Shown in pieces: positions 1 through 64,000 of a DNA stretch of 64,000 nucleotides. Where the stretch lies: the NCBI RefSeq assembly GCF_000826065.2, contig NZ_LN623538.1, positions 62,001 to 126,000 on the forward strand, read 5' to 3'. The translations under genes and the position numbers were made by a program. Below the pieces are notes generated by a model. It had not been told where the DNA came from. It did no database searches and was given only the letters and a program-made list of their open reading frames with translations. The DNA comes from Tessaracoccus massiliensis (lineage in GTDB: Bacteria > Actinomycetota > Actinomycetes > Propionibacteriales > Propionibacteriaceae). How positions within the stretch are numbered: the stretch's first letter is position 1; each line of letters begins with the position of its first letter.

Positions 1-8
1 CCTCCGGG

Positions 9-560
9 TCACGATGCGATGAAATGTTGGCGGGCGGCGGCGAAGTGGCCGCGGGCTTCAGCGATGTCGGTATCAACTTGGGGCGCGGCGGCCAGCGGTC
101 GGGGCAGAATGGCGAGGATGGTGTCGCACAGCTCCTGCAGCGACGCCTCCTGCGCCCATTCGGGGTTGAGATACACGGCGTTGAAACGGCCTCCGACGGT
201 GGAGACGTTGACACGGTTGCCGGCGTCCTCGTGACGCTCCTCGCGCGTGCGCTCGACTTCGCCGGCCTTCAGCCTGGCGAGGTAGCGACGCATGGCCTGA
301 CGTCCGCGGCGCATGTCTTCGAGGTAGGAGGCTACCGCGTTGATCGGCAACTCCCGGTGAGGTGTCTCTTCGACCGCGTCAGTGCGTGGGGAAACTCGGG
401 GCGGTAGGGCCTCCCCGATGAGTTGAGACAACTGTTCAGCGAGTGCTGCGGGTTCGAATCGGTTTCTCCATTGGCTGGAGATCCGTGGCGATTCCACAGA
501 GCCGTTCTCGACGTGGATCGCGATGGTCCCTGTGGGGTCTTCGAGCTGCTGATCGTTCAC
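9..560 (-). CDS. YbaB/EbfC-like small protein
   Basis: 183 aa. Start is GTG at 558-560, fixed by a strong AGGAGGA ribosome site four to five bases upstream. The middle is a charged helix (about residues 75-110, rich in Arg and Glu). The C-terminal half has the pattern of actinobacterial YbaB/EbfC-like proteins: a Gly-rich strand turn (VNVSTVGGRFNAVYLNP) and then a helix. YbaB proteins bind DNA or, in ESX-associated forms, partner with secretion substrates. There is no transmembrane segment or signal peptide. A TAGAGT -10 box (579-584, minus strand) makes it a separate transcription unit from pyrC. The family call rests on pattern only; another small coiled-coil protein is possible. Confidence 0.6.
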   Translation of the reverse strand: MNDQQLEDPTGTIAIHVENGSVESPRISSQWRNRFEPAALAEQLSQLIGEALPPRVSPRTDAVEETPHRELPINAVASYLEDMRRGRQAMRRYLARLKAGEVERTREERHEDAGNRVNVSTVGGRFNAVYLNPEWAQEASLQELCDTILAILPRPLAAAPQVDTDIAEARGHFAAARQHFIAS

Positions 561-578
561 ACTTCCTCCTAGCTGAGA

Positions 579-584
579 ACTCTA
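579..584 (-). promoter_or_regulatory. -10 box (TAGAGT) of the YbaB-like gene
   Basis: TAGAGT on the minus strand about 18 bases before the GTG start, leaving room for a short leader that contains the AGGAGG site. I see no clear -35. Confidence 0.45.
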
Positions 585-641
585 GAGGGCAGCGAGGTCA
601 CGGGCTCTAGGCCCAGATGCTCACATGGTTGCCGAGGTGCG

Positions 642-1907
642 TCAGCGTCGGAAGGTCGGCTTGCCGCGCAGGAAGGTGGCCTCCACGGGGTCCGGGAGCG
701 TACGGCCGTCGTACGGGTTGTTCCGGCTCAGGGACTTCGACCCGGTCTTGTCCACCTCCGCGGTGCGATCCGGGTGGATGAGCACAACGTTGGCGGGTTC
801 GCCGACAGTGAGGGGGCGGCCCTGGCCGGACAGCGAGGCGAGGCGGGCCGGCGCGTGGCTCATCCGCTCGGCCACCTGTTCCCAGGTGAGGCGGCCCGGC
901 TTCACCATGGTCTCGATGACCACGGACAGCGCCTGCTCCAGGCCCAGCATGCCGGGCTTGGCGTCGACGAAGGCGTGGTCCTTGTCCTGCGGGGCGTGCG
1001 GCGCATGATCGGTGCCCACCATGTCGATGGTGCCGTCCTCGAGCGCGGCGCGGAGCGCCTCGATGTGTTCGGGGGTGCGCAGGGGCGGGTTGACCTTGTA
1101 GACGGTGTCGTAGCCGGTCAACTCCTCCGTGCCCAGCAGGAGATGGTGCGGGGTGACCTCGGCGGTGATGTTGATGCCGCGGGACTTCGCCCAGCGCACC
1201 ACCTCGACGCCCTCTGCGGAGGTGATGTGGCACACGTGCAGCCTGGAACCGGTGGCCTCGGCGAGCATGGCGTCGCGGGCGATGATCGTGGCCTCGGCCA
1301 CAGGCGGCCAACCGGCCAGGCCGAGGCGACCCGAGAGTTCGCCCTCGTGGCAGCAGGCGCCGGGGCCGGCCAGGAACGCGTCCTGCGAGTGCTGCGCGAT
1401 GACGCCACCGAACGGGGCCACCCATTCGAGGGCGCGGCGCATGAGTTGCGGGTTCATCACGCACATGCCGTCGTCGGAGAACATCGTCACGCCGGCTCCG
1501 GAGCGGTGCATCAGGCCGAGTTCGGAGAGTTCCTCGCCCTTGAGTCCCTTGGTGATGGCGCCGATGACGACGACGTCGACGAGGCCGGCCCGGCGGCCCA
1601 ACGCATGGACGTGCTCGGCTTTCTCCGCGGTGTCGGTGACCGGCTGGGTGTTGGCCATGGCGCACACCGCGGTGAACCCACCACGGGCCGCGGCCTCGGA
1701 GCCGCTCTGCACCGTCTCGGCGTCCTCGCGGCCGGGCTCGCGCAGGTGCGTGTGGGGATCGACCAGTCCCGGCAGGGCGATGAGGCCGTCGCAGTCGATG
1801 ACCTCGGCGTCGGCGGGGGCGTCCTCGGCGAGCACGCCGTCGACAAGGTGCAGATCCGTGCGCGTGCCGTCGGGCAGTTGCACTCCTCGAAGCGTGGTGG
1901 CGGTCAT
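642..1907 (-). CDS. pyrC: Dihydroorotase
   Basis: 421 aa, class I dihydroorotase. It cyclises N-carbamoyl-aspartate to dihydroorotate, step three of UMP synthesis, in the cytoplasm. Visible metal-site residues are the HTHLREPG motif (His52, His54), the bridging Asp region FSDDG (Asp145-146), His173 (AQHSQ), His227 (VCHIT) and Asp300 in GTDHAPH. Length is normal for the family. ATG at 1905-1907 directly abuts the pyrB stop codon (1908-1910), so translation is coupled in the pyrR-pyrB-pyrC operon. No further pyr gene follows in the window; the next minus-strand gene has its own promoter. Confidence 0.97.
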   Translation of the reverse strand: MTATTLRGVQLPDGTRTDLHLVDGVLAEDAPADAEVIDCDGLIALPGLVDPHTHLREPGREDAETVQSGSEAAARGGFTAVCAMANTQPVTDTAEKAEHVHALGRRAGLVDVVVIGAITKGLKGEELSELGLMHRSGAGVTMFSDDGMCVMNPQLMRRALEWVAPFGGVIAQHSQDAFLAGPGACCHEGELSGRLGLAGWPPVAEATIIARDAMLAEATGSRLHVCHITSAEGVEVVRWAKSRGINITAEVTPHHLLLGTEELTGYDTVYKVNPPLRTPEHIEALRAALEDGTIDMVGTDHAPHAPQDKDHAFVDAKPGMLGLEQALSVVIETMVKPGRLTWEQVAERMSHAPARLASLSGQGRPLTVGEPANVVLIHPDRTAEVDKTGSKSLSRNNPYDGRTLPDPVEATFLRGKPTFRR

Positions 1908-2837
1908 CTACTGTTCCTCTCCCGCGAGCAGGTGATAGAGCACGCTCATGCGCACCGCGACTCCGGACGAGACCTGGTCGAGGATGATCGAGCGGGCGGC
2001 GTCGGCGGCGGCCGACGAGATCTCGAGGCCGCGGTTGAGCGGGCCGGGGTGCGCGATGCAGGCGCCGTCCTTCAGCATCGCCAGGCGGCGGGGGGTCAGC
2101 CCGTAGGCGTCGATGTATTCGCGCTCCGACGGGAAGAACCCGCCGTACATGCGTTCGCGCTGCACGCGCAGCATCATGGCGACGTCCGCCTCCGGCAGCA
2201 CGTCGTCGAAGGTGGCGGTCGTCTCCACGCCCCAGGCCTCGACGCCGGGAGGCATGAGCGTGGGCGGGGCCACCAGCGCGACGGAGGCGCCGAGTTTCTG
2301 CCACAGCAGGACGTTGGAGCGCACAACGCGGGAATGGAGGAGGTCTCCGGTGATGACCACGCGTTTGCCTGGGAGGTCGCCGAGGTCGTGGGCGCGGAGG
2401 TGGCGGCGCACGGCGTGCGCGTCGAGCAGTGCCTGGGTGGGGTGCTCGTGCATGCCGTCGCCGGCGTTGACCATCGAGGCGCGGACCCAACCGGCGGCCT
2501 GCGCCACGGAGCCGGAGCCGGCGTGGCGCATCACGATGGCGTCGACGCCCATCGCGTCGAGCGTCTGCAGCGTGTCCTTCATCGACTCACCCTTGGACAC
2601 CGACGAGCCCTTCGCCGAGACGTTGATGGCGTCGGCGGAGAGCCACTTGGCGGCGAGTTCAAAGGAGGAGCGCGTCCGCGTCGAGTCCTCGAAGAACAGG
2701 TTGACCACGGTGCGCCCGCGCAGTGCGGGCAGCTTCTTGATGGTGCGCGACTGGACCTCGTGCATCTCCTCGGCGGTGTCGAGGATGGTCCAGATCTCGT
2801 CTTCGCTCAGGTCCGCTATGCCGAGGAGGTGCTTCAC
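1908..2837 (-). CDS. pyrB: Aspartate carbamoyltransferase catalytic subunit
   Basis: 309 aa. It condenses carbamoyl phosphate with aspartate, step two of UMP synthesis. The carbamoyl-phosphate loop STRTR is at residues 52-56 and HPTQALLD at 132-139, both in canonical positions, and the length matches the catalytic chain. No pyrI regulatory subunit is nearby, as expected for bacteria outside the enterobacteria. The ATG overlaps the pyrR stop codon by four bases (ATGA at 2834-2837), so the two are translationally coupled. Confidence 0.97.
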
Positions 2838-3367
2838 TCGCCGCTCCGTTCGATGGTGATGAGGTCTTCCCCGTCCGTCTCGGCGAGATGCACGCGGACG
2901 CGCTCGTCGCGGGCGGTGGGGATGTGCTTGCCGACGATATCGGCCTGGATCGGGAGGTCGCGGCCGCCGCGGTCGATGAGGGCCACCAGCTGGATGGCGC
3001 GGGGCCGGCCGAGATCTGCCAGCGCGAGGAGGGCGGCCTGGATGGTGCGGCCGGAGAACAGCACGTCGTCGACGAGGACGACGACCTTGTCGTCGATCTC
3101 CGCGGGCAGGACGGTGGGGCTGGGCATGCGCGTGGGATTGCGGCGCAGGTCGTCGCGGTACATGGTGATGTCGAGCCTGCCGACGGGCAGGTCGTGGCCC
3201 TGCTCCCGGGCGATGGAGGCGATGCGCTCAGCCAGCGGCGCGCCTCTGGTGATGATGCCCAGCAGGATCACGTCGTCGCTGCCGTGGTTCTTCTCGAGGA
3301 TCTCGTGGGTCATGCGGGTCAACGCCCACTGCATCTCGTCGGCACCTACGACGGCGCGTGGCTCCAT
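2834..3367 (-). CDS. pyrR: Bifunctional pyr operon regulator / uracil phosphoribosyltransferase
   Basis: 177 aa from the ATG at 3365-3367, which has a GGAGGAA ribosome site. The open frame continues upstream, but only from this start does the protein match PyrR in length and N-terminus. The PRPP-binding loop [13 protein letters not shown] is at residues 96-108. PyrR binds pyr mRNA in response to UMP and usually also has uracil phosphoribosyltransferase activity. The leader here is only about 20 nt and I see no PyrR anti-antiterminator loop in it. Regulation may therefore act on translation initiation, as proposed for mycobacteria. First gene of the pyrRBC operon. Confidence 0.95.
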
Positions 3368-3390
3368 GGCTTCCTCCCGTGGTCGCACCG

Positions 3391-3396
3391 AATCTA
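3391..3396 (-). promoter_or_regulatory. -10 box (TAGATT) of the pyrRBC operon
   Basis: TAGATT on the minus strand 23 bases before the pyrR ATG. It lies back to back with the promoter of the small membrane gene at 3447 (+). Confidence 0.45.
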
Positions 3397-3431
3397 CCGC
3401 ACGGACCGGCATGCCCGGCACCCCAGTTCGG

Positions 3432-3437
3432 TATAGA
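3432..3437 (+). promoter_or_regulatory. -10 box (TATAGA) of the small membrane protein gene
   Basis: TATAGA ends nine bases before the ATG at 3447. This places the transcription start at or very near the start codon, so a leaderless mRNA is likely. Confidence 0.45.
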
Positions 3438-3446
3438 GTGCAGCCC

Positions 3447-3671
3447 ATGAACCTGCTCCCTCTTGAGGTCCTTCCAGGCTGGCCCCAGCCGGAGCCCGTC
3501 TCTGACACGTTCCTCATGCTGCTGATGGTGATCGGCCCGCTGGCCTTCGGCGTGATCGTGGCCCTGCTGTACTTCGGCCCCAAACTCGCCCGTGAGCGGC
3601 GCGAGCGTGAACTCGGCACGGTCGTCGCCCGCCACGACCTGGACGCCTCCCGCCCCGATCAGTCCCTGTAA
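3447..3671 (+). CDS. Small single-pass membrane protein
   Basis: 74 aa, divergent from pyrR. There is one strong transmembrane helix (about residues 22-43, TFLMLLMVIGPLAFGVIVAL) followed by a very basic stretch (KLARERRERE), which predicts an outside-N, cytoplasmic-C topology. The start is the ATG nine bases after a TATAGA box; there is no Shine-Dalgarno site, so it is probably leaderless. I do not recognise a named family. Small proteins of this kind sit near pyr genes in other actinobacteria, but the function is unknown. Confidence 0.75.
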   Translation: MNLLPLEVLPGWPQPEPVSDTFLMLLMVIGPLAFGVIVALLYFGPKLARERRERELGTVVARHDLDASRPDQSL

Positions 3672-3800
3672 CTGCGCCGGGGTTGCGGGGCATCCTCCGG
3701 CCACCACGTCCCTGAGGCCGGGCGAGAACGACTTCTTCGACGGACCTTTTGCATGCTTCCTCGCCACCATCGTGGTGGAACTCCTCTGAGTGAAGACCGT

Positions 3801-3855
3801 GTCGAAACCCCCAAGCATCCGCACCGGCCGGAAACGGACGCTTGGGGGGTTCGAC
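3801..3855. terminator. Bidirectional hairpin between convergent genes
   Basis: A 21-bp inverted repeat (arms 3801-3821 and 3835-3855, two mismatches, 13-nt loop) with a GC-rich core CCCCCAAGC/GCTTGGGGG. It lies between the small membrane gene (+) and pepN (-), which converge here, and fits a shared terminator. About 120 bases on the left side (3672-3800) hold no gene I can support. Confidence 0.65.
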
Positions 3856-3901
3856 GCGACCGCTCCGCTCGCTAGCTCGCGGCCGGCCGGCTCAACCAGC
3901 G
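3850..3901. repeat. Interspersed GGTTGAG-type repeat, copy 1
   Basis: Contains CTCAACCAGCG, whose complement CGCTGGTTGAG also forms the hairpin after clpP2 (46520-46551). The pepN stop codon lies inside the element, so the last residues of PepN (Asn-Ala-Gly) are encoded by it. Similar short elements are common between genes in Propionibacteriaceae and related actinobacteria. Confidence 0.45.
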
Positions 3902-6480
3902 TTGCGGCTGCGCCCCTGGGCCTTCAGCGCGCGCCTGGCCTCGTCGAGGCGTTCGGTGACGCTGCGGCGCACCTGCTCGCTGGGCTCGTTGTCATCAAGC
4001 CACGCCTGCACGGTGGCCACGAGGGACTCGGTGACCAGCGGCGTCGGGAACAACCACCGCAGGGCGGTGCCCACGGTGGCGTAGCCCCGCTCTGCCCATG
4101 GGCCCTCGCGGCGCGAGATCTTCCCCAGCAGATCGAGATAGGCGGCCGGGTAGGGCTCCAGCACCTCGTCCTGGCCGTAGCGCCAGAAGCCCATGCAGAT
4201 GGCGCGGTGCGTCTCGTTGGGCACGTCCGCGTCGTCGGTGGCCAGCGACCAGGCCTGAGCCTTGGAATCCTCGTCCGGTACAGCGGCGCCCGCGCCAGCG
4301 GCCTGCTCGGCCCCGGCGGAGGTGTTGTCGCGGTCCAGTTCGGCCGAGATCTCGTCGTGGCCGATCGCGCCCAGCTTCGCCAGCGAGGCGGTGATGGCCC
4401 AGCGCATGCCGGTGTCGATGGCCAGCCCCGCGGGCACCTCCTCGCCGTTCAGCCAGCCGCGCAGCAACTCGATGCCCTCGGCGGAGCGGATGTTGGCGAC
4501 CAGAGCCTTGGCGATCAGCACCTGCTTGTCGGAGCCGGGCTCGGCGTCCTTGAGGAGTTTGGCCAGTCCGCCCACCCAGCGGGTGTTGAGCTCGTCGCGC
4601 AGCTCGGGCGCGGTGAAGGCGAGGGAGGCGTTGGTGGCCTGGTTCAGCAGCGTGGAGACGCCGGCCATGTCCTGCTCCGACGGCAGCGCGGCCTGCACGA
4701 GGCGCTTGTACTGCTGGGAGGGGAACTCCGCGTCGCGGGTCATCTCCCAGAACGCGGTCAGCGCGACGGCGCGGGCGAGCGGATCGGTCAGCGCGCCGAT
4801 GTGCTCCACCAGCGCGGCGGCGGACTGCTCGTCGAGGCGGACCTTGGCGTAGGTGAGGTCGCCGTCGTTGAGGAGCACCACGTCGCCGCGGTGCACGCCG
4901 ATGAGGTGGTCGATGGCGGTGCGCTCGCCGTCGATGTCGGTCTCCACGTACTCGCTGCGGGTCAGGCCGTCCTCGCCGAGCGCGTAGACGCCGATGCCGA
5001 GGCGGTGCGTGCGCAGCGTCGGCCAGTCCGGGTGCGCGGTCTGCACCACGTCGAAGCGGGTGAAGCGGCCCTCGTCGTCGACGTCGAAATCCGCGGCGAG
5101 GGTGTTGACGCCGGCGGTCTCGAGCCACTGGGAGGAGAACCAGGACAGGTCGCGGCCGGAGGCGGCCTCGAGTTCGACGAGCAGGTCGTTGAGCTGCGTG
5201 TTGCCCCAGGCGTGCTTGCCGAAGTACTCGTGCACGCCCGCCAGGAAGGCCTCCTCGCCGACGACGGAGACCAGCAGCTTCAGGACGGAGGCGCCCTTGG
5301 CGTAGGTGATGCCGTCGAAGTTCTGCTCCACCTTCTCCAGGTCGCCCATGTCCGCGGCGATGGGGTGGGTGGTGGAGAGCTGGTCCTGCAGGTAGGCCCA
5401 TGCCTTGCGCTCGTTGCTGAACGACGCCCACGAGTTGGCGCCGGTGTCGTAGCGCTGCGAGATCTTGTCGTTGGCGTAGTGGGAGGCCCACTCGGCGAAC
5501 GACTCGTTGAGCCACAGGTCGTCCCACCACCGCATGGTCACCAGGTCGCCGAACCACATGTGGGCCAACTCGTGGAGGATGGTGTTGTCGCGCGAGTCCA
5601 GTTCGCGGGAGGTCACGCGGGAGCGGAAGAGGTACTCGTCGCGGAACGTGACGCAGCCGGCATTCTCCATGGCGCCGGCGTTGAACTCGGGCACGAAGAT
5701 CTGGTCGTACGTGGTGAACGGGTAGGGCACGCCGAAGGATTCCTCGAACACCTCGAAGCCGCGCTGCGTGGTGGTCAGGATGCGGTCCGCGTCCAGGTAT
5801 TCGGCCAGCGACTGGCGGCAGGCCACCGAGGCGGAGATCTCCTTGCCGTCGGTGGTGATGGTGCCGGGCACCACGTGGAACTCGCCGGCCACGAGGGCGG
5901 TGATGTAGGTCGACATCCGCGGCGTAGTCTCGTGCTCGAAACGACCGAAGCCGTCGCCGATGTCGTGGGGTTCCACGCTGGCGGAGTTGGTGAACACCAC
6001 CCAGTGGTCGGGCGCGTCGACGGTGAGCTGGAAGGTGGCCTTCTGATCCGGCTGCTCGGCGTTGGCGTACATGCGGCGCGCATCCGCGGTCTCGAACTGC
6101 GTGTAGAGGTAGACCTTCCCGTCGGCCGGGTCGACGAAGCGGTGCAGGCCCTCGCCGGTGTTGGAGTAGCGGCATGTGGCCACCACGCGCACCTCACAGG
6201 TGCCTTCGGAGAGTTCCGGGAGGGGGAGGCGGTAGCCGTCGAAGGCGGAGGTGTCGAAGGGCTCGCCGTCGAGGGTGGCCTCACGCACCTCATCGGCGAT
6301 GAGGTCGAGGTGCGTCGAGCCGCCGTGCGACGTCAGCGTCAGCTCGGTGGTGGAGACGAACTGCTTCTCCGGCTGCGCCACGTCGCGCCCGGTGAGATCC
6401 ACGTGGATCCGGTACGACTCCGTGCTGATGACCTGGGTCCGCGCGACTGCCTCGTCGCGCGTGATGTTCGCCGTAGCCAT
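3892..6480 (-). CDS. pepN: Aminopeptidase N (M1 family)
   Basis: 862 aa from the ATG at 6478-6480 (MATANITRDE), which gives the usual actinobacterial PepN length; the longer open frame upstream has no family match. It is a cytoplasmic zinc aminopeptidase that removes N-terminal residues from peptides. The exopeptidase motif GAMEN is at residues 269-273. The zinc motif HELAH is at 303-307, with the third ligand Glu326 in NESFAEW. The C-terminal half is the helical ERAP1-like domain. A GGAG lies about 11 bases before the start. It is transcribed away from ligA; the 175-bp interval holds both promoters. Confidence 0.95.
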   Translation of the reverse strand: MATANITRDEAVARTQVISTESYRIHVDLTGRDVAQPEKQFVSTTELTLTSHGGSTHLDLIADEVREATLDGEPFDTSAFDGYRLPLPELSEGTCEVRVVATCRYSNTGEGLHRFVDPADGKVYLYTQFETADARRMYANAEQPDQKATFQLTVDAPDHWVVFTNSASVEPHDIGDGFGRFEHETTPRMSTYITALVAGEFHVVPGTITTDGKEISASVACRQSLAEYLDADRILTTTQRGFEVFEESFGVPYPFTTYDQIFVPEFNAGAMENAGCVTFRDEYLFRSRVTSRELDSRDNTILHELAHMWFGDLVTMRWWDDLWLNESFAEWASHYANDKISQRYDTGANSWASFSNERKAWAYLQDQLSTTHPIAADMGDLEKVEQNFDGITYAKGASVLKLLVSVVGEEAFLAGVHEYFGKHAWGNTQLNDLLVELEAASGRDLSWFSSQWLETAGVNTLAADFDVDDEGRFTRFDVVQTAHPDWPTLRTHRLGIGVYALGEDGLTRSEYVETDIDGERTAIDHLIGVHRGDVVLLNDGDLTYAKVRLDEQSAAALVEHIGALTDPLARAVALTAFWEMTRDAEFPSQQYKRLVQAALPSEQDMAGVSTLLNQATNASLAFTAPELRDELNTRWVGGLAKLLKDAEPGSDKQVLIAKALVANIRSAEGIELLRGWLNGEEVPAGLAIDTGMRWAITASLAKLGAIGHDEISAELDRDNTSAGAEQAAGAGAAVPDEDSKAQAWSLATDDADVPNETHRAICMGFWRYGQDEVLEPYPAAYLDLLGKISRREGPWAERGYATVGTALRWLFPTPLVTESLVATVQAWLDDNEPSEQVRRSVTERLDEARRALKAQGRSRNAG

Positions 6481-6604
6481 GAGGTGGTGGTTCTCCTGTT
6501 CACTGGTTTCAGCCGCCGCCAAAGGCAACGGCTCTCGACATTGTTCTACCGAACTGCACGAAAAGGTGGGATTTCGGGCACTCTCCCGCAGAACTGGGCG
6601 GTGA

Positions 6605-8740
<2,136 letters not shown>

Positions 8741-8747
8741 TGGAGCC

Positions 8748-9194
8748 ATGCGAATCCACATTGCCACTGACCATGCAGCTTTCGAGCTGAAGAACTACCT
8801 CGTCGAGCGGCTTCAGGAGGACGGCCACGAGGTCGTCGACCACGGCGCCCACGAGTACGACGCGCAGGACGACTACCCGCCGTTCGTGATCGAGTGCGCC
8901 GAGGCCGTCGTCGCCGAGGAGGGCTCGCTGGGCGTGGTGCTGGGCGGCTCGGGCAACGGCGAGCAGATCGCCGCCAACAAGGTGAAGGGCGCGCGCGCGG
9001 CGCTGGCCCACAACACGGAGTTGGCCACCCTGGCGCGCGAGCACAACAACGCCAACATCGTGTCACTGGGCGGGCGCATGCAGCCGCTCGAGGAGTCCTA
9101 CGAGATCGTCAAGGCCTTCATCGCCACCGAATGGCTGGGGGAGGAGCGGCATCAGCGCCGCATCGACCTCATCACGGCATACGAGAACCGCTGA
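8748..9194 (+). CDS. rpiB: Ribose-5-phosphate isomerase B
   Basis: 148 aa from the ATG at 8748. It interconverts ribose 5-phosphate and ribulose 5-phosphate in the pentose phosphate pathway. The active-site segment reads GGSGNGEQIAANK. As in Mycobacterium tuberculosis RpiB, a glutamate stands where the E. coli enzyme uses a cysteine as base. The N-terminal DHAAFELK motif carries the usual Asp-His pair. It starts seven bases after the ligA stop. Confidence 0.95.
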   Translation: MRIHIATDHAAFELKNYLVERLQEDGHEVVDHGAHEYDAQDDYPPFVIECAEAVVAEEGSLGVVLGGSGNGEQIAANKVKGARAALAHNTELATLAREHNNANIVSLGGRMQPLEESYEIVKAFIATEWLGEERHQRRIDLITAYENR

Positions 9195-9229
9195 GCCTGG
9201 ATCTGGGCCGCTTTTTTCCGGTTGAACGC

Positions 9230-9379
9230 TCAACGTGGCTGCGCATCGCGGCGTGGTTGCGGCCGGCGTTCGCCCTCGCGGCGGGGCAGCAGCTTGGCGC
9301 GGAGCGCCCGCTCGCGGTCCACCAGACCTGAGACGCCATCGCGCCCGAACTCGCGCCGCTGCTGTTGCTCATCGCTCAT
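9230..9379 (-). CDS. Small basic hypothetical protein (49 aa)
   Basis: 49 aa, starting MSDEQQQRREFGRDGVSGLV and very rich in Arg, Glu and Gln, with a basic tail. No membrane segment and no family I recognise. Support for expression: a TAGACT -10 box sits six bases before the ATG on the minus strand. This is the same geometry as the divergent glycosylase promoter, so both genes would be read from leaderless mRNAs. The rest of the rpiB-nei interval, with a T6 run at about 9212-9217, holds nothing else I can call. Confidence 0.55.
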   Translation of the reverse strand: MSDEQQQRREFGRDGVSGLVDRERALRAKLLPRREGERRPQPRRDAQPR

Positions 9380-9385
9380 GCCCAC

Positions 9386-9407
9386 AGTCTAGGGCGCTGG
9401 CTAGAGT
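9386..9407. promoter_or_regulatory. Back-to-back leaderless promoters
   Basis: Minus-strand TAGACT at 9386-9391 (six bases before the ATG at 9379) and plus-strand TAGAGT at 9402-9407 (six bases before the ATG at 9414). The two -10 boxes are only ten bases apart, so the polymerases probably compete. Confidence 0.55.
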
Positions 9408-9413
9408 GGCGGG

Positions 9414-10223
9414 ATGCCTGAGGGTCACGTCATTCACCGGCTCGCCTCCCAGTACACCGCCACGTTCGGCGGGGGCGAGGTCTCCGTCACCTCCCCGCAG
9501 GGGCGGTTCAACGCCGCACCCCTCGACGGCTCGGTCTTCCTGCAGGGTGAGGCCGTGGGCAAGCACCTGTTCCTCGACTTCTCCACCGGCGACGTGGTGC
9601 ACATCCATCTGGGGCTGATCGGGAAGATACGGTTCGAGCCGCTGGCCCCACCGGTGGGCCAGGTGCGCCTGAGGGTGCACAACGGACGCACCATGGCCGA
9701 CCTCCGCGGTCCCCAGTGGTGCCGCACCATCACGCAGGACGAGCGCGACGCAGTCGTCGAGGCGAGCGGGCCGGATCCACTGCGCGACGATGCGGACCCG
9801 GCGCGCGGGTTCGAGCGGCTGCGGCGCTCCGGCAAGTCGATCGCCGCGCTGCTGATGGATCAGCGGGTGGCCGCAGGGGTCGGCAACATCTTCCGCGCCG
9901 AGGTGCTCTACCGCCACCGCTTGAACCCCACCGTGCCCGGCCGGGAGATCGACCGGCGCACCTGGAATGTGCTGTGGGCCGACATGGTGCATCTGATGCA
10001 CTACGCCGTCGACCATGGCCGGATCGACACGGTGCGCGAGGAACACGGCCCCGAGGCGCAGGGCCGCGACCCGCGCGTCGACCGACACGGGGGAGAGGTC
10101 TACGTCTACCGCCGGGCGGGGCAGCCGTGCCTGGTGTGCGGATCGGAGATCCGCTGTGCCACGATGGAGGGCCGCAACCTGTACTGGTGCGGGCGGTGCC
10201 AGCGGCGCAAGCGGGCGTCATGA
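9414..10223 (+). CDS. nei: DNA glycosylase/AP lyase, Fpg/Nei family (Nei1-like)
   Basis: 269 aa. It excises oxidised bases and cuts the abasic strand. The N-terminus MPEGHVIHRL gives the catalytic Pro2 and Glu3; the family lysine is Lys50 in GKHLFLDF. A helix-two-turn-helix region (VGNIFRAEVLYRHRLNP) is at about residues 156-173, and a C-terminal zinc finger has Cys239, Cys242, Cys259 and Cys262. The HVIHRLA start matches Nei1-type enzymes better than Fpg (MPELPEVE). It starts six bases after a TAGAGT -10 box and has no Shine-Dalgarno, so it is probably leaderless. Confidence 0.9.
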   Translation: MPEGHVIHRLASQYTATFGGGEVSVTSPQGRFNAAPLDGSVFLQGEAVGKHLFLDFSTGDVVHIHLGLIGKIRFEPLAPPVGQVRLRVHNGRTMADLRGPQWCRTITQDERDAVVEASGPDPLRDDADPARGFERLRRSGKSIAALLMDQRVAAGVGNIFRAEVLYRHRLNPTVPGREIDRRTWNVLWADMVHLMHYAVDHGRIDTVREEHGPEAQGRDPRVDRHGGEVYVYRRAGQPCLVCGSEIRCATMEGRNLYWCGRCQRRKRAS

Positions 10224-10262
10224 GAACATCCACCCGAGAACCGATCCGAAGGGACATCGACC

Positions 10263-10700
10263 ATGGCAGAAGTGAGCAGGCGTGCAACCGAGGTGGTTCT
10301 CACCCGAATCTCCAGCAGCGAGTTCCGCGCCACCAACGAGCGGGGTGGCCACATCACGATGGGTACCGGGGACTCGCCCGAGTTCACTCCGGTGGAACTG
10401 CTGCTGGCCGCCATCGCGGGGTGCGGCTCCATCGATGTGGACATGGTCACGGCGCGTCGTGCGACCCCGGAGGCCTTCAAGGTGACCGCCACGGGGGACC
10501 GGGTCAAGGACGGGGACGGCAACCGCGTCGACGACATCAGGATCTCGTTCAACGTGACGTTTCCCGAGGGAGAGGATGGGGACCGCGCGCGCCGCATCCT
10601 CGATTCGGCCATCGGGCAGGCCCACGACAGGCTCTGCACGGTGTCGCGAACCGTCGAACTGGGCACGCCTGTGGTGATGGAGCGCGGCGCGTCCGCCTGA
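10263..10700 (+). CDS. OsmC family protein
   Basis: 145 aa. OsmC/Ohr-fold proteins reduce organic peroxides through two conserved cysteines. Both are present, Cys54 (AAIAGCGSID) and Cys125 (DRLCTVSRT), and the Glu-Leu-Leu-Leu-Ala segment before the first one is typical. Length is normal. It lies 40 bases after the nei-like gene on the same strand, an oxidative-damage neighbourhood. It belongs to the general OsmC group; I cannot assign Ohr specificity. Confidence 0.88.
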   Translation: MAEVSRRATEVVLTRISSSEFRATNERGGHITMGTGDSPEFTPVELLLAAIAGCGSIDVDMVTARRATPEAFKVTATGDRVKDGDGNRVDDIRISFNVTFPEGEDGDRARRILDSAIGQAHDRLCTVSRTVELGTPVVMERGASA

Positions 10701-10750
10701 GCGCCGGAAATTCCCCGGCAACAGCGGGAATGAATCGGGTCCCGGGCGGG

Positions 10751-10756
10751 TTGACA
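10751..10756 (+). promoter_or_regulatory. -35 box (TTGACA) before the ABC importer operon
   Basis: A perfect TTGACA 42-47 bases before the start of the binding-protein gene. No matching TANNNT is visible at 17 bases, so the promoter call is partial. GAAGGA before the ATG is the ribosome site. Confidence 0.35.
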
Positions 10757-10797
10757 AGGGATGGCGACCGTCGCCGTCACTCACGAAGGACACCCGT

Positions 10798-12315
10798 ATG
10801 AGAACACTCTGGAAAGCCGTTGCCGCGATCGCCGCAGCCTCCATGATGCTGACCGCCTGCGGGGGCTCCACCGACGGCGACGCCCCGGGTGGCAACGACA
10901 CCGTCGCGGCGGACGCGGATGCGGCCATCGAGATCGGTTCGCTCTACGAGCCGGGCAACCTCAGCAACACCGGCGGCGGTGGGCAGGGTGTGACCGAGGC
11001 CTTGGGCGGCAACGTCTACGAGGCCCTCATCAAGCTCGAGGATGACGGCTCCATCAGCAACCTCCTCGCCGAGGACTATGAGGTCAGCGACGACGGCCTC
11101 ACCTACACGTTCACCCTGCGTGACGGCGTGCGGTTCCACTCTGGCCGCGACCTCGTCGCCGCCGATGTGGTGGCCAGCTACGAGCGGGTGGTCGACGAAG
11201 ACTCCCAGGCCGCACGCAAGTCCAGCTTCGCCGTCGTTGAATCCGCCGAGGCTCCGGACGACCACACCGTCGTGTTCACCCTCAGCAGCAGGTCCATCTC
11301 CTTTCCCTACTTCATGAGCTACGTGTGGGTGGTGAACCCGGACCTGGCGGATCCGCAGACCGAAACCGACGGCACCGGCCCCTACACGCTCGACGAGTGG
11401 CGCCGTGGCAGCACGCTCAGCCTCGTGCGCAACGACGACTACTGGGGTGACCCCGCCAGCAACGGAAGGGTCACCTTCAACTACTTCACCGATGCCAGCG
11501 CGCTCGGCAACTCGCTGCTCACTGGGCAGCTCGATCTCGTGACCGCCATCCAGAGCCCGGATTCGCTGGTGCCGTTCGAGGACAACCCCGAGTTCCAGAT
11601 CAGCGAAGGCACCTCGACGGTGAAGGAACTGCTCGCCTTCAATGACCGCGTGGCCCCGTTCGACGACGCCCGCGTGCGCCGCGCCATCTACTCCGCGGTG
11701 GACCGCGAAAAGCTCCTCAGCGCGATCTGGGACGGCCGCGGCACGCTCATCGGCTCGATGGTGCCGCCCACCGACCCCTGGTACGAGGATCTGACCAGTC
11801 TCAACCCCTACGATCCAGACCTGGCGAAGGAGCTTCTCGCCGAGGCCGGCCATGCCGACGGGTTCTCCTTCACGCTCCAGACCCCCAACTACGATCCCCA
11901 CCCGCAGGTGGCGGAGTTCCTGAAGTCTGAGCTCGCCAGGGTGAACATCACCGTGGAGATCGAGACGATCACGTCGGACGAGTGGTACGAGAAGGTGTTC
12001 AAGGAGCGCGCCTTCGAGGCCACGCTGCAGGAGCACGTCAACGACCGCGACGTGGTCTGGTACGCCAACCCCGATTTCTACTGGGGCTACGACAATGCCG
12101 ACGTGCAGCGCCTCGTAGACGAGGCCGAGCAGGCCGCCAGCCCGGAGGAGCAGGCCGAGAAGCTGAAGGAGGCTAACCGGATCATCGCTGGTGAGGCCGC
12201 CAGCAACTGGCTCTACCTGTTCCCGCAGATCGTGGTTGCCCACGCGGACGTGGCGGGCTTCCCCGTCAACGGGTTGAACTCGCAGTTCCACGTCTACGAC
12301 ATCACTAAGGGCTGA
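10798..12315 (+). CDS. Peptide/nickel-type ABC transporter substrate-binding lipoprotein
   Basis: 505 aa, family 5 extracellular solute-binding protein. A lipoprotein signal peptide ends in the lipobox LTAC with Cys21, so the protein is anchored outside the membrane. The body has the DppA/OppA pattern: VYEALIKLE, FTLRDGVRFHSG near residue 110, and DARVRRAIYSAVDREKL near 290. It delivers the substrate to the two permeases that follow. The five-gene order (binding protein, two permeases, two ATPases) is that of Opp/Dpp importers. The sequence does not say whether it takes peptides, nickel chelates or sugars. Confidence 0.93.
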   Translation: MRTLWKAVAAIAAASMMLTACGGSTDGDAPGGNDTVAADADAAIEIGSLYEPGNLSNTGGGGQGVTEALGGNVYEALIKLEDDGSISNLLAEDYEVSDDGLTYTFTLRDGVRFHSGRDLVAADVVASYERVVDEDSQAARKSSFAVVESAEAPDDHTVVFTLSSRSISFPYFMSYVWVVNPDLADPQTETDGTGPYTLDEWRRGSTLSLVRNDDYWGDPASNGRVTFNYFTDASALGNSLLTGQLDLVTAIQSPDSLVPFEDNPEFQISEGTSTVKELLAFNDRVAPFDDARVRRAIYSAVDREKLLSAIWDGRGTLIGSMVPPTDPWYEDLTSLNPYDPDLAKELLAEAGHADGFSFTLQTPNYDPHPQVAEFLKSELARVNITVEIETITSDEWYEKVFKERAFEATLQEHVNDRDVVWYANPDFYWGYDNADVQRLVDEAEQAASPEEQAEKLKEANRIIAGEAASNWLYLFPQIVVAHADVAGFPVNGLNSQFHVYDITKG

Positions 12316-12356
12316 GAGTTGCCCCTGACCGACCATCGCACCCGGGTGGGCGCGCC

Positions 12357-13322
12357 ATGATCTCCTATCTGGCGCGCCGGCTGGGCTTCCTGCTGCTCAG
12401 CTTCGTGTTGGCCATGCTCGCCATCTTCGTCCTGCTGCGCCTCCTGCCGGGAGACCCCGCCAACGCTCTGTTGTCGATCGACGCGACGCCTGAACAGATC
12501 GAGGCGGCCCAGGATCAGGTGGGCTCGAACCTGCCGATCTGGCAGCAGCTTCTCGTGTGGCTGGGCGAGGTAATGCGGCTCGACCTCGGAGAATCGTTCA
12601 TCAGCGGCACCGAGGTGCTGCCGGAGATTGTGCAGCGGCTGGGCGTCACGATTCCCCTCACGCTGATCGCCTTCACGCTGTCCCTGCTCGTGGCCAGCTT
12701 CGTCGGGTACTTCGCCGCCACTCAAGCCCACACCCGGCTGGGCGTGCTGTTGTCGGGGCTGTCTCAGGTGGGCATCGCGGTGCCCGTGTTCTGGATCGGC
12801 ATCCTGCTGGTGTGGATCCTCGCGCTCCAGTTGCGGCTGTTTCCGTCCGGCAGTTTCCCACGCGACGGCTGGGCTGACCCGGCAGGGGCGCTGCGCTCGC
12901 TGACCCTCCCGGTGCTCACCATCGTCGCTGTGATGAGCGCGTCGCTGACCCGCTACGTCCGCTCCGCCACGCTCGACGTGCTCGATTCCGACTACCTGCG
13001 CTTCGCACGTGCGCTGGGCGCCGGCAGGGGAGAGGCGTTCGTCGCGCACGGGCTACGCAACGCGTCGGTGCCGGTGATCTCGATCCTCGGCATCGAGTTG
13101 GCCTCGACGCTGCTGGGCGCCGTCGTCGTCGAGTCCGTCTTCACGCTGCCGGGCTTGGGCTCCATGCTCACCAAGGGCATCGAACAGCACGACTACCCGA
13201 GCATCCAGGGGGTGCTGCTGGTGACCACCTTCTTCGTGCTGATCATCGGCTTCCTGGCCGACGTGGCCCAGCGCCTCGTCGACCCGCGCCTGCGCACCAC
13301 CCTGTCGGGAGCGGACGCATGA
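12357..13322 (+). CDS. ABC transporter permease, DppB type
   Basis: 321 aa integral membrane protein with six predicted helices. It has the long periplasmic loop after the first helix that is typical of DppB (PGDPANALL). The EAA-like cytoplasmic loop that contacts the ATPase reads DYLRFARALGAGRGEAFVAH. It pairs with the next gene to form the channel. The ATGA overlap at 13319-13322 couples the two permeases. Confidence 0.93.
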   Translation: MISYLARRLGFLLLSFVLAMLAIFVLLRLLPGDPANALLSIDATPEQIEAAQDQVGSNLPIWQQLLVWLGEVMRLDLGESFISGTEVLPEIVQRLGVTIPLTLIAFTLSLLVASFVGYFAATQAHTRLGVLLSGLSQVGIAVPVFWIGILLVWILALQLRLFPSGSFPRDGWADPAGALRSLTLPVLTIVAVMSASLTRYVRSATLDVLDSDYLRFARALGAGRGEAFVAHGLRNASVPVISILGIELASTLLGAVVVESVFTLPGLGSMLTKGIEQHDYPSIQGVLLVTTFFVLIIGFLADVAQRLVDPRLRTTLSGADA

Positions 13323-14191
13323 GCGCGCCGGTGGAGCTGCCCACCCAGGTGGAGGCCGCGCCCGAGGTGGCGGGGCGCGCCCGGCTACCGCTGACACTCG
13401 TGGTGGGTGCGGCCTTGCTGCTGTTCGCCGCCGTTGTGGCGCTGACCTCGTTGGTCTGGCTGCCCTACGACCTGGCCGACACCTCCGGTGGCCGGCTCGA
13501 GGCGCCCGGTGCTGACCACTGGCTGGGCACCGACAGGCTGGGCCGCGACAGCGCGTCGTTCATCATGGCGGGCACCCGCATAGCCCTGACCGTCGGCATC
13601 GGCAGCACCGCTATCGCGGTGGGGATCGGCGTGGTGGTGGGTCTCATCGCCGCGTTCTCACGGGGCTGGGCGGACGACCTGCAGTCGTCCCTGCTCGACG
13701 TCGTCATCGCATTCCCCACCCTGTTGCTCGCCATGCTGATCGGTGCTGCCCAGGGTGCGAGCCTGACCTCGGCCGTTGTCTCCATCGGAGTGGCGGCCTC
13801 CGCCATCGTCGCGCGGCTGACCCGCGTGCTGGCAAAGCGGCTGCTGCGTCAACAGTTCATCACCGCCGCACGCACATCGGGCACCGGCTGGTGGGGGATC
13901 ATCCGCCACCACCTCCTGCCGAACATGTGGCCCACGCTGGTGGTGGCCGCGGCGCTGATCTTCGGCGCGGCGGTGCTGGCCGAGGCGAGCCTGTCCTACC
14001 TGGGCCTCGGCGTGCCGCCGCCCAACTCCTCGCTGGGGCGGCTCCTGCAGGAATCACAATCGACCGTGCTCACCGCCCCCTGGGGTGCGATCGCTCCGGG
14101 CCTGGTGATCGTCGCGATCGTGCTCGGCGCGAACTTCCTCGCCGACGGTCTGCGGGACCGCCTCGACCCCACCAGGAGGGAGCGCCGATGA
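13319..14191 (+). CDS. ABC transporter permease, DppC type
   Basis: 290 aa, second permease of the importer. After a first helix near residues 23-48 it has the DppC signature HWLGTDRLGRDSASFIMAGT, then a five-helix core with the coupling loop QQFITAARTSG, and a conserved end segment (LADGLRDRLDP). It overlaps the upstream permease and the downstream ATPase by ATGA, so all three are translationally coupled. Confidence 0.93.
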   Translation: MSAPVELPTQVEAAPEVAGRARLPLTLVVGAALLLFAAVVALTSLVWLPYDLADTSGGRLEAPGADHWLGTDRLGRDSASFIMAGTRIALTVGIGSTAIAVGIGVVVGLIAAFSRGWADDLQSSLLDVVIAFPTLLLAMLIGAAQGASLTSAVVSIGVAASAIVARLTRVLAKRLLRQQFITAARTSGTGWWGIIRHHLLPNMWPTLVVAAALIFGAAVLAEASLSYLGLGVPPPNSSLGRLLQESQSTVLTAPWGAIAPGLVIVAIVLGANFLADGLRDRLDPTRRERR

Positions 14192-14991
14192 GCCCCTATA
14201 TCGAAGTGACAGATCTCAGCGTCGCCGTGGGCGCCGGCCACCGGGTGGTGGACGGGGTCTCGTTCCACGTCGGCGAGGGCGAACGGCTGGGCATCATCGG
14301 CGAATCCGGATCCGGCAAGTCCGTGACCACGCTCGCGATGCTCGGGCTGTTGCCCCGCACTCTCAGGGCCGGTGGATCCATCCTCATCGACGGGCAGCAG
14401 GTGGTGGGGGCACCCGAGCGCGCGTTGCAGAGCGTGCGGGGGGTGAAGGCCACGATGGTCTTCCAGGATCCCTCCACGGCGCTGGATCCCCTCGCGCGCG
14501 TCGAGAAGCTGATCGCCGAGCCCATCCGGCGGCACAGGGGCCTGCGCGGCTCGGCGCTGTCATCCGCGGTCAAGGACGCCCTGGCGGAGGTCTCCCTGCC
14601 CTCGGACGACCGGCTGCTGCGAGCCTTCCCCCACGAGATCTCCGGCGGTCAACGGCAGCGGGTCGCCATCGCCGCAGCGCTGGCGTGTCGGCCGCGGGTG
14701 CTGATCGCGGATGAGCCGACGACAGCCTTGGACGTCACGGTGCAGGCCGAGATCCTCGATCTGCTGACGCGCGTGGCGGATGCCCATGGCATGGGGCTGG
14801 TGTTCGTCTCGCACGACATCGCGGTGGTCTCTGCCACCGTCGAGCGCGCCATCGTGATGCGTTCGGGGAAGGTCGTGGAGGAGGGGCCGGTGGGGCGCCT
14901 GATCGAGGAGCCTCAGGACGCCTACACACAACGGTTGATCGGCAGCGCCCGCGCGCTGGACGCTGCCCTGACGACGGGGCGGATCGGATGA
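14188..14991 (+). CDS. ABC transporter ATP-binding protein, DppD type
   Basis: 267 aa from the ATG at 14188, which overlaps the upstream stop. Walker A GESGSGKS is at residues 38-45, the signature ISGGQRQR at 151-158 and Walker B with Asp175-Glu176 (IADEPTTALD). It hydrolyses ATP to drive import with the DppF-type partner encoded next. It is shorter than many DppD proteins and I see no C-terminal Cys cluster for an iron-sulfur site. Confidence 0.92.
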   Translation: MSPYIEVTDLSVAVGAGHRVVDGVSFHVGEGERLGIIGESGSGKSVTTLAMLGLLPRTLRAGGSILIDGQQVVGAPERALQSVRGVKATMVFQDPSTALDPLARVEKLIAEPIRRHRGLRGSALSSAVKDALAEVSLPSDDRLLRAFPHEISGGQRQRVAIAAALACRPRVLIADEPTTALDVTVQAEILDLLTRVADAHGMGLVFVSHDIAVVSATVERAIVMRSGKVVEEGPVGRLIEEPQDAYTQRLIGSARALDAALTTGRIG

Positions 14992-15761
14992 GCATCCTGG
15001 CACTCGACGACGTCACCTTCCGCTACCGCGGGGCGAGGCAACCGGCGCTCGACGGCGTGAGCATGACGGTGCAACCGGGCCGGAGCCTCGGGATCGTCGG
15101 TGAATCAGGCTCGGGGAAGAGCACGGCTCTGTCGCTGCTGCTGGCGCTGCGCGAGCCCAGCGCGGGACAGGTCCTCTTCGAAGGTGAGCCGCTGCGTGCG
15201 CGGGACACGGCACAGGTTCGGCGTCTCCGACGTGGCGTCCAGCCGGTGTTCCAGGATCCCTACGCCTCGCTGGATCCGCGGATGAGGATTGACCGGATCG
15301 TGGGGGAGCCTCTCTTCTCGCTCGGTATCGAACGCAACGCCGGCGCCCGGCGTCGCCGCGTCGCCGAGGCGCTGGCAGAGGTGGGGCTCGGCGACGACAC
15401 GCTGAGCCGATACCCGCACGAGTTCTCCGGCGGACAGCGCCAGCGCATCGCGATCGCCCGTGCCCTGGCGACGGAGCCCTCGGTGCTGGTGGCCGACGAG
15501 CCGGTCAGCGCGCTCGACGTGACCACCCGGATCGACGTCATCGCCCTGCTGGACAGGCTGCGGAGGGAACGGGGGTTGGGCATCGTGATGGTCTCCCACG
15601 ACATCAGCGTGGTCGCGGCGCTGTGCGACGACGTCGCGGTGCTGAAGGACGGCCGGCTGGTGGAGGCAGGGGAGACGCTCCCGCTGCTCACGAGCCCCAG
15701 GCATGCCTACACGCGCCAGTTGATCTCGGCGATCCCGAGGCTGACTCCGCCAGTCGCGTGA
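14988..15761 (+). CDS. ABC transporter ATP-binding protein, DppF type
   Basis: 257 aa, second ATPase of the importer. Walker A GESGSGKS is at 38-45, the Q-loop is in FQDPYASLDP, the signature is FSGGQRQR, and Walker B is VADEPVSALD, followed by the SHD switch. It overlaps the first ATPase by ATGA (14988-14991). It is the last gene of the operon; the HAD gene that follows has its own -10 box. Confidence 0.92.
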   Translation: MSILALDDVTFRYRGARQPALDGVSMTVQPGRSLGIVGESGSGKSTALSLLLALREPSAGQVLFEGEPLRARDTAQVRRLRRGVQPVFQDPYASLDPRMRIDRIVGEPLFSLGIERNAGARRRRVAEALAEVGLGDDTLSRYPHEFSGGQRQRIAIARALATEPSVLVADEPVSALDVTTRIDVIALLDRLRRERGLGIVMVSHDISVVAALCDDVAVLKDGRLVEAGETLPLLTSPRHAYTRQLISAIPRLTPPVA

Positions 15762-15770
15762 AACCCCGCA

Positions 15771-15776
15771 TAGGGT
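15771..15776 (+). promoter_or_regulatory. -10 box (TAGGGT) of the HAD-GH65 operon
   Basis: TAGGGT ends six bases before the ATG at 15783. This is the spacing expected for a leaderless transcript, and it separates this operon from the ABC importer. Confidence 0.5.
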
Positions 15777-15782
15777 GGAGAA

Positions 15783-16496
15783 ATGGAGTGGAACAACTAC
15801 CAAGCTGTCCTGTTCGACCTCGATGGAGTCATCACCCCCACCGCTGAGGTGCACATGCGCGCCTGGGCGGAGATGTTCAACAGCTTCCTCGGCACACGCA
15901 GCGGACAGGCCCCGTACACCGATGACGACTACTTCGAGTACGTCGACGGCAAACCCCGCTACGACGGGGTACGCGACTTCCTCCGCTCCAGGGGGATCGT
16001 GGTGCGCGAGGGTGAACCCACCGACGACCCCAGCGAACTGACGGTCTGCGGGCTGGGCAACCGCAAGAACGAGGCGTTCAACACCATCATCGAGCGCGAC
16101 GGCGTGGATCCGTACCCGGGATCCGTTGCCCTCATCGAGCAGTTGGCGGCCTCCGGGCACAAGATGGCGGTGGTCTCGTCCTCGAAGAACGCGCCGGCCG
16201 TGCTGCGCGCCGCCAAACTCGCCGAGCACTTTCCGGTGATCGTCGACGGGAACGTCGCCACCGAAGCCGGCATCGCGGGCAAGCCCGCCCCTGACACCTT
16301 CGAACACGCCGCCGCCATGCTGGAGGTGCCCACTGAATCGTCCGTCGTGATCGAAGATGCGATCTCCGGCGTGCAGGCCGGCGCGGCCGGCAGCTTCGGC
16401 CTGGTCGTCGGCGTCAACCGAGGGGTTGGCCGAGACGCGCTCAGCGAGGCCGGCGCCGACATCGTGGTCGACGACCTGCAGGAGTTGGTCTCGTGA
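15783..16496 (+). CDS. HAD phosphatase, beta-phosphoglucomutase-like
   Basis: 237 aa. The HAD motif I FDLDGV has the nucleophile Asp12 and acid/base Asp14. Motif II is VVSSSKN, the motif III lysine is in AGKPAPDTF, and motif IV is IEDAISGVQAG. With a GH65 phosphorylase directly downstream, the likely job is to convert the beta-glucose 1-phosphate released by phosphorolysis into glucose 6-phosphate. The pair matches Mycobacterium tuberculosis Rv3400-Rv3401 in arrangement. A simple sugar-phosphatase role cannot be excluded. The stop overlaps the next start (GTGA). Confidence 0.88.
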   Translation: MEWNNYQAVLFDLDGVITPTAEVHMRAWAEMFNSFLGTRSGQAPYTDDDYFEYVDGKPRYDGVRDFLRSRGIVVREGEPTDDPSELTVCGLGNRKNEAFNTIIERDGVDPYPGSVALIEQLAASGHKMAVVSSSKNAPAVLRAAKLAEHFPVIVDGNVATEAGIAGKPAPDTFEHAAAMLEVPTESSVVIEDAISGVQAGAAGSFGLVVGVNRGVGRDALSEAGADIVVDDLQELVS

Positions 16497-19000
16497 AGGT
16501 CCGCCAGATCAGCAGCGACCCGCTGAACCGCTCCCGATTCCCGATCGAGCCGTGGCGCTTCGTCGAATGCGAACCCAGGAGCGAGGATGTGGGCACCACC
16601 GAGACGCTGTTCGCCCTCGGCAACGGCTACCTCGGCATGCGCGGGAACCCGGAGGAGGGCCGCACCAGCTACGCGCACGGCACCTTCATCAACGGCTTCC
16701 ATGAGACCTGGCCCATCCAGCACGCCGAGGAGGCCTTCGGCTTCGCGCACACCGGCCAGACCATCGTCAATGTGCCCGATGCCAAGGTGCTGAAGGTCTA
16801 CGTCGACGACGAGCCGCTCTCGCTGTCCGTGGCGGATCTGGACAGCTATGAGCGCGCCCTGGATCTGCGTTCCGGACGCCTCGTGCGCACCGTCGTGTGG
16901 CGCACCCCCGCGGGCAAGGTGGTGGAGATCAGGAGTTCCCGCATGGTCTCGTTCACGGACCGGCACCTGGCGCTGATGGAAATCGAGATCACGCTGCTCG
17001 AGGGAGGCGAGGCCCCCGTCGTGGTGAGCTCGCAGATCGTCAACCGGCAGGACGGCTACACCGATTACCGGCCTCCGGAGGAGCCCGAGGGATTCGACCC
17101 GCGCCGCACCAACAAGTTCCACGAGCGGGTGCTCAACCCCGAACTGAACTGGAACCAGGGCGAGCGCATGATGCTGGGCTACCAGACGGCGCACTCCGGC
17201 ATGACCTTGGCCGTGGGCGCGGATCACGCCCTGGTCACCGACAACCAGTTCGAGTCGATCATCTCCACCATCGACGACGTGGGCAAGCAGGTCTACCGGG
17301 TCGAGGCGAAGCAGGGCGAACCTATCGTGGTGCGCAAGGCGGTGGCCTATCACACCTCCCGCGGCGTCCCCGTCGAGGAACTGGCCGACCGGTGCCGCCG
17401 CACGCTCGACCGGGTGCGCGACCAGGGCTTCGACTACTTCTACGACAAGCAGCGCGCGTGGCTCGACAACTTCTGGCGCGACTCCGACGTGGTGATCGAG
17501 GGCCAGCCCGCCCTCCAGCAGGCGGTGCGCTGGTGCCTGTTCCAGTTGGCGCAGGCGTCGGCGCGGGCAGATCAGATGGGCATCCCGGCCAAGGGCGTGA
17601 CCGGTTCCGGCTACGAGGGCCACTACTTCTGGGATACGGAGATCTACCTTCTGCCGTTCCTGACCTATACCTCGCCGCGGGCCGCCCGCAATGCGTTGCG
17701 CTCGCGGGTCATCATGCTGCCGCAGGCGCGCGAACGGGCCGCGGTGGTCTCGCAGCGGGGCGCGCTGTTCCCGTGGCGCACCATCAACGGGGAGGAGGCG
17801 TCGGCGTACTACGCCGCTGGTACCGCCCAGTACCACATCGACGCGGACGTGGCCTTCGCCTTCGAGAAGTACCGCGACCTCACCGGGGATCAGGGCTTCA
17901 TGTACCGCGACGGTGCCTCCGTGCTGGTGGAGACCGCCCGCATGTGGGCGGATCTCGGATTCTGGCGCACCGACGCCGAGGGGGTGCGGACCTTCCACAT
18001 CCATGGCGTCACCGGCCCCGACGAGTACACCGCGGTGGTCAACAACAACCTCTTCACCAACGTCATGGCACGCGCCAACCTCACCTACGCGGCCTCCCTC
18101 ATCAGGGAGATGCGTGAGGTGGATGAGACCGCGTTCAACCGGGTGGCCGAGGAACTCGACCTCGACTGGGACGAGGTTGACGAATGGGAGGCCTGCGCCA
18201 AGGGCATGTTCATCCCGTTCGACGAGACCTTCGGGATCCATCCGCAGGACGAGAAGTTCCTGTCGTCAGAGATGTGGGACCTCGAGAACACGCCTGATGA
18301 CAAGCGGCCGCTGCTGCTCAACTACCACCCCCTGGTCATCTACCGCTTCCAGGTGCTCAAGCAGGCCGACGTCGTGCTGGCGCTGTTCCTGCAGGGGGAC
18401 CAGTTCACCGCGGAGGAGAAGAAGGCCAACTTCGAGTACTACGACCCGATCACCACGGGCGACTCCACCCTCTCCAGCGTGGTGCAGTCCATCCTCGCGG
18501 CGGAGGTGGGCTACCAGGACATGGCCATGTCCTACTTCCTCTCCGGGCTGTTCGTCGACCTCGCGGACCTGCATTCCAACGCCCGCGACGGCGTGCACAT
18601 CGCCTCCACCGGCGGCGTGTGGAACGCGCTGGTGCACGGCTTCGGCGGGCTCCGCGATCACGGCGGGCGCCTCGCCTTCGACCCGCGTCTACCCAAGGAC
18701 TGGCCGTCGCTGACCTTCCCGCTGACCGTGCGCGGCTCCCGCATGCGGGTGAGGCTGGAACGCGAGGCGATCTGCTTCGACGTGGAGGAGGGCGGCCCTG
18801 TCGAGCTGTCGGTCCGCGGGGAGGCCGTCACAGTGTTCCCCGGCACCCCGGCCACCGTTGCGCTCGATGGGCAGGGGCCCGTGCTGCCGTCGTTGGTGGG
18901 CAGCCATCCCGTGGTGGGCGGCCGCCGCGAGGACGGCTCCGTGGTGCAGGCCGTGCTGCCGGAATCGCATCCGCAGGAGATCACCGAGGAGGTGTCGTGA
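16493..19000 (+). CDS. Glycoside hydrolase family 65 protein (disaccharide phosphorylase)
   Basis: 835 aa, GTG start overlapping the HAD stop. GH65 enzymes split alpha-linked glucose disaccharides with phosphate (maltose, trehalose, kojibiose, nigerose) or by hydrolysis. The general acid is Glu511 in GVTGPDEYT; KGVTGSGYEGHYFWDTE in the (alpha/alpha)6 barrel is the substrate-binding segment. An N-terminal super-sandwich domain covers about residues 1-280 and a C-terminal beta domain follows residue 760. There is no signal peptide, so it acts on imported or cytoplasmic sugar. The upstream beta-phosphoglucomutase-like gene favours phosphorylase activity. The disaccharide cannot be told from sequence alone. 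Confidence 0.9.
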   Translation: MKVRQISSDPLNRSRFPIEPWRFVECEPRSEDVGTTETLFALGNGYLGMRGNPEEGRTSYAHGTFINGFHETWPIQHAEEAFGFAHTGQTIVNVPDAKVLKVYVDDEPLSLSVADLDSYERALDLRSGRLVRTVVWRTPAGKVVEIRSSRMVSFTDRHLALMEIEITLLEGGEAPVVVSSQIVNRQDGYTDYRPPEEPEGFDPRRTNKFHERVLNPELNWNQGERMMLGYQTAHSGMTLAVGADHALVTDNQFESIISTIDDVGKQVYRVEAKQGEPIVVRKAVAYHTSRGVPVEELADRCRRTLDRVRDQGFDYFYDKQRAWLDNFWRDSDVVIEGQPALQQAVRWCLFQLAQASARADQMGIPAKGVTGSGYEGHYFWDTEIYLLPFLTYTSPRAARNALRSRVIMLPQARERAAVVSQRGALFPWRTINGEEASAYYAAGTAQYHIDADVAFAFEKYRDLTGDQGFMYRDGASVLVETARMWADLGFWRTDAEGVRTFHIHGVTGPDEYTAVVNNNLFTNVMARANLTYAASLIREMREVDETAFNRVAEELDLDWDEVDEWEACAKGMFIPFDETFGIHPQDEKFLSSEMWDLENTPDDKRPLLLNYHPLVIYRFQVLKQADVVLALFLQGDQFTAEEKKANFEYYDPITTGDSTLSSVVQSILAAEVGYQDMAMSYFLSGLFVDLADLHSNARDGVHIASTGGVWNALVHGFGGLRDHGGRLAFDPRLPKDWPSLTFPLTVRGSRMRVRLEREAICFDVEEGGPVELSVRGEAVTVFPGTPATVALDGQGPVLPSLVGSHPVVGGRREDGSVVQAVLPESHPQEITEEVS

Positions 19001-20292
19001 GCCTTGAACTCACCGGAGTGGCCCCCGAATTCTTCGAGACCAGGCCCCGGCCGGACGGCTTCGAGGCGGTGGGCGACGGCAGGCTGCGTCGCCTGAGCGT
19101 CGAGTTCGGTGAGGGATGGCGCCTGCTCCACGACACCGTCGATGCGGGTGGCGCCGAGTTCCAGCACGCCTCCGGCGTGACGGCTGTGGTCCACCTGTCG
19201 TCAGGGCCGCGGATGAGGCTCCAGGTGACGCTCACCTCGGAACTCGACGATGTGATCACCGTCCCCGGCGCGCTGCTGCGCGTGGAGGGCGAACAGGCGC
19301 CCATCTGCTGGCTGGCCGAGGCCTCCGGAGAGATCGTGTTGCCGTCGGAACGCGGGCCTGGCCTGCTCACGCAGCGCCGGGGGCTGTGCACCGACGGGCC
19401 GGAGCCCGGCACCGCCTACCTCCTGGAGGCCGAGCCGATGCTGCGGCCGAAGGCCACGCTTGCGGCGGCCTGGACCTACGAGGCGCTCGAGGGGGACATC
19501 CTCGACGTGCCGGGGGAGCCGTCGTGGTTCCCCATTGACCGTTACCCGCCCCTGGGGCAGAGCATCGAGCTGAGCATGCCCGACGGGCTCGTGGTGGCAC
19601 GCGACGACGTGCGAGTCACCGAGACCGACGGCGAGTTCGAGCTCTTTCCCGGCCCCGGGCTCACCACGGTGGCCGTGTGGGGGCCTGCCGGCCGGACGCT
19701 CCTGGAGATTGGTTCGCACCGCGGCATCGAGGAGTTGCGGGAGCAGGTCGCGAGGGAGCGTTTCGTCGACGACTGCTGGGCCTATGTGGCCGTGCGGCAC
19801 ATGATGGAGAGCTGGGCACCCGACGAGCTGCTGGACCGGGTCGACTTCGTGCTGGGCCAGGTGCTGGAGACGCCGACGGCGTGGTCAGCGGCAGCGGCGC
19901 ATCTGGCCTCGCAACTGGGGTTGCCGCTGGAACAGGAGGCGCAGGACGCTGCCACCCAGGTGCTCTCCCGCGGTCGCGCCGAGGACGTGATCGTCTTGGC
20001 CACGCACGGGCTGATCCCCATCGACCTGCTGGGCGGGGGCTGGCCGGTGGGCAACTTCACCGCGCTGGGCGTCGAGGCCATGGCGAGCATCGGCTACGGC
20101 CGGGTCCGTTCGGCCGGGGCGCCGCTACGGGGGCGAGACGTCGCCATCGCCAAGCTGTTCGCAGCGGGGCTGGGGGAGACGGAGCAGGGGCTGCGGGCCT
20201 CGGCCTGCGCCATGGTGGCGGAGCGGCGCCTGCTGTGCACGCTGTCCGAGCAGCCAGACACGCGGGAGCTGGCCTGGCTGTCGGTGGGGTGA
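18997..20292 (+). CDS. Hypothetical protein in the GH65 operon
   Basis: 431 aa from the GTG at 18997, which overlaps the GH65 stop and has a GAGGAGG ribosome site. I do not recognise the family. The N-terminal 250 residues look beta-rich with short strand-turn repeats (as in jelly-roll or sugar-binding domains). The C-terminal 170 residues are helical (ELREQVARERFVDDCWAYVA onward) with an Ala/Leu-rich repeat pattern. No signal peptide or membrane helix. Tight coupling to the HAD-GH65 pair suggests a role in the same disaccharide pathway, perhaps binding or regulating, but that is inference. Confidence 0.8.
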   Translation: MSLELTGVAPEFFETRPRPDGFEAVGDGRLRRLSVEFGEGWRLLHDTVDAGGAEFQHASGVTAVVHLSSGPRMRLQVTLTSELDDVITVPGALLRVEGEQAPICWLAEASGEIVLPSERGPGLLTQRRGLCTDGPEPGTAYLLEAEPMLRPKATLAAAWTYEALEGDILDVPGEPSWFPIDRYPPLGQSIELSMPDGLVVARDDVRVTETDGEFELFPGPGLTTVAVWGPAGRTLLEIGSHRGIEELREQVARERFVDDCWAYVAVRHMMESWAPDELLDRVDFVLGQVLETPTAWSAAAAHLASQLGLPLEQEAQDAATQVLSRGRAEDVIVLATHGLIPIDLLGGGWPVGNFTALGVEAMASIGYGRVRSAGAPLRGRDVAIAKLFAAGLGETEQGLRASACAMVAERRLLCTLSEQPDTRELAWLSVG

Positions 20293-20296
20293 GCTG

Positions 20297-20310
20297 GTGA
20301 CACAAGTCAC
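20297..20310. promoter_or_regulatory. Palindromic operator candidate GTGAC-N4-GTCAC
   Basis: A perfect dyad, GTGAC (20297-20301) and GTCAC (20306-20310), 59 bases before an ABC exporter operon that encodes its own LuxR-type response regulator. TGAC...GTCA dyads are common targets of this regulator class, so autoregulation is a reasonable guess. Confidence 0.4.
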
Positions 20311-20368
20311 ACCGCACCGGTGACATCGCACCCTGCCGCCGTCGGCCCTCCGGGGCGAAGCTGGAGGC

Positions 20369-21250
20369 ATGACAGACACCGCAGCCATTCAGCTCACCGG
20401 GCTCAGCAAGAGCTACGGGCCCGTGACCGCCGTCGACAGGCTGGACCTCGACGTGCCCGCGGGCCAGATCCTGGCGCTGCTGGGCCCCAATGGGGCCGGC
20501 AAGTCCACCGCCACCGAGATGATCATCGGCCTCACGGCTCCCGACGCGGGGAAAGCCGAGGTCTTCGGGCTCGACCCCATCGCGGCCGTGCGCACCGGTC
20601 ACACCGGCGCGATGCTGCAGAACGGGGCGCTACTGGCCGACACCACCGTCGGCCGGCTGCTGCGTATGATGCACGGCATCCACCTCAGCCCCCTGCCGCT
20701 GGCAGATGTCATCGAGATGGCCGACGTCGGCGGCATCCTGAAGTCCAGCACCTCCAAACTATCCGGTGGTCAGGCGCAGCGGGTGCGTTTCGCGCTGGCG
20801 ATCATGGCGGACCCTCAGCTCATCATGCTCGATGAGCCCACCGTCGGGCTCGACGTGGACGCCCGCCGCCGCTTCTGGCGGATCATGGGCTCGCTGGCGG
20901 ACTCGGGCCGCACCGTGGTGTTCGCCACCCACTACCTGGACGAGGCCGACGAGTTCGCCGACCGGATCGTCGTGCTGAACGAGGGCCGCGTGGTGGCCGA
21001 CGGAACTGGCGCCGAGATCAAGGCGCGGGTGGGTGGACGGCACGTGTCGTTCACCGGCCCGGAGCGCGACTGGTCGGTACTCGACGCGGTGGTGAGCGTG
21101 GAACGCGACGGCGACCGGGTCACGCTCAACAGTTCGGACGCCGACGCCACGCTCCGCGCCCTCTTCACCGGCCCCGACGCCGGCGCAGTCGCAGATGTCG
21201 AGGTGGCCTCCGTCCGCCTCGAGGATGCCTTCCTCTCGCTCGTTTCCTAA
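20369..21250 (+). CDS. ABC exporter ATP-binding protein
   Basis: 293 aa, the nucleotide-binding subunit of a DrrA/CcmA-type efflux ABC system. Walker A GPNGAGKST is at residues 39-47, the signature is LSGGQAQRVRF near 134, and Walker B is LIMLDEPTVGLD near 150, followed by the H-switch in ATHYLDEAD. It pairs with the permease that starts nine bases after its stop. The ABC-ABC-kinase-regulator order suggests export of lipids or resistance to membrane-active compounds, controlled by the adjacent two-component system. Confidence 0.92.
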   Translation: MTDTAAIQLTGLSKSYGPVTAVDRLDLDVPAGQILALLGPNGAGKSTATEMIIGLTAPDAGKAEVFGLDPIAAVRTGHTGAMLQNGALLADTTVGRLLRMMHGIHLSPLPLADVIEMADVGGILKSSTSKLSGGQAQRVRFALAIMADPQLIMLDEPTVGLDVDARRRFWRIMGSLADSGRTVVFATHYLDEADEFADRIVVLNEGRVVADGTGAEIKARVGGRHVSFTGPERDWSVLDAVVSVERDGDRVTLNSSDADATLRALFTGPDAGAVADVEVASVRLEDAFLSLVS

Positions 21251-21259
21251 GGAGCCATC

Positions 21260-22057
21260 ATGACCACCGCCACCCTCAGCCCCACCCGCCCCGTCGCTCG
21301 CTCGAAGAGCTCGGCGGCCAGGACGTGGCACTACTTCGTCCATTCGCTGGGCGCCATGCTGCGCGACTGGAGCTTCATGGCCTTCATCATCGCGCTGCCG
21401 GTGACGATGTACCTGTTCTTCGCTGGTATCTACGGCGACCAGGAGGCCTACGGCGGCGTCACCGTCGCCGCCGTGATGATGGTCACCATGGCCACCTACG
21501 GCGGGCTGGGTGCCGCGATGAACGCCGGCGCCGTCATCCAGTCGGAACGCTCCTCGGGCTGGTTCCGGCAGTTGATGATCAGCCCGCTCACCCCGTCGGG
21601 ATTCGTGACCGTGAAGGTCGCCACCGCAGTGTGCGCCGTCATCCCCGCGCTGCTCGCGGTGTTCATCGCGGGCATCATCCGCGGGGTACGGCTGCCGCTG
21701 GAGACCTGGCTGGCCACCTTCGGGGCGCTGCTGGCGGCCCTGCTGCCGATGGTGTTCCTCGGGCTGGTGATCGGGCTGTGGTTCAAGCAGCAGACCGCCA
21801 CCGCCGTGACCACGTTGACCATGCTGGCGCTCGCGATGATCGGCGGCCTGTGGTTCCCCGTCGACATGATGCCCGGCTGGATGCAGCCCATCAGCAAGTC
21901 GCTGCCGTCGTACTGGGCGGGCAGGATCGGAATGTGGCCCGTCCTCGGCGGCGAGTTCCCGTGGCGCGGCGTGCTGATCATCGGTATCTGGACGCTTGGC
22001 CTGCTGGCGCTCGGCGGCCTGGGCTACCGTCGGGCTGTGCGCACCTCGCGCCGCTGA
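21260..22057 (+). CDS. ABC-2 type exporter permease
   Basis: 265 aa with six predicted membrane helices and the ABC-2 layout. The first helix is near residues 38-55, there are conserved segments around SGWFRQLMISPLTPSGFV, and the last helices contain GGLWFPVDMMPGWMQPISKS. It forms the channel for the preceding ATPase. AAGGAG before the ATG is the ribosome site. Confidence 0.9.
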   Translation: MTTATLSPTRPVARSKSSAARTWHYFVHSLGAMLRDWSFMAFIIALPVTMYLFFAGIYGDQEAYGGVTVAAVMMVTMATYGGLGAAMNAGAVIQSERSSGWFRQLMISPLTPSGFVTVKVATAVCAVIPALLAVFIAGIIRGVRLPLETWLATFGALLAALLPMVFLGLVIGLWFKQQTATAVTTLTMLALAMIGGLWFPVDMMPGWMQPISKSLPSYWAGRIGMWPVLGGEFPWRGVLIIGIWTLGLLALGGLGYRRAVRTSRR

Positions 22058-22069
22058 CCGAAGGCACGC

Positions 22070-23185
22070 ATGGACACCGTCACCGACGAGAGCCTGGCCC
22101 CCGCCTACGACCCGGGGGCCGAAGGCCTGCCCTGGTATCGGCGGGCGCTGCGGCAGGGAGCCGGTTACTCCGCGCCCAGTGCGTTGTTCGTGCTGGTTCC
22201 CATCCTGTTCAGCTGGGATGCGCCACCGGCCACGCTGGCCGCCGTCATCTTCACCTCAGTGCTGACCGGGTTCTTCTTCCTGGGCACATCCCTGGTGATG
22301 CACTGGCCCGAATGGAAGCGGTGGCTGTGGCTGCTGGGGTTGATGGGAGCCATCTCGTTGATGGCGTTGGTGCCGGATTCCGGCCGCCCGCTGTACTTCG
22401 CGGCCTACGTGACCACCAGCGCCGCGGTGCTGTTCGTCTTCCGTCAGTCGTGGATCGTGATCACCGTGGTGTCCGTGTTCGCCGCAGGCCTCTCCGCCAT
22501 CATGCGGGACATGTTCGGCGTGGTGATGGGTGCCATGGCCTTGGCGATCGCGCTGTCCATCGCCCTGGGCCTGGAGGCCGAGCGCACCCGCAGGAAGCTG
22601 AAGGTGGCCGAGGATCGGACCGCGGTGCTCGCCGTCGCCGCCGAACGCGAACGGATCAGCCGGGACCTGCACGACATCCTCGGCCACTCCCTGACCACCA
22701 TTGCCGTCAAGGCTGACCTGGCCGAGCGGCTGGTGGGGCGCGACGACGACGCCGCGCGCACCGAAGTCGCCGGGTTGGGCGCCGTCGCACGTCAGGCCCT
22801 GGCCGATGTGCGCGCCACCGCTTCGGGTATGCGTGAGGTTCGGCTCGCCACCGAGGTCGCCGCAGCGCGCTCCGTGCTGACGGCGGCGGGCGTGGAGGCC
22901 GACACGCCCACGGCGCTGCCGGTGCTCGACGATGCTTCCTCCGAACTGCTCGGCTACGTGGTGCGGGAGGCCGTCACCAACGTGGTGCGCCACGCGGACG
23001 CGGCGCGCTGCACGATCGCCTATGCCGACGGTGTGCTCACCGTCGCCGATGATGGCCGGGGGCTGAACGGCGACGAGAGCGGCGGCTCGGGGTTGATCGG
23101 CCTGCGGCATCGCATCGAGGGCGCCGGCGGTGAGTTGACAGTGTCGTCGAGTGGTGGCACGACGGTGGAAGCGAGGCTGCCATGA
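22070..23185 (+). CDS. Sensor histidine kinase (HisKA_3 type)
   Basis: 371 aa, NarL-partner class. About four to five membrane helices lie in residues 35-170 with no large external domain, so it probably senses the membrane, as in the DesK/LiaS types. The phosphorylated histidine is His201 in ISRDLHDILGHSL. The ATPase domain follows, with the N box VREAVTNVVRHA and G box VADDGRGL. It overlaps the response regulator by ATGA and follows the ABC exporter genes by 12 bases. The exporter substrate may be the signal. Confidence 0.92.
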   Translation: MDTVTDESLAPAYDPGAEGLPWYRRALRQGAGYSAPSALFVLVPILFSWDAPPATLAAVIFTSVLTGFFFLGTSLVMHWPEWKRWLWLLGLMGAISLMALVPDSGRPLYFAAYVTTSAAVLFVFRQSWIVITVVSVFAAGLSAIMRDMFGVVMGAMALAIALSIALGLEAERTRRKLKVAEDRTAVLAVAAERERISRDLHDILGHSLTTIAVKADLAERLVGRDDDAARTEVAGLGAVARQALADVRATASGMREVRLATEVAAARSVLTAAGVEADTPTALPVLDDASSELLGYVVREAVTNVVRHADAARCTIAYADGVLTVADDGRGLNGDESGGSGLIGLRHRIEGAGGELTVSSSGGTTVEARLP

Positions 23186-23802
23186 CCACGTTGCTGATTG
23201 CCGATGACCAGACGCTGATCCGCACCGCCCTCGCGACGATGCTCGGGCTGGAGGCCGACCTGGAGGTCGTCGGCCAGGCTGGCACGTGCGGGGAGGCCGT
23301 GCGCGTCGCGGGGGAGACGCAGCCGGATGTGGTGTTGCTCGATGTGCAGATGCCTGACGGTGGGCTCGGGGTGGACGATGGTATCGACGCCATCCCCGGG
23401 ATGCTCGCGGTGGCGCCGTCCGCGCGGATCGTTGTGGTGACCACGTTCGGCCGCCCCGGCTACCTTCGGCGGGCGCTGGAGCAGGGGGCCGTCGGGTTCC
23501 TCGTGAAGGACACGCCCGTGGATCGTCTGGTGGAGTCGATCCGCCGGGTGGCGCAGGGCCTGCGTGCCGTCGACCCGGAGTTGGCGGCGGCCTCGTTGAG
23601 CATCGGCGCCTCGCCGCTGACGCAGAAGGAGGCGCTGGTGCTGGCGGCCTCAGCCGGTGGGGCGAGCACGGTGGAGATCGCGCAGTCGGTGCATCTGTCC
23701 GAAGGCACGGTGCGCAACTATCTGAGTTCGGCCATCGGAAAGTTGGGCTCCCGCAACCGTGCCGAGGCCCTGCGCACCGCCACCGACAACGGCTGGGTCT
23801 GA
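23182..23802 (+). CDS. Response regulator, NarL/LuxR type
   Basis: 206 aa. The receiver domain has the acidic pair Asp8-Asp9, phospho-acceptor Asp54 (VVLLDVQMP) and the conserved lysine in FLVKDTP. The C-terminal LuxR helix-turn-helix (about 142-200) has VEIAQSVHLSEGTVRNYLS. It overlaps the kinase stop. Likely target: the GTGAC-N4-GTCAC dyad upstream of the ABC genes. Confidence 0.93.
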   Translation: MTTLLIADDQTLIRTALATMLGLEADLEVVGQAGTCGEAVRVAGETQPDVVLLDVQMPDGGLGVDDGIDAIPGMLAVAPSARIVVVTTFGRPGYLRRALEQGAVGFLVKDTPVDRLVESIRRVAQGLRAVDPELAAASLSIGASPLTQKEALVLAASAGGASTVEIAQSVHLSEGTVRNYLSSAIGKLGSRNRAEALRTATDNGWV

Positions 23803-23849
23803 CGCCCCGCACTACTCAGTGGGGTGTAACGAAGGGGGCAAGAGACACG

Positions 23850-23855
23850 TAGGGT
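23850..23855 (+). promoter_or_regulatory. -10 box (TAGGGT) of the NAD(P)-binding protein gene
   Basis: TAGGGT ends seven bases before the ATG at 23863: leaderless geometry, no Shine-Dalgarno. Confidence 0.5.
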
Positions 23856-23862
23856 CGAGGGT

Positions 23863-24606
23863 ATGAAGATCTGCATCATTGGTGGCCACGGAAAGATCGC
23901 CCTCCTCCTGCACCCTTTGCTGGTGCAGTCAGGGCACGAGGTGGCGGCGCTGATCCGCAACCCGGACCATGCCTCGGAGGTGGAGGAGACAGGTGCCGCT
24001 GCTGTCGTGGCGGATGTCGAGCATCTCGACACCGAGCAGTTGGCCGAACAGTTCGCGGGCTTCGACGCCGTCATCTGGTCCGCCGGCGCTGGCGGTGGCA
24101 ACCCCGAGCGCACCTACGCGGTGGACCGGGACGCGGCCATTCGCGCCATCGAAGCGGCCTCGAATGCCGGGGTGTCGCGTTTCGTGATGGTGTCCTACGT
24201 GGGTTCCGGGCGAGACGACATCCCTGCGGACAACCCCTTCAGCCACTACGCCACGGCCAAGGCTGAGGCCGACGCGCACCTGAGGTCGTCGGCGTTGAAC
24301 TGGACCATCATTGCGCCGGGTCAGCTCACCGAAGACGAGCCCACGGGGCTGATCGAGTACGGCGAGCACGTGACCCAGGGGGAGACCTCGCGAGGCAACG
24401 TCGCGCATGTGCTTGCACTGGCCGTGGCCCGCGCGGACCTCGCCGGGGTGACCGTCTGGTTCCGTGACGGCGTGCATCCCATCGATCTGGCGCTGGACTC
24501 CCTAGTGCGCAGGCAGAGCGGGGAGACCGTCAGCTCACTGACGGAGGGTGTGGGGCCGGATGGCCCGTTCATCCAGGGGGTAGACGCAGACGTCCCCCGG
24601 GACTAG
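23863..24606 (+). CDS. NAD(P)H-binding protein, atypical SDR
   Basis: 247 aa Rossmann protein of the SDR_a5/YwnB-like group. The nucleotide loop is IIGGHGKIA at residues 5-13, and an acidic D-V region follows strand 3. VMVSYVGS and a YATAKAEAD segment stand where the SDR Tyr-x-x-x-Lys would be. Proteins of this group act as NAD(P)-dependent reductases or redox sensors. The substrate is unknown. The gene is monocistronic between two terminator-like structures. Confidence 0.88.
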   Translation: MKICIIGGHGKIALLLHPLLVQSGHEVAALIRNPDHASEVEETGAAAVVADVEHLDTEQLAEQFAGFDAVIWSAGAGGGNPERTYAVDRDAAIRAIEAASNAGVSRFVMVSYVGSGRDDIPADNPFSHYATAKAEADAHLRSSALNWTIIAPGQLTEDEPTGLIEYGEHVTQGETSRGNVAHVLALAVARADLAGVTVWFRDGVHPIDLALDSLVRRQSGETVSSLTEGVGPDGPFIQGVDADVPRD

Positions 24607-24619
24607 CCCGGGGGACGTC
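24589..24619. terminator. Bidirectional terminator hairpin
   Basis: A perfect 13-bp stem (GACGTCCCCCGGG and its complement) with loop ACTAG. The loop holds the TAG stop of the NAD(P)-binding gene, and the stem overlaps its last codons. It faces the 3' end of the HU gene, so it can serve both. Confidence 0.75.
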
Positions 24620-24634
24620 GACGGCTCATTCAGC

Positions 24635-24916
24635 TCACTTGCCGCCGTTGACGGCCTGCTTCAGCTTGGTGGCGGGCTTGAACGCGGCGGAGGTGCTGGC
24701 CGCGATCTCGAGGGTCTCGCCCGTCTGGGGGTTGCGGCCCGTGCGGGCAGCGCGAGAGCGGGTTTCGAACGTGCCGAAGCCGGGGATCGCCACCTTGTCA
24801 CCCTTGGCGAGGGCGTCGGTGATCGCCTCAGCGAGGGCCTCGATGGCGCGCTCGGCAGCAGCGGCCGACAGGTCGGTGGACGAGGCGACGGCCTCGACGA
24901 GTTCACGCTTGTTCAT
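24635..24916 (-). CDS. hup: HU family DNA-binding protein
   Basis: 93 aa from the second of two in-frame ATGs. AAGGAG is one base from the first ATG (24922) but seven bases from the ATG at 24916, and MNKRELVEAV is the usual HU start. The DNA-binding arm is present (FGTFETRSRAARTGRNPQTG, ending in the conserved Asn-Pro intercalation turn). It is a plain HU without the Lys/Ala-rich tail of mycobacterial HupB. It packages DNA and often serves as a cofactor for site-specific recombinases, such as the one encoded just beyond it. The next 200 bases hold only its upstream region and the tRNA-type terminator. Confidence 0.95.
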   Translation of the reverse strand: MNKRELVEAVASSTDLSAAAAERAIEALAEAITDALAKGDKVAIPGFGTFETRSRAARTGRNPQTGETLEIAASTSAAFKPATKLKQAVNGGK

Positions 24917-25075
24917 TCTCATTCTCCTTCAGTGGTCCGGGTGGACCGTAGCGGCGTGCGGTGCCTAGGCACCAACGTCGGCGTGCTTCGCTCGCGCGAC
25001 GCGTTGCATAGAGCCTAGCCACGGTTTGGCGCAGTACCGGGGATTTCGGGCAGGTCTAGCCTCGTTGAGTCGCAG

Positions 25076-25097
25076 AAAAACCCCAGCGCGGCTGGGA
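25076..25097 (-). terminator. Intrinsic terminator left behind from tRNA-Pro
   Basis: CCCAGC-CGC-GCTGGG followed by GTTTTT on the minus strand. No minus-strand gene ends immediately upstream now, but 17 bases upstream is the displaced 3' end of tRNA-Pro (25114-25134). It is best explained as the original terminator of tRNA-Pro, cut off when the island inserted. Confidence 0.65.
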
Positions 25098-25113
25098 AGT
25101 GGGTACCTCAGTA

Positions 25114-25134
25114 GTCGGGGCGACAGGACTCGAA
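25114..25134. repeat. attL core of the genomic island
   Basis: 21 bp identical to 41889-41909, matching the 3' end (T-arm and acceptor) of tRNA-Pro. It marks the left border of the island. Confidence 0.85.
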
Positions 25135-25252
25135 GACGATTCAGGGCCCTACTGTGCCGCCGGCTTGACTACGTGTAATGTAGGTTTGGCTAGGTGTTTC
25201 ACCTGGTCTAGGCTGCGTCACGGGAGCTCAGTAAACGACACTGTTTGCCATC

Positions 25253-25279
25253 CGCTATTGCACGTTTATCGCACGACGT
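25253..25279. repeat. Left arm-type site with paired ATTGCACG/ATCGCACG
   Basis: Two copies of AT(T/C)GCACG with 11-bp period (25257-25264, 25268-25275). The whole 27-bp segment recurs at 41817-41843 inside the right end. Such internal direct repeats are typical integrase or excisionase arm sites. Confidence 0.55.
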
Positions 25280-25298
25280 GGCAACAGGAGGGAGGATT

Positions 25299-26425
25299 GT
25301 GGTCCGAAACAGCACGTCTCCGAGCCAGCCGCGTCGACGGCGTCGTGGCTTCGGAGCGATCCGTCGACTTCCCTCCAAACGATACCAAGCCAGCTTCCTC
25401 AGCCCCGATGGTGAGCGGATAGTCGCGCCGACGACCTTCGAGGTGAAGATGGATGCCGAGGCCTGGCTGGCCATCAACAGCGCTGCGATCGCGGAGGGGC
25501 GGTGGAGGAAGCCCGTGGCTGCTTCCCCGGCGGACATCACCTTCCAGGAGTACGCGGAGGACTGGCTCCGACGGCGTGAGTTGAAGCCGCGGACCCGTGC
25601 GGAGTACGAGCGGTTGCTGGCGCTCTTGATGGAAGGATTCGCTGCCAAGCGGATTGATGCGATCACCCCGGACGTCGTGCGTCGGTGGTACGAGTCGCTC
25701 GACCCGACACGACCCACCCGCCGCGCTCATCAATACGATCTTCTTCGCACGATCATGGGCACGGCCGGTGATGAAGAAATCATCGACGCCAGCCCTTGCC
25801 GTATCCGCGGGGCTGGGAAGGCTAAGCGTGCTCGACAGATCCGGCCCGCCACCTTGGCGGATCTCAAGGTGATGACTGGGGCGCTTCCCGAACGGTGGCG
25901 GGTGCTCCTGCAGCTCGCCTCCTGGTGCGCCTTGCGATTCGGCGAACTCACCGAGCTGCGCCGCATGGACGTCGATCTGGACAATGGGGTGCTTCGCATC
26001 TCTCGTGGCGTTACCTGGGTACACGGCGAGCCCATCATCGGCGATCCGAAGTCCCAGGCTGGTGTCCGCGACGTTTCCATCCCTCCGCATCTGGTACCCG
26101 ACCTGGAAGCCCACCTTGCGCGTTTCGTCGGGCCCCGTCGCGATGCCCTGGTCTTCACTGCCGTAGGGGGACCCGGGCACTTGAACCACGGCACCTTCTA
26201 CAAGGCGTTCCGTCACGCCCGCGCTGAGGCGGGGCGGGAGGATCTGCGCTACACGACATGCGTCACACCGGGGCCGTGATGGCCGCCCAGGCGGGCGCCA
26301 CGACCAGGGAGCTCATGGATCGGCTGGGGCATACGACGTCGGAGATGGCCATGCGGTATCAGCACGTTGCCGAAGGACGACAGGCCGAGATCGCGCGGCG
26401 CTTGTCGGCGATGGCGGGGGAGTAG
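25299..26425 (+). pseudogene. Frameshifted tyrosine site-specific integrase
   Basis: Start GTG at 25299, chosen for its AGGAGGGAGGA ribosome site. The N-terminal arm-binding and core-binding (SAM-like) domains are present (FQEYAEDWLRRRELKPRTRAEYERL near residue 86 splits them), as is the first catalytic Arg in CALRFGELTEL. After DLRY the frame breaks: one base (a C) is missing near 26252-26253, so the reading frame ends at 26279. In the next frame the expected end continues: DMRHTGAVMAAQAGAT, then LMDRLGH and the nucleophile Tyr in AMRYQHV, stopping at 26425. The break sits exactly before the HxxR box, so the product should be inactive unless this is a sequencing error. Confidence 0.85.
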
Positions 26426-26465
26426 CGACCTCGGGGGGACGGGGCCGCGCGGTCAGAGGGAACGA

Positions 26466-26510
26466 GCGCTCATGCCGATGTGCGCGACTTCGCGCTCATG
26501 CCAACGTGCG
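26466..26510 (+). repeat. Two 19-bp direct repeats
   Basis: GCGCTCATGCCGATGTGCG (26466-26484) and GCGCTCATGCCAACGTGCG (26492-26510), two mismatches, 26-bp period, just after the integrase remnant. Purpose unknown. Nothing else is visible between 26426 and 26584. Confidence 0.5.
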
Positions 26511-26584
26511 GATGTTCAGGTCGGCGGACCCGAAGCGCGGTCGTCTCCGAGGAGCCGACATGCGTAGCCTGTGGGAGTGCGCGG

Positions 26585-27685
26585 CTAGCTCGATGCCCTC
26601 GCCTGTCTAGACCGGAGCACGATGCTCTGGACGTCGGCGGTGTCTCCACTGGTGTCGAGCTCTACGACGACCTGCACCGCGACTTCACTGTTTGCCTCGA
26701 AGTAGTGGTCGTTGAGTTCCCCGTAGAGACTCATTGTCTCGCCTTCATCGATGAACCAGTCGCCCTTGAAGACGGCACCTTCGAGGTTGATGAGAGCCTC
26801 CGCTGTCGCGGTGACGGTATGCGTAGTCTCGTCTTCGTCGAACTCGAACTCTGTGACCTGATCGATGTCGCTGATGGAACAGGTCTCCATTGCCGGCAAC
26901 TCAAACTGCACGAACTCTGGGTACTCATAGTCGCCGCCGTAGACCATCTGCTGCGAGATCTCTTCCCCTGCCAGCGCGTAGAGGGCATTTGTGGCCGCGG
27001 CCACCAGGGCAACATGAGCGGCAGTTGCTTCCACCTCCGCTATGGCATTCAGGATATTCTTAGCGCTCCCGACGCGCCGTCGATCCAACTTGTGCTCGTC
27101 AAGGTCAGTGAGCAGATCATGATGGATCGTCCTCGAGTCTCCGGATAGAAACCCCTTATCCGCTGTCACGAACAGCACCTTCTCGTCGTCTCCGAGCTGC
27201 CCTAGCACAGCGAGTACCGTCTCCCAGATCAGTGTGTCGCGGAAGCCGACCGATACCAGCTTCTGCTTCGCGTCGATCTCCATGAAGGGGCGTCGGCGTG
27301 CGAGATCTCGCTTGAGGATCGCTGTGGCCGAGACGTCGGGCACCGGTGCGACGGCGACATTGTCTCGATTTAGGACGGCCTCGAACGCGGCATCCAGATC
27401 GGCTTCGATCTGCTCGAAGCTCGCTTTCAGATGAGCAGCCGTTTGGGTCACATCGACTCCGGCCTTGGCCATGTCGCCAACCCCCTTCGCGGCCTGCTCA
27501 TGAGCGTGATTGGCAGCTTCGCGACGTTGCCTTCGCAGCTCGTCGATCACGACCTGCGGGTACACGACGGTAGCGTGACCGCGCGCCGCCAGCTCCAGCA
27601 GCTTCTTGCCGGGCGCGCCGGCCAGCCAAGGGTCGCTGCGGAGCGCGTTTGTGTCGAGCACGACGGTGAGCATGCGCACCATCAT
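26585..27685 (-). CDS. PIN-domain (DUF4935-like) protein
   Basis: 366 aa; the ATG four codons in (27671-27673, MLTVVLDTNAL) is equally possible. The PIN fold metal residues are recognisable: Asp11 in VLDTN, an acidic residue in VVIDELRRQ near 48, and Asp in FVTADKGF near 184. PIN domains are magnesium-dependent RNases, and DUF4935-type PIN proteins carry a long C-terminal extension like the beta-rich acidic domain here (about 255-366). There is no antitoxin-like neighbour, so it is not a simple VapBC toxin. It is transcribed toward the integrase. The 270 bases upstream (27686-27955) show no gene. Confidence 0.75.
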   Translation of the reverse strand: MMVRMLTVVLDTNALRSDPWLAGAPGKKLLELAARGHATVVYPQVVIDELRRQRREAANHAHEQAAKGVGDMAKAGVDVTQTAAHLKASFEQIEADLDAAFEAVLNRDNVAVAPVPDVSATAILKRDLARRRPFMEIDAKQKLVSVGFRDTLIWETVLAVLGQLGDDEKVLFVTADKGFLSGDSRTIHHDLLTDLDEHKLDRRRVGSAKNILNAIAEVEATAAHVALVAAATNALYALAGEEISQQMVYGGDYEYPEFVQFELPAMETCSISDIDQVTEFEFDEDETTHTVTATAEALINLEGAVFKGDWFIDEGETMSLYGELNDHYFEANSEVAVQVVVELDTSGDTADVQSIVLRSRQARASS

Positions 27686-27955
27686 GCCTCACCGGGCGCG
27701 GGCGGTCATCCCGAGAGTCGTACGTCCGCAGACGCGGAGTTGCGGTCGTGTGAAACTGTCGAGTCCCAGACATCGCACCATCAAAAAATGAGCATGCTTC
27801 GAAGAGGAACTTACTGTTAGCCCGGCCCAGCGCTTCGAGATGGCCTGCGGAATGCCGGAAGTATCGAGCACTCATGGCCCTTGTTCCAGTTGACTGTCAG
27901 AGCTGTATGTAACGATGAAGCAAGATCTGGGAACGCCCAGAGCTAAGACAGAGTG

Positions 27956-28834
27956 ATGGGGGTTCCTGTGACCATCTGGGACACTGTTGACCGGCTGGAT
28001 GAGGAGCAAAAGGATGTGCTCGTCCTGGTTGCGGATGAGCCCCGAGCCACGGCGCTGCCGGCAAGAGTGTGCGAAGTCTTGGACTTGGAGCGCGACGAAG
28101 CTCTCATGGTGGGCGCCGAGTTACGCTAACTCGGACTCGCTGTCGAAGATGTTTCGTTGGCGTGCGAGATCGCGCTCACACCGAAGGGGAAACGTGTCGC
28201 AGAGCACATCATGGAGAGCCGTGCCACTGGCCCAGACCGGGCCGATGCGGTAGAGACCGCAATGCTGCGGTGGCTCCAATCAGTGGACACAGCGAGCCCG
28301 CAGAACTTCTACGCCCACGGACAGCCGGAAGGGCTGGATGCCTCGGAGGAGGAAGTGGTTCACGCCGCGGACGCGCTCATAGAGAGCAATCTGGCAACAA
28401 TGGTTGGACCTAGACGGGCAGACGGCCGCATCGTCGCGATGCGAGTCACGTCGACGGGTAGGGCTGCTGCGAGGTCGGGCAGGCCGATTTCCCATTTCAT
28501 GCGCGCCGCTTCGACGAGCATCGACTACAGCACCAACACTTCAATCAGCGGTGACATGGCGGGCGCTATCCAGGGTGGGCGCGGAAACGTGCAGACCGTA
28601 ACCTTTGATTGGGAGCGCCGGGCTGAGTTCGTGCGCGCAGTTGAGGATGTACTAGCTGATGTCGCGGATGAGTCGGCGCGGAGTGAGTTGCTGGCACTAC
28701 GGGCAGTCGCCGCCGATCCCCAGGTGCCGAAGGAGGTGGTGCGGGAGAAATGGACGGCCGTGATGGCGTCCGTGTCATCAGTTCTGGATGTGGTGGTGAA
28801 GCTGGCCCCATTAGCCGCTCTTCTGGTGGGATAG
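27956..28834 (+). pseudogene. wHTH protein with amyloid-like motif, broken by in-frame TAA
   Basis: Reading from the ATG at 27956, 57 codons lead to a TAA (28127-28129). The same frame then continues without another stop to 28832-28834, giving a 292-codon gene if read through. Residues 1-85 look like a winged helix spanning the stop (WDTVDRLDEEQKDVLVLVAD, then AVEDVSLACEIALTPKGKR). Residues 190-210 carry SISGDMAGAIQGGRGNVQTV, similar to the amyloid signalling motifs of NLR-like systems. The end is hydrophobic (VVVKLAPLAALLVG). The first possible restart is near 28157. Either a nonsense mutation or two separate products; no known family. Confidence 0.55.
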
Positions 28835-28878
28835 ATGCCGCTTGTCGGCAACCCCACGGACGCACTCATCTGCCGCGG

Positions 28879-29067
28879 TGTGCGAGGGAAACTTGGCGGC
28901 TGCCGGTCACTGAGCACGAGTTGACAGTGGCTGCCACCAAATCCGCAGAGGGTGGAGTCAAGGTCTGGTTAGTCTCCGGTGAGGGCACGCGAAGCAGCGA
29001 ACGATCTATCCGGCTCAAGATCGATCTGAATGGACCAAAACGGGGCGAGTTCGAGGTAGGAATGTAA
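28879..29067 (+). pseudogene. Trypco2-like domain fragment
   Basis: The open frame has no proper start codon here and ends at 29067. It reads TEHELTVAATKSAEGGVKVW, then LVSGEGTRSSERSIRLKIDL. This resembles the C-terminal half of the trypsin-co-occurring domain 2, which accompanies effectors in bacterial conflict systems. The N-terminal half is missing or in another frame. It follows the broken wHTH gene by about 45 bases, so both may be remains of one operon. Assignment from pattern only. Confidence 0.4.
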
Positions 29068-29389
29068 AACGACAGTGCGCAACTATACGACGAGTCGTGT
29101 GACTTTCGGGCCCTCCTTGGGCAAGATGATGCCAATCAATTCGGAGAGGCCCAAGCGCATCGACTCCGCCGCCAACACTCATACCGGTTCTGCTCGCCCG
29201 CGACGCCCCTCCACTTCCGCTTCGAGCAGGCTGAAGAAGTGATCGGAGGCTGATGTGACGAACACCTCGTCAGGGTTGTGACGGTCTAGGAGGGCGCTGA
29301 ACAAGGCGCGATCTCTGCGTCGCGTTCGAGGTGGGTGGCGGGCGGACGCCACCAATGGGCCGTCGAGCGGCATTTCAGGTCAGCACTCT

Positions 29390-31124
29390 GGGTGCGACAA
29401 CGGGGTCTTTCCGCCCGTCCTTTGGGCATTTCGCGCGGCTGTCGGGGCGGCTGCAAGGGGGCCGGCCGCGACCGGTCAGCCCAGGACCCAGGTCCCGTTC
29501 TGGTACTGCAGGCCCATGGTGAGGAGGCGGCGCAGGTTGAGTGCTGCGACGCGGTGGTGGAGCCAGTTGTTGTTCTTCTCCACGCCGCGGTAGGGGACGC
29601 GACGGGCTCCGTGGGTAAGCCAGGCGATGGAGCGTTCGACCATCGGACGGTGCTGTCGGTAGGTGGCCTGGAAGCTTTCGTCGGTAGCGCGTTTGCGGTG
29701 CGCGCGTTGAAGCAGGTCGTGCTCGTGGAGCACCAGTTTGCGGCCGCGTTTGGCGGTGGTGCATCGGGGTCGCAGTGGGCAGCCCGAGCAGGCGGACTCG
29801 AAGGTGACGGTGTTCTTGGCCGACACCGGTCGGGTGACGCCGGCCGGGCAGGTCACCGTCCCGGCGTCGGTGTCACGGACGAAGTCGTCGAGGGTGAACC
29901 CGTCGGGCACCGCCGGCCGCAGCGGCCAGGGCTTGATGATCGGTTCGTGGCCGGCCTGGTCGAGGTCGTGGAGCATCTCGCCGGTGCCGTAGGCAGAGTC
30001 GGCCAGGACCTCGACCGGCTGGCCTTCGCCGATCGTGGTGTCCTCGGCGAACAGGGCCGCGCCCACGTTGGCGTCGGAGTTCGCAGGGCCGCTGGACTTG
30101 GTCGCCTTGACCGCAGTGGTCAGCCCTGTGTCGGGCTCGACGACCACGTGGGCCTTGTAGCCGTCCTGGCGCCGTTCGCGGGTCTTGTGGGCGTGCCGGG
30201 TGTCGGGGTCGACGGTCGAGATCACCCGGTCCGGCGCGGTCCGCCGCGCGATTCGCCAGCGGCCGTCGGTGCCGTCGGAGTCCTCGGCCGGCTCGACGTC
30301 TTGGCCCGCGACCAACGCCAACAGGGCGACCGCTTCGGCCGGCTTTCCGCCGTTCTTGGTGATCGTCTCGATGTCGAGGGCGGCGAGCAGCGCCAGCGCA
30401 TCGTTGACCAACGCGGTGACCAGCTCATCGCGCGCCGCGGGATCGTCCCACAAGATCGGCGGCTTCCCTGCCGAGCTGTAGTCCTGACCGGTCAGCACAG
30501 CCAGCCGGATGCACTCGGTGGCGATCAGGTCCTTGGCGCCGGGCACCTCGCGACCGACTCGGCGGATCTGGGCGATCAACTGGGTAACGGTGTCCTGGCG
30601 GGCAACCGCGTCATCGAGGATCGTCGAATCCAGCGCCCGGCGCTGCCTGCCCGCCACCGCCCCGGTTTCGGCAATCACGTCGCGGACCACCTCGAAGATC
30701 CGCTGCGGACGGTCGCTGGCCGCAAGCCGACGCCGCCAGTAGGTCAACGTCGAGGGATCGAAGCCCGCCTTGTCGATCGCGTATCCGCACGCCGCCTTCC
30801 ATCGCAGATCGAAGGTCAACGCGTCGACCGCTTCGCGGTCGGAGTGGCCGTACAGCGCCTGCAGCACGATCACCGAGGCGATCACCTCACCCGGGATCGA
30901 GGGCCGCCCACGGCCAGAGGGAAACAGGTCCGCAAACAAGGTGCTCGGGAACAGCCGGTCCCGATGCTCGGCCAGCAGCGCGAACACACTGCCCGACTCG
31001 AGCAGATGCCCGGCCACCGATTCCACGTCCAGCAGTTCGCGCTGCCGATCAGACTCACCCTGCATACGCACAGGATTTCAGCCCCACCCGCCGACCGTGG
31101 GAGGCGCGCCTTTGTTCAGCGCCC
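29390..31124 (-). mobile_element. IS1182-type insertion sequence
   Basis: Extent set by imperfect terminal inverted repeats: GGGTGCGACAACGGGG at 29390-29405 against the complement of 31109-31124 (GGGCGCTGAACAAAGG). I could not see a clean target-site duplication, so the ends are tentative. The interval 29068-29389 to its left contains only a weak 64-codon minus-strand frame (29179-29373) that I cannot support as a gene. Confidence 0.55.
29476..31071 (-). CDS. IS1182 family transposase
   Basis: 531 aa, complete. The N-terminal domain has RGRPSIPGEVIASVIVLQAL (about residues 54-73) and DREAVDALTFDLRWKAACGY near 77-96, characteristic of IS1182. The DDE core includes LDSTILDDAV (first Asp), VLADSAYGTGEM (second Asp) and a C-terminal Glu in the PMVERSIAWL segment. 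A CSGCPLRPRCT cysteine motif precedes the last catalytic part. The frame is intact, so the element could still be active. Confidence 0.93.
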   Translation of the reverse strand: MRMQGESDRQRELLDVESVAGHLLESGSVFALLAEHRDRLFPSTLFADLFPSGRGRPSIPGEVIASVIVLQALYGHSDREAVDALTFDLRWKAACGYAIDKAGFDPSTLTYWRRRLAASDRPQRIFEVVRDVIAETGAVAGRQRRALDSTILDDAVARQDTVTQLIAQIRRVGREVPGAKDLIATECIRLAVLTGQDYSSAGKPPILWDDPAARDELVTALVNDALALLAALDIETITKNGGKPAEAVALLALVAGQDVEPAEDSDGTDGRWRIARRTAPDRVISTVDPDTRHAHKTRERRQDGYKAHVVVEPDTGLTTAVKATKSSGPANSDANVGAALFAEDTTIGEGQPVEVLADSAYGTGEMLHDLDQAGHEPIIKPWPLRPAVPDGFTLDDFVRDTDAGTVTCPAGVTRPVSAKNTVTFESACSGCPLRPRCTTAKRGRKLVLHEHDLLQRAHRKRATDESFQATYRQHRPMVERSIAWLTHGARRVPYRGVEKNNNWLHHRVAALNLRRLLTMGLQYQNGTWVLG

Positions 31125-31973
31125 TCCTAGGTAGCGCTGTAGCACTTCAGGCTCGGTCAAGTCAGCTCCAGGCCCTTGCTGAGAAAGCCATGTCTCCATA
31201 TCGGCAACGAGGAGGTCGACGGACTCCGTGTCCGACAAAGGTTTGATGGACCGCATCTGCGCCACCCCTGTCGTGCCGGAGAGCCGGAACCGCTGGCGCA
31301 CGTAGTGCACAGCGAACTCGAGACGACGAAACCACCTTGGGCTCTGAGTTGCCTCTGCCATCAATATCGCACGGACAGCGCTGACGGGAATGCCCCTGGA
31401 CTGGGCAGCACTTGCCGCGTACGACCACACACTAGGGCCGATGTCCCTACGTGCTCGAGCCGTGGCGGCGTCACCATGGCCCACCTCTAGCGCACGCGTC
31501 AGGCCAAAGTAGGCGGCTGCGGCTGCGGCAGCGGTCCACACAGCATTTAGGAGTTCGTATGGTTGCGGGATCACTCGCTGTGTCCACGGGCTCAAAATCC
31601 CGCCTGCTATGCCACCCGTCAGGCTGAGGAGGACACCCGTGGCGCCGGCCAGCAAGTACTTCAGCCGATGCGTCGTCGCGGCAGCTGCCCTCAGTAGGTG
31701 CACCAATCCGAAGGAGGTGAACACTGCGAGGCAAATCGTCACAGCCGCGACCGGGCTTGCATGAATTCGGTTTGCCGTGACTGCAACTACAGATGAGACG
31801 AGGCCGACAGGCGCCATCCTGAACGCCAGATACCAACCGAGGCTGAACCGTCCGAGCTGTCCCGCCGCGGTAGTTGTGTCGACATAGGCCGCTGGCCAAT
31901 TGGATCGCATCGCCCCATACAGGCCAACGAGTACGAATGCGCCAGCTATGCCCAGCCCGATGCCGTCTATCAC
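31116..31973 (-). CDS. Membrane protein with lysozyme-like C-terminal domain
   Basis: 285 aa, GTG start. Residues 1-165 hold about four to five membrane helices (IAGAFVLVGLYGAM, MAPVGLVSSVVAVTA, AAVTICLAVFTSFGLVHLL, LLAGATGVLLSLTGGIAGGI, NAVWTAAAAAAAYFGL). After a charged linker, residues 196-255 read IPVSAVRAILMAEATQSPRW, then SGTTGVAQM, reminiscent of the Glu helix and GVMQ turn of lysozyme/SLT folds. I know no named family. The last residues (Gly-Gly-Arg-stop) fall inside the right end of the IS element, so the native C-terminus may have been cut. It could be a membrane-acting effector of a defence system; that is inference. Confidence 0.6.
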   Translation of the reverse strand: MIDGIGLGIAGAFVLVGLYGAMRSNWPAAYVDTTTAAGQLGRFSLGWYLAFRMAPVGLVSSVVAVTANRIHASPVAAVTICLAVFTSFGLVHLLRAAAATTHRLKYLLAGATGVLLSLTGGIAGGILSPWTQRVIPQPYELLNAVWTAAAAAAAYFGLTRALEVGHGDAATARARRDIGPSVWSYAASAAQSRGIPVSAVRAILMAEATQSPRWFRRLEFAVHYVRQRFRLSGTTGVAQMRSIKPLSDTESVDLLVADMETWLSQQGPGADLTEPEVLQRYLGGR

Positions 31974-32158
31974 CGGTCAGCCCGTGCGCACATGTGGGAT
32001 TGCCAACTCGTCACATACTCAGACGGCGACGTCGAGTGGCACCTGCCATTAGCAATTGTGCACACTCTCAAGCCTCCAAGTAAGGAGTCGAAACGCTACC
32101 TCCCCGCGTACTCTACGGCACCAACCCAGGGTGGCCGCCGAACGTGGCCTCGTTACCA

Positions 32159-32660
32159 CGATGATCAGAGGGTAGCGCCGTAGCCTGGCTAGTTCTTCGG
32201 TGAGGCGTCCCCTCTGATGGGCTTCGGTGAGGCGGGCGATCCAGTCGGTGGCGGTGGCGAACAACACGCGGTGGCTTTGGTGGGCCGCGGCGACCCCGAG
32301 GGCGGTGGCGAGGTGGGTTTTACCTGTGCCGGGCGGGCCGAGCAGCACGATGTTGCGGTGTTCAGCCAGCCAGGCCCCTGACGCGAGAGCCTGGATCGGG
32401 GCGCGGACGGCGGGTTGGTGGTCGAAGTCGAACTCATCAAGGGTTTTGACCGCTGGCAGGCCTGCTGCGCGGATCCTCAGTTGCGCGCCGGAGGCGTTAC
32501 GGGCTGCGACTTCGCGTTCCAGGACTGCGGCGAGGTAGTCCTCGTGGGTCCAACCGGTGTCACGGGCATGATCAGCCAGCCGGGCAGCTGCTTCGCTGAT
32601 CCGGGGCGCTTTCAATGATGCGGCCAGGAAACGGATCTGTTTGAGAGCATCGGTTGCCAT
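32159..32660 (-). pseudogene. istB: Truncated IS21 helper ATPase IstB
   Basis: The N-terminal part is intact: TGWTHEDYLAAVLEREVAAR and Walker A LGPPGTGKTHLA near residue 110. Similarity stops after LRRYPLIIV, exactly where the Walker B aspartates (usually VDEVGY) should follow. The frame then runs into unrelated sequence to 32049. It cannot function. The ATG abuts the istA stop codon, the normal IS21 arrangement. Confidence 0.8.
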
Positions 32661-33135
32661 CTAGAGTGCCTCACTGTCGAGTCCGAAGGCCTTGTCGTAG
32701 TCGGCCAGATCCCTGAGCAGATCAGCATCGACCAACCGGTGTCGGGGTTGTTGGAATCGGTGACGCAGCACCGCTGCGGCTTTGACATGGTCGGGGTCGG
32801 TGATCGTGAGGTGTTTGCCCCAGCAGCGACGATGCTCCGCGACCAGGACTCCGGCGTTGCGGACTTTGACGGTATCGAGATCGGCGGTCACGTCAACGCG
32901 GGCGCCGATCGCTGAGGGATGGACTGAGTAGTCACAGGTGTCGACCCTGACGTAGTAGTCACGGCCCAAACGGATCTGGTTGCGCCAGCCAAGGTGCAGC
33001 ATCTGTGGCGGCAACGGTCGCATCCTGGCCAGATCGGCCTCGAGCCGGTCGATCGGGCGGGCCCGCAGTGTTCGGACCTGCCGGGCGTTCGCGGTGGCCA
33101 GCCACTGCGTGAACTGGGTGTGTGGACCTTCTCCC
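32661..33135 (-). pseudogene. istA: 5'-truncated IS21 transposase IstA
   Basis: Only the C-terminal about 155 codons remain: FTQWLATANARQVRTLRARP, MRPLPPQMLHLGWR, DYYVRVDTCDYSVHPSAIG, and the end EHRRCWGKHLTITDPDHVKA. These match the C-terminal domain of IstA; the DDE catalytic core is missing upstream. The in-frame ATG at 33021-33023 is internal, not a real start. Confidence 0.8.
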
Positions 33136-33285
33136 TACGCACCGGAGCAGCCGAGATCTCTCCTATGGTCGGATTCGTACATCCGGACTGGCCTTTGAGC
33201 ACGGTGCGATGTGGCGGTTTGGTTCGTGCGGCTGGGTGATCGGCAAGCTTCGACTGTCATCGCAGCGAACCTTTCGCTTCTTCTC

Positions 33286-33291
33286 TAGGAT
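33286..33291 (+). promoter_or_regulatory. -10 box (TAGGAT) of the restriction-modification operon
   Basis: TAGGAT ends six bases before the GTG start of hsdR at 33298; leaderless geometry. It lies just beyond the IS21 remnant, so the operon keeps its own promoter. Confidence 0.5.
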
Positions 33292-33297
33292 CGAGTC

Positions 33298-36066
33298 GTG
33301 ACCGATGCCGCCCGCCTTGCTGCTGAGCAGCGGGCGCGTGTGCTCATCGACGAGCAACTCCAGGCCGCCGGGTGGGTTGTTCAAGATGGCAAGGCGATGA
33401 ATCTGTTCGCTGGTCAGGGCATAGCGGTGCGCGAGGTCGTGATGGCGCCGGGCCACGGGCGCGTCGACTACCTGCTCTACGTGGACAAGAGGGTCGTCGG
33501 CGTCATCGAGGCCAAGCCCATCGGCACGACCTTGTCGGGCGTTGAGTGGCAGTCGACGATGTACGCCACCGGGCTCCCTGAGTCCCACCGCAGGCGGGCA
33601 CGGTTGGTCGACGACCGGCTGCCGTTCGTGTTCGAGGCCTCCGGCAGCGAGACCCACTTCACCAACGGGTTCGACCCGGACCCCCGAGCACGGAAGGTGT
33701 TCGCGTTCCCCAAGCCCTCGACGCTCGCCCGGATCCTCCGCGATGCGGACGCCGATCCGGAGCGCCCGACGTGGCGTGCGAAGGCCCGCGCTCTTCCTCC
33801 GCTGGATGAAGCGGGGTTGAGACCGGCGCAGATCGTCGCGATCAATGGCGTCGAGCAGTCCCTGGCCGAGCAGCGCTTCGACCGATCGCTCATCCAGATG
33901 GCCACCGGCGCCGGCAAGACCTACACCGCGGTCACGCTCGCCTACCGCCTCATCAAGTTCGGCGGCTTCTCACGGGTCCTGTTCCTGGTGGACCGCAACA
34001 ACCTCGCCGACCAAACCCTGGCCGAGTTCCAGAACTACGCCACCCCCGACGACGGACGCCGGTTCTCCGAGATCTACAACGTCGACAAGCTCACGGGTGC
34101 CGGGATGCTGGCCAGCTCGAACGTTGTGATCTCCACGATTCAGCGGGTCCACTCGGTGCTGCGCGGTAACGACGTGGCTGACGCGGATGATCCTCAGCTG
34201 GATGGGTACGTCCCGGAGCAGCCGGTCACCGTCGCCTACAACCCTGAGTTGCCGCCGGAAACGTTCGACCTCGTGATCGTGGACGAGGCGCATCGCTCCA
34301 TCTACGGCGTGTGGCGCGGAGTATTGGAGTACTTCGACGCCCACGTCGTCGGTCTCACCGCAACACCGGGCAAGCAGACGTTCGCGTTCTTCCGCCAGAA
34401 CCTCGTCTCCTCGTACACCTACCAGGAGTCGGTCTCCGACGGCGTAAACGTCGACTTCGACATCTACCGCATCCGCACCGAGATCACGGAGCAGGGCGGG
34501 AGGATCGACGCGGGCACCTTTGTGCCGAAGCTCGACAAGCGCACCCGGGTGCAGCGCATCGAGGAGATCGACGAGGCGGTCGATTACACCGGCGGCCAGC
34601 TCGACCGTGCGGTGAGCAACCCAAACCAGATCCGACTGGTGCTAGAGACTTTCCGCGACCGGCTGTTCACCGAGATCTTTCCAGGTCGCTCGGCCGTCCC
34701 GAAGACGCTCATCTTCGCGAAGGACGACAACCATGCCGAGCAGATCGTCACACTGGTGAGGCAGGTGTTTGGCAAGGGCAACGACTTCGCCGCCAAGATC
34801 ACCTACACCGCCACTGATCCCAAGGGGCAGTTGCAAGCCTTTCGCACGTCCCCGAAGCTGCGCATCGCCGTCACCGTGGACATGATCGCCACCGGCACCG
34901 ACGTGAAGCCCCTGGAATGCGTTTTCTTTCTCCGGGACGTGAAGACCGCGCAGTACTACGAGCAGATGAAGGGTCGCGGCGCCAGGACCATCGCGGCCGC
35001 AGACTTCCAAGCAGTCACCCCTGATCCGAAGGCCAAGCAGAAGACCAGGTTCGTGATCGTCGACGCCGTCGGCGTCACCGAGCACGACTTCGTCGAGCCG
35101 CCGCTCAACCGAACCCGATCCATCTCGCTGGAGCAGCTGCTCAAGAAGGCGGCGAACCTCACGATCACGGAGGACGAGACCGCGACGCTCGCTTCGCGGC
35201 TGTCGGCGCTCGAGCTGCAACTCACGCCGGACGAGCGCTCCGAACTCGACAAGGTGGCCGGGCAGCCGCTCAAGGCGATAGTGCGTGGGCTCGTCGACGC
35301 TGTGGATCCCGATGTGCAGGCGACGGCTCTCGAGGCAGCGGGGGAGGGAGTCGATGTCGCGACGGTGGTGGCGCAACTGACTGAGGCGGCGATCGAGCCG
35401 TTGGCCGCCAATCCCGAGTTGCGCACCCGCATCATGGAACTGCGCCGCACCCACGATCAAATCATCGACGACGTGAACGCCGACCGGCTCCTCGCCGCCC
35501 ACGGGGTCGTGGACCCGGAGGAAGCCCGATCGCTGGTCCGCGACTGGAAGGAGTACTTGACGACCCACCGCAACGAGATCACGGCAATCCAGCTGATGGA
35601 TGAGGCCAAAACGCGCCGCATTCCGTTCGACGCCATCAAGGAGCTTGCCGACCGCATCGCCCGGCCGCCCAGGAACTGGACGCCTGACATGGTGTGGACG
35701 GCCTACGAACTGGTAGACGTGGGCAGCGTGCAGCATCGCGATCGGTCGCGCCTCACTGACGTTGTGTCGTTGGTCCGCTATACGCTCGAACTCGACGACG
35801 AACTCATCCCGTTCGCCGATACCGTCCAGCGACGCTACGCTGGCTGGCTCCTGTCGCAGGAGCAATCGGGCGCGACGTTCAACGAGAAGCAAAGGTGGTG
35901 GCTCGACCGCATGGTCGACGTGATCTCGAACTCCGCCGGCATCACTGCCGATGACCTTGACGAGGCGCCCTTCGACGAGCGCGGTGGCATTTATGGCGCA
36001 CTCCGCGATCTCGGCGACGGGGCCGGGGACCTGCTTGACGAACTGAACCGGGAGCTCACGGCGTGA
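33298..36066 (+). CDS. hsdR: Type I restriction endonuclease subunit R
   Basis: 922 aa. It is the DNA translocase and nuclease of a type I system: it cuts unmethylated DNA away from the recognition site. The PD-(D/E)xK nuclease domain shows Asp57 (RVDYLLYV) and Glu71-x-Lys73 (VIEAKP). The helicase domain has Walker A MATGAGKT near 201-208 and DEAH in VIVDEAHRS near 328. Motif VI lies in YYEQMKGRGAR. The C-terminal helical domain (about 610-922) binds the MTase core. GTG start six bases after a TAGGAT box. The GTGA overlap with hsdS couples the two. Confidence 0.95.
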   Translation: MTDAARLAAEQRARVLIDEQLQAAGWVVQDGKAMNLFAGQGIAVREVVMAPGHGRVDYLLYVDKRVVGVIEAKPIGTTLSGVEWQSTMYATGLPESHRRRARLVDDRLPFVFEASGSETHFTNGFDPDPRARKVFAFPKPSTLARILRDADADPERPTWRAKARALPPLDEAGLRPAQIVAINGVEQSLAEQRFDRSLIQMATGAGKTYTAVTLAYRLIKFGGFSRVLFLVDRNNLADQTLAEFQNYATPDDGRRFSEIYNVDKLTGAGMLASSNVVISTIQRVHSVLRGNDVADADDPQLDGYVPEQPVTVAYNPELPPETFDLVIVDEAHRSIYGVWRGVLEYFDAHVVGLTATPGKQTFAFFRQNLVSSYTYQESVSDGVNVDFDIYRIRTEITEQGGRIDAGTFVPKLDKRTRVQRIEEIDEAVDYTGGQLDRAVSNPNQIRLVLETFRDRLFTEIFPGRSAVPKTLIFAKDDNHAEQIVTLVRQVFGKGNDFAAKITYTATDPKGQLQAFRTSPKLRIAVTVDMIATGTDVKPLECVFFLRDVKTAQYYEQMKGRGARTIAAADFQAVTPDPKAKQKTRFVIVDAVGVTEHDFVEPPLNRTRSISLEQLLKKAANLTITEDETATLASRLSALELQLTPDERSELDKVAGQPLKAIVRGLVDAVDPDVQATALEAAGEGVDVATVVAQLTEAAIEPLAANPELRTRIMELRRTHDQIIDDVNADRLLAAHGVVDPEEARSLVRDWKEYLTTHRNEITAIQLMDEAKTRRIPFDAIKELADRIARPPRNWTPDMVWTAYELVDVGSVQHRDRSRLTDVVSLVRYTLELDDELIPFADTVQRRYAGWLLSQEQSGATFNEKQRWWLDRMVDVISNSAGITADDLDEAPFDERGGIYGALRDLGDGAGDLLDELNRELTA

Positions 36067-37349
36067 GTTCGCTCCCGTCTGGCTGGTCAGTACGCACCCT
36101 CGGGGAGATTGCTGACACTGCCTTGGGCAAGATGCTTGACCGAGGAAGGTCTAAGGGTCTCCCTCAGGTGCGCTATCTGCGAAACATTAACGTGCAGTGG
36201 GGGCGCATCGATACTGGCCACCTAGCAGAAATGGAGCTGGCCGACGAGGAGCGAGAGCGGTTTAGGGTCCGAGAAGGGGATCTCTTGGTTTGTGAGGGAG
36301 GAGAGGTTGGTCGAGCCGCCATCTGGAAGCAGGATGACGAGTACATCGCCTATCAGAAAGCGCTGCATAGAGTGCGCCCCAAGGACGGCATCGCTCCCGA
36401 GTACCTGAGATATGCCTTGGAGAATGCAGCACGAACAGGTGCCTTGAAGCCGTTCACGACAGGTTCCACGATCGCCCACTTGCCTCAGCAGAACCTACGT
36501 CGACTCCCCATCGCATTGGCGCCCCAGCGAGAGCAACCTATGGTAATTGAAGCCTTGGAGGGCCACCTTTCGCGCATTCAATATGCGCATGAAGCGCTCG
36601 AACGAGGCATGCACCGACTCGACGCTGTGACTAAGGCCATTTTGGTTGGCCTGATTCCTGATCGCGATGGCTACCCGAAGGATTGGATCACTGCCACGGT
36701 TGGTGACGCTGGGCGGGTTGAGCTTGGCCGACAGCGGCACCCCGACTGTCACTCCGGTCCCAACATGCGCCCCTACCTGCGAGTAGCGAACGTCTTCGAG
36801 GATCGAATCGATTCGTCGGACCTTATGGAAATGCACTGGCCGGGTGATAGCTTCGAACGATTCGAGTTGCGGCCCGGCGATATCTTGCTCAATGAAGGGC
36901 AAAGCCCGCAGTTCTTGGGACGACCCGCCCTCTACGCAGGTGAGCCGGCCAATGTTGCCTTCACCAACAGCCTAATCAGATTCAGGGCGCGCGCAGATGT
37001 CTTGCCAGAGTTCGCCTTGCTCGTATTCCGACGTCACATGCACGCCGGGCGATTCATGCGCGAATCGCGCATCACGACCAACATTGCGCACCTGTCTGCG
37101 TCCCGCTTGAAGAGGGTAGAGTTCCCGATTCCCCCAGTCTCGGCTCAGGAAAAGATTGTGGCTGCTGCGACGGATCAGCTGTCTTGTGTCGCGCGTTTGC
37201 GCACGTCCGTGACTGGGGCCAAGCGGCGAGAAGGCTTGCTCCGGCGTTCTCTACTCTCCGCTGCCTTCTCAGGGCGTTTGACTCGCCGAGCCTCGGACAT
37301 CGATCACTTGGAGGAATTCGAGACCGAACTGGAGGGATTGGCCGGATGA
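36063..37349 (+). CDS. hsdS: Type I restriction-modification specificity subunit S
   Basis: 428 aa, GTG start overlapping the hsdR stop. Two target-recognition domains are visible, each followed by a long conserved helix: TRD1 about residues 5-165 (ending IALAPQREQPMVIEALEGHL) and TRD2 about 205-360 (ending FPIPPVSAQEKIVAAATDQL). So it recognises a bipartite DNA site. Codon use is less GC-rich than in hsdR and hsdM, as is common for recombining TRDs. The stop overlaps the Mrr-like gene by ATGA. Confidence 0.93.
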   Translation: MSSLPSGWSVRTLGEIADTALGKMLDRGRSKGLPQVRYLRNINVQWGRIDTGHLAEMELADEERERFRVREGDLLVCEGGEVGRAAIWKQDDEYIAYQKALHRVRPKDGIAPEYLRYALENAARTGALKPFTTGSTIAHLPQQNLRRLPIALAPQREQPMVIEALEGHLSRIQYAHEALERGMHRLDAVTKAILVGLIPDRDGYPKDWITATVGDAGRVELGRQRHPDCHSGPNMRPYLRVANVFEDRIDSSDLMEMHWPGDSFERFELRPGDILLNEGQSPQFLGRPALYAGEPANVAFTNSLIRFRARADVLPEFALLVFRRHMHAGRFMRESRITTNIAHLSASRLKRVEFPIPPVSAQEKIVAAATDQLSCVARLRTSVTGAKRREGLLRRSLLSAAFSGRLTRRASDIDHLEEFETELEGLAG

Positions 37350-38374
37350 CCGCGATCTGGGGAGTACACAATGACACGCTGACTGATGAGCTCGTCGACG
37401 ACGGGTTCATCAGCGTTGGCTGGGACGAGATGAGCGACCTTCGCGCCGTCCCGCACGGGCGGGAGGGGCTAAAGGAGACGCTTGCCCGAGTGATGCCGAA
37501 CGCCAAGCCGAGGGCCATCGCAGGATGGGCAGGCATTCTGGTTCGACTGCGGGACGAGATGCAACCGGGCGACATCGTCGTCGCGCCATACAAGCCAGAC
37601 AGCACGATCAACATCGGGATCATCAGCGGCGAGTACGAGTTCGCGGCCGACGCACCCACCCACCGCCACCGGCGGCCGGTCGAGTGGCGCAAGATCGGGC
37701 TCTCGCGGACGATCTTCACGCAGCCAGCGCTCTACGAGCTGGGTTCATTCCTGACGATCTTCCGTATCCGCAAGCATGCTGATGAGTTCCTCGCCGCTCT
37801 CCGCTCCGGCGATGAGTCGGTCGATGAGATCACTCGCGTGGTCGAGGCCGTCGCGAAGGACGATCCGGACGAGGAGGCAGCCGACGAGCCGCGGGCGTCT
37901 CGGATCGAGCGCCACACGCGCGACTTCGTGCTGGAGGCGCTGCACAAGGAGCTCTCCCACTCCGCGTTCGAGGAGTTCACGGCAGATCTGCTCCGCGCGC
38001 TCGGCTATCAGGCCAGGGTCACGCAGTACAGCCAGGACGGGGGAGTGGACGTCATCGCACATCGCGATCCCCTCGGCGTCGAACCGCCCCAGATCAAGGT
38101 GCAGTGCAAGCATCTCACCAGCACCGTCGGGGCGCCCGAGGTGCAGCAACTGATCGGCACACAGGGCTCTGGGGAGTATCTCCTCTTCGTGACCCTCGGC
38201 AGCTATAGCCGTGATGCCGTGTCGATTGAACGCCAGCGCTCGGGTCTCCGGCTGGTGTCCGGCGAGGACCTGGTGACACTGTTCCTGGAGAACTATGCGA
38301 AGCTGCCGGAGCGCTGGAGGCTGCGCATCCCGTTGACGCCTGTGCTCGTCGTCGGCGATGCGGCTGGCGTCTGA
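37346..38374 (+). CDS. Mrr-like restriction endonuclease with EVE/PUA-like N-terminus
   Basis: 342 aa from the ATG at 37346. The C-terminal Mrr catalytic domain (about 195-330) has the PD-(D/E)xK pattern Asp235 (GGVDVIAHR) and Gln253-x-Lys255 (KVQCKH), preceded by FEEFTADLLRALGY. The N-terminal 150 residues (IWGVHNDTLTDELVDDGFIS, GDIVVAPYKPDSTINIGIIS) resemble EVE/PUA-type modules that read modified bases. This suggests cutting of modified foreign DNA (type IV-like). It is embedded between hsdS and hsdM with an ATGA overlap, so it is co-expressed with the type I enzyme. The domain names rest on pattern recognition. Confidence 0.85.
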   Translation: MTAIWGVHNDTLTDELVDDGFISVGWDEMSDLRAVPHGREGLKETLARVMPNAKPRAIAGWAGILVRLRDEMQPGDIVVAPYKPDSTINIGIISGEYEFAADAPTHRHRRPVEWRKIGLSRTIFTQPALYELGSFLTIFRIRKHADEFLAALRSGDESVDEITRVVEAVAKDDPDEEAADEPRASRIERHTRDFVLEALHKELSHSAFEEFTADLLRALGYQARVTQYSQDGGVDVIAHRDPLGVEPPQIKVQCKHLTSTVGAPEVQQLIGTQGSGEYLLFVTLGSYSRDAVSIERQRSGLRLVSGEDLVTLFLENYAKLPERWRLRIPLTPVLVVGDAAGV

Positions 38375-38402
38375 GGAGTCGTGATGGTGAGAGAGGTGTC
38401 CG

Positions 38403-39890
38403 GTGGCTGACGCGCGTCGGTTGGTCGACAAGATCTGGTCCTACGCGCACGTTCTGCGTGACGATGGTGTCGGGGTACTTGAGTACACCGAGCAGCTGAC
38501 GTATCTGCTGTTCCTGAAGATGGCGCACGAGCGCGCCACCCGGACACTGCGGCCCGAACAGATCGTGCCGGAGGAGTTTTCCTGGCAGCGTTTGCTCGAT
38601 GCGGAAGGCGTCAAGCTCGAGACGGCCTACACCGAGATCCTTCAAGGGCTGGGAAAGCAGCCCGGCACCCTCGGCACGATCTTCCGCAAGGCCCAGAACC
38701 GGATCCAGGACCCGGCCAAGCTCAAGCGCCTCATCCACGACCTCATCGACAAGGAGCAATGGTCATCGGCCGGCACGGACATCAACGGAGACGCCTACGA
38801 GTCACTGCTCGCGAAGGGCGCCTCCGATAAGGGGTCCGGGGCTGGGCAGTACTTCACGCCGCGCTCTGTGATCGCGGCGATGGTGGACTGCGTTCAGCCG
38901 ACGGTGGCGGACTCCGTCGTCGATCCGGCATGTGGCACCGGTGGATTCCTGCTCGCGGCGCATGAGTACGCCTCGCGCGGGGCTGAGACGATGACGCCGC
39001 CGGAGCGCAAGCACCTCAAGGAGACGTTCGCCCGTGGTGTCGAGCTGGTCGACGGCACGGCACGCCTGGCCGCGATGAACCTCCTCCTGCACGGGATGGG
39101 GGAGCCCCATGGGGAGTCGCTGATCGAGGTGCGGGACTCTTTGGCTCACGACCCGGGGGACCGCTGGTCGGTCGTGCTGGCCAACCCTCCGTTCGGAACG
39201 AAGTCGTCGCTGACGATGGTTGGTGCCGACGGCCGGGAGGTGTCCGAGGACCGCGCCGTGGAGCGTCAGGACTTCGTCGTCACCACGTCGAACAAGCAGC
39301 TCAACTTCCTGCAGCACATCATGACAATCCTGGAGATCAATGGCCGGGCGGCCGTCGTCCTGCCCGACAACGTCCTTTTTGAGGGTGGTGCGGGGGAGAC
39401 TCTGCGGCGTCGGCTGCTCAACGACTTCGACTTCCACACTCTCCTTCGCCTCCCCACCGGATTGTTCTATGCCCAGGGCGTGAAGGCCAACGTCTTGTTC
39501 TTCGACCGCAAGCCCGCATCAGAGACCCCCTGGACCTCTCGGCTCTGGGTCTACGACCTTCGAACCAACCAGCACTTCACCCTGAAGCAGAACCCGCTCA
39601 CGCGCGCCCACCTCGACGACTTCGTCGCCGGCTTCATGCCCGGTGGGGCGCGCGACGAGCGTTCCGAGAGTGAGCGCTTCAAGTCGTTCGGCTACGACGA
39701 ACTCATCGCGCGCGACAAGGTGAACCTGGACATCACCTGGCTCCGAGACGAGACGCTCGAGGACTTGGACAACCTGCCGGCCCCCGAAATCATCGCGCGT
39801 GAGATCGTCGAGGATCTGACCGCCGCGCTGGAGGAGTTCACGGCGGTAGCGGACGCCCTTGAGGTGGCGAGTGGCCTTCGCAACCCCTAG
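38403..39890 (+). CDS. hsdM: Type I restriction-modification methyltransferase subunit M
   Basis: 495 aa, GTG start. It is an adenine-N6 methyltransferase that protects host sites. The SAM-binding motif I DPACGTGGF is at residues 174-182 and the catalytic motif IV NPPF at 261-264. The N-terminal helical HsdM domain is in residues 1-140 (YAHVLRDDGVGVLEYTEQLT). Normal length. It comes last in the order R-S-Mrr-M, 28 bases after the Mrr gene. Having the protective methylase last is unusual. Confidence 0.95.
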   Translation: MADARRLVDKIWSYAHVLRDDGVGVLEYTEQLTYLLFLKMAHERATRTLRPEQIVPEEFSWQRLLDAEGVKLETAYTEILQGLGKQPGTLGTIFRKAQNRIQDPAKLKRLIHDLIDKEQWSSAGTDINGDAYESLLAKGASDKGSGAGQYFTPRSVIAAMVDCVQPTVADSVVDPACGTGGFLLAAHEYASRGAETMTPPERKHLKETFARGVELVDGTARLAAMNLLLHGMGEPHGESLIEVRDSLAHDPGDRWSVVLANPPFGTKSSLTMVGADGREVSEDRAVERQDFVVTTSNKQLNFLQHIMTILEINGRAAVVLPDNVLFEGGAGETLRRRLLNDFDFHTLLRLPTGLFYAQGVKANVLFFDRKPASETPWTSRLWVYDLRTNQHFTLKQNPLTRAHLDDFVAGFMPGGARDERSESERFKSFGYDELIARDKVNLDITWLRDETLEDLDNLPAPEIIAREIVEDLTAALEEFTAVADALEVASGLRNP

Positions 39891-39925
39891 CGAGGAGCGC
39901 GTCTGAAAGTCCAACCTGCCAGAAT

Positions 39926-39978
39926 CGGTCAAAATACCGGCCCGGTCAGTAGTATTGACCGCATGGATCTTTTGACCG
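39926..39978. promoter_or_regulatory. Nested inverted-repeat operator over the abiE promoter
   Basis: The inner dyad CGGTCA (39943-39948)/TGACCG (39956-39961) brackets the -10 box TAGTAT (39950-39955). The outer dyad CGGTCAAAA (39926-39934)/TTTTGACCG (39970-39978) reaches into codon 3. All four half-sites share GGTCA. A dimer or tetramer bound here would block the leaderless promoter of the next gene. Confidence 0.7.
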
Positions 39979-40976
39979 CTCAGTCTGGCGACTTGCACGG
40001 ACTCATCCGTCACGCGCTGGGGCAGTACGGGGTGAAGACAACTCCGGTGGACGACCCCGACGCGGGCGCCGATCTGTTTGCACTCATCCCGGGGTGCGGT
40101 TCGGAGCCGCTGAAAGTGCCCGTCGAGCTCAAGTTCCGCTCCCAACCATTGGGCGTCGCAGAGGCTGACCGCTGGGCACATGGTCGAGTGGACCCGGTGA
40201 TCCTGGCTCAGCCATCGGTGCCGCGCGACCGCGGCGCGCAGTACCGGGCCTTGGGTATCAACTACATCGACAGCGGCGGCAACGCGTACCTTCACTTCCC
40301 GGGCTTCCAGGTCCACGTCGAGGGCCGCAAACCCCGACTCGCGGTGGGGCCTGCGCGGCGAAAAGTCACGGCCTCGTGCACCCCGGCAGAGCTCAGGGTG
40401 ATCTTCGCGCTCCTGATCCGTCCGGACACGGTGGAGATGAGCTACGAGAGGCTGGCCGTTCTGGCCGGCACGTCCAAGGGCTCCGTCACGAACGCGATCA
40501 CCGATCTCCGCCACCGCGGCCACGTCGCTGAACTGGCCGGCAAACGGCGACTCATCGACCCGGACCGGCTGGCCCGTGACTGGATCGACGGCTACGTGCG
40601 CGACCTTGGGCCGAGACTGCAGGAACTTCAGGTTGCAGGTCCAGCAGCCCATTGGTGGATCCAGGATTGGCACGAACCCGAAGGAACTCTCTCCGGCGGC
40701 GTCGCGCTCGCAGCGATGGGCGGTGACATCCGCCCAGACCGCACTGTCGTCTACGGTCAGCCGCCCTGGTACGCCATCCGACAACGAGCGCGACTCTCCC
40801 GAGACGGCGACGCGCCGGTGATCCTGCGGGAACGGTTCTGGTCGTCTGATCTCCTCGACGACAGGCTCGTGCCTCCGCTGCTCGCCTACGCTGACGCCCT
40901 CACCGGCGGCGACCCGCGGGAGGTCGAAGTCGCTCAGGACCTGGACCGCCGCCATCAATGGGCGTTCCGGAGATGA
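39963..40976 (+). CDS. AbiEi-type antitoxin/transcriptional autoregulator
   Basis: 337 aa. In type IV toxin-antitoxin pairs AbiEi represses its own operon and counters the AbiEii nucleotidyltransferase. The N-terminal domain (1-120) is restriction-endonuclease-like, with Glu55-x-Lys57 (VPVELKFRS) and the typical AQPSVPRDRGAQYRALGINY segment. A winged helix follows (about 145-200, MSYERLAVLAGTSKGSVTNA), then a C-terminal domain of about 130 residues. The start is the ATG seven bases after TAGTAT. The stop overlaps the nucleotidyltransferase gene (ATGA), as in abiEi-abiEii pairs. Family assigned by architecture and context. Confidence 0.75.
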   Translation: MDLLTAQSGDLHGLIRHALGQYGVKTTPVDDPDAGADLFALIPGCGSEPLKVPVELKFRSQPLGVAEADRWAHGRVDPVILAQPSVPRDRGAQYRALGINYIDSGGNAYLHFPGFQVHVEGRKPRLAVGPARRKVTASCTPAELRVIFALLIRPDTVEMSYERLAVLAGTSKGSVTNAITDLRHRGHVAELAGKRRLIDPDRLARDWIDGYVRDLGPRLQELQVAGPAAHWWIQDWHEPEGTLSGGVALAAMGGDIRPDRTVVYGQPPWYAIRQRARLSRDGDAPVILRERFWSSDLLDDRLVPPLLAYADALTGGDPREVEVAQDLDRRHQWAFRR

Positions 40977-41743
40977 GCGGGCCGATTCCGGGGCTCCCGG
41001 AGGGGCTCGTGCTCACCCTGCGGCAGACCCTGCCGGACTTCACCTTGGTCGGGGCATTGGCCAGGGACTACCAGCTTCACACGGTCGCCGGACTACCCAC
41101 CGGGAGCGCGACCAGGGATGTCGATGTCTCAATCCTCGTGCCCTCGCTGGATGCCTATCATCACCAACTGCGGCCGTTCTTCGGGCCGAACGCGACGGGC
41201 ATCCGGTTCCAGGTGGACGGGTTCGAGGTCGACGTGATTCCCTACGGTCCGCGGGTTGCGCCCGGCGGGGTCGTCGAGCCCGCCGAAGGCCTCACGCTCG
41301 ACATCACGGGCATGGCGGAGGCCGCCGCCACAGCCGAAACGGTGACCTTGGGCAGCACGGCGGTCAAGGTGCCGACGCTGAGCTCGATGATCGGCCTCAA
41401 GCTGGTGGCTTGGCACTATCGACACGTCGGTGAACCGAACAAGGATGCGCGCGATCTCGGCCCGCTGTTGCAGGCCACCCGCTACGGTCCCCACGGCGAA
41501 GCGCTCTGGGATGACGTAGAGGCGCTCCAACGTTGGGAGTACCAGGATTACCTCGTGGGCCCCTACCGGGCGGGCCGACAACTGCACGCTGACTGGGAGC
41601 CTGCATCCCTGGAACGTTTGGCCGGCATCCTCGACGGTGACGGCCCCACCCTGGCCTCGCACATCAGCCGCGCTTCCAGGGAAACGGTGGGGGAGCTCGA
41701 CGTGCAGCTGGCCGCTCTCCGCGCGGGGATCACCGGCTCCTGA
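40973..41743 (+). CDS. AbiEii-type nucleotidyltransferase (putative toxin)
   Basis: 256 aa from the ATG at 40973. It has the DNA polymerase beta-like nucleotidyltransferase motif of the AbiEii/MNT group: Gly27-Ala-x-Ala-Arg31-Asp32 (LVGALARDYQL) and Arg48-Asp49-Val-Asp51 (ATRDVDVSI), with a third Asp probably in FEVDVIPYG. AbiEii-type enzymes modify tRNA or other RNA and stop growth during phage infection. The overlap with the upstream autoregulator supports a toxin-antitoxin pair. It is the last gene of the island. The interval 41744-41886 holds the right arm sites. Confidence 0.78.
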   Translation: MSGPIPGLPEGLVLTLRQTLPDFTLVGALARDYQLHTVAGLPTGSATRDVDVSILVPSLDAYHHQLRPFFGPNATGIRFQVDGFEVDVIPYGPRVAPGGVVEPAEGLTLDITGMAEAAATAETVTLGSTAVKVPTLSSMIGLKLVAWHYRHVGEPNKDARDLGPLLQATRYGPHGEALWDDVEALQRWEYQDYLVGPYRAGRQLHADWEPASLERLAGILDGDGPTLASHISRASRETVGELDVQLAALRAGITGS

Positions 41744-41816
41744 TGGACGCAAACCGGCTCCTCGCTCGGCGCGAAGGGGCGACCCGAAGGACGGCGTCTC
41801 GCGGGTATCGCGTGAA

Positions 41817-41843
41817 TCGCTATTGCACGCATATTGCACGAGA
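41817..41843. repeat. Right arm-type site with paired ATTGCACG
   Basis: ATTGCACG at 41822-41829 and 41833-41840, same 11-bp period and orientation as at 25253-25279. Confidence 0.55.
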
Positions 41844-41886
41844 CGACGTTCTCATTCCGCAACTGGCGTCTGACTGGGGCGAACGA

Positions 41887-41962
41887 TGGTCGGGGCGACA
41901 GGACTCGAACCTGCGGTCTCCTGCTCCCAAAGCAGGCGCGCTAGCCACTACGCTACGCCCCG
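41887..41962 (-). tRNA. tRNA-Pro (TGG anticodon)
   Basis: Minus strand. The acceptor stem CGGGGCG/CGCCCCG, anticodon stem CCTGC/GCAGG with loop TTTGGGA (anticodon TGG) and T-arm with TTCGAGT are all present, and the 3' ACCA is encoded. The last 21 bases before ACCA coincide with attR, so the 3' part of the present gene was supplied by the island. Confidence 0.93.
41889..41909. repeat. attR core of the genomic island
   Basis: Identical to 25114-25134 and lying inside the 3' end of the functional tRNA-Pro gene. Confidence 0.85.
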
Positions 41963-42141
41963 GTGCCCGTTGCCGGGCCAGGAGGCAGTCTACTTCATTT
42001 GCGGCACTGTCCAATCCAGGCCGATGGGTGCAGCGCCGTCCACGAGATGGAGGCCCAGTTCCTGAGGTGTGCACATTGCATATCTCCCCCGGCGCGCTCG
42101 GAGATGGAGCCGGGCGGTTCTTGAATGGATGGAGGTTGTCA

Positions 42142-42309
42142 ATGTGTCGTCGTGCAATGCCGTTGCACGAGGAGACCAACGAACAGGTCCCGAAGACCAA
42201 GATGGGGGGCATCACGGAAGAGATGGCTGAGGCAGCTGGGCAGGTCGTCGCCAACCCCGGCTTACTCACTCTGGAGGACAAAGACATCGCCCACCGCATT
42301 GCACGGTAG
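42142..42309 (+). CDS. Small hypothetical protein (55 aa)
   Basis: 55 aa with a GGAGG ribosome site six bases before the ATG. After a short basic head it is acidic and helical (GGITEEMAEAAGQVVANPG, then LEDKDIAHRIAR). The dyad CGTGCAA-N5-TTGCACG (42151-42169) lies in its first codons. I know no family. It sits between the tRNA-Pro and tRNA-Gly genes, outside the island. The 180 bases from 41963 to 42141 show nothing else. Confidence 0.5.
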   Translation: MCRRAMPLHEETNEQVPKTKMGGITEEMAEAAGQVVANPGLLTLEDKDIAHRIAR

Positions 42310-42323
42310 GCGATGTACTTCCT

Positions 42324-42397
42324 TGGAGCGGATGACGGGAATCGAACCCGCGTAGCTAGTTTGGAAGACTAGGGCTCTACCATTGAGCTACATCCGC
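42324..42397 (-). tRNA. tRNA-Gly (TCC anticodon)
   Basis: Minus strand. Acceptor stem GCGGATG/CATCCGC, D-arm GCTCAATGGTAGAGC, anticodon stem CTAGT/ACTAG with loop CTTCCAA (anticodon TCC), T-arm with TTCGATT, and an encoded 3' CCA. Confidence 0.95.
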
Positions 42398-42459
42398 AGA
42401 ACCGTCGACGAGTGTAGCAGCCCGAGCCGCCGGACCGGGAACTCCACTGACCGCGAAGA

Positions 42460-43350
42460 TCAGCGCTTCCCGAGAAACGCTCGCAGGTCGTCGAGTTGAC
42501 TCTCCGCCTGTGCGCGCCCCGCCGCGAAGACCGAGCGCAGCACCGGCACGCGGCGCTCGGAGTTCTTGATCGGCATCTGGTCAGGGAAGATCAGGTGAGC
42601 CCGCCCGGCGCGCTCCAACTCGAAGAGTTCATCCAGCGTGCGGTTGTAGTTCGCGGGCCGCTCGAGCAGCCCCTTCGCGATCGCCGGGTACCGGCGGAAC
42701 AGGCCCCGGTAGCCGGCGGGGAACCGGGCCGCGGGTTTGCGGTAGCCGCGGGTGCGTGTCATCACCACCACGAACTTCTCGTAGCCCGCCTCCTTCGCCG
42801 CATCCAGGGCGAACCCCCCGGTGGGGCCGAGGGCGCCGTCGCAGTAGAGCTCGCCGTCGATGCTGGTCAGCGGCATGAACAGCGGCATGGTCGAGGAGGC
42901 GCGTACCCGCTTCATAAGGTCCGGCAGGGTATCGATGTCGTCGCGGCCCCAGTAGACCATCTGGCCGTCGCTGCAGCGCACCGCCCCGATGGCGACCTGA
43001 GCCGGGTTCGCGGTGAACGTCTCCCACCGATAGGGCAGCGGCTGGCCGGGCAGCGAGGTCTGCTCGTAGATGAACTCGGCGTTGAACATGCCCTTGCCCT
43101 GCAGCCAGGTGCGCCAGTTGCCGAACTGTGGCTCGGCCGCGAAGTCGACGAAGGACACCTCCGCGCGGGGGATGTCGCGCGAGACGTAGTTGGCCAGGCA
43201 GCTTGAGCCGGCGGAGATGCCGCCCACCCAGTCGAGGTGGATGCAGGCCTCCAACAGGACGGCCAGGACGCCGGAGGAGAAGGAGGCGCGCATGCCTCCG
43301 CCCTCGAAGATCAGGGCGGTGTCCGTCACGGTGCTGGTCAACTCGCTCAC
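42460..43350 (-). CDS. Patatin-like phospholipase
   Basis: 296 aa, GTG start. Patatin fold serine lipase with a Ser-Asp dyad: the oxyanion loop FEGGGMRA (residues 15-22), nucleophile Ser46 in GISAGSS, and Asp171 in the DGALG motif. No signal peptide, so it probably acts inside the cell on lipid acyl esters. A TACAGT -10 box (43358-43363) ends seven bases before the GTG; leaderless. It is divergent from tig. Confidence 0.9.
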   Translation of the reverse strand: MSELTSTVTDTALIFEGGGMRASFSSGVLAVLLEACIHLDWVGGISAGSSCLANYVSRDIPRAEVSFVDFAAEPQFGNWRTWLQGKGMFNAEFIYEQTSLPGQPLPYRWETFTANPAQVAIGAVRCSDGQMVYWGRDDIDTLPDLMKRVRASSTMPLFMPLTSIDGELYCDGALGPTGGFALDAAKEAGYEKFVVVMTRTRGYRKPAARFPAGYRGLFRRYPAIAKGLLERPANYNRTLDELFELERAGRAHLIFPDQMPIKNSERRVPVLRSVFAAGRAQAESQLDDLRAFLGKR

Positions 43351-43357
43351 ACAGTTG

Positions 43358-43363
43358 ACTGTA
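43358..43363 (-). promoter_or_regulatory. -10 box (TACAGT) of the patatin-like gene
   Basis: Minus-strand TACAGT seven bases before the GTG at 43350. A plus-strand TAGACT at 43395-43400 may be the -10 of tig, which has a leader of about 40 nt. Confidence 0.45.
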
Positions 43364-43443
43364 GCGGCGTGTTGGAGCGGTGGGGATCCACCGATAGACT
43401 GGCGGGCGATTCAGAATTTGACACCCCCTTCAGGAGTCCACTC

Positions 43444-44808
43444 GTGCCCAGCACCGCCCAGAAGCTCAACCCCACCCGGGTCAAGCTCACCGTCGAGATC
43501 CCGTTCGCCGATCTCCAGCCCTACCTTGACAAGGCATACAAGGAGATCGCCGATCAGGTGACGATCCCCGGTTTCCGCAAGGGCAAGGTGCCCGCCGCGG
43601 TGATCGACCAGCGGTTCGGCCGCGGCGTCGTCCTGCAGGAGGCCATCAACGAGGCCATCCCGGAGACGTACAACGTCGCCATCGACGAGCATAAGATCTA
43701 CCCCATGGCCCAGCCCGAGGTTGACATCACCAAGCTCGAGGACAAGGACGTGGTGGAGTACACCGCCGAGGTGGACATCCGCCCCGAGTTCGACCTGCCT
43801 GATTTCGACAAGGTCGAGGCCACCGTCGACGCCGTCGGCTCCTCCGACGAGTTGGTCGAGGAGCGCATCGAGCTGCTGCGCCAGCGCTTCGCCACCACCA
43901 AGGATGTCAAGCGCAAGTCCAAGAAGGGCGACGTGCTCACCCTCAACCTCAAGGCCACCAAGGACGGCGAGGAACTCGACGACGCCACCGCCGAGGGCAT
44001 CACCTACGTGATCGGCGACGACAAGGGCATGCTCGAGGGTCTCGACAAGGCCGTCAAGGGCCTGAAGACCGGCGAGGTCGCCACCTTCACCTCGACGCTC
44101 GTGGGCGGCGCCCACCGCGGCGAGGAGGCGGACATCGAGGTGACCGTCACCAACGTCCAGGAGCAGGAACTGCCCGCTGTCGACGACGAGTTCGCCCAGC
44201 TGATCTCCGAGTTCGACACCGTCGAGGAGATGAAGGAGGACCTCCGCAAGGGGGCCGAGCAGCAGGTCCGCGCCGATCAGATCGCCGACGCCCGCGACAA
44301 GGTGCTTGAGGCCATCCTCGAGAAGGTCGACTTCGAGCTCCCCGAGGGCGTGCTGAAGAACGAGCTCGAGGCCCGCCGCGCCGACGTCGAGCGTCAGCTC
44401 TCCCGCGGCGGCCTGACTGTCGAGCAGTACCTCGAGCAGACCGAAGAGGAGGAGGCCGAGACCGTCGAAGAGTTCTGGGCCGAGATGGACAAGCGCTCCA
44501 CCGACGCGCTGCGCGCTCAGATCATCCTCGACGTGTACGCCGAGGAGAACAACCTCGACGTCTCGCAGCAGGAGCTCACCGAGCTGATCTTCCGCAGGGC
44601 CCAGCAGTCCGGCACCACGCCGCAGGACGAGATCAACCACATGATGGAGCACAACCACATGCCCGAGTGGATGGCCGAGATCCGCCGGGGCAAGGCGCTG
44701 GCCCAGATCTGCGCCGCTGCCACGGTCAAGGACACCGAGGGCAACGCCGTCGACACCTCGCTGGCTCAGGCCGACGAGGACGAGGCTGCCGAAGAGGCCG
44801 CCGAGTAA
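43444..44808 (+). CDS. tig: Trigger factor
   Basis: 454 aa from the GTG at 43444, which has GGAG seven bases upstream and gives the normal N-terminus. It is a ribosome-bound chaperone and prolyl isomerase. The ribosome-docking loop GFRKGKVP is at residues 42-49. A PPIase domain lies at about 150-245 and the helical C-terminal arms run to about 430, ending in an acidic tail. It is located just before clpP1-clpP2-clpX, as in many bacteria. A strong terminator follows. Confidence 0.97.
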   Translation: MPSTAQKLNPTRVKLTVEIPFADLQPYLDKAYKEIADQVTIPGFRKGKVPAAVIDQRFGRGVVLQEAINEAIPETYNVAIDEHKIYPMAQPEVDITKLEDKDVVEYTAEVDIRPEFDLPDFDKVEATVDAVGSSDELVEERIELLRQRFATTKDVKRKSKKGDVLTLNLKATKDGEELDDATAEGITYVIGDDKGMLEGLDKAVKGLKTGEVATFTSTLVGGAHRGEEADIEVTVTNVQEQELPAVDDEFAQLISEFDTVEEMKEDLRKGAEQQVRADQIADARDKVLEAILEKVDFELPEGVLKNELEARRADVERQLSRGGLTVEQYLEQTEEEEAETVEEFWAEMDKRSTDALRAQIILDVYAEENNLDVSQQELTELIFRRAQQSGTTPQDEINHMMEHNHMPEWMAEIRRGKALAQICAAATVKDTEGNAVDTSLAQADEDEAAEEAAE

Positions 44809-44825
44809 CCCTCAAGCGCACATAC

Positions 44826-44867
44826 GCGAACGCCGCCGGCCCCCACGGGGCCGGCGGCGTTCGCTTT
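44826..44867 (+). terminator. Terminator of tig
   Basis: A perfect 18-bp GC-rich stem (44826-44843 with 44847-44864, loop CAC) followed by TTT, 18 bases after the tig stop. Confidence 0.85.
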
Positions 44868-44874
44868 GCGTCGG

Positions 44875-45191
44875 TCAGCGGCAGGTGCCGTTGGCGATGG
44901 ACTCGGCGATCGCGTCGGTCTCCGAGTCCATCGAGTAGTCCCAGCCGCTCTCGCCCACACCGGTGAAGAGTTCGTCACGGTCGGCGCCGAGGTACAGCAC
45001 CGCGTAGGAGTTGGTCACCCCCTCGTAGCGTTCTCCTGCGATCTGGGGGGAGAACGTGTCGCAGTGCTCGTAGATCAGCGCGTGGGCGATCTCGTGGCGT
45101 ACCACATCCAGGTACGTGTGATTCGTGAAGTACTCCGGATAGAACTGGCTGTCGGCCCCGCTCAGGTCAGCGCCAACAGCCCAAGCCCTCG
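44875..45191 (-). pseudogene. 5'-truncated HEXXH protein fragment
   Basis: The minus-strand frame contains GADSQFYPEYFTNHTYLDVV and then RHEIAHALIYEHC, a zinc-protease-type HEXXH motif, and ends IAESIANGTCR at 44875. No ATG and no credible start lies upstream; the frame runs into the clpP1 promoter region. The N-terminal part of what looks like a secreted or membrane peptidase-like protein is missing. The GTG at 45103-45105 could only yield 76 residues. The exact upstream limit is uncertain. Confidence 0.5.
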
Positions 45192-45233
45192 GCGAACATG
45201 CGCTGAGGGTCTTGGGTCTGGGCCATTTCCCGG

Positions 45234-45239
45234 TAGGTT
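45234..45239 (+). promoter_or_regulatory. -10 box (TAGGTT) of clpP1-clpP2
   Basis: TAGGTT directly abuts the ATG at 45240 but lies six bases before the in-frame GTG at 45246, the leaderless spacing seen elsewhere in this window. This favours the GTG as the real start. Confidence 0.5.
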
Positions 45240-45245
45240 ATGGAT

Positions 45246-45869
45246 GTGACTCAGACTCGAAATGACATCCGCATGGCCGGGCTCGGTGCCGGCGGCCTCG
45301 GTATGAATGACAACGTCTACTCCTCCCTCCTGGCCAACCGGATCATCTTCCTCGGCTCGGAGGTGAAGGACGACAACGCCAACGCGATCTGCGCGCAGAT
45401 GTTGTTGCTCAACGCGGAGGACCCCCACAAGGACATCTACCTGTACATCAACTCGCCCGGCGGGTCGGTGGATTCCGGCATGGCGATCTTCGACACTATG
45501 CAGTGGATCAGCAACGACGTGGCCACCGTCGCCATGGGGCTGGCCGCCTCCATGGGGCAGTTCCTGCTCTCGGCGGGCACGCCCGGTAAGCGTTTCGCGC
45601 TGCCGCACAGCCGCATCATGATGCACCAGCCGTCCGGCGGCCTCGGCGGCACCGCGTCGGACATCCGCATCCAGGCGGAGCAGTCCCTGCACATCAAGAA
45701 GACCATGGCCAACCTCATCGCCGAGCACACCGGTCAGAGCGTCGAGCAGATCGAAGCCGACTCGGACCGCGACCGCTGGTTCACCGCGGAGCAGGCGCTC
45801 GAGTACGGCTTCATCGATCACGTCTACGAGCGTGCATCCCAGATTCAGTCGGAGGCTCCGAACCAGTGA
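45246..45869 (+). CDS. clpP1: ATP-dependent Clp protease proteolytic subunit 1
   Basis: 207 aa from the GTG at 45246, chosen because of the -10 box spacing; the ATG at 45240 would add two residues. It is a serine peptidase subunit of the Clp barrel. Catalytic Ser102 is in GLAASMGQ and His127 in MMHQP, with the acid near Asp172. Actinobacteria need both ClpP1 and ClpP2, which form a mixed tetradecamer fed by ClpX or ClpC. The stop overlaps the clpP2 start (GTGA). Confidence 0.95.
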
Positions 45870-46513
45870 TCAACTCCAGCACCCTGCCCCGAGGCATGGC
45901 TCCCGAAGGCATGAACATGAACTACTACATCCCCCAGTGGGAGGAGCGCACCAGCTACGGCGTGCGCCGCGTGGACCCGTACACCAAGCTGTTCGAGGAC
46001 CGCATCATCTTCCTGGGCACCCCCATCAACGACGAGGTGGCCAACGCCGTCATGGCGCAGCTGCTGTGTCTGCAGTCGATGGACCCCGAGCGCGACATCT
46101 CGATCTACATCAACTCGCCCGGCGGCTCGTTCACGGCGCTGACTGCCATCTACGACACGATGCGCTACATCAAGCCGGACATCCAGACGGTGTGCCTCGG
46201 CCAGGCCGCGTCGGCCGCCGCGGTGATCCTCGCGGCCGGCACCAAGGGCAAGCGCCTGGCGCTGCCCAACTCCCGCATCCTGATCCACCAGCCGGCCACC
46301 GAGGGCGGCTACGGGCAGTCGTCGGACCTGGAGATCCAGGCCCGCGAGATCCTGCGCATCCGGTCCCTGATGGAGCAGATGCTCGCTGACGACACCGGCC
46401 AGGACGTCGAGAAGGTCAGCAAAGACATCGAGCGCGACAAGTACCTGACCGCCCAGGAGGCGATCGCGTACGGCATCGTCGACGACATCCTGCCCTCGCT
46501 CAAGGGCCTGTGA
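45866..46513 (+). CDS. clpP2: ATP-dependent Clp protease proteolytic subunit 2
   Basis: 215 aa, GTG start overlapping the clpP1 stop. Catalytic Ser116 (GQAASAAAV) and His141 (LIHQP) are present. The sequence around the serine (ASAAA rather than ASMGQ) is typical of actinobacterial ClpP2, the ring that docks ClpX. The N-terminal 40 residues include a propeptide. A hairpin repeat follows seven bases after the stop. Confidence 0.95.
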
Positions 46514-46519
46514 TCCGCG

Positions 46520-46551
46520 CCGCTGGTTGAGCCTACGCGCTCAACCAGCGG
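46520..46551. terminator. Hairpin of GGTTGAG repeat type after clpP2
   Basis: A perfect 12-bp stem, CCGCTGGTTGAG/CTCAACCAGCGG, loop of eight. It shares its sequence with the element at the pepN 3' end and may act as a terminator or mRNA 3'-end stabiliser between clpP2 and clpX. Confidence 0.6.
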
Positions 46552-46638
46552 GGACGGTGTGTCGCCGGTGGGGTGACCCATCGGCAGGTAATGTGGTGGA
46601 CCAACAAGGCATCCCAGTGACGGTAGGAGGTGGACGTC

Positions 46639-47919
46639 GTGGCACGAATCGGCGAATCCGGCGATCTGTTCAAGTGCAATTTCTGCGGTAAGACGCAGAA
46701 GCAGGTCAAGAAGCTCATCGCCGGCCCTGGCGTCTACATCTGTGACGAGTGCATCGGACTGTGCAACGAGATCATCGAAGAGGAGTTCCCCGATGCCCCG
46801 GAGACGGGTCTGGTGAAGGAACTGCCCAAGCCGCGCGAGATCCGCGACTTCCTCGACACCTACGTCATCGGCCAGGACAGCGCGAAGAAGACCCTCGCGG
46901 TAGCGGTCTACAACCACTACAAGCGCATCCAGTCTGAGCTCGGCAGCCACGGGCGCCGCTCGGATTCAGATGACGTGGAGGTGGGCAAGTCCAACATCCT
47001 GCTGATCGGCCCCACCGGCTGCGGCAAGACGTACCTTGCCCAGACCCTGGCCAAGATGCTCAACGTGCCGTTCGCCATGGCGGACGCTACCGCGCTGACC
47101 GAAGCCGGCTACGTCGGTGAGGATGTGGAGAACATCCTCCTCAAGCTGATCCAGGCCGCGGATTTCGACATCGCCAAGGCTGAGACCGGCATCATCTACA
47201 TCGACGAGATCGACAAGGTGGCCCGCAAGTCGGAGAACCCGTCGATCACCCGCGACGTGTCCGGCGAGGGAGTGCAGCAGGCCCTGCTGAAGATCCTCGA
47301 GGGCACCGTCGCCGCTGTTCCGCCGCAGGGCGGGCGCAAGCACCCGCATCAGGACTTCCTGCAGATCGACACCACCAAGGTGCTGTTCATCGTGGGCGGC
47401 GCGTTCGCCGGCCTGGAGGACATCATCGGCCAGCGCGTGGGGAAGCGGCCGCTGGGCTTCAACAACAGCATGGTGCTGCGCACCCCGGACGCCGATCCGT
47501 TCTCCCAGGTGCGCCCCGAGGATCTCCACAAGTTCGGCCTCATCCCGGAGTTCATCGGCCGCCTGCCGATGCTGACCACCGTCTCGCCGCTGGACCGTGA
47601 GGCCCTGGTGCGCATCCTGGTGGAGCCCCGCAACGCGGTGGTGCGCCAGTTCCAGAAGCTCTTCGAGCTCGACGGAGTGCAACTCGACTTCGAGGACGGC
47701 GCGATCGAGGCCATCGCGGACCTGGCGTTGGAACGCGGCACCGGGGCCCGCGGTCTGCGGGCCATCCTCGAGGAACTGCTGCTCGACGTGATGTTCGACG
47801 TGCCCTCCGACGAGGAGGTCGCCCAGGTGATCATCACGAAGGAAGCGGTGCTCGGGGAAGAGGCGCCCACGCTGGCGCCCCGGGCCAAGGTCGCCCGCCG
47901 TCGGGACCTCTCGGCCTAA
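46639..47919 (+). CDS. clpX: ATP-dependent Clp protease ATP-binding subunit ClpX
   Basis: 426 aa. Start GTG at 46639, eight bases after AGGAGG; an in-frame GTG at 46630 overlaps that site. It is an AAA+ unfoldase that feeds ClpP1P2. The zinc-binding domain has Cys13, Cys16, Cys35 and Cys38. Walker A GPTGCGKT is at residues 124-131 and Walker B Asp189-Glu190 (YIDEIDK). The pore loop lies near GYVGED, with sensor and RKH-type motifs after it. Its stop overlaps the stop of the convergent transporter gene. Confidence 0.97.
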
Positions 47920-49286
47920 CCCCCACCAACCTCCCGCCGCGCGAGGCTGAACTCGGTGAGTTCGGCCTCGCGCTGCCGGTTGTAGGGGAGGAACAGCAGG
48001 GGGATGAGGCTCGCCAGGCAGAACGCGATGGGCACCAACGCCGTGGCGACCCTGATGCCCAACTGGGCGCTCTCCGACTGGACCGACGCGCCGGCCTCGT
48101 AGCCGTAGGCGCCGAGGATGGACATGTAGATCACCAGTTGCACACCTGTGACCGGCGCGCCGAGGATGGCGCGCATGGCCGCGATCTGGCCGGTCTTACG
48201 GGTGCCGGTGCGCTGCTCGTTGTCGTCGACCAGCAGCGCGTCCACGGCGACCGAGGCCGTGGCGATCACGTAGCGGCCGAACATCAACACCAGGTAGCAG
48301 AGCAGGACCTGCCACCAGGTGGTGGCGAAGAACAGCAACCCCAGCCCGGCCAGGTACGGTGCCGCGCCGATCCACAGCGACATGCGCACGCCCACCGTCG
48401 AAACCAATCTCGCCACCAGGGGCATCAGGGCGAGCACCACCAGCATGGAGCCGACGTCGGCCACCGTGGCCTGCCAGCCGTCCGCCCGGATGACGTGGTC
48501 CATGAAGTAGAGGAAGGCGGTGAAGTAGATGCCCATGGGGGCGGTCACCAGGAGGCTGTGCAGGAACCACACCCAGAAAGCCCGCATCCTCACCATGGAG
48601 CCCAGATCCTCGAACACGGCCCTGCCGCTGAGCGGGGAATCGTCGATGCCGCTGTCGTAGAGCCTGTCCGGATCCCGGTTGCGCAGCCGGCAGACCGCCA
48701 CCAGGTAGACCAGGGCGTTGACGGCGACGACGCCCATGAGGATCACGGCGATGGTGGTGCGCTCGGTCACCAGGTCGCCCACCAGGAGTTGCGTGGCCAC
48801 CACGGTGGCGATGAAGCTCACCCCGTTGCCGATCCACTGGCGCACCACCTCCACCTGCACACGTTCCTTCGTGCTGGGGGCATAGAGGTAGTAGTGGCTG
48901 GTGGCGGAGATGAGGTAGACGGTGGCCGCCACGTCGAAGATGAACAACTCCAGCAAGAGCACCAGGAAGATCGTGTGTTGGCTCCAGTCCGGGGACGTCC
49001 AGGCCATCAAGGCGAGCATCACGATCATCCACGGCACCGTGTTGCGCATGACGCGTACCAGCTTGCCCCTGCCGGGCACAGCCCTCTTGCGGTCCAGCCA
49101 TACCCCGATGACGGGGTCGTTGAGCACGTTCCAGATGTTGAACGCCAGGTAGAGCCACCCGATGTACTTCGGCTCCAGCCCGATCACGTCGGTGTAGAAC
49201 TTGATGTAGACGTTGTGGATGATGACGTTGGACATCCAGGTGGCGGGCAGGGGAGTGGCGAGGCGTACCCGCTCGCCGAACTTCAC
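47916..49286 (-). CDS. MFS sugar:cation symporter, GPH type
   Basis: 456 aa from the GTG at 49284-49286, which overlaps the GH5 stop. About 12 membrane helices. [20 protein letters not shown] in the first helices and [16 protein letters not shown] after the second match the glycoside-pentoside-hexuronide (MelB-like) symporters, where the Asp residues bind cation and sugar. Coupling to a GH5 glycosidase suggests uptake of the glycoside that enzyme cleaves. The substrate is not known. Confidence 0.88.
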
Positions 49287-50707
49287 CCCCGCACCACCAC
49301 TCGGCCGCTGCCTGGCTCCGCGGGCAGGCGCAGGACGCCGCCGTCGCTGGCCGGTAGGGCGCGGTGCGCGCCGTCCACCGTGTAGGTGACGGCGGCGCCC
49401 TCGGGGACGAAGAACTGATGGGCGTCTGCGCGGGCGACGTCGGCCGGGCTGGTGGTGAACTCGGCGCTCCAGCCGGCGGGGTCGATCGCTTCGACGGTGC
49501 CGACGACGGCGTGCACGCGGGGCCGCACCAGCGAGCGCTGCGCGTCGGTCCCGGCGAAGGCCGGCTCCCAGCACCAGTAGGTCTGGCTCCACAGGTGCTC
49601 GTCGACGAAGTCCTGGATGGCGTGCGCGTGGCCGGCCACGCCGTCGTAGGTGCTCAGCGCGCCCCATTCCCCCAGGAGCGCGGGCCGTTGCCAGCGCTGC
49701 TGCAGCTCGGCGTGCCGCTCGAGGATGGTGCGGATCCGTTGGTCGGAGGCCATGGTCACGGCAGGAGTGTCGACCACCAGATCGTAGGCGTGGGGGGAGG
49801 AGGCCACCGGATCGAGGTCTGCAGGGAGGGGCGCCAGGCTGGGCACGCCCATGTTCGACAGGTAGGTGTTCTCGCGCAGGATGATGTGGCTGTGGCCCGC
49901 CTCCCGGATGGCGCCGCCCACGCGACGGTAGAACGCGTCGACCGAGCCGCCGTCGAACTCGGCGAGCGCGGGGGCGACGGCGTCACCGAGCGCGCGGTGC
50001 AGTTGTGGGTCGTCGAGGCGTTGGAGTTGGGCGAACTTGGCCTCCGGATCTGCCCAGTCGTCCGCCACGGCCATGGGATCCTGGCCGGTCAGCTCGGCGA
50101 ACGCCCCGATGAGCAGCTCGAAGTACCCGGGTAGCGCGCTACCCGGCACCGGTTCGTTGAACAGGTCCAGGGCCACGACGGCCGGCTCCTTACCCACAGC
50201 GTCGAGCACGGCCAGCCAGAACTCGGCGAAGTGGTCCTGCAGGCCGCGGCCGCCCACCTGTGCGTTGGACCAGAAGGCGTCGAGGGCCTCGTGCACGGCG
50301 GGGGAGGAGAGGTAGGCGTCGCTCCAGAGGCTGGTGGCGTCGAAGGGGTGGTCGGTGAGGGTGGCCCACCCCGGCGCGCCGTCGGAGTGCGCTTGGGCGT
50401 AGAGGTCCTGGTGGGCGTCGAGCACCACGTGGAGCCCGTGGCGGCGGCAGGTCTCCACCTGCTCCCTGAGCCAGCCGAGGTAACCCTCGTCCGGGCGGCC
50501 GGGTTCGGGCATCGCCGCGGCCCAGATCACGCCCAGCCGGATGCCGTTGAGCCCCCAGGCTGAGGCCTGCGCCAGGTCTTCGTCGGTCCAGGGAGGGATG
50601 CCTGGTGCGCGCCTCTCCGGGTTCTTGTCGACGAAGTTGATGCCGTGCAGGAAGGTGTGGCGCCCGTGCTCGTCCCTGAACGCGGTGCCGTCGATGGTCC
50701 ATTGCAT
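49283..50707 (-). CDS. Glycoside hydrolase family 5, endoglycoceramidase-like
   Basis: 474 aa with no signal peptide. The (beta/alpha)8 barrel starts FLHGINFVDKNPER and has LNGIRLGVIW and VVLDAHQDLYAQ, the pattern of endoglycoceramidase-related GH5 enzymes. The acid/base is Glu185 in LFNEP and the nucleophile Glu347 in LLGEWGA. A small beta-sandwich domain closes the protein (about 385-474). It is cytoplasmic and encoded with a GPH symporter, so it probably hydrolyses an imported glycoside. Substrate is inferred only at subfamily level. Upstream, 50708-50829 holds the divergent promoters. Confidence 0.85.
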   Translation of the reverse strand: MQWTIDGTAFRDEHGRHTFLHGINFVDKNPERRAPGIPPWTDEDLAQASAWGLNGIRLGVIWAAAMPEPGRPDEGYLGWLREQVETCRRHGLHVVLDAHQDLYAQAHSDGAPGWATLTDHPFDATSLWSDAYLSSPAVHEALDAFWSNAQVGGRGLQDHFAEFWLAVLDAVGKEPAVVALDLFNEPVPGSALPGYFELLIGAFAELTGQDPMAVADDWADPEAKFAQLQRLDDPQLHRALGDAVAPALAEFDGGSVDAFYRRVGGAIREAGHSHIILRENTYLSNMGVPSLAPLPADLDPVASSPHAYDLVVDTPAVTMASDQRIRTILERHAELQQRWQRPALLGEWGALSTYDGVAGHAHAIQDFVDEHLWSQTYWCWEPAFAGTDAQRSLVRPRVHAVVGTVEAIDPAGWSAEFTTSPADVARADAHQFFVPEGAAVTYTVDGAHRALPASDGGVLRLPAEPGSGRVVVRG

Positions 50708-50829
50708 GGGCTACTGCCTACCAGTCCGTCGCAGGCCGCGTGCGGGTTCGGCCGATTACGATCCCGGGGATTATCCACAGCGGGACAAACTCATCGAAGA
50801 TCGGGGTTGGCTTTATCCATAGTGATGGC

Positions 50830-51225
50830 ATGAGTTTTGAAGATCTGCCGGACGACTGGTCCGATCATCCCCTGTCCACCCCGGGCCTCGCCATCGACGT
50901 GGTGGACCTGTTCTTCAGAGGCCGGGATCGCGCTGCCGGAGCGCTGCTGTTGTTGCTGTGCGATGCGCAGCACAGGTTGCTGCAGCCCATCGTCATCGAC
51001 GACGTACCGTGGCTCGCGAGTCAACCCGAGCGGAGTCGGTTCTTCGACGGGTTTCTCGGCCACTTCCCGGAGGTGACCATGGTTGCTGCGGTGTCGTCGC
51101 GGTTCATGCTGCCGCCCGGCGTGGCGCGCGGCTGGCGCGAGAGCGCGGAGGCGGCGCTGGGGGACCGCCTGATCGCCTTCTTCACGGCGGTGCCCAACGC
51201 CGTCGTGGAGGTGCCCGCGGCATGA
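50830..51225 (+). CDS. Hypothetical protein (131 aa)
   Basis: 131 aa from the ATG at 50830 (MSFEDLPDDWSDHPL). One alpha/beta domain: IDVVDLFFRGRDRAAGALLL, LLQPIVIDDVPWLA, and VTMVAAVSSRFMLPPG near residue 80. It resembles the small uncharacterised actinobacterial proteins with a conserved PLSTP motif and an Asp-rich strand. No membrane helix or known catalytic motif; function unknown. It lies 21 bases before the tricorn gene but that gene has its own -10 box. Confidence 0.8.
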   Translation: MSFEDLPDDWSDHPLSTPGLAIDVVDLFFRGRDRAAGALLLLLCDAQHRLLQPIVIDDVPWLASQPERSRFFDGFLGHFPEVTMVAAVSSRFMLPPGVARGWRESAEAALGDRLIAFFTAVPNAVVEVPAA

Positions 51226-51233
51226 GTTGCACG

Positions 51234-51239
51234 TAAGCT
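51234..51239 (+). promoter_or_regulatory. -10 box (TAAGCT) of the tricorn protease gene
   Basis: TAAGCT ends seven bases before the GTG at 51247; leaderless geometry. Confidence 0.45.
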
Positions 51240-51246
51240 GGGGCGG

Positions 51247-54200
51247 GTGACCCGAGGCTATCGACGTTTCCCACACCTTCATCAAGACCAGGTGGTCTTC
51301 GTCGCAGACGACGACCTGTGGCTGGGCCCGCTGTCTGGCGGTCGCGCCGCCAGACTCACCGTCGGTGAGGCCACCCCACGCAACCCGAGGTTCTCGCCCG
51401 ACGGCACGAAGGTCGCGTACACGGCCACCACCAACGGCCGGTGGGACGCCTACGTGCTGGACCTCGACGGCGGCACTCGGCGGCTGACATGGCTCGGCAC
51501 GCGGCGTCTCATGGTCTCCGGGTGGCTGGACGATTCTCACGTGCTGCTCTCCTCGGATCATGAGGGCGTCCACCGCGTGGACACCTACATGTACTCCCTT
51601 TCACTCAGCGGGGAACTCGTCCGCCTGCCCTGGGGTGGCGCCACCGCCGCGGCGGTGCACGGCTCCGGCAGGGTGGCCGTGGCCACCATCAACCACCGGG
51701 ACCCCTCAGGCTGGAAGCGCTACCGCGGCGGCATGGCCGCACGGCTCTACGTCGGCGACGGGAAGGGCGAGTGGACCCGGATCCTCCCGGAGGTGACCGC
51801 GGGCCTGCACCACCCCACCTGGGTGGGTAACCGCCTGGTGTTCACCTCGGATCTGGGCGACGCGCCGGACGTCCAGGCCCAGGTGTGGTCCGTCAACGCG
51901 CAGGGCAAGGACCTGCGGGCCCACACGTCGCACACCGCTGAGGACGGGTATGTCCGCGACGCCACGAGTGACGGCGACTCCGTGGTGTTCCACGCCCGCG
52001 GGCAACTGTTCCACCTGGCCAGCCTCAAGGCCGAGCCGCAGCTGATCGAGTTGACCACCGGCATCGGGGCGCCGGCGCCGGTCCACATCCACCCCACCGA
52101 CCGGCTGGAGTCGATCGTGCCGGACCACGGCGGCGACGGCTCGCTGCTGGAATGGCGCGGCGCCGCCTACTACCTCACGCACCGCAGCGGCCCCGCCCGC
52201 GCGCTGGCGGACACCGCCGGGGTCCGGGTGCGGGAGCCCCGGTTCCTGGACCGGAAGGCCGGCAAGGCCGTCTGGGTCACCGACGCGGAGGGCGAGGACG
52301 CGCTGGAGATCAGGCTGATCGAGGGCGGCGACAAACCGCGCCGCATCGGGGCGGGCAAGCTGGGCCGGGTGCTGACACTGGAGGCCAGCCCGCAGGGCAA
52401 CAGGATCGCCGTGGGCAGCCACGATGGTGCCGTCTACCTCGTGGACGTGGCGCGTGGCTCGGTCAGGGAGATCGGCCGCTCCGCCGTCGGCGAGCCCACC
52501 GGCTTCACCTGGTCCACGGACGGGCGCTACCTGGTGTGGCGCAACGCCATCGCGCAGGAGGGGATGCTGGGCCAACTCGTGGGCTACGACCTCACGGACA
52601 AGAGGGCCTTCACGCTGACCCGTGGGCAGTTCAACGACTTCTCCCCGGTGTTCTCCACCGACGGCAAGCACCTGGCGTTCCTGTCCAGCCGCACCATCGA
52701 TCCCACCTACGACGAGTTGACGTTCGATCTCTCCTTCACCAACACGGTGCGCCCGTGGCTGGTGCCGCTGAGCGCCGCAGAACCCGCACCGTTCGGACCG
52801 TCCGCGGACGGCTGGGCGATCAGCGAGGCCGACGACGAGCACGACGACGCCGACAGCCACGGCAAGGGCAAGGACGACAAATCCGACAAGGAGGACCGCG
52901 GGCCGGAGTCTGTGGTCTTCGACGTGGAGGGCGTGGAGGAGCGGATGGTGCCGTTCCCGGTTCCGTCCGGCCGCTACCTGCACCTGCAGCCCACGCAGCA
53001 CGGCTACGTGTGGCAGTCCATGCGCTCGCTGGGCGAGTTGGGGGCGCTCCGCGCCGGGGTCGACGGCGAGGTCAAGGACATCGTCGAGCACTTCTCGCTG
53101 AAGACACGCAAGGTCACCACCGTGGTGGAGGGCTGCGACGGGGCCGGGGTCAGCGGCGACGGCGAGCGCCTGGTGGTGCGCAACGGCGACGAGATCTGGG
53201 TGCAAGGCGCGGAGCAGGCGCCCGGCGACGACGAGGACGCCAGGGTCGCCGTCGATCTGGGCCGGCTGCGCCGCGAGGTGGACCCGCGTGCGGAATGGCG
53301 CCAGATGTTCGAGGAGAACGCCCGCCTCATGCGGGACCACTTCTGGCGCGAGGATTTCGACGGCACGGACTGGGACGCCGCGGTGGCCCGCTACCGGCCG
53401 CTCCTCGACGTGCTCGCCAGCTACGACGACCTGGTCGACGTGCTCTGGGAGACCGTGGGCGAGCTGAACACCTCGCACGCCTACGTCTCCCCGCCCGACG
53501 ACGACGGCCCGTCGGTGGGGCAACTCGGCGCCACCTTCACCCGCAACGCGAAGGGTGAGGTGGTCCTGGCCGGCATCCTGCCTGGCGAGACCTCTGACCC
53601 GACGGCGCGTTCCCCACTGCGCGCGGCGGGCGTCGCGGCGGAGCCCGGCGATGTGATCGTCGCGGTTGACGGCCGCTCCACCGCGGATGCCCCGCACATC
53701 GGCGCCCTGCTGCAGGGCGCCGCGGACAAGGTGGTGGAACTGACGCTGGCCAGGGGCAGGCAGAAGCGCAGGGTCGCCGTCGTGCCCACCAGCAACGAGT
53801 CGCCGCTGCGGTACCACCAGTGGTCGGCCGAGCGGGTGGCCTATGTGCGGGAGCGCTCCGGCGGGCGCATCGGCTACGTGCACGTGCCGGACATGGTGGC
53901 ACGGGGATGGGCGGAGTTCCATCGCCTCATCGACGCGGCGATGCGCTGCGAGGGCGTGGTGGTGGACGTGCGCTTCAACGGCGGCGGACACACCTCGGAA
54001 CTGGTGATCGAGCGGCTCGCCCGCCGCGCGATCGGCTGGGTGGGGGCGCGCCACCATGAAGGCGCCTCGACGTATCCCAGCCAGGCCGCCCGCGGCCCGG
54101 TGGTGTTCGTGACCAACCCGTTCGCCGGCTCAGACGGCGACATCGTCACCGCCGCCGCCCAGAACCTGGGCCTCGGCCCCGTGGTGGGGGAGCGCAGCTG

Positions 54201-54468
54201 GGGCGGCGTCGTCGGCATCGACGGACGGTTCACGCTGGTGGACGGCACCGAGGTGACGCAGCCGCGCTACTGGATCGCGTTCGATACCCACGGCTTTGGG
54301 CTGGAGAACCACGGCGTCGACCCGGACATCGTGGTGGAGATGGACCCCGCAGATTGGGAATCGGCGGCCGACAAGCAACTTGACGCCGCGGTGGACGAGG
54401 CGCTGGCCCGGCTCGACGGCACCCCCGCGGCCTCGGCGCCTCCGTTCGCCCCTCCCCGCTACGGCTGA
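51247..54468 (+). CDS. Tricorn protease (S41 family)
   Basis: 1073 aa, GTG start. It is a large cytoplasmic peptidase that trims peptides left by Clp or proteasome degradation. N-terminal six- and seven-bladed beta-propellers (about 1-310 and 320-670) carry TolB-like repeats such as PRFSPDGTKVAYTA. A charged low-complexity insert (DDEHDDADSHGKGKDDKSDK) lies near 540. Then come the C1 helical domain, a PDZ domain (about 755-855) and the C2 catalytic domain with nucleophile Ser962 (NPFAGSDGD). The complete tricorn architecture is present. The clpP and pepN genes in the window would act before and after it. Confidence 0.93.
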   Translation: MTRGYRRFPHLHQDQVVFVADDDLWLGPLSGGRAARLTVGEATPRNPRFSPDGTKVAYTATTNGRWDAYVLDLDGGTRRLTWLGTRRLMVSGWLDDSHVLLSSDHEGVHRVDTYMYSLSLSGELVRLPWGGATAAAVHGSGRVAVATINHRDPSGWKRYRGGMAARLYVGDGKGEWTRILPEVTAGLHHPTWVGNRLVFTSDLGDAPDVQAQVWSVNAQGKDLRAHTSHTAEDGYVRDATSDGDSVVFHARGQLFHLASLKAEPQLIELTTGIGAPAPVHIHPTDRLESIVPDHGGDGSLLEWRGAAYYLTHRSGPARALADTAGVRVREPRFLDRKAGKAVWVTDAEGEDALEIRLIEGGDKPRRIGAGKLGRVLTLEASPQGNRIAVGSHDGAVYLVDVARGSVREIGRSAVGEPTGFTWSTDGRYLVWRNAIAQEGMLGQLVGYDLTDKRAFTLTRGQFNDFSPVFSTDGKHLAFLSSRTIDPTYDELTFDLSFTNTVRPWLVPLSAAEPAPFGPSADGWAISEADDEHDDADSHGKGKDDKSDKEDRGPESVVFDVEGVEERMVPFPVPSGRYLHLQPTQHGYVWQSMRSLGELGALRAGVDGEVKDIVEHFSLKTRKVTTVVEGCDGAGVSGDGERLVVRNGDEIWVQGAEQAPGDDEDARVAVDLGRLRREVDPRAEWRQMFEENARLMRDHFWREDFDGTDWDAAVARYRPLLDVLASYDDLVDVLWETVGELNTSHAYVSPPDDDGPSVGQLGATFTRNAKGEVVLAGILPGETSDPTARSPLRAAGVAAEPGDVIVAVDGRSTADAPHIGALLQGAADKVVELTLARGRQKRRVAVVPTSNESPLRYHQWSAERVAYVRERSGGRIGYVHVPDMVARGWAEFHRLIDAAMRCEGVVVDVRFNGGGHTSELVIERLARRAIGWVGARHHEGASTYPSQAARGPVVFVTNPFAGSDGDIVTAAAQNLGLGPVVGERSWGGVVGIDGRFTLVDGTEVTQPRYWIAFDTHGFGLENHGVDPDIVVEMDPADWESAADKQLDAAVDEALARLDGTPAASAPPFAPPRYG

Positions 54469-54479
54469 CCAGAATGTGA

Positions 54480-54956
54480 ACCCCCGGTTGGGGCCAGCCC
54501 ACCACCGTGACGTTCGACGAGCCCGTGACCACGCGTTACATCAAGCTGACCTCCATCAGTGCCGTGACGATCAACAACTTCGCGTCGGCCGCAGAGATCC
54601 GGGTTACCGGAGTTTCCGCAGCCGCCCCGAAGGAGCTTGTGGACCCGCCGCTCGGCCCCTACCCGGGCTCCACGCCGGAACCCACGCAGACGCCTGATCC
54701 GACGGTGGAGCCGACGGAGTAGCCCACTGTTGAGCCCACTGTTGACCCGACGGACGATCCCACGGTCGACCCGGCGGACGATCCGACGGAGGAGCCCCCG
54801 GTTGACCCGACGGTTGAGCCGACCTCGCCTGCGCCGACCACTCCGGCGCCGACGAAGAAAGAGCGGTTGGGCGTTCAACAACCTCACCTACCTGCCGTAC
54901 ATGACCGAGGCGTCGTGGAAGGGCAACCCGCAGCGTGACTGTGACCTTGACCCCTG
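54480..54956 (+). pseudogene. Remnant of a secreted protein: F5/8 type C (CBM32-like) domain and PT-rich linker
   Basis: No start codon. The frame opens with GWGQPTTVTFDEPVTTRYIK and ends EIRVTGVSAA, the last part of a discoidin/CBM32-type sugar-binding domain. A Thr/Pro/Asp/Glu repeat linker follows (PTVEPTVDPTDDPTVDPADD) with a TAG stop inside it (54720-54722). A shift of frame leads to a closing segment LTYLPYMTEASWKGNPQRD. It is the tail of a secreted glycosidase-type protein whose catalytic part has been lost. Confidence 0.6.
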
Positions 54957-54959
54957 CGA

Positions 54960-55135
54960 TTGAGGTGTCGGATCGGCTGCGGGGTCCTTTACTTCGACCT
55001 GTCCGGCGCTTCGCGCTGGGACAGGCTCAGCACAAGCGTCGTGCCCGGCTCGTTCCTCGCGGGGCACGCTCAGGGACCGGTGAGGGGTGCCTTCATCCCC
55101 CGCTTGGCTCAGGACACGAGCTCGCAGGGCGACGC
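54960..55135. repeat. Degenerate interspersed repeat region
   Basis: Short imperfect inverted segments typical of actinobacterial intergenic repeats: ACCTGTCCGGCGCTTCGCGC with TGGGACAGGCTCAGC, then CACGCTCAGGGACCGG and GACGCTCAGGGGCCGG 60 bases later. No gene is supported here. Confidence 0.35.
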
Positions 55136-56617
55136 TCAGGGGCCGGGGCGGCAGACTGAGGCGTAGAGGTGGTGATCGTCGAGGCGGGTGGTGCCCGCGG
55201 CGCTACGCAGGTACTGGTACCCCAGTGGGCTGCGCCACCAGAGCTGTCCAGGGCGCACCTGCCGGGTGGTCCAGTAACCGGCGGTCTTCGCGTTGTGCAC
55301 CTTGACGCCGAGTGGCGCCAGGTTGCGTAGCTCAGTCTTCCCGGAGAATGGGCCGGTGCCCCACGGGCTGGTGTGATCCTGCTGCAGGCCCTGGGAGGAG
55401 CGGGTGGCGAAGGGGAAGGCCTCCACGGGGAAGAGATACTCGACGGCTTCACGCAAGGCCGCAGACGGCGCGTAGCGGTCTTCCGTGGGCAGTTCGTTGA
55501 GGTCGACCACCGGCTTGACCGTGACGTTGCTGTGGCGCAGCATCCTGGCCAGCGTCTCGATGGTGACGTGGCCAGCCTGCTCGATCCAGGCGGAGCCCCG
55601 CGGATTGCCCTGGCCGTGCGCGATCAGGTCTGCGGAATTGAGGTGCACGATCACCTGCGCTGTAGGGCGCAGCTTGGAGAGGGGCACTGTGATGGTTCCA
55701 CAGGTGTGGCCGCCGCAACAACAGGGTGGGCGACGGCCCGGGGCCGCCGGGTGCTCGCCGCCGGCATCGACGGCGGGTGGGCTCACAGGCGAAGTTTCCT
55801 CTTCTGGTGGTTCGCGCAGGGGCAGAGCCCAGCCCGGCGGAGGAGCGGGTTCCTCCCAGCGGAGTTCCGCCAGGCGGCGCTTGGTGAGCGGCTCAGCATC
55901 TGACGGAGGTGCAGGCGGGGGCTCTGAGGCGCCCTGAGCTTCGGGTGGATTGGCCAGCAGCGCCTGCCAGACCTCCTCTGGAAGCCCTGCCGGCGGTTGG
56001 TTGGGGACCTCTGCGGTGACCAGCGGCTGCTGGGCGTCCTGCTGGAGCAGCGCCAGCGCGTAGGCGGGGTGGGCGAGGATGCCCAGCGCCGCGGAGCGGA
56101 GTTCGTTCTTGGTTTCGATGGGCCAGTCGATGTCATCGTCTGTGAGGTGGATGCGTTCCAGCACGCCGGCGATCTGCTCGACAGCGGCGTCAAGGTACCG
56201 GGCGTCCAGAGCGGACAGACGGGCCGTCAGCTTCAAGGTGCCGTGCTGATGATCGAACACGTTGACTTTGCGCTCGGTGAGGGCGAGGGCTTCCTTCTGT
56301 GCCGCAGCATCCGGATCGAGCGCGATGATCAGTTGCTCGAGCAGGTCTTTGGCCGCGGACCAGGGGAGTCCTTCCTGGCGCTTCAACCAGGTGTTGGCGA
56401 TGCGGTCTGCTGTGGTCATGTCCAGGGCTCGGCACCGGTGCGCGGCCCACAGCGCCTTCCAGTGTTCGAGCTCGAGTTCCTGAACAGCGCGCCAGAGGAA
56501 CTGGTGGCGGTGCTTCAGGGATACAGCGTCGTCGCTGGCCTTCAACTGCTCCAGCCTTAGACCCCGAAGAGGTATCGACTCCGTGCCTCGGGTCGCCCTC
56601 GCCGCGTAAGCGGCCAA
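55136..56617 (-). pseudogene. DUF222/HNH endonuclease protein, N-terminally truncated
   Basis: 493 codons of open frame, beginning at best with a TTG only 20 bases after the valS terminator, with no promoter space. The DUF222 (13E12-repeat) region is at about residues 15-200: LKHRHQFLWRAVQELELEHW. Then comes a Pro-rich insert with a CCCGGHTC cysteine cluster, and a C-terminal HNH-like nuclease motif (QDHTSPWGTGPFSGKTELRN, then HNAKT). Compared with full-length members about 100 residues are missing in front. It may still be made from the internal ATG of MTTADRIANTW, but is more likely a broken copy of this mobile-like family. Confidence 0.6.
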
Positions 56618-56636
56618 CTCGCTCTGTCACTGGAAG

Positions 56637-56669
56637 GGGGCGGTGTCGCAACTAGTGCGACACCGCCCC
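56637..56669 (-). terminator. Terminator hairpin of valS
   Basis: A perfect 14-bp stem (GGGGCGGTGTCGCA with TGCGACACCGCCCC), loop ACTAG, 17 bases after the valS stop. Confidence 0.75.
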
Positions 56670-56685
56670 TTCGCTCTTGCCTGGA

Positions 56686-59244
56686 TCAGGCGGTCGACTC
56701 AGCGAGCTCCACGTCGACCGACAGTGACTCAGCGCCCTCGGCCCACTCCACGTCGCCGACGAGGCGGCCGACGGCGCGGAGGTCAGGCTCGATCGCCCTT
56801 AACCGCTCCAGCGACGCCGCGGGGCCGTGGAAGACTGCCCTCGATACCTCGGCGCGCATCGAGACCTTCGCGTTGGACTTCGCGCCGCGGATGGCGATGA
56901 GCGCCTCGGCGACATCTGCCAACAGCGCCGCGTCGCCGTCGGTCGACAACTCCTCGACGGTGGGCCAGGGAGAGCGGTGGATCGAGGTCTCATTGGTCCA
57001 GCGCCAGACCTCCTCGGTCACGAACGGCAGGAACGGGGCGAACAGGCGCAGCTGCACGCCCAGCGCGATCGCCAGCGCGGCCTGGGCCGACGCCTTCTCG
57101 GCCTCGGCGCCGCCGTAGGCGCGTTCCTTGACCAGCTCGAGATAGTCGTCGCAGAACGCCCAGAAGAACGTCTCCGTGGCCTCGAGGGCGCCGGAGTAGT
57201 CGAACTCCTCGAACTCCGCGGTGGCCTTCTCCACCACGCCGGCCAGCGCGGTGAGCAGGGACCTGTCGACGGGGTTGGTCACAGCTTCCAGCGTGGCCGG
57301 GGTCTCGGCCATCGACAGCACGAACTTGCCCGCGTTGAGGATCTTCATCGCGAGGCGGCGGCCCACCTTCATCTGCGTCTCATCGAACGGCGAGTCCATG
57401 CCCGGGCGGGCCTGCGCGGCGCGCCAGCGCACGGCGTCGGAGCCGTACTTGTCGAGGATGTCGGTGGGCACCACCACGTTGCCCTTCGACTTCGACATCT
57501 TCTTACGGTCAGGATCCACCACGAAGCCCGAGATGGTCGCCCGCTTCCACGGCAGCGTCCCGTTCTCGAAGTGGGCGCGCACCACGCGGCTGAACAGCCA
57601 GGTGCGGATGATGTCGTGGGCCTGCGGCGCCACGTCCATCGGGAACGTCAGGTTGAACAGTTCCTCGTCGCGCTCCCAGCCGGTTGCCAGGTGGGGCGTG
57701 AGCGACGACGTGGCCCAGGTGTCCATCACGTCCGGGTCGGCGGCGAACCCGCCGGGCTGGTTGCGCTGCTCCTCGGTGAAGCCCTCCGGGGCATCGGTCA
57801 TGGGGTCGACGGGGAGCGTGGCTGCATCGGCGACGATGGGGCTGTCATAGATGGGCTCGCCGTCGGCGTCCAGCTTGTACCAGACGGGGAACGGCACGCC
57901 GAAGAAGCGCTGCCGCGAGATCAGCCAGTCTCCGTTGAGGCCGCTGACCCAGTTCTCGTAGCGGTGCTTCATGTGCTCGGGGGTCCACTCCAGCTCCGTG
58001 CCGCGCCTGAGGAGGGTGGCCTTCAGGTCCTCATCGCGGCCGCCGTTGGTGATGTACCACTGGCGGGTGGCGACGATCTCGAGCGGCTTGTCGCCCTTCT
58101 CGAAGAAGTTGGCCATGCGCTGCGTGGCCTGCGGTTCTCCCACCAGGTCTCCCGTTTCGCGCAGCTTCGCGACGGTGGCCTCACGCGCGGAGAAGGCGGT
58201 CTTCCCTGCGATGGGTGCGTAGGCCTCCGCGTCGGCGATCCACTCCGGGGTTTCGGTCTGGAACCGGCCGTCGCGGCCGATCACGGTGCGGGTGGGCAGG
58301 TTCAGTTCGCGCCACCAGAGCACGTCGGTCAGGTCACCGAACGTACAGCACATGGCGATGCCTGCACCCTTGTCGGGCTCTGCGGCGGGGTGTGCCAGGA
58401 CGGGGATCTCCACCCCGAAGATGGGGGAGGTCACCGTGGTGCCGAACAGCTCCTGGTAGCGCTCGTCATCGGGATGTGCGATCAGCGCACACACGGAGAC
58501 GATCAGCTCGGGCCGGGTGGTCTCGATGTGGACCGGCTCGCCGTCGGGCTTGTGGAAGGCGACGCGGTGGTAGTGGCCCGGGTATTCGCGGGCCTCCAAC
58601 TCGGCCTGGGCGACGGCGGTCTGGAAGGTCACGTCCCACAGGGTTGGGGCGTGGTCGAGGTAGGCCTCGCCGCGCTCGTGGTTGCGCAGGAACGCCAGCT
58701 GCGCCACCTTCTGCGCCTCGGGCGAGATGGTGGTGTACAGCGTGTTCCAGTCCACCGAGAGGCCCAGCTGCTTCCACAGGTCCTCGAACGCCTGCTCATC
58801 GATCTGGGTGAGCTCTTCGCACAGCTTGATGAAGTTGCGGCGGCTGATGGAGACCTGGCGCTTCGGGTCCGGCTTGGCCGGCGGCTGGAACTGCGGGTCG
58901 TACGGCAGCGACGGGTCGCAGCGCACGCCGTAGTAGTTCTGCACGCGGCGCTCGGTGGGCAGGCCGTTGTCGTCCCAGCCCATGGGGTAGAACACTTCCT
59001 TGCCCCGCATGCGCTGGTAGCGCGCCACCGTATCGGTGTGTGTGTAGCTGAACACGTGGCCCACGTGCAGCGAACCCGAGACCGTGGGCGGGGGAGTGTC
59101 GATGCTGAACACCTCATCGCGCGATGAGGGCCGACGGAAGGCGTAGACGCCCTCGTCCTGCCATACCTCGCCCCACTTGGCCTCCAGGCCTTCGAGGACG
59201 GGCTTGTCAGGCAGGGTGCGCTTGGGCGCGGTGGTCTCAGTCAT
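56686..59244 (-). CDS. valS: Valyl-tRNA synthetase
   Basis: 852 aa class I synthetase. HIGH-type motif HVGH is at residues 60-63 ([16 protein letters not shown]) and KMSKS at 582-586. A CP1 editing domain lies between them ([20 protein letters not shown]). The anticodon-binding domain follows about residue 640. The sequence is of the variant form with [11 protein letters not shown] and [20 protein letters not shown], closer to archaeal and some actinobacterial ValS than to the E. coli type. It lacks the long C-terminal coiled-coil arm of that type. Confidence 0.96.
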
Positions 59245-59254
59245 GCCCCCGATC

Positions 59255-60226
59255 TTAGCGAGGTTCGGGCGGTGCCTCGATCTGGCGGCCGCCGGCCTCC
59301 CATGCTGCGGTCACACCCTGCAGTAAGCTCTCGGGCTCCGGCTGGATCAGCATGTTCCCCGTGGCCTCATCGAAGAACTGCAGCCGCTTGCCGCTGACCA
59401 CGAACGTGGGCGTGGCAGCGACCTGCTCCGCGGTGAACTTCTCGAACGAGCTGGCCACGAAGTCCTCGAAGGCGCGGGCCTCGTACAGCTCCCGGAAGCG
59501 GGTGAGGTCGTTGCCCTGGATGCCGGCCTGCTCGGCGAAGCCCGTCAGGTCGGCGTCCGTGTAGTTGCCGGCCCCCTGATGCAGTTGCGCGAACAGGAGC
59601 GCGTGGTACTCGTCGAACTTGCCCACCGCATCTGCTGCGGCCATCGCGATCGCTCCGCGCAGTGAGGGGCCATCGGGCTGGCCCTGGTCGAGGAAGTACG
59701 CGAAGCGGGCCTCGGCGGTGATCTTCCCCTCGTCCACGAGTTGCGCGATGACCGGGCCGAAGCCCACCTCGTACTGCGCGCAGGCGGGGCACTGCGGGTC
59801 CTCCCAGATGATGACGTGGGGGATCCCCTCCGACGGTGCCTTGCCGCGGATGAGGATGCCGAACCCGTCGGTGGCGTTGGGTGGCGTCGTCTCATCAACC
59901 GTCTGGGACGGCTCGGCGGTCTCGTCGCCGGCGTCGGCGGCCACCGTCTCGGTGACGGTAACCGTCTCGGTGCCGGCGGGTTGGGCCATCTCGCGGCCGA
60001 TGAGGATGCCTGCACCCGTGAAGAGCGCGGCTGCCAGCAACCCGCTGAGCACTATGAGCAGGGTCTTGGACCCGCCGGACTTCTGCGGAGGCTGGTTATA
60101 GGGCGGCAGCCCGGCCGGACCCTGCCACTGTGCACCGGGCTGCGGTGCGGGCGGCGGGTTCGAACCGGGCTGCTGTTGGTAGTGGGGGCCCTGGTAGGCC
60201 GGGCCGGGCTGCTGGGGGCCGGTCAC
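59255..60226 (-). CDS. Membrane-anchored DsbA-like thioredoxin-fold protein
   Basis: 323 aa. The cytoplasmic head is rich in Pro, Gln and Gly (1-50) and a single membrane helix follows (about 55-77, [20 protein letters not shown]). A Thr-rich linker leads to an extracytoplasmic thioredoxin-fold domain with the CPAC motif (Cys146, Cys149) and the cis-Pro loop [15 protein letters not shown]. Such proteins form or isomerise disulfides in exported proteins. It overlaps the upstream paralogue by ATGA (60223-60226); the two share the same ending and fold. Confidence 0.9.
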
Positions 60227-61044
60227 CGCTGGTAGGGCTCCGGCTTGGTGTCAATCTGCTTGTCGCCGGCCTCCCAGGCCTCGGTGATGGCCCGGAGGAA
60301 GTCCTGCGCGGTGGGCTGGATCAGTACCTGGTTGTTCGCGTCGACGAACTGGAGGCGCTTGCCCGAGACGACGTAGGCCGGGGTGGCGGCGATCTCGTCC
60401 TCGTTGAACTTGTCGTTGGCGTTGTCGACGAAGTCCTTGAATGCGCGGGAGTTGTAGAGCTCCTGGAAGCGGGTCAGGTCGTCGCCGGTGATGCCAGCGG
60501 CCTCGGCGACGTCGCCGCGCAGCACCTGATCGGTGTAGCCGGTGTTCTGGTTCTCGAAGGCGATGCGGTGGAACTCCTTGTAATGGCCCACCTCGTCCGC
60601 GGCGGCGGCGGCGACGGCGGCGCGGAACGACGGGCCGTCCTCGCGGGTGTCATCCATGAACTTCGCGGTGCGGATCTCGGCGGTGATGTCACCGTCGGCG
60701 ACGAGCTGCTCGATGATGGGGCCGAAGGCGGCCTCGCGGGCGGCGCAGGCCGGGCACTGGAAGTCCTCCCACACGATCAGGTGCGGCTTGTCCTCCGTGG
60801 GCTCGTTGCCGTCGATGAGGATCCCGTAGTTCTCCGTGGCGTTGGGCGGGGTGAGCTGGTCCTCAGCGATGGAGGTGCGGTTGCCCACGGCCTGCACGAT
60901 GACGATCGCGAGCACCACGACCACCACCAGGGCGGCGAGCCCGAGGCCGAACATCATGACGCGCTTGTTGCGCTTGTTGCGCTCCTCCATCTCCTGCTGC
61001 TGGCGCAGCGCGGCGCGCTTGCTGAGGTTCGAGTTGTTCGCCAT
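60223..61044 (-). CDS. Membrane-anchored DsbA-like thioredoxin-fold protein
   Basis: 273 aa paralogue of the downstream gene. It has a basic N-terminus (LSKRAALRQQQEMEERNKRN), one membrane helix (about 30-52), then an outside thioredoxin-fold domain with CPAC (Cys97, Cys100) and the cis-Pro loop [15 protein letters not shown]. The NAT/EDFQCPAC context is that of actinobacterial DsbA-like oxidoreductases. It has an AAGGAG ribosome site. With the next gene and the third, decayed copy upstream, it shows tandem duplication. Confidence 0.9.
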   Translation of the reverse strand: MANNSNLSKRAALRQQQEMEERNKRNKRVMMFGLGLAALVVVVVLAIVIVQAVGNRTSIAEDQLTPPNATENYGILIDGNEPTEDKPHLIVWEDFQCPACAAREAAFGPIIEQLVADGDITAEIRTAKFMDDTREDGPSFRAAVAAAAADEVGHYKEFHRIAFENQNTGYTDQVLRGDVAEAAGITGDDLTRFQELYNSRAFKDFVDNANDKFNEDEIAATPAYVVSGKRLQFVDANNQVLIQPTAQDFLRAITEAWEAGDKQIDTKPEPYQR

Positions 61045-61158
61045 GAGAGGGTGCTCCTTCAGGGTCCGGGATGGGCCTCGGGCGCCGTCGGGTGCTGCGC
61101 CGTGAAGTACATGATAACCACGGCGCGCAAAATGGTTGAAATGGGAACTAGAAGTGTC

Positions 61159-61388
61159 TCAGGCGAGCTGCTGGACGGCGGCCAGGAACGCCTCTGATGT
61201 GGGCTCCTCCAGGACCTGCTGGGCTTCGTAGTCGTAGACGATCAACTGCTGGTCGCCCACGAAGTAGGATGGGCGGCGGCGATGCCGATGCCCGCGATCA
61301 CAATCCGCCGGCTCCGCTGGGCGCGCTCGTCGGCTTCCTGCTGCTGGCGCAACGATGCGCGGCTGCTGCCGGAGTTGGTGGTGGCCAT
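61159..61388 (-). pseudogene. Third DsbA-like paralogue, internally deleted
   Basis: From the ATG at 61386-61388 the N-terminus reads MATTNSGSSRASLRQQQEAD and RRIVIAGIGIAA, like the two intact paralogues. It then jumps, out of frame, to PSYFVGDQQLIVYDYEAQQ and EEPTSEAFLAAVQQL, the end of the thioredoxin-fold domain. Membrane helix, CPAC site and most of the domain have been deleted. Only the shell remains; stop at 61159. Confidence 0.75.
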
Positions 61389-61441
61389 GACTGGCTCTTA
61401 TCCCCGCTTCCCATGATCCTGAGCGACGGCGCTTCTCCGAG

Positions 61442-61447
61442 TACGCT
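61442..61447 (+). promoter_or_regulatory. -10 box (TACGCT) of the folC operon
   Basis: TACGCT ends nine bases before the ATG at 61457; near-leaderless geometry, no Shine-Dalgarno. Confidence 0.4.
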
Positions 61448-61456
61448 GGCCCCACC

Positions 61457-62788
61457 ATGACTGACACTTCACACGCCGAACTGGTCGCCGAGCTCACCAG
61501 CCGCTGGCCCGAACACCGGGTGGCGCCCAGCCTCACCAGGATCGCCTCCCTGATGGACCTGCTGGGGGACCCGCAGCGCAGCTTCCCCGTCATCCAGGTG
61601 GCCGGCACGAACGGCAAGGGCAGCACCGCCATCATGATCGAGACGCTGCTGCGCGCAGCCGGGCTGCGCACCGGGCGCTTCGCCAGCCCGCACCTCTCCG
61701 ATGTGCGCGAACGCATCGCCATCGACGGCGAACCCATCAGCGAGGAACGCTTCGACGAGGTGTGGGCCGACATCGCGCCCTACGTCGCGATGGTCGACGA
61801 GCAGGCCCACGACGGCGTCGCCATGACGTTCTTCGAGGTCATCACCGGCATGGCCTACGCGGCCTTCGCCGATGCCCCCGTCGACGTGGCGGTGATGGAG
61901 GTGGGCCTCGGCGGCCGCTGGGACGCCACCTCCGTGGCGGATGCGACGGTGGCCGTCGTCGCCCCGGTCGGGATCGACCACACGCACATCCTGGGCGAGA
62001 CCCTCACCGAGATCGCCACCGAGAAGGCCGGCATCATCAAGCCCGGCGGCACCGCGGTGTTCGCCGGCCAGGAACCCGAGGCCGCGAAGGTGCTCCTCGC
62101 CGCGGCCGTCGCCGCGGGCGTGCCCGTCAAGGCCGAGGGGCCGGATTTCGGGCTGTTGGATCGTGCCTTGGCCGTCGGCGGTCAGCTGCTGCGCATCAAA
62201 TCGGTGGGCGGTCCGGTGGGAGACGTGTTCCTCCCTCTCTACGGCGAGCACATGGCCCGCAACGCCGCGCTCGCCGTCGCCGCCGTCGAGGCGTTCCTGG
62301 GCGGCAAACCGCTCAACGCGGAAATCATCGTGGAGGGCCTCGGCTCGGTGGAGGCCCCGGGCCGGTTGGAACTGGTGCGCACGTCGCCGCCCATCGTCAT
62401 CGACACCGCGCACAACGCGCAGGCGGCGCGCGCGACCATCGCCGCGGCGGATGAGAGCTTCGACTTCACGCCCACCATCGGGGTCGTGGCGATGATGCAG
62501 GACAAGAAGGCGGAGGAGGTGCTGGAGATCTTGGCGGAGAAGATGGACCAGGTGGTCATCACCACCATGGCCTCCACCTCGCGGGCCCGCAGCGTCGACG
62601 ACCTGGCCGCCGTCGCCGAGACCGTCTGGGAGACCAGCAAGGTGCACCGCGCCGCCACCATGCGCGAAGCCCTCGACCTGGCCGTCATGCTGGCCGACAC
62701 GGCCAGCACCCAGGCGGGCGTGCTCGTCGCGGGCTCCGTCATCGCCGCGGGGGAGGCCCGCGAACTGCTGAAGAAGGACGACTCGTGA
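61457..62788 (+). CDS. folC: Folylpolyglutamate synthase / dihydrofolate synthase
   Basis: 443 aa. It adds glutamate to dihydropteroate and to folates. P-loop GTNGKGS is at residues 50-56, RFASPHLSDVRERI forms the folate site near 74-87, and EVGLGGRWDATS near 147 is conserved, as is IDTAHNAQA near 315. It is the first gene of folC-DUF4233-ndk-DUF2510, in which each stop overlaps the next GTG start. In this genome it follows valS in the opposite orientation. Confidence 0.95.
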   Translation: MTDTSHAELVAELTSRWPEHRVAPSLTRIASLMDLLGDPQRSFPVIQVAGTNGKGSTAIMIETLLRAAGLRTGRFASPHLSDVRERIAIDGEPISEERFDEVWADIAPYVAMVDEQAHDGVAMTFFEVITGMAYAAFADAPVDVAVMEVGLGGRWDATSVADATVAVVAPVGIDHTHILGETLTEIATEKAGIIKPGGTAVFAGQEPEAAKVLLAAAVAAGVPVKAEGPDFGLLDRALAVGGQLLRIKSVGGPVGDVFLPLYGEHMARNAALAVAAVEAFLGGKPLNAEIIVEGLGSVEAPGRLELVRTSPPIVIDTAHNAQAARATIAAADESFDFTPTIGVVAMMQDKKAEEVLEILAEKMDQVVITTMASTSRARSVDDLAAVAETVWETSKVHRAATMREALDLAVMLADTASTQAGVLVAGSVIAAGEARELLKKDDS

Positions 62789-63138
62789 CGCTCGCCCCCG
62801 GTAACCCGATGAGGGTCGCGGCCCTGTCCGTACTCATCTTCGAAGTCATCATCATCTGGCTGGCCTACATCGGCATGATCCAGGTCTCCGGCGTGAACCT
62901 CGCCGTCGCAGCCGCGTGGAGCGGCGTCGCCACCGTGCTGTGCCTCATGGCCACAGCGGGCCTCCGCAAGGGCTGGGGCTACCTAATCGGATGGTTTGCG
63001 CAGCTTGTCCTGATCGGTTTGGGTCTTCTCACCCCGTGGATGTACGCGATGGGTATCATCTTCGCGATGATCTGGGCCACGTGCATCATCCTCGGCCGAA
63101 GGGTCGAAGCCCACCGTCAAGGAGGTAACGCGCAGTGA
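62785..63138 (+). CDS. DUF4233 membrane protein
   Basis: 117 aa, GTG start overlapping the folC stop. Four membrane helices: AALSVLIFEVIIIWLAYIGM, NLAVAAAWSGVATVLCLMAT, YLIGWFAQLVLIGLGLLTPW, MYAMGIIFAMIWATCIILGR. The position between folC and ndk is conserved in actinobacteria and is what identifies DUF4233. Function unknown. The GTGA overlap couples it to ndk. Confidence 0.88.
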   Translation: MTLAPGNPMRVAALSVLIFEVIIIWLAYIGMIQVSGVNLAVAAAWSGVATVLCLMATAGLRKGWGYLIGWFAQLVLIGLGLLTPWMYAMGIIFAMIWATCIILGRRVEAHRQGGNAQ

Positions 63139-63539
63139 GCGAACACACGCTCGTCATCATCAAGCCCGACGTCGTCGAGGCGGGCAACGCAGGCAAGGTC
63201 CTCGCACGCTACGAGGAGGCCGGCTTGACCATCGAGTCGATGGAGCTTCGTGAGATCACCGGGGAGTTCGCCGATCAGCACTACGCCGAGCACCTCGAGC
63301 GCGACTTCTACCCGCCGCTGCGGGAGTTCATGACCAGCGGGCCACTCATCCCGCTCATCCTCAGCGGGGAGGACGCTATCGCCCGGGTGCGCGCGCTCAA
63401 CGGCGCCACGGACCCGAAGAAGGCCGAGGCGGGCACCATCCGCGCGGACTTCGGCGAGTCCGGCCCCCGCAACGCCGTGCACGCCTCGGATTCGCCCGAA
63501 TCCGCGGCCCGCGAGATCGCCTTGTGGTTCAACCGGTGA
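63135..63539 (+). CDS. ndk: Nucleoside diphosphate kinase
   Basis: 134 aa. It transfers the gamma-phosphate between nucleoside triphosphates and diphosphates through phospho-His116 in RNAVHASDS. LVIIKPD at the start and the Kpn-loop-type region are conserved. GTG start overlapping DUF4233, and its stop overlaps the DUF2510 gene. Confidence 0.97.
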   Translation: MSEHTLVIIKPDVVEAGNAGKVLARYEEAGLTIESMELREITGEFADQHYAEHLERDFYPPLREFMTSGPLIPLILSGEDAIARVRALNGATDPKKAEAGTIRADFGESGPRNAVHASDSPESAAREIALWFNR

Positions 63540-64000
63540 GCCCGGCGCCCGGCTGGTACGCCGACCCGCAGGACCCGTCCAAGGCGAGGTACTGGGACGG
63601 CGCGAAGTGGACGGATCAACGGATGGCCTCCGGCGGTACCCCCACCACAGGGGGCGGAGGTCAGCAGCCATGGTTGAAGTGGCTCTGGATCGGGCTGGGA
63701 GTACTGGCGGTCGCGGCCCTGGCCGTGGGCGCCTTCTTCCTGCTGTCCGGCAACGACGAGGAGCCCGATCCGCCCGCTCCGGGTGAGTCCACCACGGCGG
63801 CCCCGGTCGACCCGTCCGCAGACCCCGCGGATCCCTCAGCCGACCCTTCCGCCGGGCCCGTCCCCGGGGAGACCTTCCCCGCCGACGTCGGCGTGTGCCA
63901 GGGCGGCAACGGCGCGTACACCCGCTACGCCCACGAGAGCTTCTACGCCGCGGGCGTGGAGTACACCCATCCGGCGGACTGGGAGTTCTCCTTCGACCCC
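63536..64000 (+). CDS. DUF2510 membrane-anchored protein (partial)
   Basis: The first 155 residues, running off the window. GTG start overlapping the ndk stop. The DUF2510 motif is at residues 4-30 (APGWYADPQDPSKARYWDGA, then KWTDQR). One membrane helix lies at about 49-68 and a Pro/Asp/Ala-rich linker (70-105) leads to an outside domain (from about 112) whose fold I cannot name from this part. DUF2510 proteins of this layout are usually surface-exposed. Function unknown. Confidence 0.85.
   Translation, partial: MSPAPGWYADPQDPSKARYWDGAKWTDQRMASGGTPTTGGGGQQPWLKWLWIGLGVLAVAALAVGAFFLLSGNDEEPDPPAPGESTTAAPVDPSADPADPSADPSAGPVPGETFPADVGVCQGGNGAYTRYAHESFYAAGVEYTHPADWEFSFDP

Follow-up and report, generated by a model that had tools for sequence, protein, structure and literature searches.

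A tRNA-Pro(TGG) genomic island of Tessaracoccus massiliensis with a predicted EVE-Mrr nuclease encoded inside a type I restriction-modification operon

Modification-dependent (type IV) restriction systems nested within type I restriction-modification (RM) loci are already known. According to its published description (PMC11411939), TgvAB, found on a Vibrio island, is a type IV system embedded in a type I RM locus, and its authors propose that the two act as complements, covering both modified and unmodified phages. Another study (PMC7641849) describes type IV enzymes of the EVE-PD(D/E)XK and EVE-HNH types, as well as PIN-GNAT-EVE/ASCH proteins encoded beside type I RM genes. The PADLOC collection includes the single-gene system PDC-S02, which appears solely as a candidate in the portion of the literature considered here. 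Among mobile elements, integrative mobilizable elements that target tRNA genes and encode a MobF relaxase form a distinct class.

The locus analyzed here lies in a 64,000-nucleotide stretch of T. massiliensis DNA (the window), and its features are listed in Table 1. Similarly to TgvAB as described in PMC11411939, it is an island locus whose type I operon encloses a modification-dependent system, in this case a predicted one. Unlike TgvAB, which is presented there as a two-protein system of the GmrSD type (DUF262/DUF1524), the embedded component is a single EVE-Mrr protein encoded between hsdS and hsdM; within E≤0.01, Pfam yields just Mrr_cat and NA-iREase1 for it, and no DUF262 or DUF1524 domain. 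Like the EVE-PD(D/E)XK and EVE-HNH enzymes covered in PMC7641849, it combines a predicted modified-base reader with a nuclease. It also matches PDC-S02 over its whole length but, in contrast to that single-gene candidate, is encoded within a type I operon with the R and M partners conserved alongside. PDC-S02 presumably corresponds to COG4127. With the type IV-inside-type I organization known from TgvAB, the EVE-Mrr version represents a novel combination of known parts; no Mrr variant encoded within or next to a type I operon is named in the titles and abstract openings listed for the open-access literature, and the statement extends no further than that literature.

Table 1. Features of the tRNA-Pro island (window coordinates)
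Feature	Position	Strand	Evidence or remarks
Left core repeat (attL-type)	25114..25134	.	Exact copy of 41889-41909
Tyrosine integrase, N-terminal and central part	25245..26279	+	Phage_int_SAM_3 24.3 bits (cut-off 22.6), Phage_integrase 24.5 (cut-off 27.1)
Probable integrase arm-type site, left	25253..25276	.	24-bp direct repeat with 41818-41841
PIN-domain protein, 366 aa	26585..27685	-	Intact frame; PIN_12 80.2 bits, cut-off 32
ORF, 225 aa	28157..28834	+	No family found
IS1182-family element (transposase 29476-31071)	29286..31130	-	NCBIfam transpos_IS1182 344.5 bits, cut-off 270; 19-bp perfect terminal inverted repeats
ORF apparently truncated by IS1182 insertion	31116..31973	-	Stop inside IS end; relative in G003, 46%
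IS21 remnant: istB 32049-32660, istA 32661-33023	32049..33023	-	IstB_IS21 positions 3-159 of 238; Mu-transpos_C_2
hsdR, type I restriction subunit, 922 aa	33298..36066	+	ResIII, SWI2_SNF2, EcoEI_R_C
hsdS, specificity subunit, 428 aa	36063..37349	+	Methylase_S, 2 stretches
mrr, EVE/YTH-like and Mrr/MspJI-like nuclease (predicted), 342 aa	37346..38374	+	Mrr_cat 91.9 bits; PADLOC PDC-S02 343 bits
hsdM, N6-adenine methyltransferase subunit, 495 aa	38403..39890	+	N6_Mtase 209 bits; PADLOC MTase_I 608 bits
Inverted repeat CGGTCAA...TTGACCG before abiEi	39926..39961	.	Read directly; stretch conserved in G007 island
abiEi-type antitoxin/regulator, 337 aa	39963..40976	+	AbiEi_2 62.1 bits, cut-off 21
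abiEii-type nucleotidyltransferase toxin, 261 aa	40958..41743	+	AbiEii 20.5 bits, just under cut-off 22.5; same pair in G011
Probable integrase arm-type site, right	41818..41841	.	Partner of 25253-25276
tRNA-Pro(TGG), integration target	41887..41962	-	ARAGORN; contains right core 41889-41909

Borders and integration site

The preliminary description took 21-bp repeats of the tRNA-Pro 3' end for the island borders, and this delimitation is borne out by the repeats themselves, by relatives without the island, and by sister islands at the same site. The exact 21-bp direct repeat, identical to the 3' part of tRNA-Pro, is present at both borders; there are no further copies in the window with up to 4 mismatches allowed, and these two are the only exact copies genome-wide. 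Given just two exact copies and a count of zero for the reversed-pattern control in the genomes listed, a chance origin of the repeat is ruled out. Two relatives from other species, G015 (the nearest by flanking genes) and G019, have a single core and no island. Integrases of the same family are found in islands at the same tRNA in G007, G033, and G027, which brings the tRNA-Pro(TGG) site occupied by this family to four genomes of the genus. The island at tRNA-Pro is real. Exactly one exact core is present in 20 of the 39 genomes of the genus; in G025, however, a second core with one mismatch adjoins an integrase, so one exact copy alone is no proof of an empty site. The predicted empty junction between hup and tRNA-Pro was not seen in the relatives examined: the left flank is hup in the window, whereas the tRNA of G015 adjoins an aconitase gene.

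Two further direct repeats (24 bp, 88% identity) lie just inside the two ends and recur at either end of the G007 island; they are probable arm sites of the integrase. The best explanation of the locus, and one that appears quite probable, is that an integrative mobilizable element targeting the tRNA-Pro(TGG) 3' end became stranded here as a remnant that has retained its defence cargo. Like the MobF-type tRNA-targeted elements, exemplified by the G007 island, it has an integrase adjoining the core repeat, probable arm sites, and the same target tRNA. Unlike those elements, the window copy has a frame-broken integrase and no relaxase.

The type I operon and its exchangeable neighbors

The gene order hsdR-hsdS-mrr-hsdM-abiEi-abiEii in the right half agrees with the preliminary description, with none of the six reading frames interrupted. 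The HsdR, HsdM, and HsdS domains are all encoded in one putative operon, judged from overlaps of 4 bp (hsdR/hsdS and hsdS/mrr) and a gap of 28 bp between mrr and hsdM. Tight coupling, initially attributed to all six genes, holds for the four from hsdR to hsdM; the abiEi-abiEii pair is a second unit, set off by a 72-bp spacer and preceded by an inverted repeat of its own, a probable AbiEi operator. Likewise, the “intact defence cassette” is intact as far as its frames go but consists of two modules that are separable in other genomes.

The operon recurs at other genomic places in G007 and G019 with 94.5 to 94.6% DNA identity, in each case with a different hsdS (22 to 30% protein identity) and with abiE missing. 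DNA homology ends at 36066 in both genomes and returns at 37338 in G019 and at 37308 in G007: hsdS is the exchanged gene. The R-mrr-M chassis is passed among species as one block, with hsdS and the downstream toxin-antitoxin gene being exchanged. In the G019 and G007 modules, hsdM is adjoined by an ASCH gene and a gene for a 508-aa protein, which is read as PIN-GNAT-EVE. These modules resemble the PIN-GNAT-EVE/ASCH arrangements beside type I RM genes outlined in PMC7641849, whereas in the window this position is taken by AbiEi/AbiEii. A fixed RM-Mrr-AbiE trio is ruled out by the G019 and G007 modules, which have no whole abiE genes alongside, by the AbiE pair of G011, whose 14 kb of examined sequence lack all of the window's RM genes, and by the M-S-R-mrr loci L049 to L051, of which only L049 is followed by an HTH/nucleotidyltransferase pair.

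Across the phylum, mrr is not a general neighbor of the hsdM family, being present within 1.5 kb (less on short contigs) in 0 of 21 other genomes from the 396 searched. When loci are found through mrr, it occupies several positions in type I operons (R-S-mrr-M, M-S-R-mrr, and M-S-mrr-R), and G762 has the order R-S-mrr-X-M. It is conceivable, if only tentatively, that EVE-Mrr generally partners type I systems and was inserted independently at several operon positions. The operon would then be a chassis with exchangeable slots, one each for hsdS, for the embedded type IV gene, and for the downstream toxin-antitoxin (AbiE in the window, ASCH plus PIN-GNAT-EVE in the relatives), in which R, M, and Mrr stay together.

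The EVE-Mrr protein

Residues D235, Q253, and K255 are invariant in 12 Mrr sequences and presumably represent the catalytic motif of Mrr_cat. The N-terminal part of the predicted model belongs to the same modified-base-reader fold class as VcaM4I, PH1033, MJECL36, and YTH in structure comparison, with the packing of the domains uncertain in this model (pTM 0.49, 12 sequences). Searches with the Mrr profile against sequences of solved structures gave weak matches only, the best one (E of 0.015) to the MspJI entries 4f0p/4f0q. FokI is also found among the structure-comparison matches of the model. The protein is predicted to consist of an EVE/YTH-like reader fused to an MspJI-like nuclease and, with this composition, may cut modified DNA, whereas the type I enzyme may cut unmethylated DNA.

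In the mechanism that can be proposed, HsdM and HsdS would mark the sites in host DNA, and HsdR, together with them, would cut unmarked DNA. The EVE/YTH-like domain of the embedded EVE-Mrr would bind a modified base and its MspJI-like domain would cut, so that phages evading the type I enzyme through DNA modification could still be cleaved. The AbiE-type pair, with its own putative operator, might act in abortive infection or stabilize the region.

Alternatively, Mrr could be a methylation guard rather than a phage filter, killing cells that gain a foreign methylation pattern. Such killing has reportedly been proposed for McrBC, and E. coli Mrr provides a parallel. This role seems improbable. 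The N-terminal fold class does include m6A readers (YTH), and mrr does overlap hsdS; however, nearly identical Mrr proteins (96 to 98%) are encoded beside three different hsdS subunits and must therefore tolerate three type I patterns. In addition, 12 of the 20 inspected Mrr relatives, including the one at locus L043 (81% identical), are located outside type I operons. Close Mrr relatives (96 to 100%) were found in only 3 of the 39 genomes of the genus, all other matches being at most 38% identical, and no Mrr relatives were found in viral contigs. If Mrr indeed tolerates any type I pattern and cuts other modifications, hsdS would be freely swappable. The shared R-mrr-M backbone with three specificity genes allows asking whether a type IV enzyme must suit the methylation of its host and how specificity genes can be swapped without killing the cell.

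Mobility genes, selection, and the sister island

The integrase reading frame breaks off ahead of the HxxR box, and the C-terminal part goes on in another frame to about 26425; the break, possibly an assembly error, is one length change. The G007 integrase is a single open frame, and, by eye, the last 57 residues past the break have the same reading in the window and in G007. The window island has no match to the MobF relaxase encoded in the G007 island. Because of the broken integrase frame and the absence of a G007-type relaxase, the window copy is probably no longer self-mobile. A short leader match between the window and its relatives, reached by 0 of 500 shuffles for the G007 island and by 3 of 500 for G019, suggests that a relaxase gene may once have been present in this copy and later lost. 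The end of the IS21 remnant was considered as a border of the defence module and ruled out by a shared TGTGTGG stretch, which in the relatives lies upstream of the relaxase gene.

That the element is still mobile, either through a sequencing or assembly error behind the integrase break or through an intact relative acting in trans, is unlikely. The two integrase parts are otherwise open, and neither a core nor a probable arm site is missing, as would be expected of a mobile element. However, the source genome (G000) is 99.99% complete in 17 contigs with the break internal to one of them, the relaxase match is absent, and no second integrase of the same family is found in G000 at E≤1e-20.

The initial suggestion that selection keeps only the defence part finds partial support. 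In the modules of three species, dN/dS values are 0.05 to 0.12 for hsdR, mrr, and hsdM, and these genes are under purifying selection, in line with that suggestion. Nevertheless, it is rather doubtful that the right half, with its intact frames, owes its preservation to selection for defence against a background of decaying mobility genes. Similar selection acted on the integrase (dN/dS of 0.117 before the break) until a single recent length change, which, with the matching last 57 residues, makes its decay too recent to serve as a contrast. Furthermore, the G007 island at the same site is a mirror image, having kept an intact integrase and relaxase and deleted its defence genes; two relatives have between them three copies in which only scraps of abiE are left; and the PIN gene and IS1182 are intact as well. 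The two islands offer a natural comparison, in which one copy with this integrase family and tRNA site kept defence and lost mobility and its sister did the reverse.

The left half was also said to be full of broken genes. This is true of the integrase, the ORF at 31116-31973, and the istB/istA remnants (istB is matched over its first two thirds only, and just the C-terminal part of istA is left), but not of the PIN gene and IS1182. No clear target duplication was seen for IS1182, and the PADLOC scan returned nothing for the AbiE genes, the PIN gene, the ORF at 28157, the transposase, or the integrase. Both the IS1182 and IS21 material sits in the mobility half of the island.

Island borders and empty tRNA-Pro sites

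The island in the window (C13:62001-126000 within the 3.2-Mb T. massiliensis genome, G000) lies between two exact copies of a 21-bp core repeat (see the table), with 24-bp direct repeats, common to the tRNA-Pro island of the related genome G007, just inside both of its ends. When this genome and 38 others of the genus were compared, at least one exact core copy was found in 26 of the 39, a single one in 20 and two in 6 (G000, G007, G033, G027, G034, and G026). Four of these six have a match to the window's integrase that begins 131 to 198 bp inside the far core: G000 itself (core spacing, 16.8 kb), G007 (19.8 kb; 95% protein identity to the window's integrase), G033 (34.0 kb; 65%), and G027 (95.1 kb; 56%). 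No window-type integrase was detected at E ≤ 1e-20 in G026, where the cores are 319 kb apart, or in G034, where two exact cores lie at tRNA-Pro 4.1 kb apart (L080:8146-12245). A core with one mismatch adjoins an integrase of this family in G025. The tRNA-Pro and tRNA-Gly genes are <400 bp apart in the window and many relatives and 10 to 18 kb apart in G003, G011, G025, G026, and G027 (loci L063, L081, L082, L083, and L084), in which tRNA-Gly is probably a second insertion site.

Features of the tRNA-Pro island and its borders (window positions)
Feature	Position	Strand	Remark
hup	24635-24922		between NmrA and left core
Core repeat GTCGGGGCGACAGGACTCGAA, left	25114-25134		exact copy
Integrase ORF	25245-26279		frame lost just before HxxR box; remainder in another frame
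PIN gene	26585-27685		open frame
IS1182	29286-31130		19-bp perfect ends; full-length transposase match
ORF	31116-31973		stop within IS1182 end
IS21 genes			remnants only
Core repeat, right	41889-41909		exact copy
tRNA-Pro(TGG)	41887-41962	minus	contains right core

The window's left-hand gene order (phosphorylase, hydrolase, two ABC genes, kinase, regulator, and NmrA) is kept in G015, with 75 to 94% protein identity; NmrA is followed there by an aconitase-like gene (by reading) and then by a tRNA-Pro with a single core. In G019, a single-core tRNA-Pro is found ∼450 bp from a block matching window positions 15780-20295. The island is thus absent from both sites. The repeat-bordered tRNA-Pro island of the preliminary description is thus borne out by the exact repeat pair and by relatives with a single core. 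The empty hup-tRNA-Pro junction that it predicted was not found in the relatives examined; in G015, the aconitase-like gene takes the place of hup. The best aconitase match in the window genome, 65% identical to that of G015, is encoded elsewhere than in the island flank. At 8057-8138, ARAGORN also reported a tRNA-like gene whose anticodon, unusually, has two bases.

A predicted type IV enzyme within a shared type I module

In the right half, neighboring genes of the hsdR-hsdS-mrr-hsdM operon overlap or nearly touch, and abiEi starts 72 bp past hsdM, after the inverted repeat CGGTCAA...TTGACCG. Close relatives of the defense genes are recorded as uncultured Arachnia sp. and a Propionibacteriaceae MAG. 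The segment 33215-39974 recurs, ending at the same two points, on contigs C90 of G019 and C11 of G007 at 94.5 to 94.6% identity, but hsdS differs among the three (22 to 30% pairwise protein identity over 364 to 406 aligned residues); the replacement begins at the hsdR stop and leaves only the final 12 bases of hsdS in G019 and the final 42 in G007. Synonymous divergence of the module genes from those of G019 and G007 is 0.15 to 0.18, compared with 0.62 for patatin (G019) and 0.70 to 0.83 for two genes set against G032; in the chromosomal flank of G019, blocks other than tRNA are 73.6 to 80.8% identical. Because the module is closer by both measures, we infer its transfer between species.

At the module end, G019 and G007 C11 retain a decayed abiE promoter and start (scores reached by 0 of 500 shuffles each). 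Past it, G019 encodes an ASCH protein (25.5 bits; cutoff, 21.2) and a 508-aa protein without a Pfam match, whose best solved-structure match is GNAT (E = 0.15) and which can be read as PIN-GNAT-EVE; the same two genes lie ∼0.8 kb further out in G007 C11. Such PIN-GNAT-EVE and ASCH proteins are described beside type I systems (PMC7641849).

For TgvAB, an island-borne type I operon with a type IV system inside it is established; the authors of that study suggest that the two systems complement each other in what they target, and they cite GmrSD genes within type I loci (PMC11411939). One McrBC branch is described as often adjoining type I systems (PMC11090510). The window's operon is therefore a variant of this embedded arrangement, new in its combination of a single EVE-Mrr enzyme, a gene for it that overlaps hsdS, and a chassis with a swapped specificity gene.

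Decay, loss, and selection

The tRNA-Pro island of G007 is a mirror image of the window's. Its integrase, unlike the broken window copy, is a single open frame, and its TrwC relaxase gene is whole; the restriction-modification module has shrunk to an inverted ∼60-bp hsdM scrap, and abiE pieces match the first 20 codons of abiEi and the last 52 of abiEii. A whole module with its own hsdS is present elsewhere in G007. A search of the window's island with the G007 relaxase gave no match. Nevertheless, ∼45 bp (33109-33153), some 145 to 190 bp upstream of hsdR, resemble the relaxase leader of the G007 island (score reached by 0 of 500 shuffles), with only 23 bp aligning in G019 (3 of 500). This resemblance suggests, but does not prove, that the window's island once had a relaxase, since lost. 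The PIN gene has a relative at E ≤ 0.001 in 1 of the 38 other genus genomes (31% identity).

The preliminary view that selection appears to keep only the defense part is partly supported, with three defense genes constrained: dN/dS is 0.066 to 0.078 for hsdR, 0.064 to 0.084 for hsdM, and 0.051 to 0.117 for mrr (three pairs each). However, the integrase was likewise constrained over the 310 codons before its break (0.117; one pair), so the contrast between defense and mobility cannot rest on the window copy alone.

Mrr at other loci

Twenty full-length Mrr loci were inspected: the window, 13 plus 5 search matches, and G016, selected because hsdS adjoins. Eight are in type I operons, in the order R-S-mrr-M (window, L042, L044, and, with one extra gene, L166), M-S-R-mrr (L049 to L051), or M-S-mrr-R (L173; 27% identity); 12 are outside, including L046, whose contig is too short to judge. 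Among 115 plasmid records matching Mrr, 6 were opened, of which 4 carry type I genes and 2 none. These loci and records were chosen for their similarity or coverage; the rates are therefore not population estimates. The extra gene in G762 (L166, reverse strand, 8771-9727) encodes a 318-aa nuclease-like protein (by reading) between mrr and hsdM, and a similar gene directly precedes mrr in G717 (L168, reverse strand, 6439-7395); it might be another slot gene. In L171 and L172, the Mrr N-terminal domain is part of a protein with Mrr_N and McrB-type ATPase domains, and a McrC gene adjoins. The G007 sister island (L060:862-3859) contains cation-efflux-like and metal P-type ATPase-like genes, judged from their first residues.
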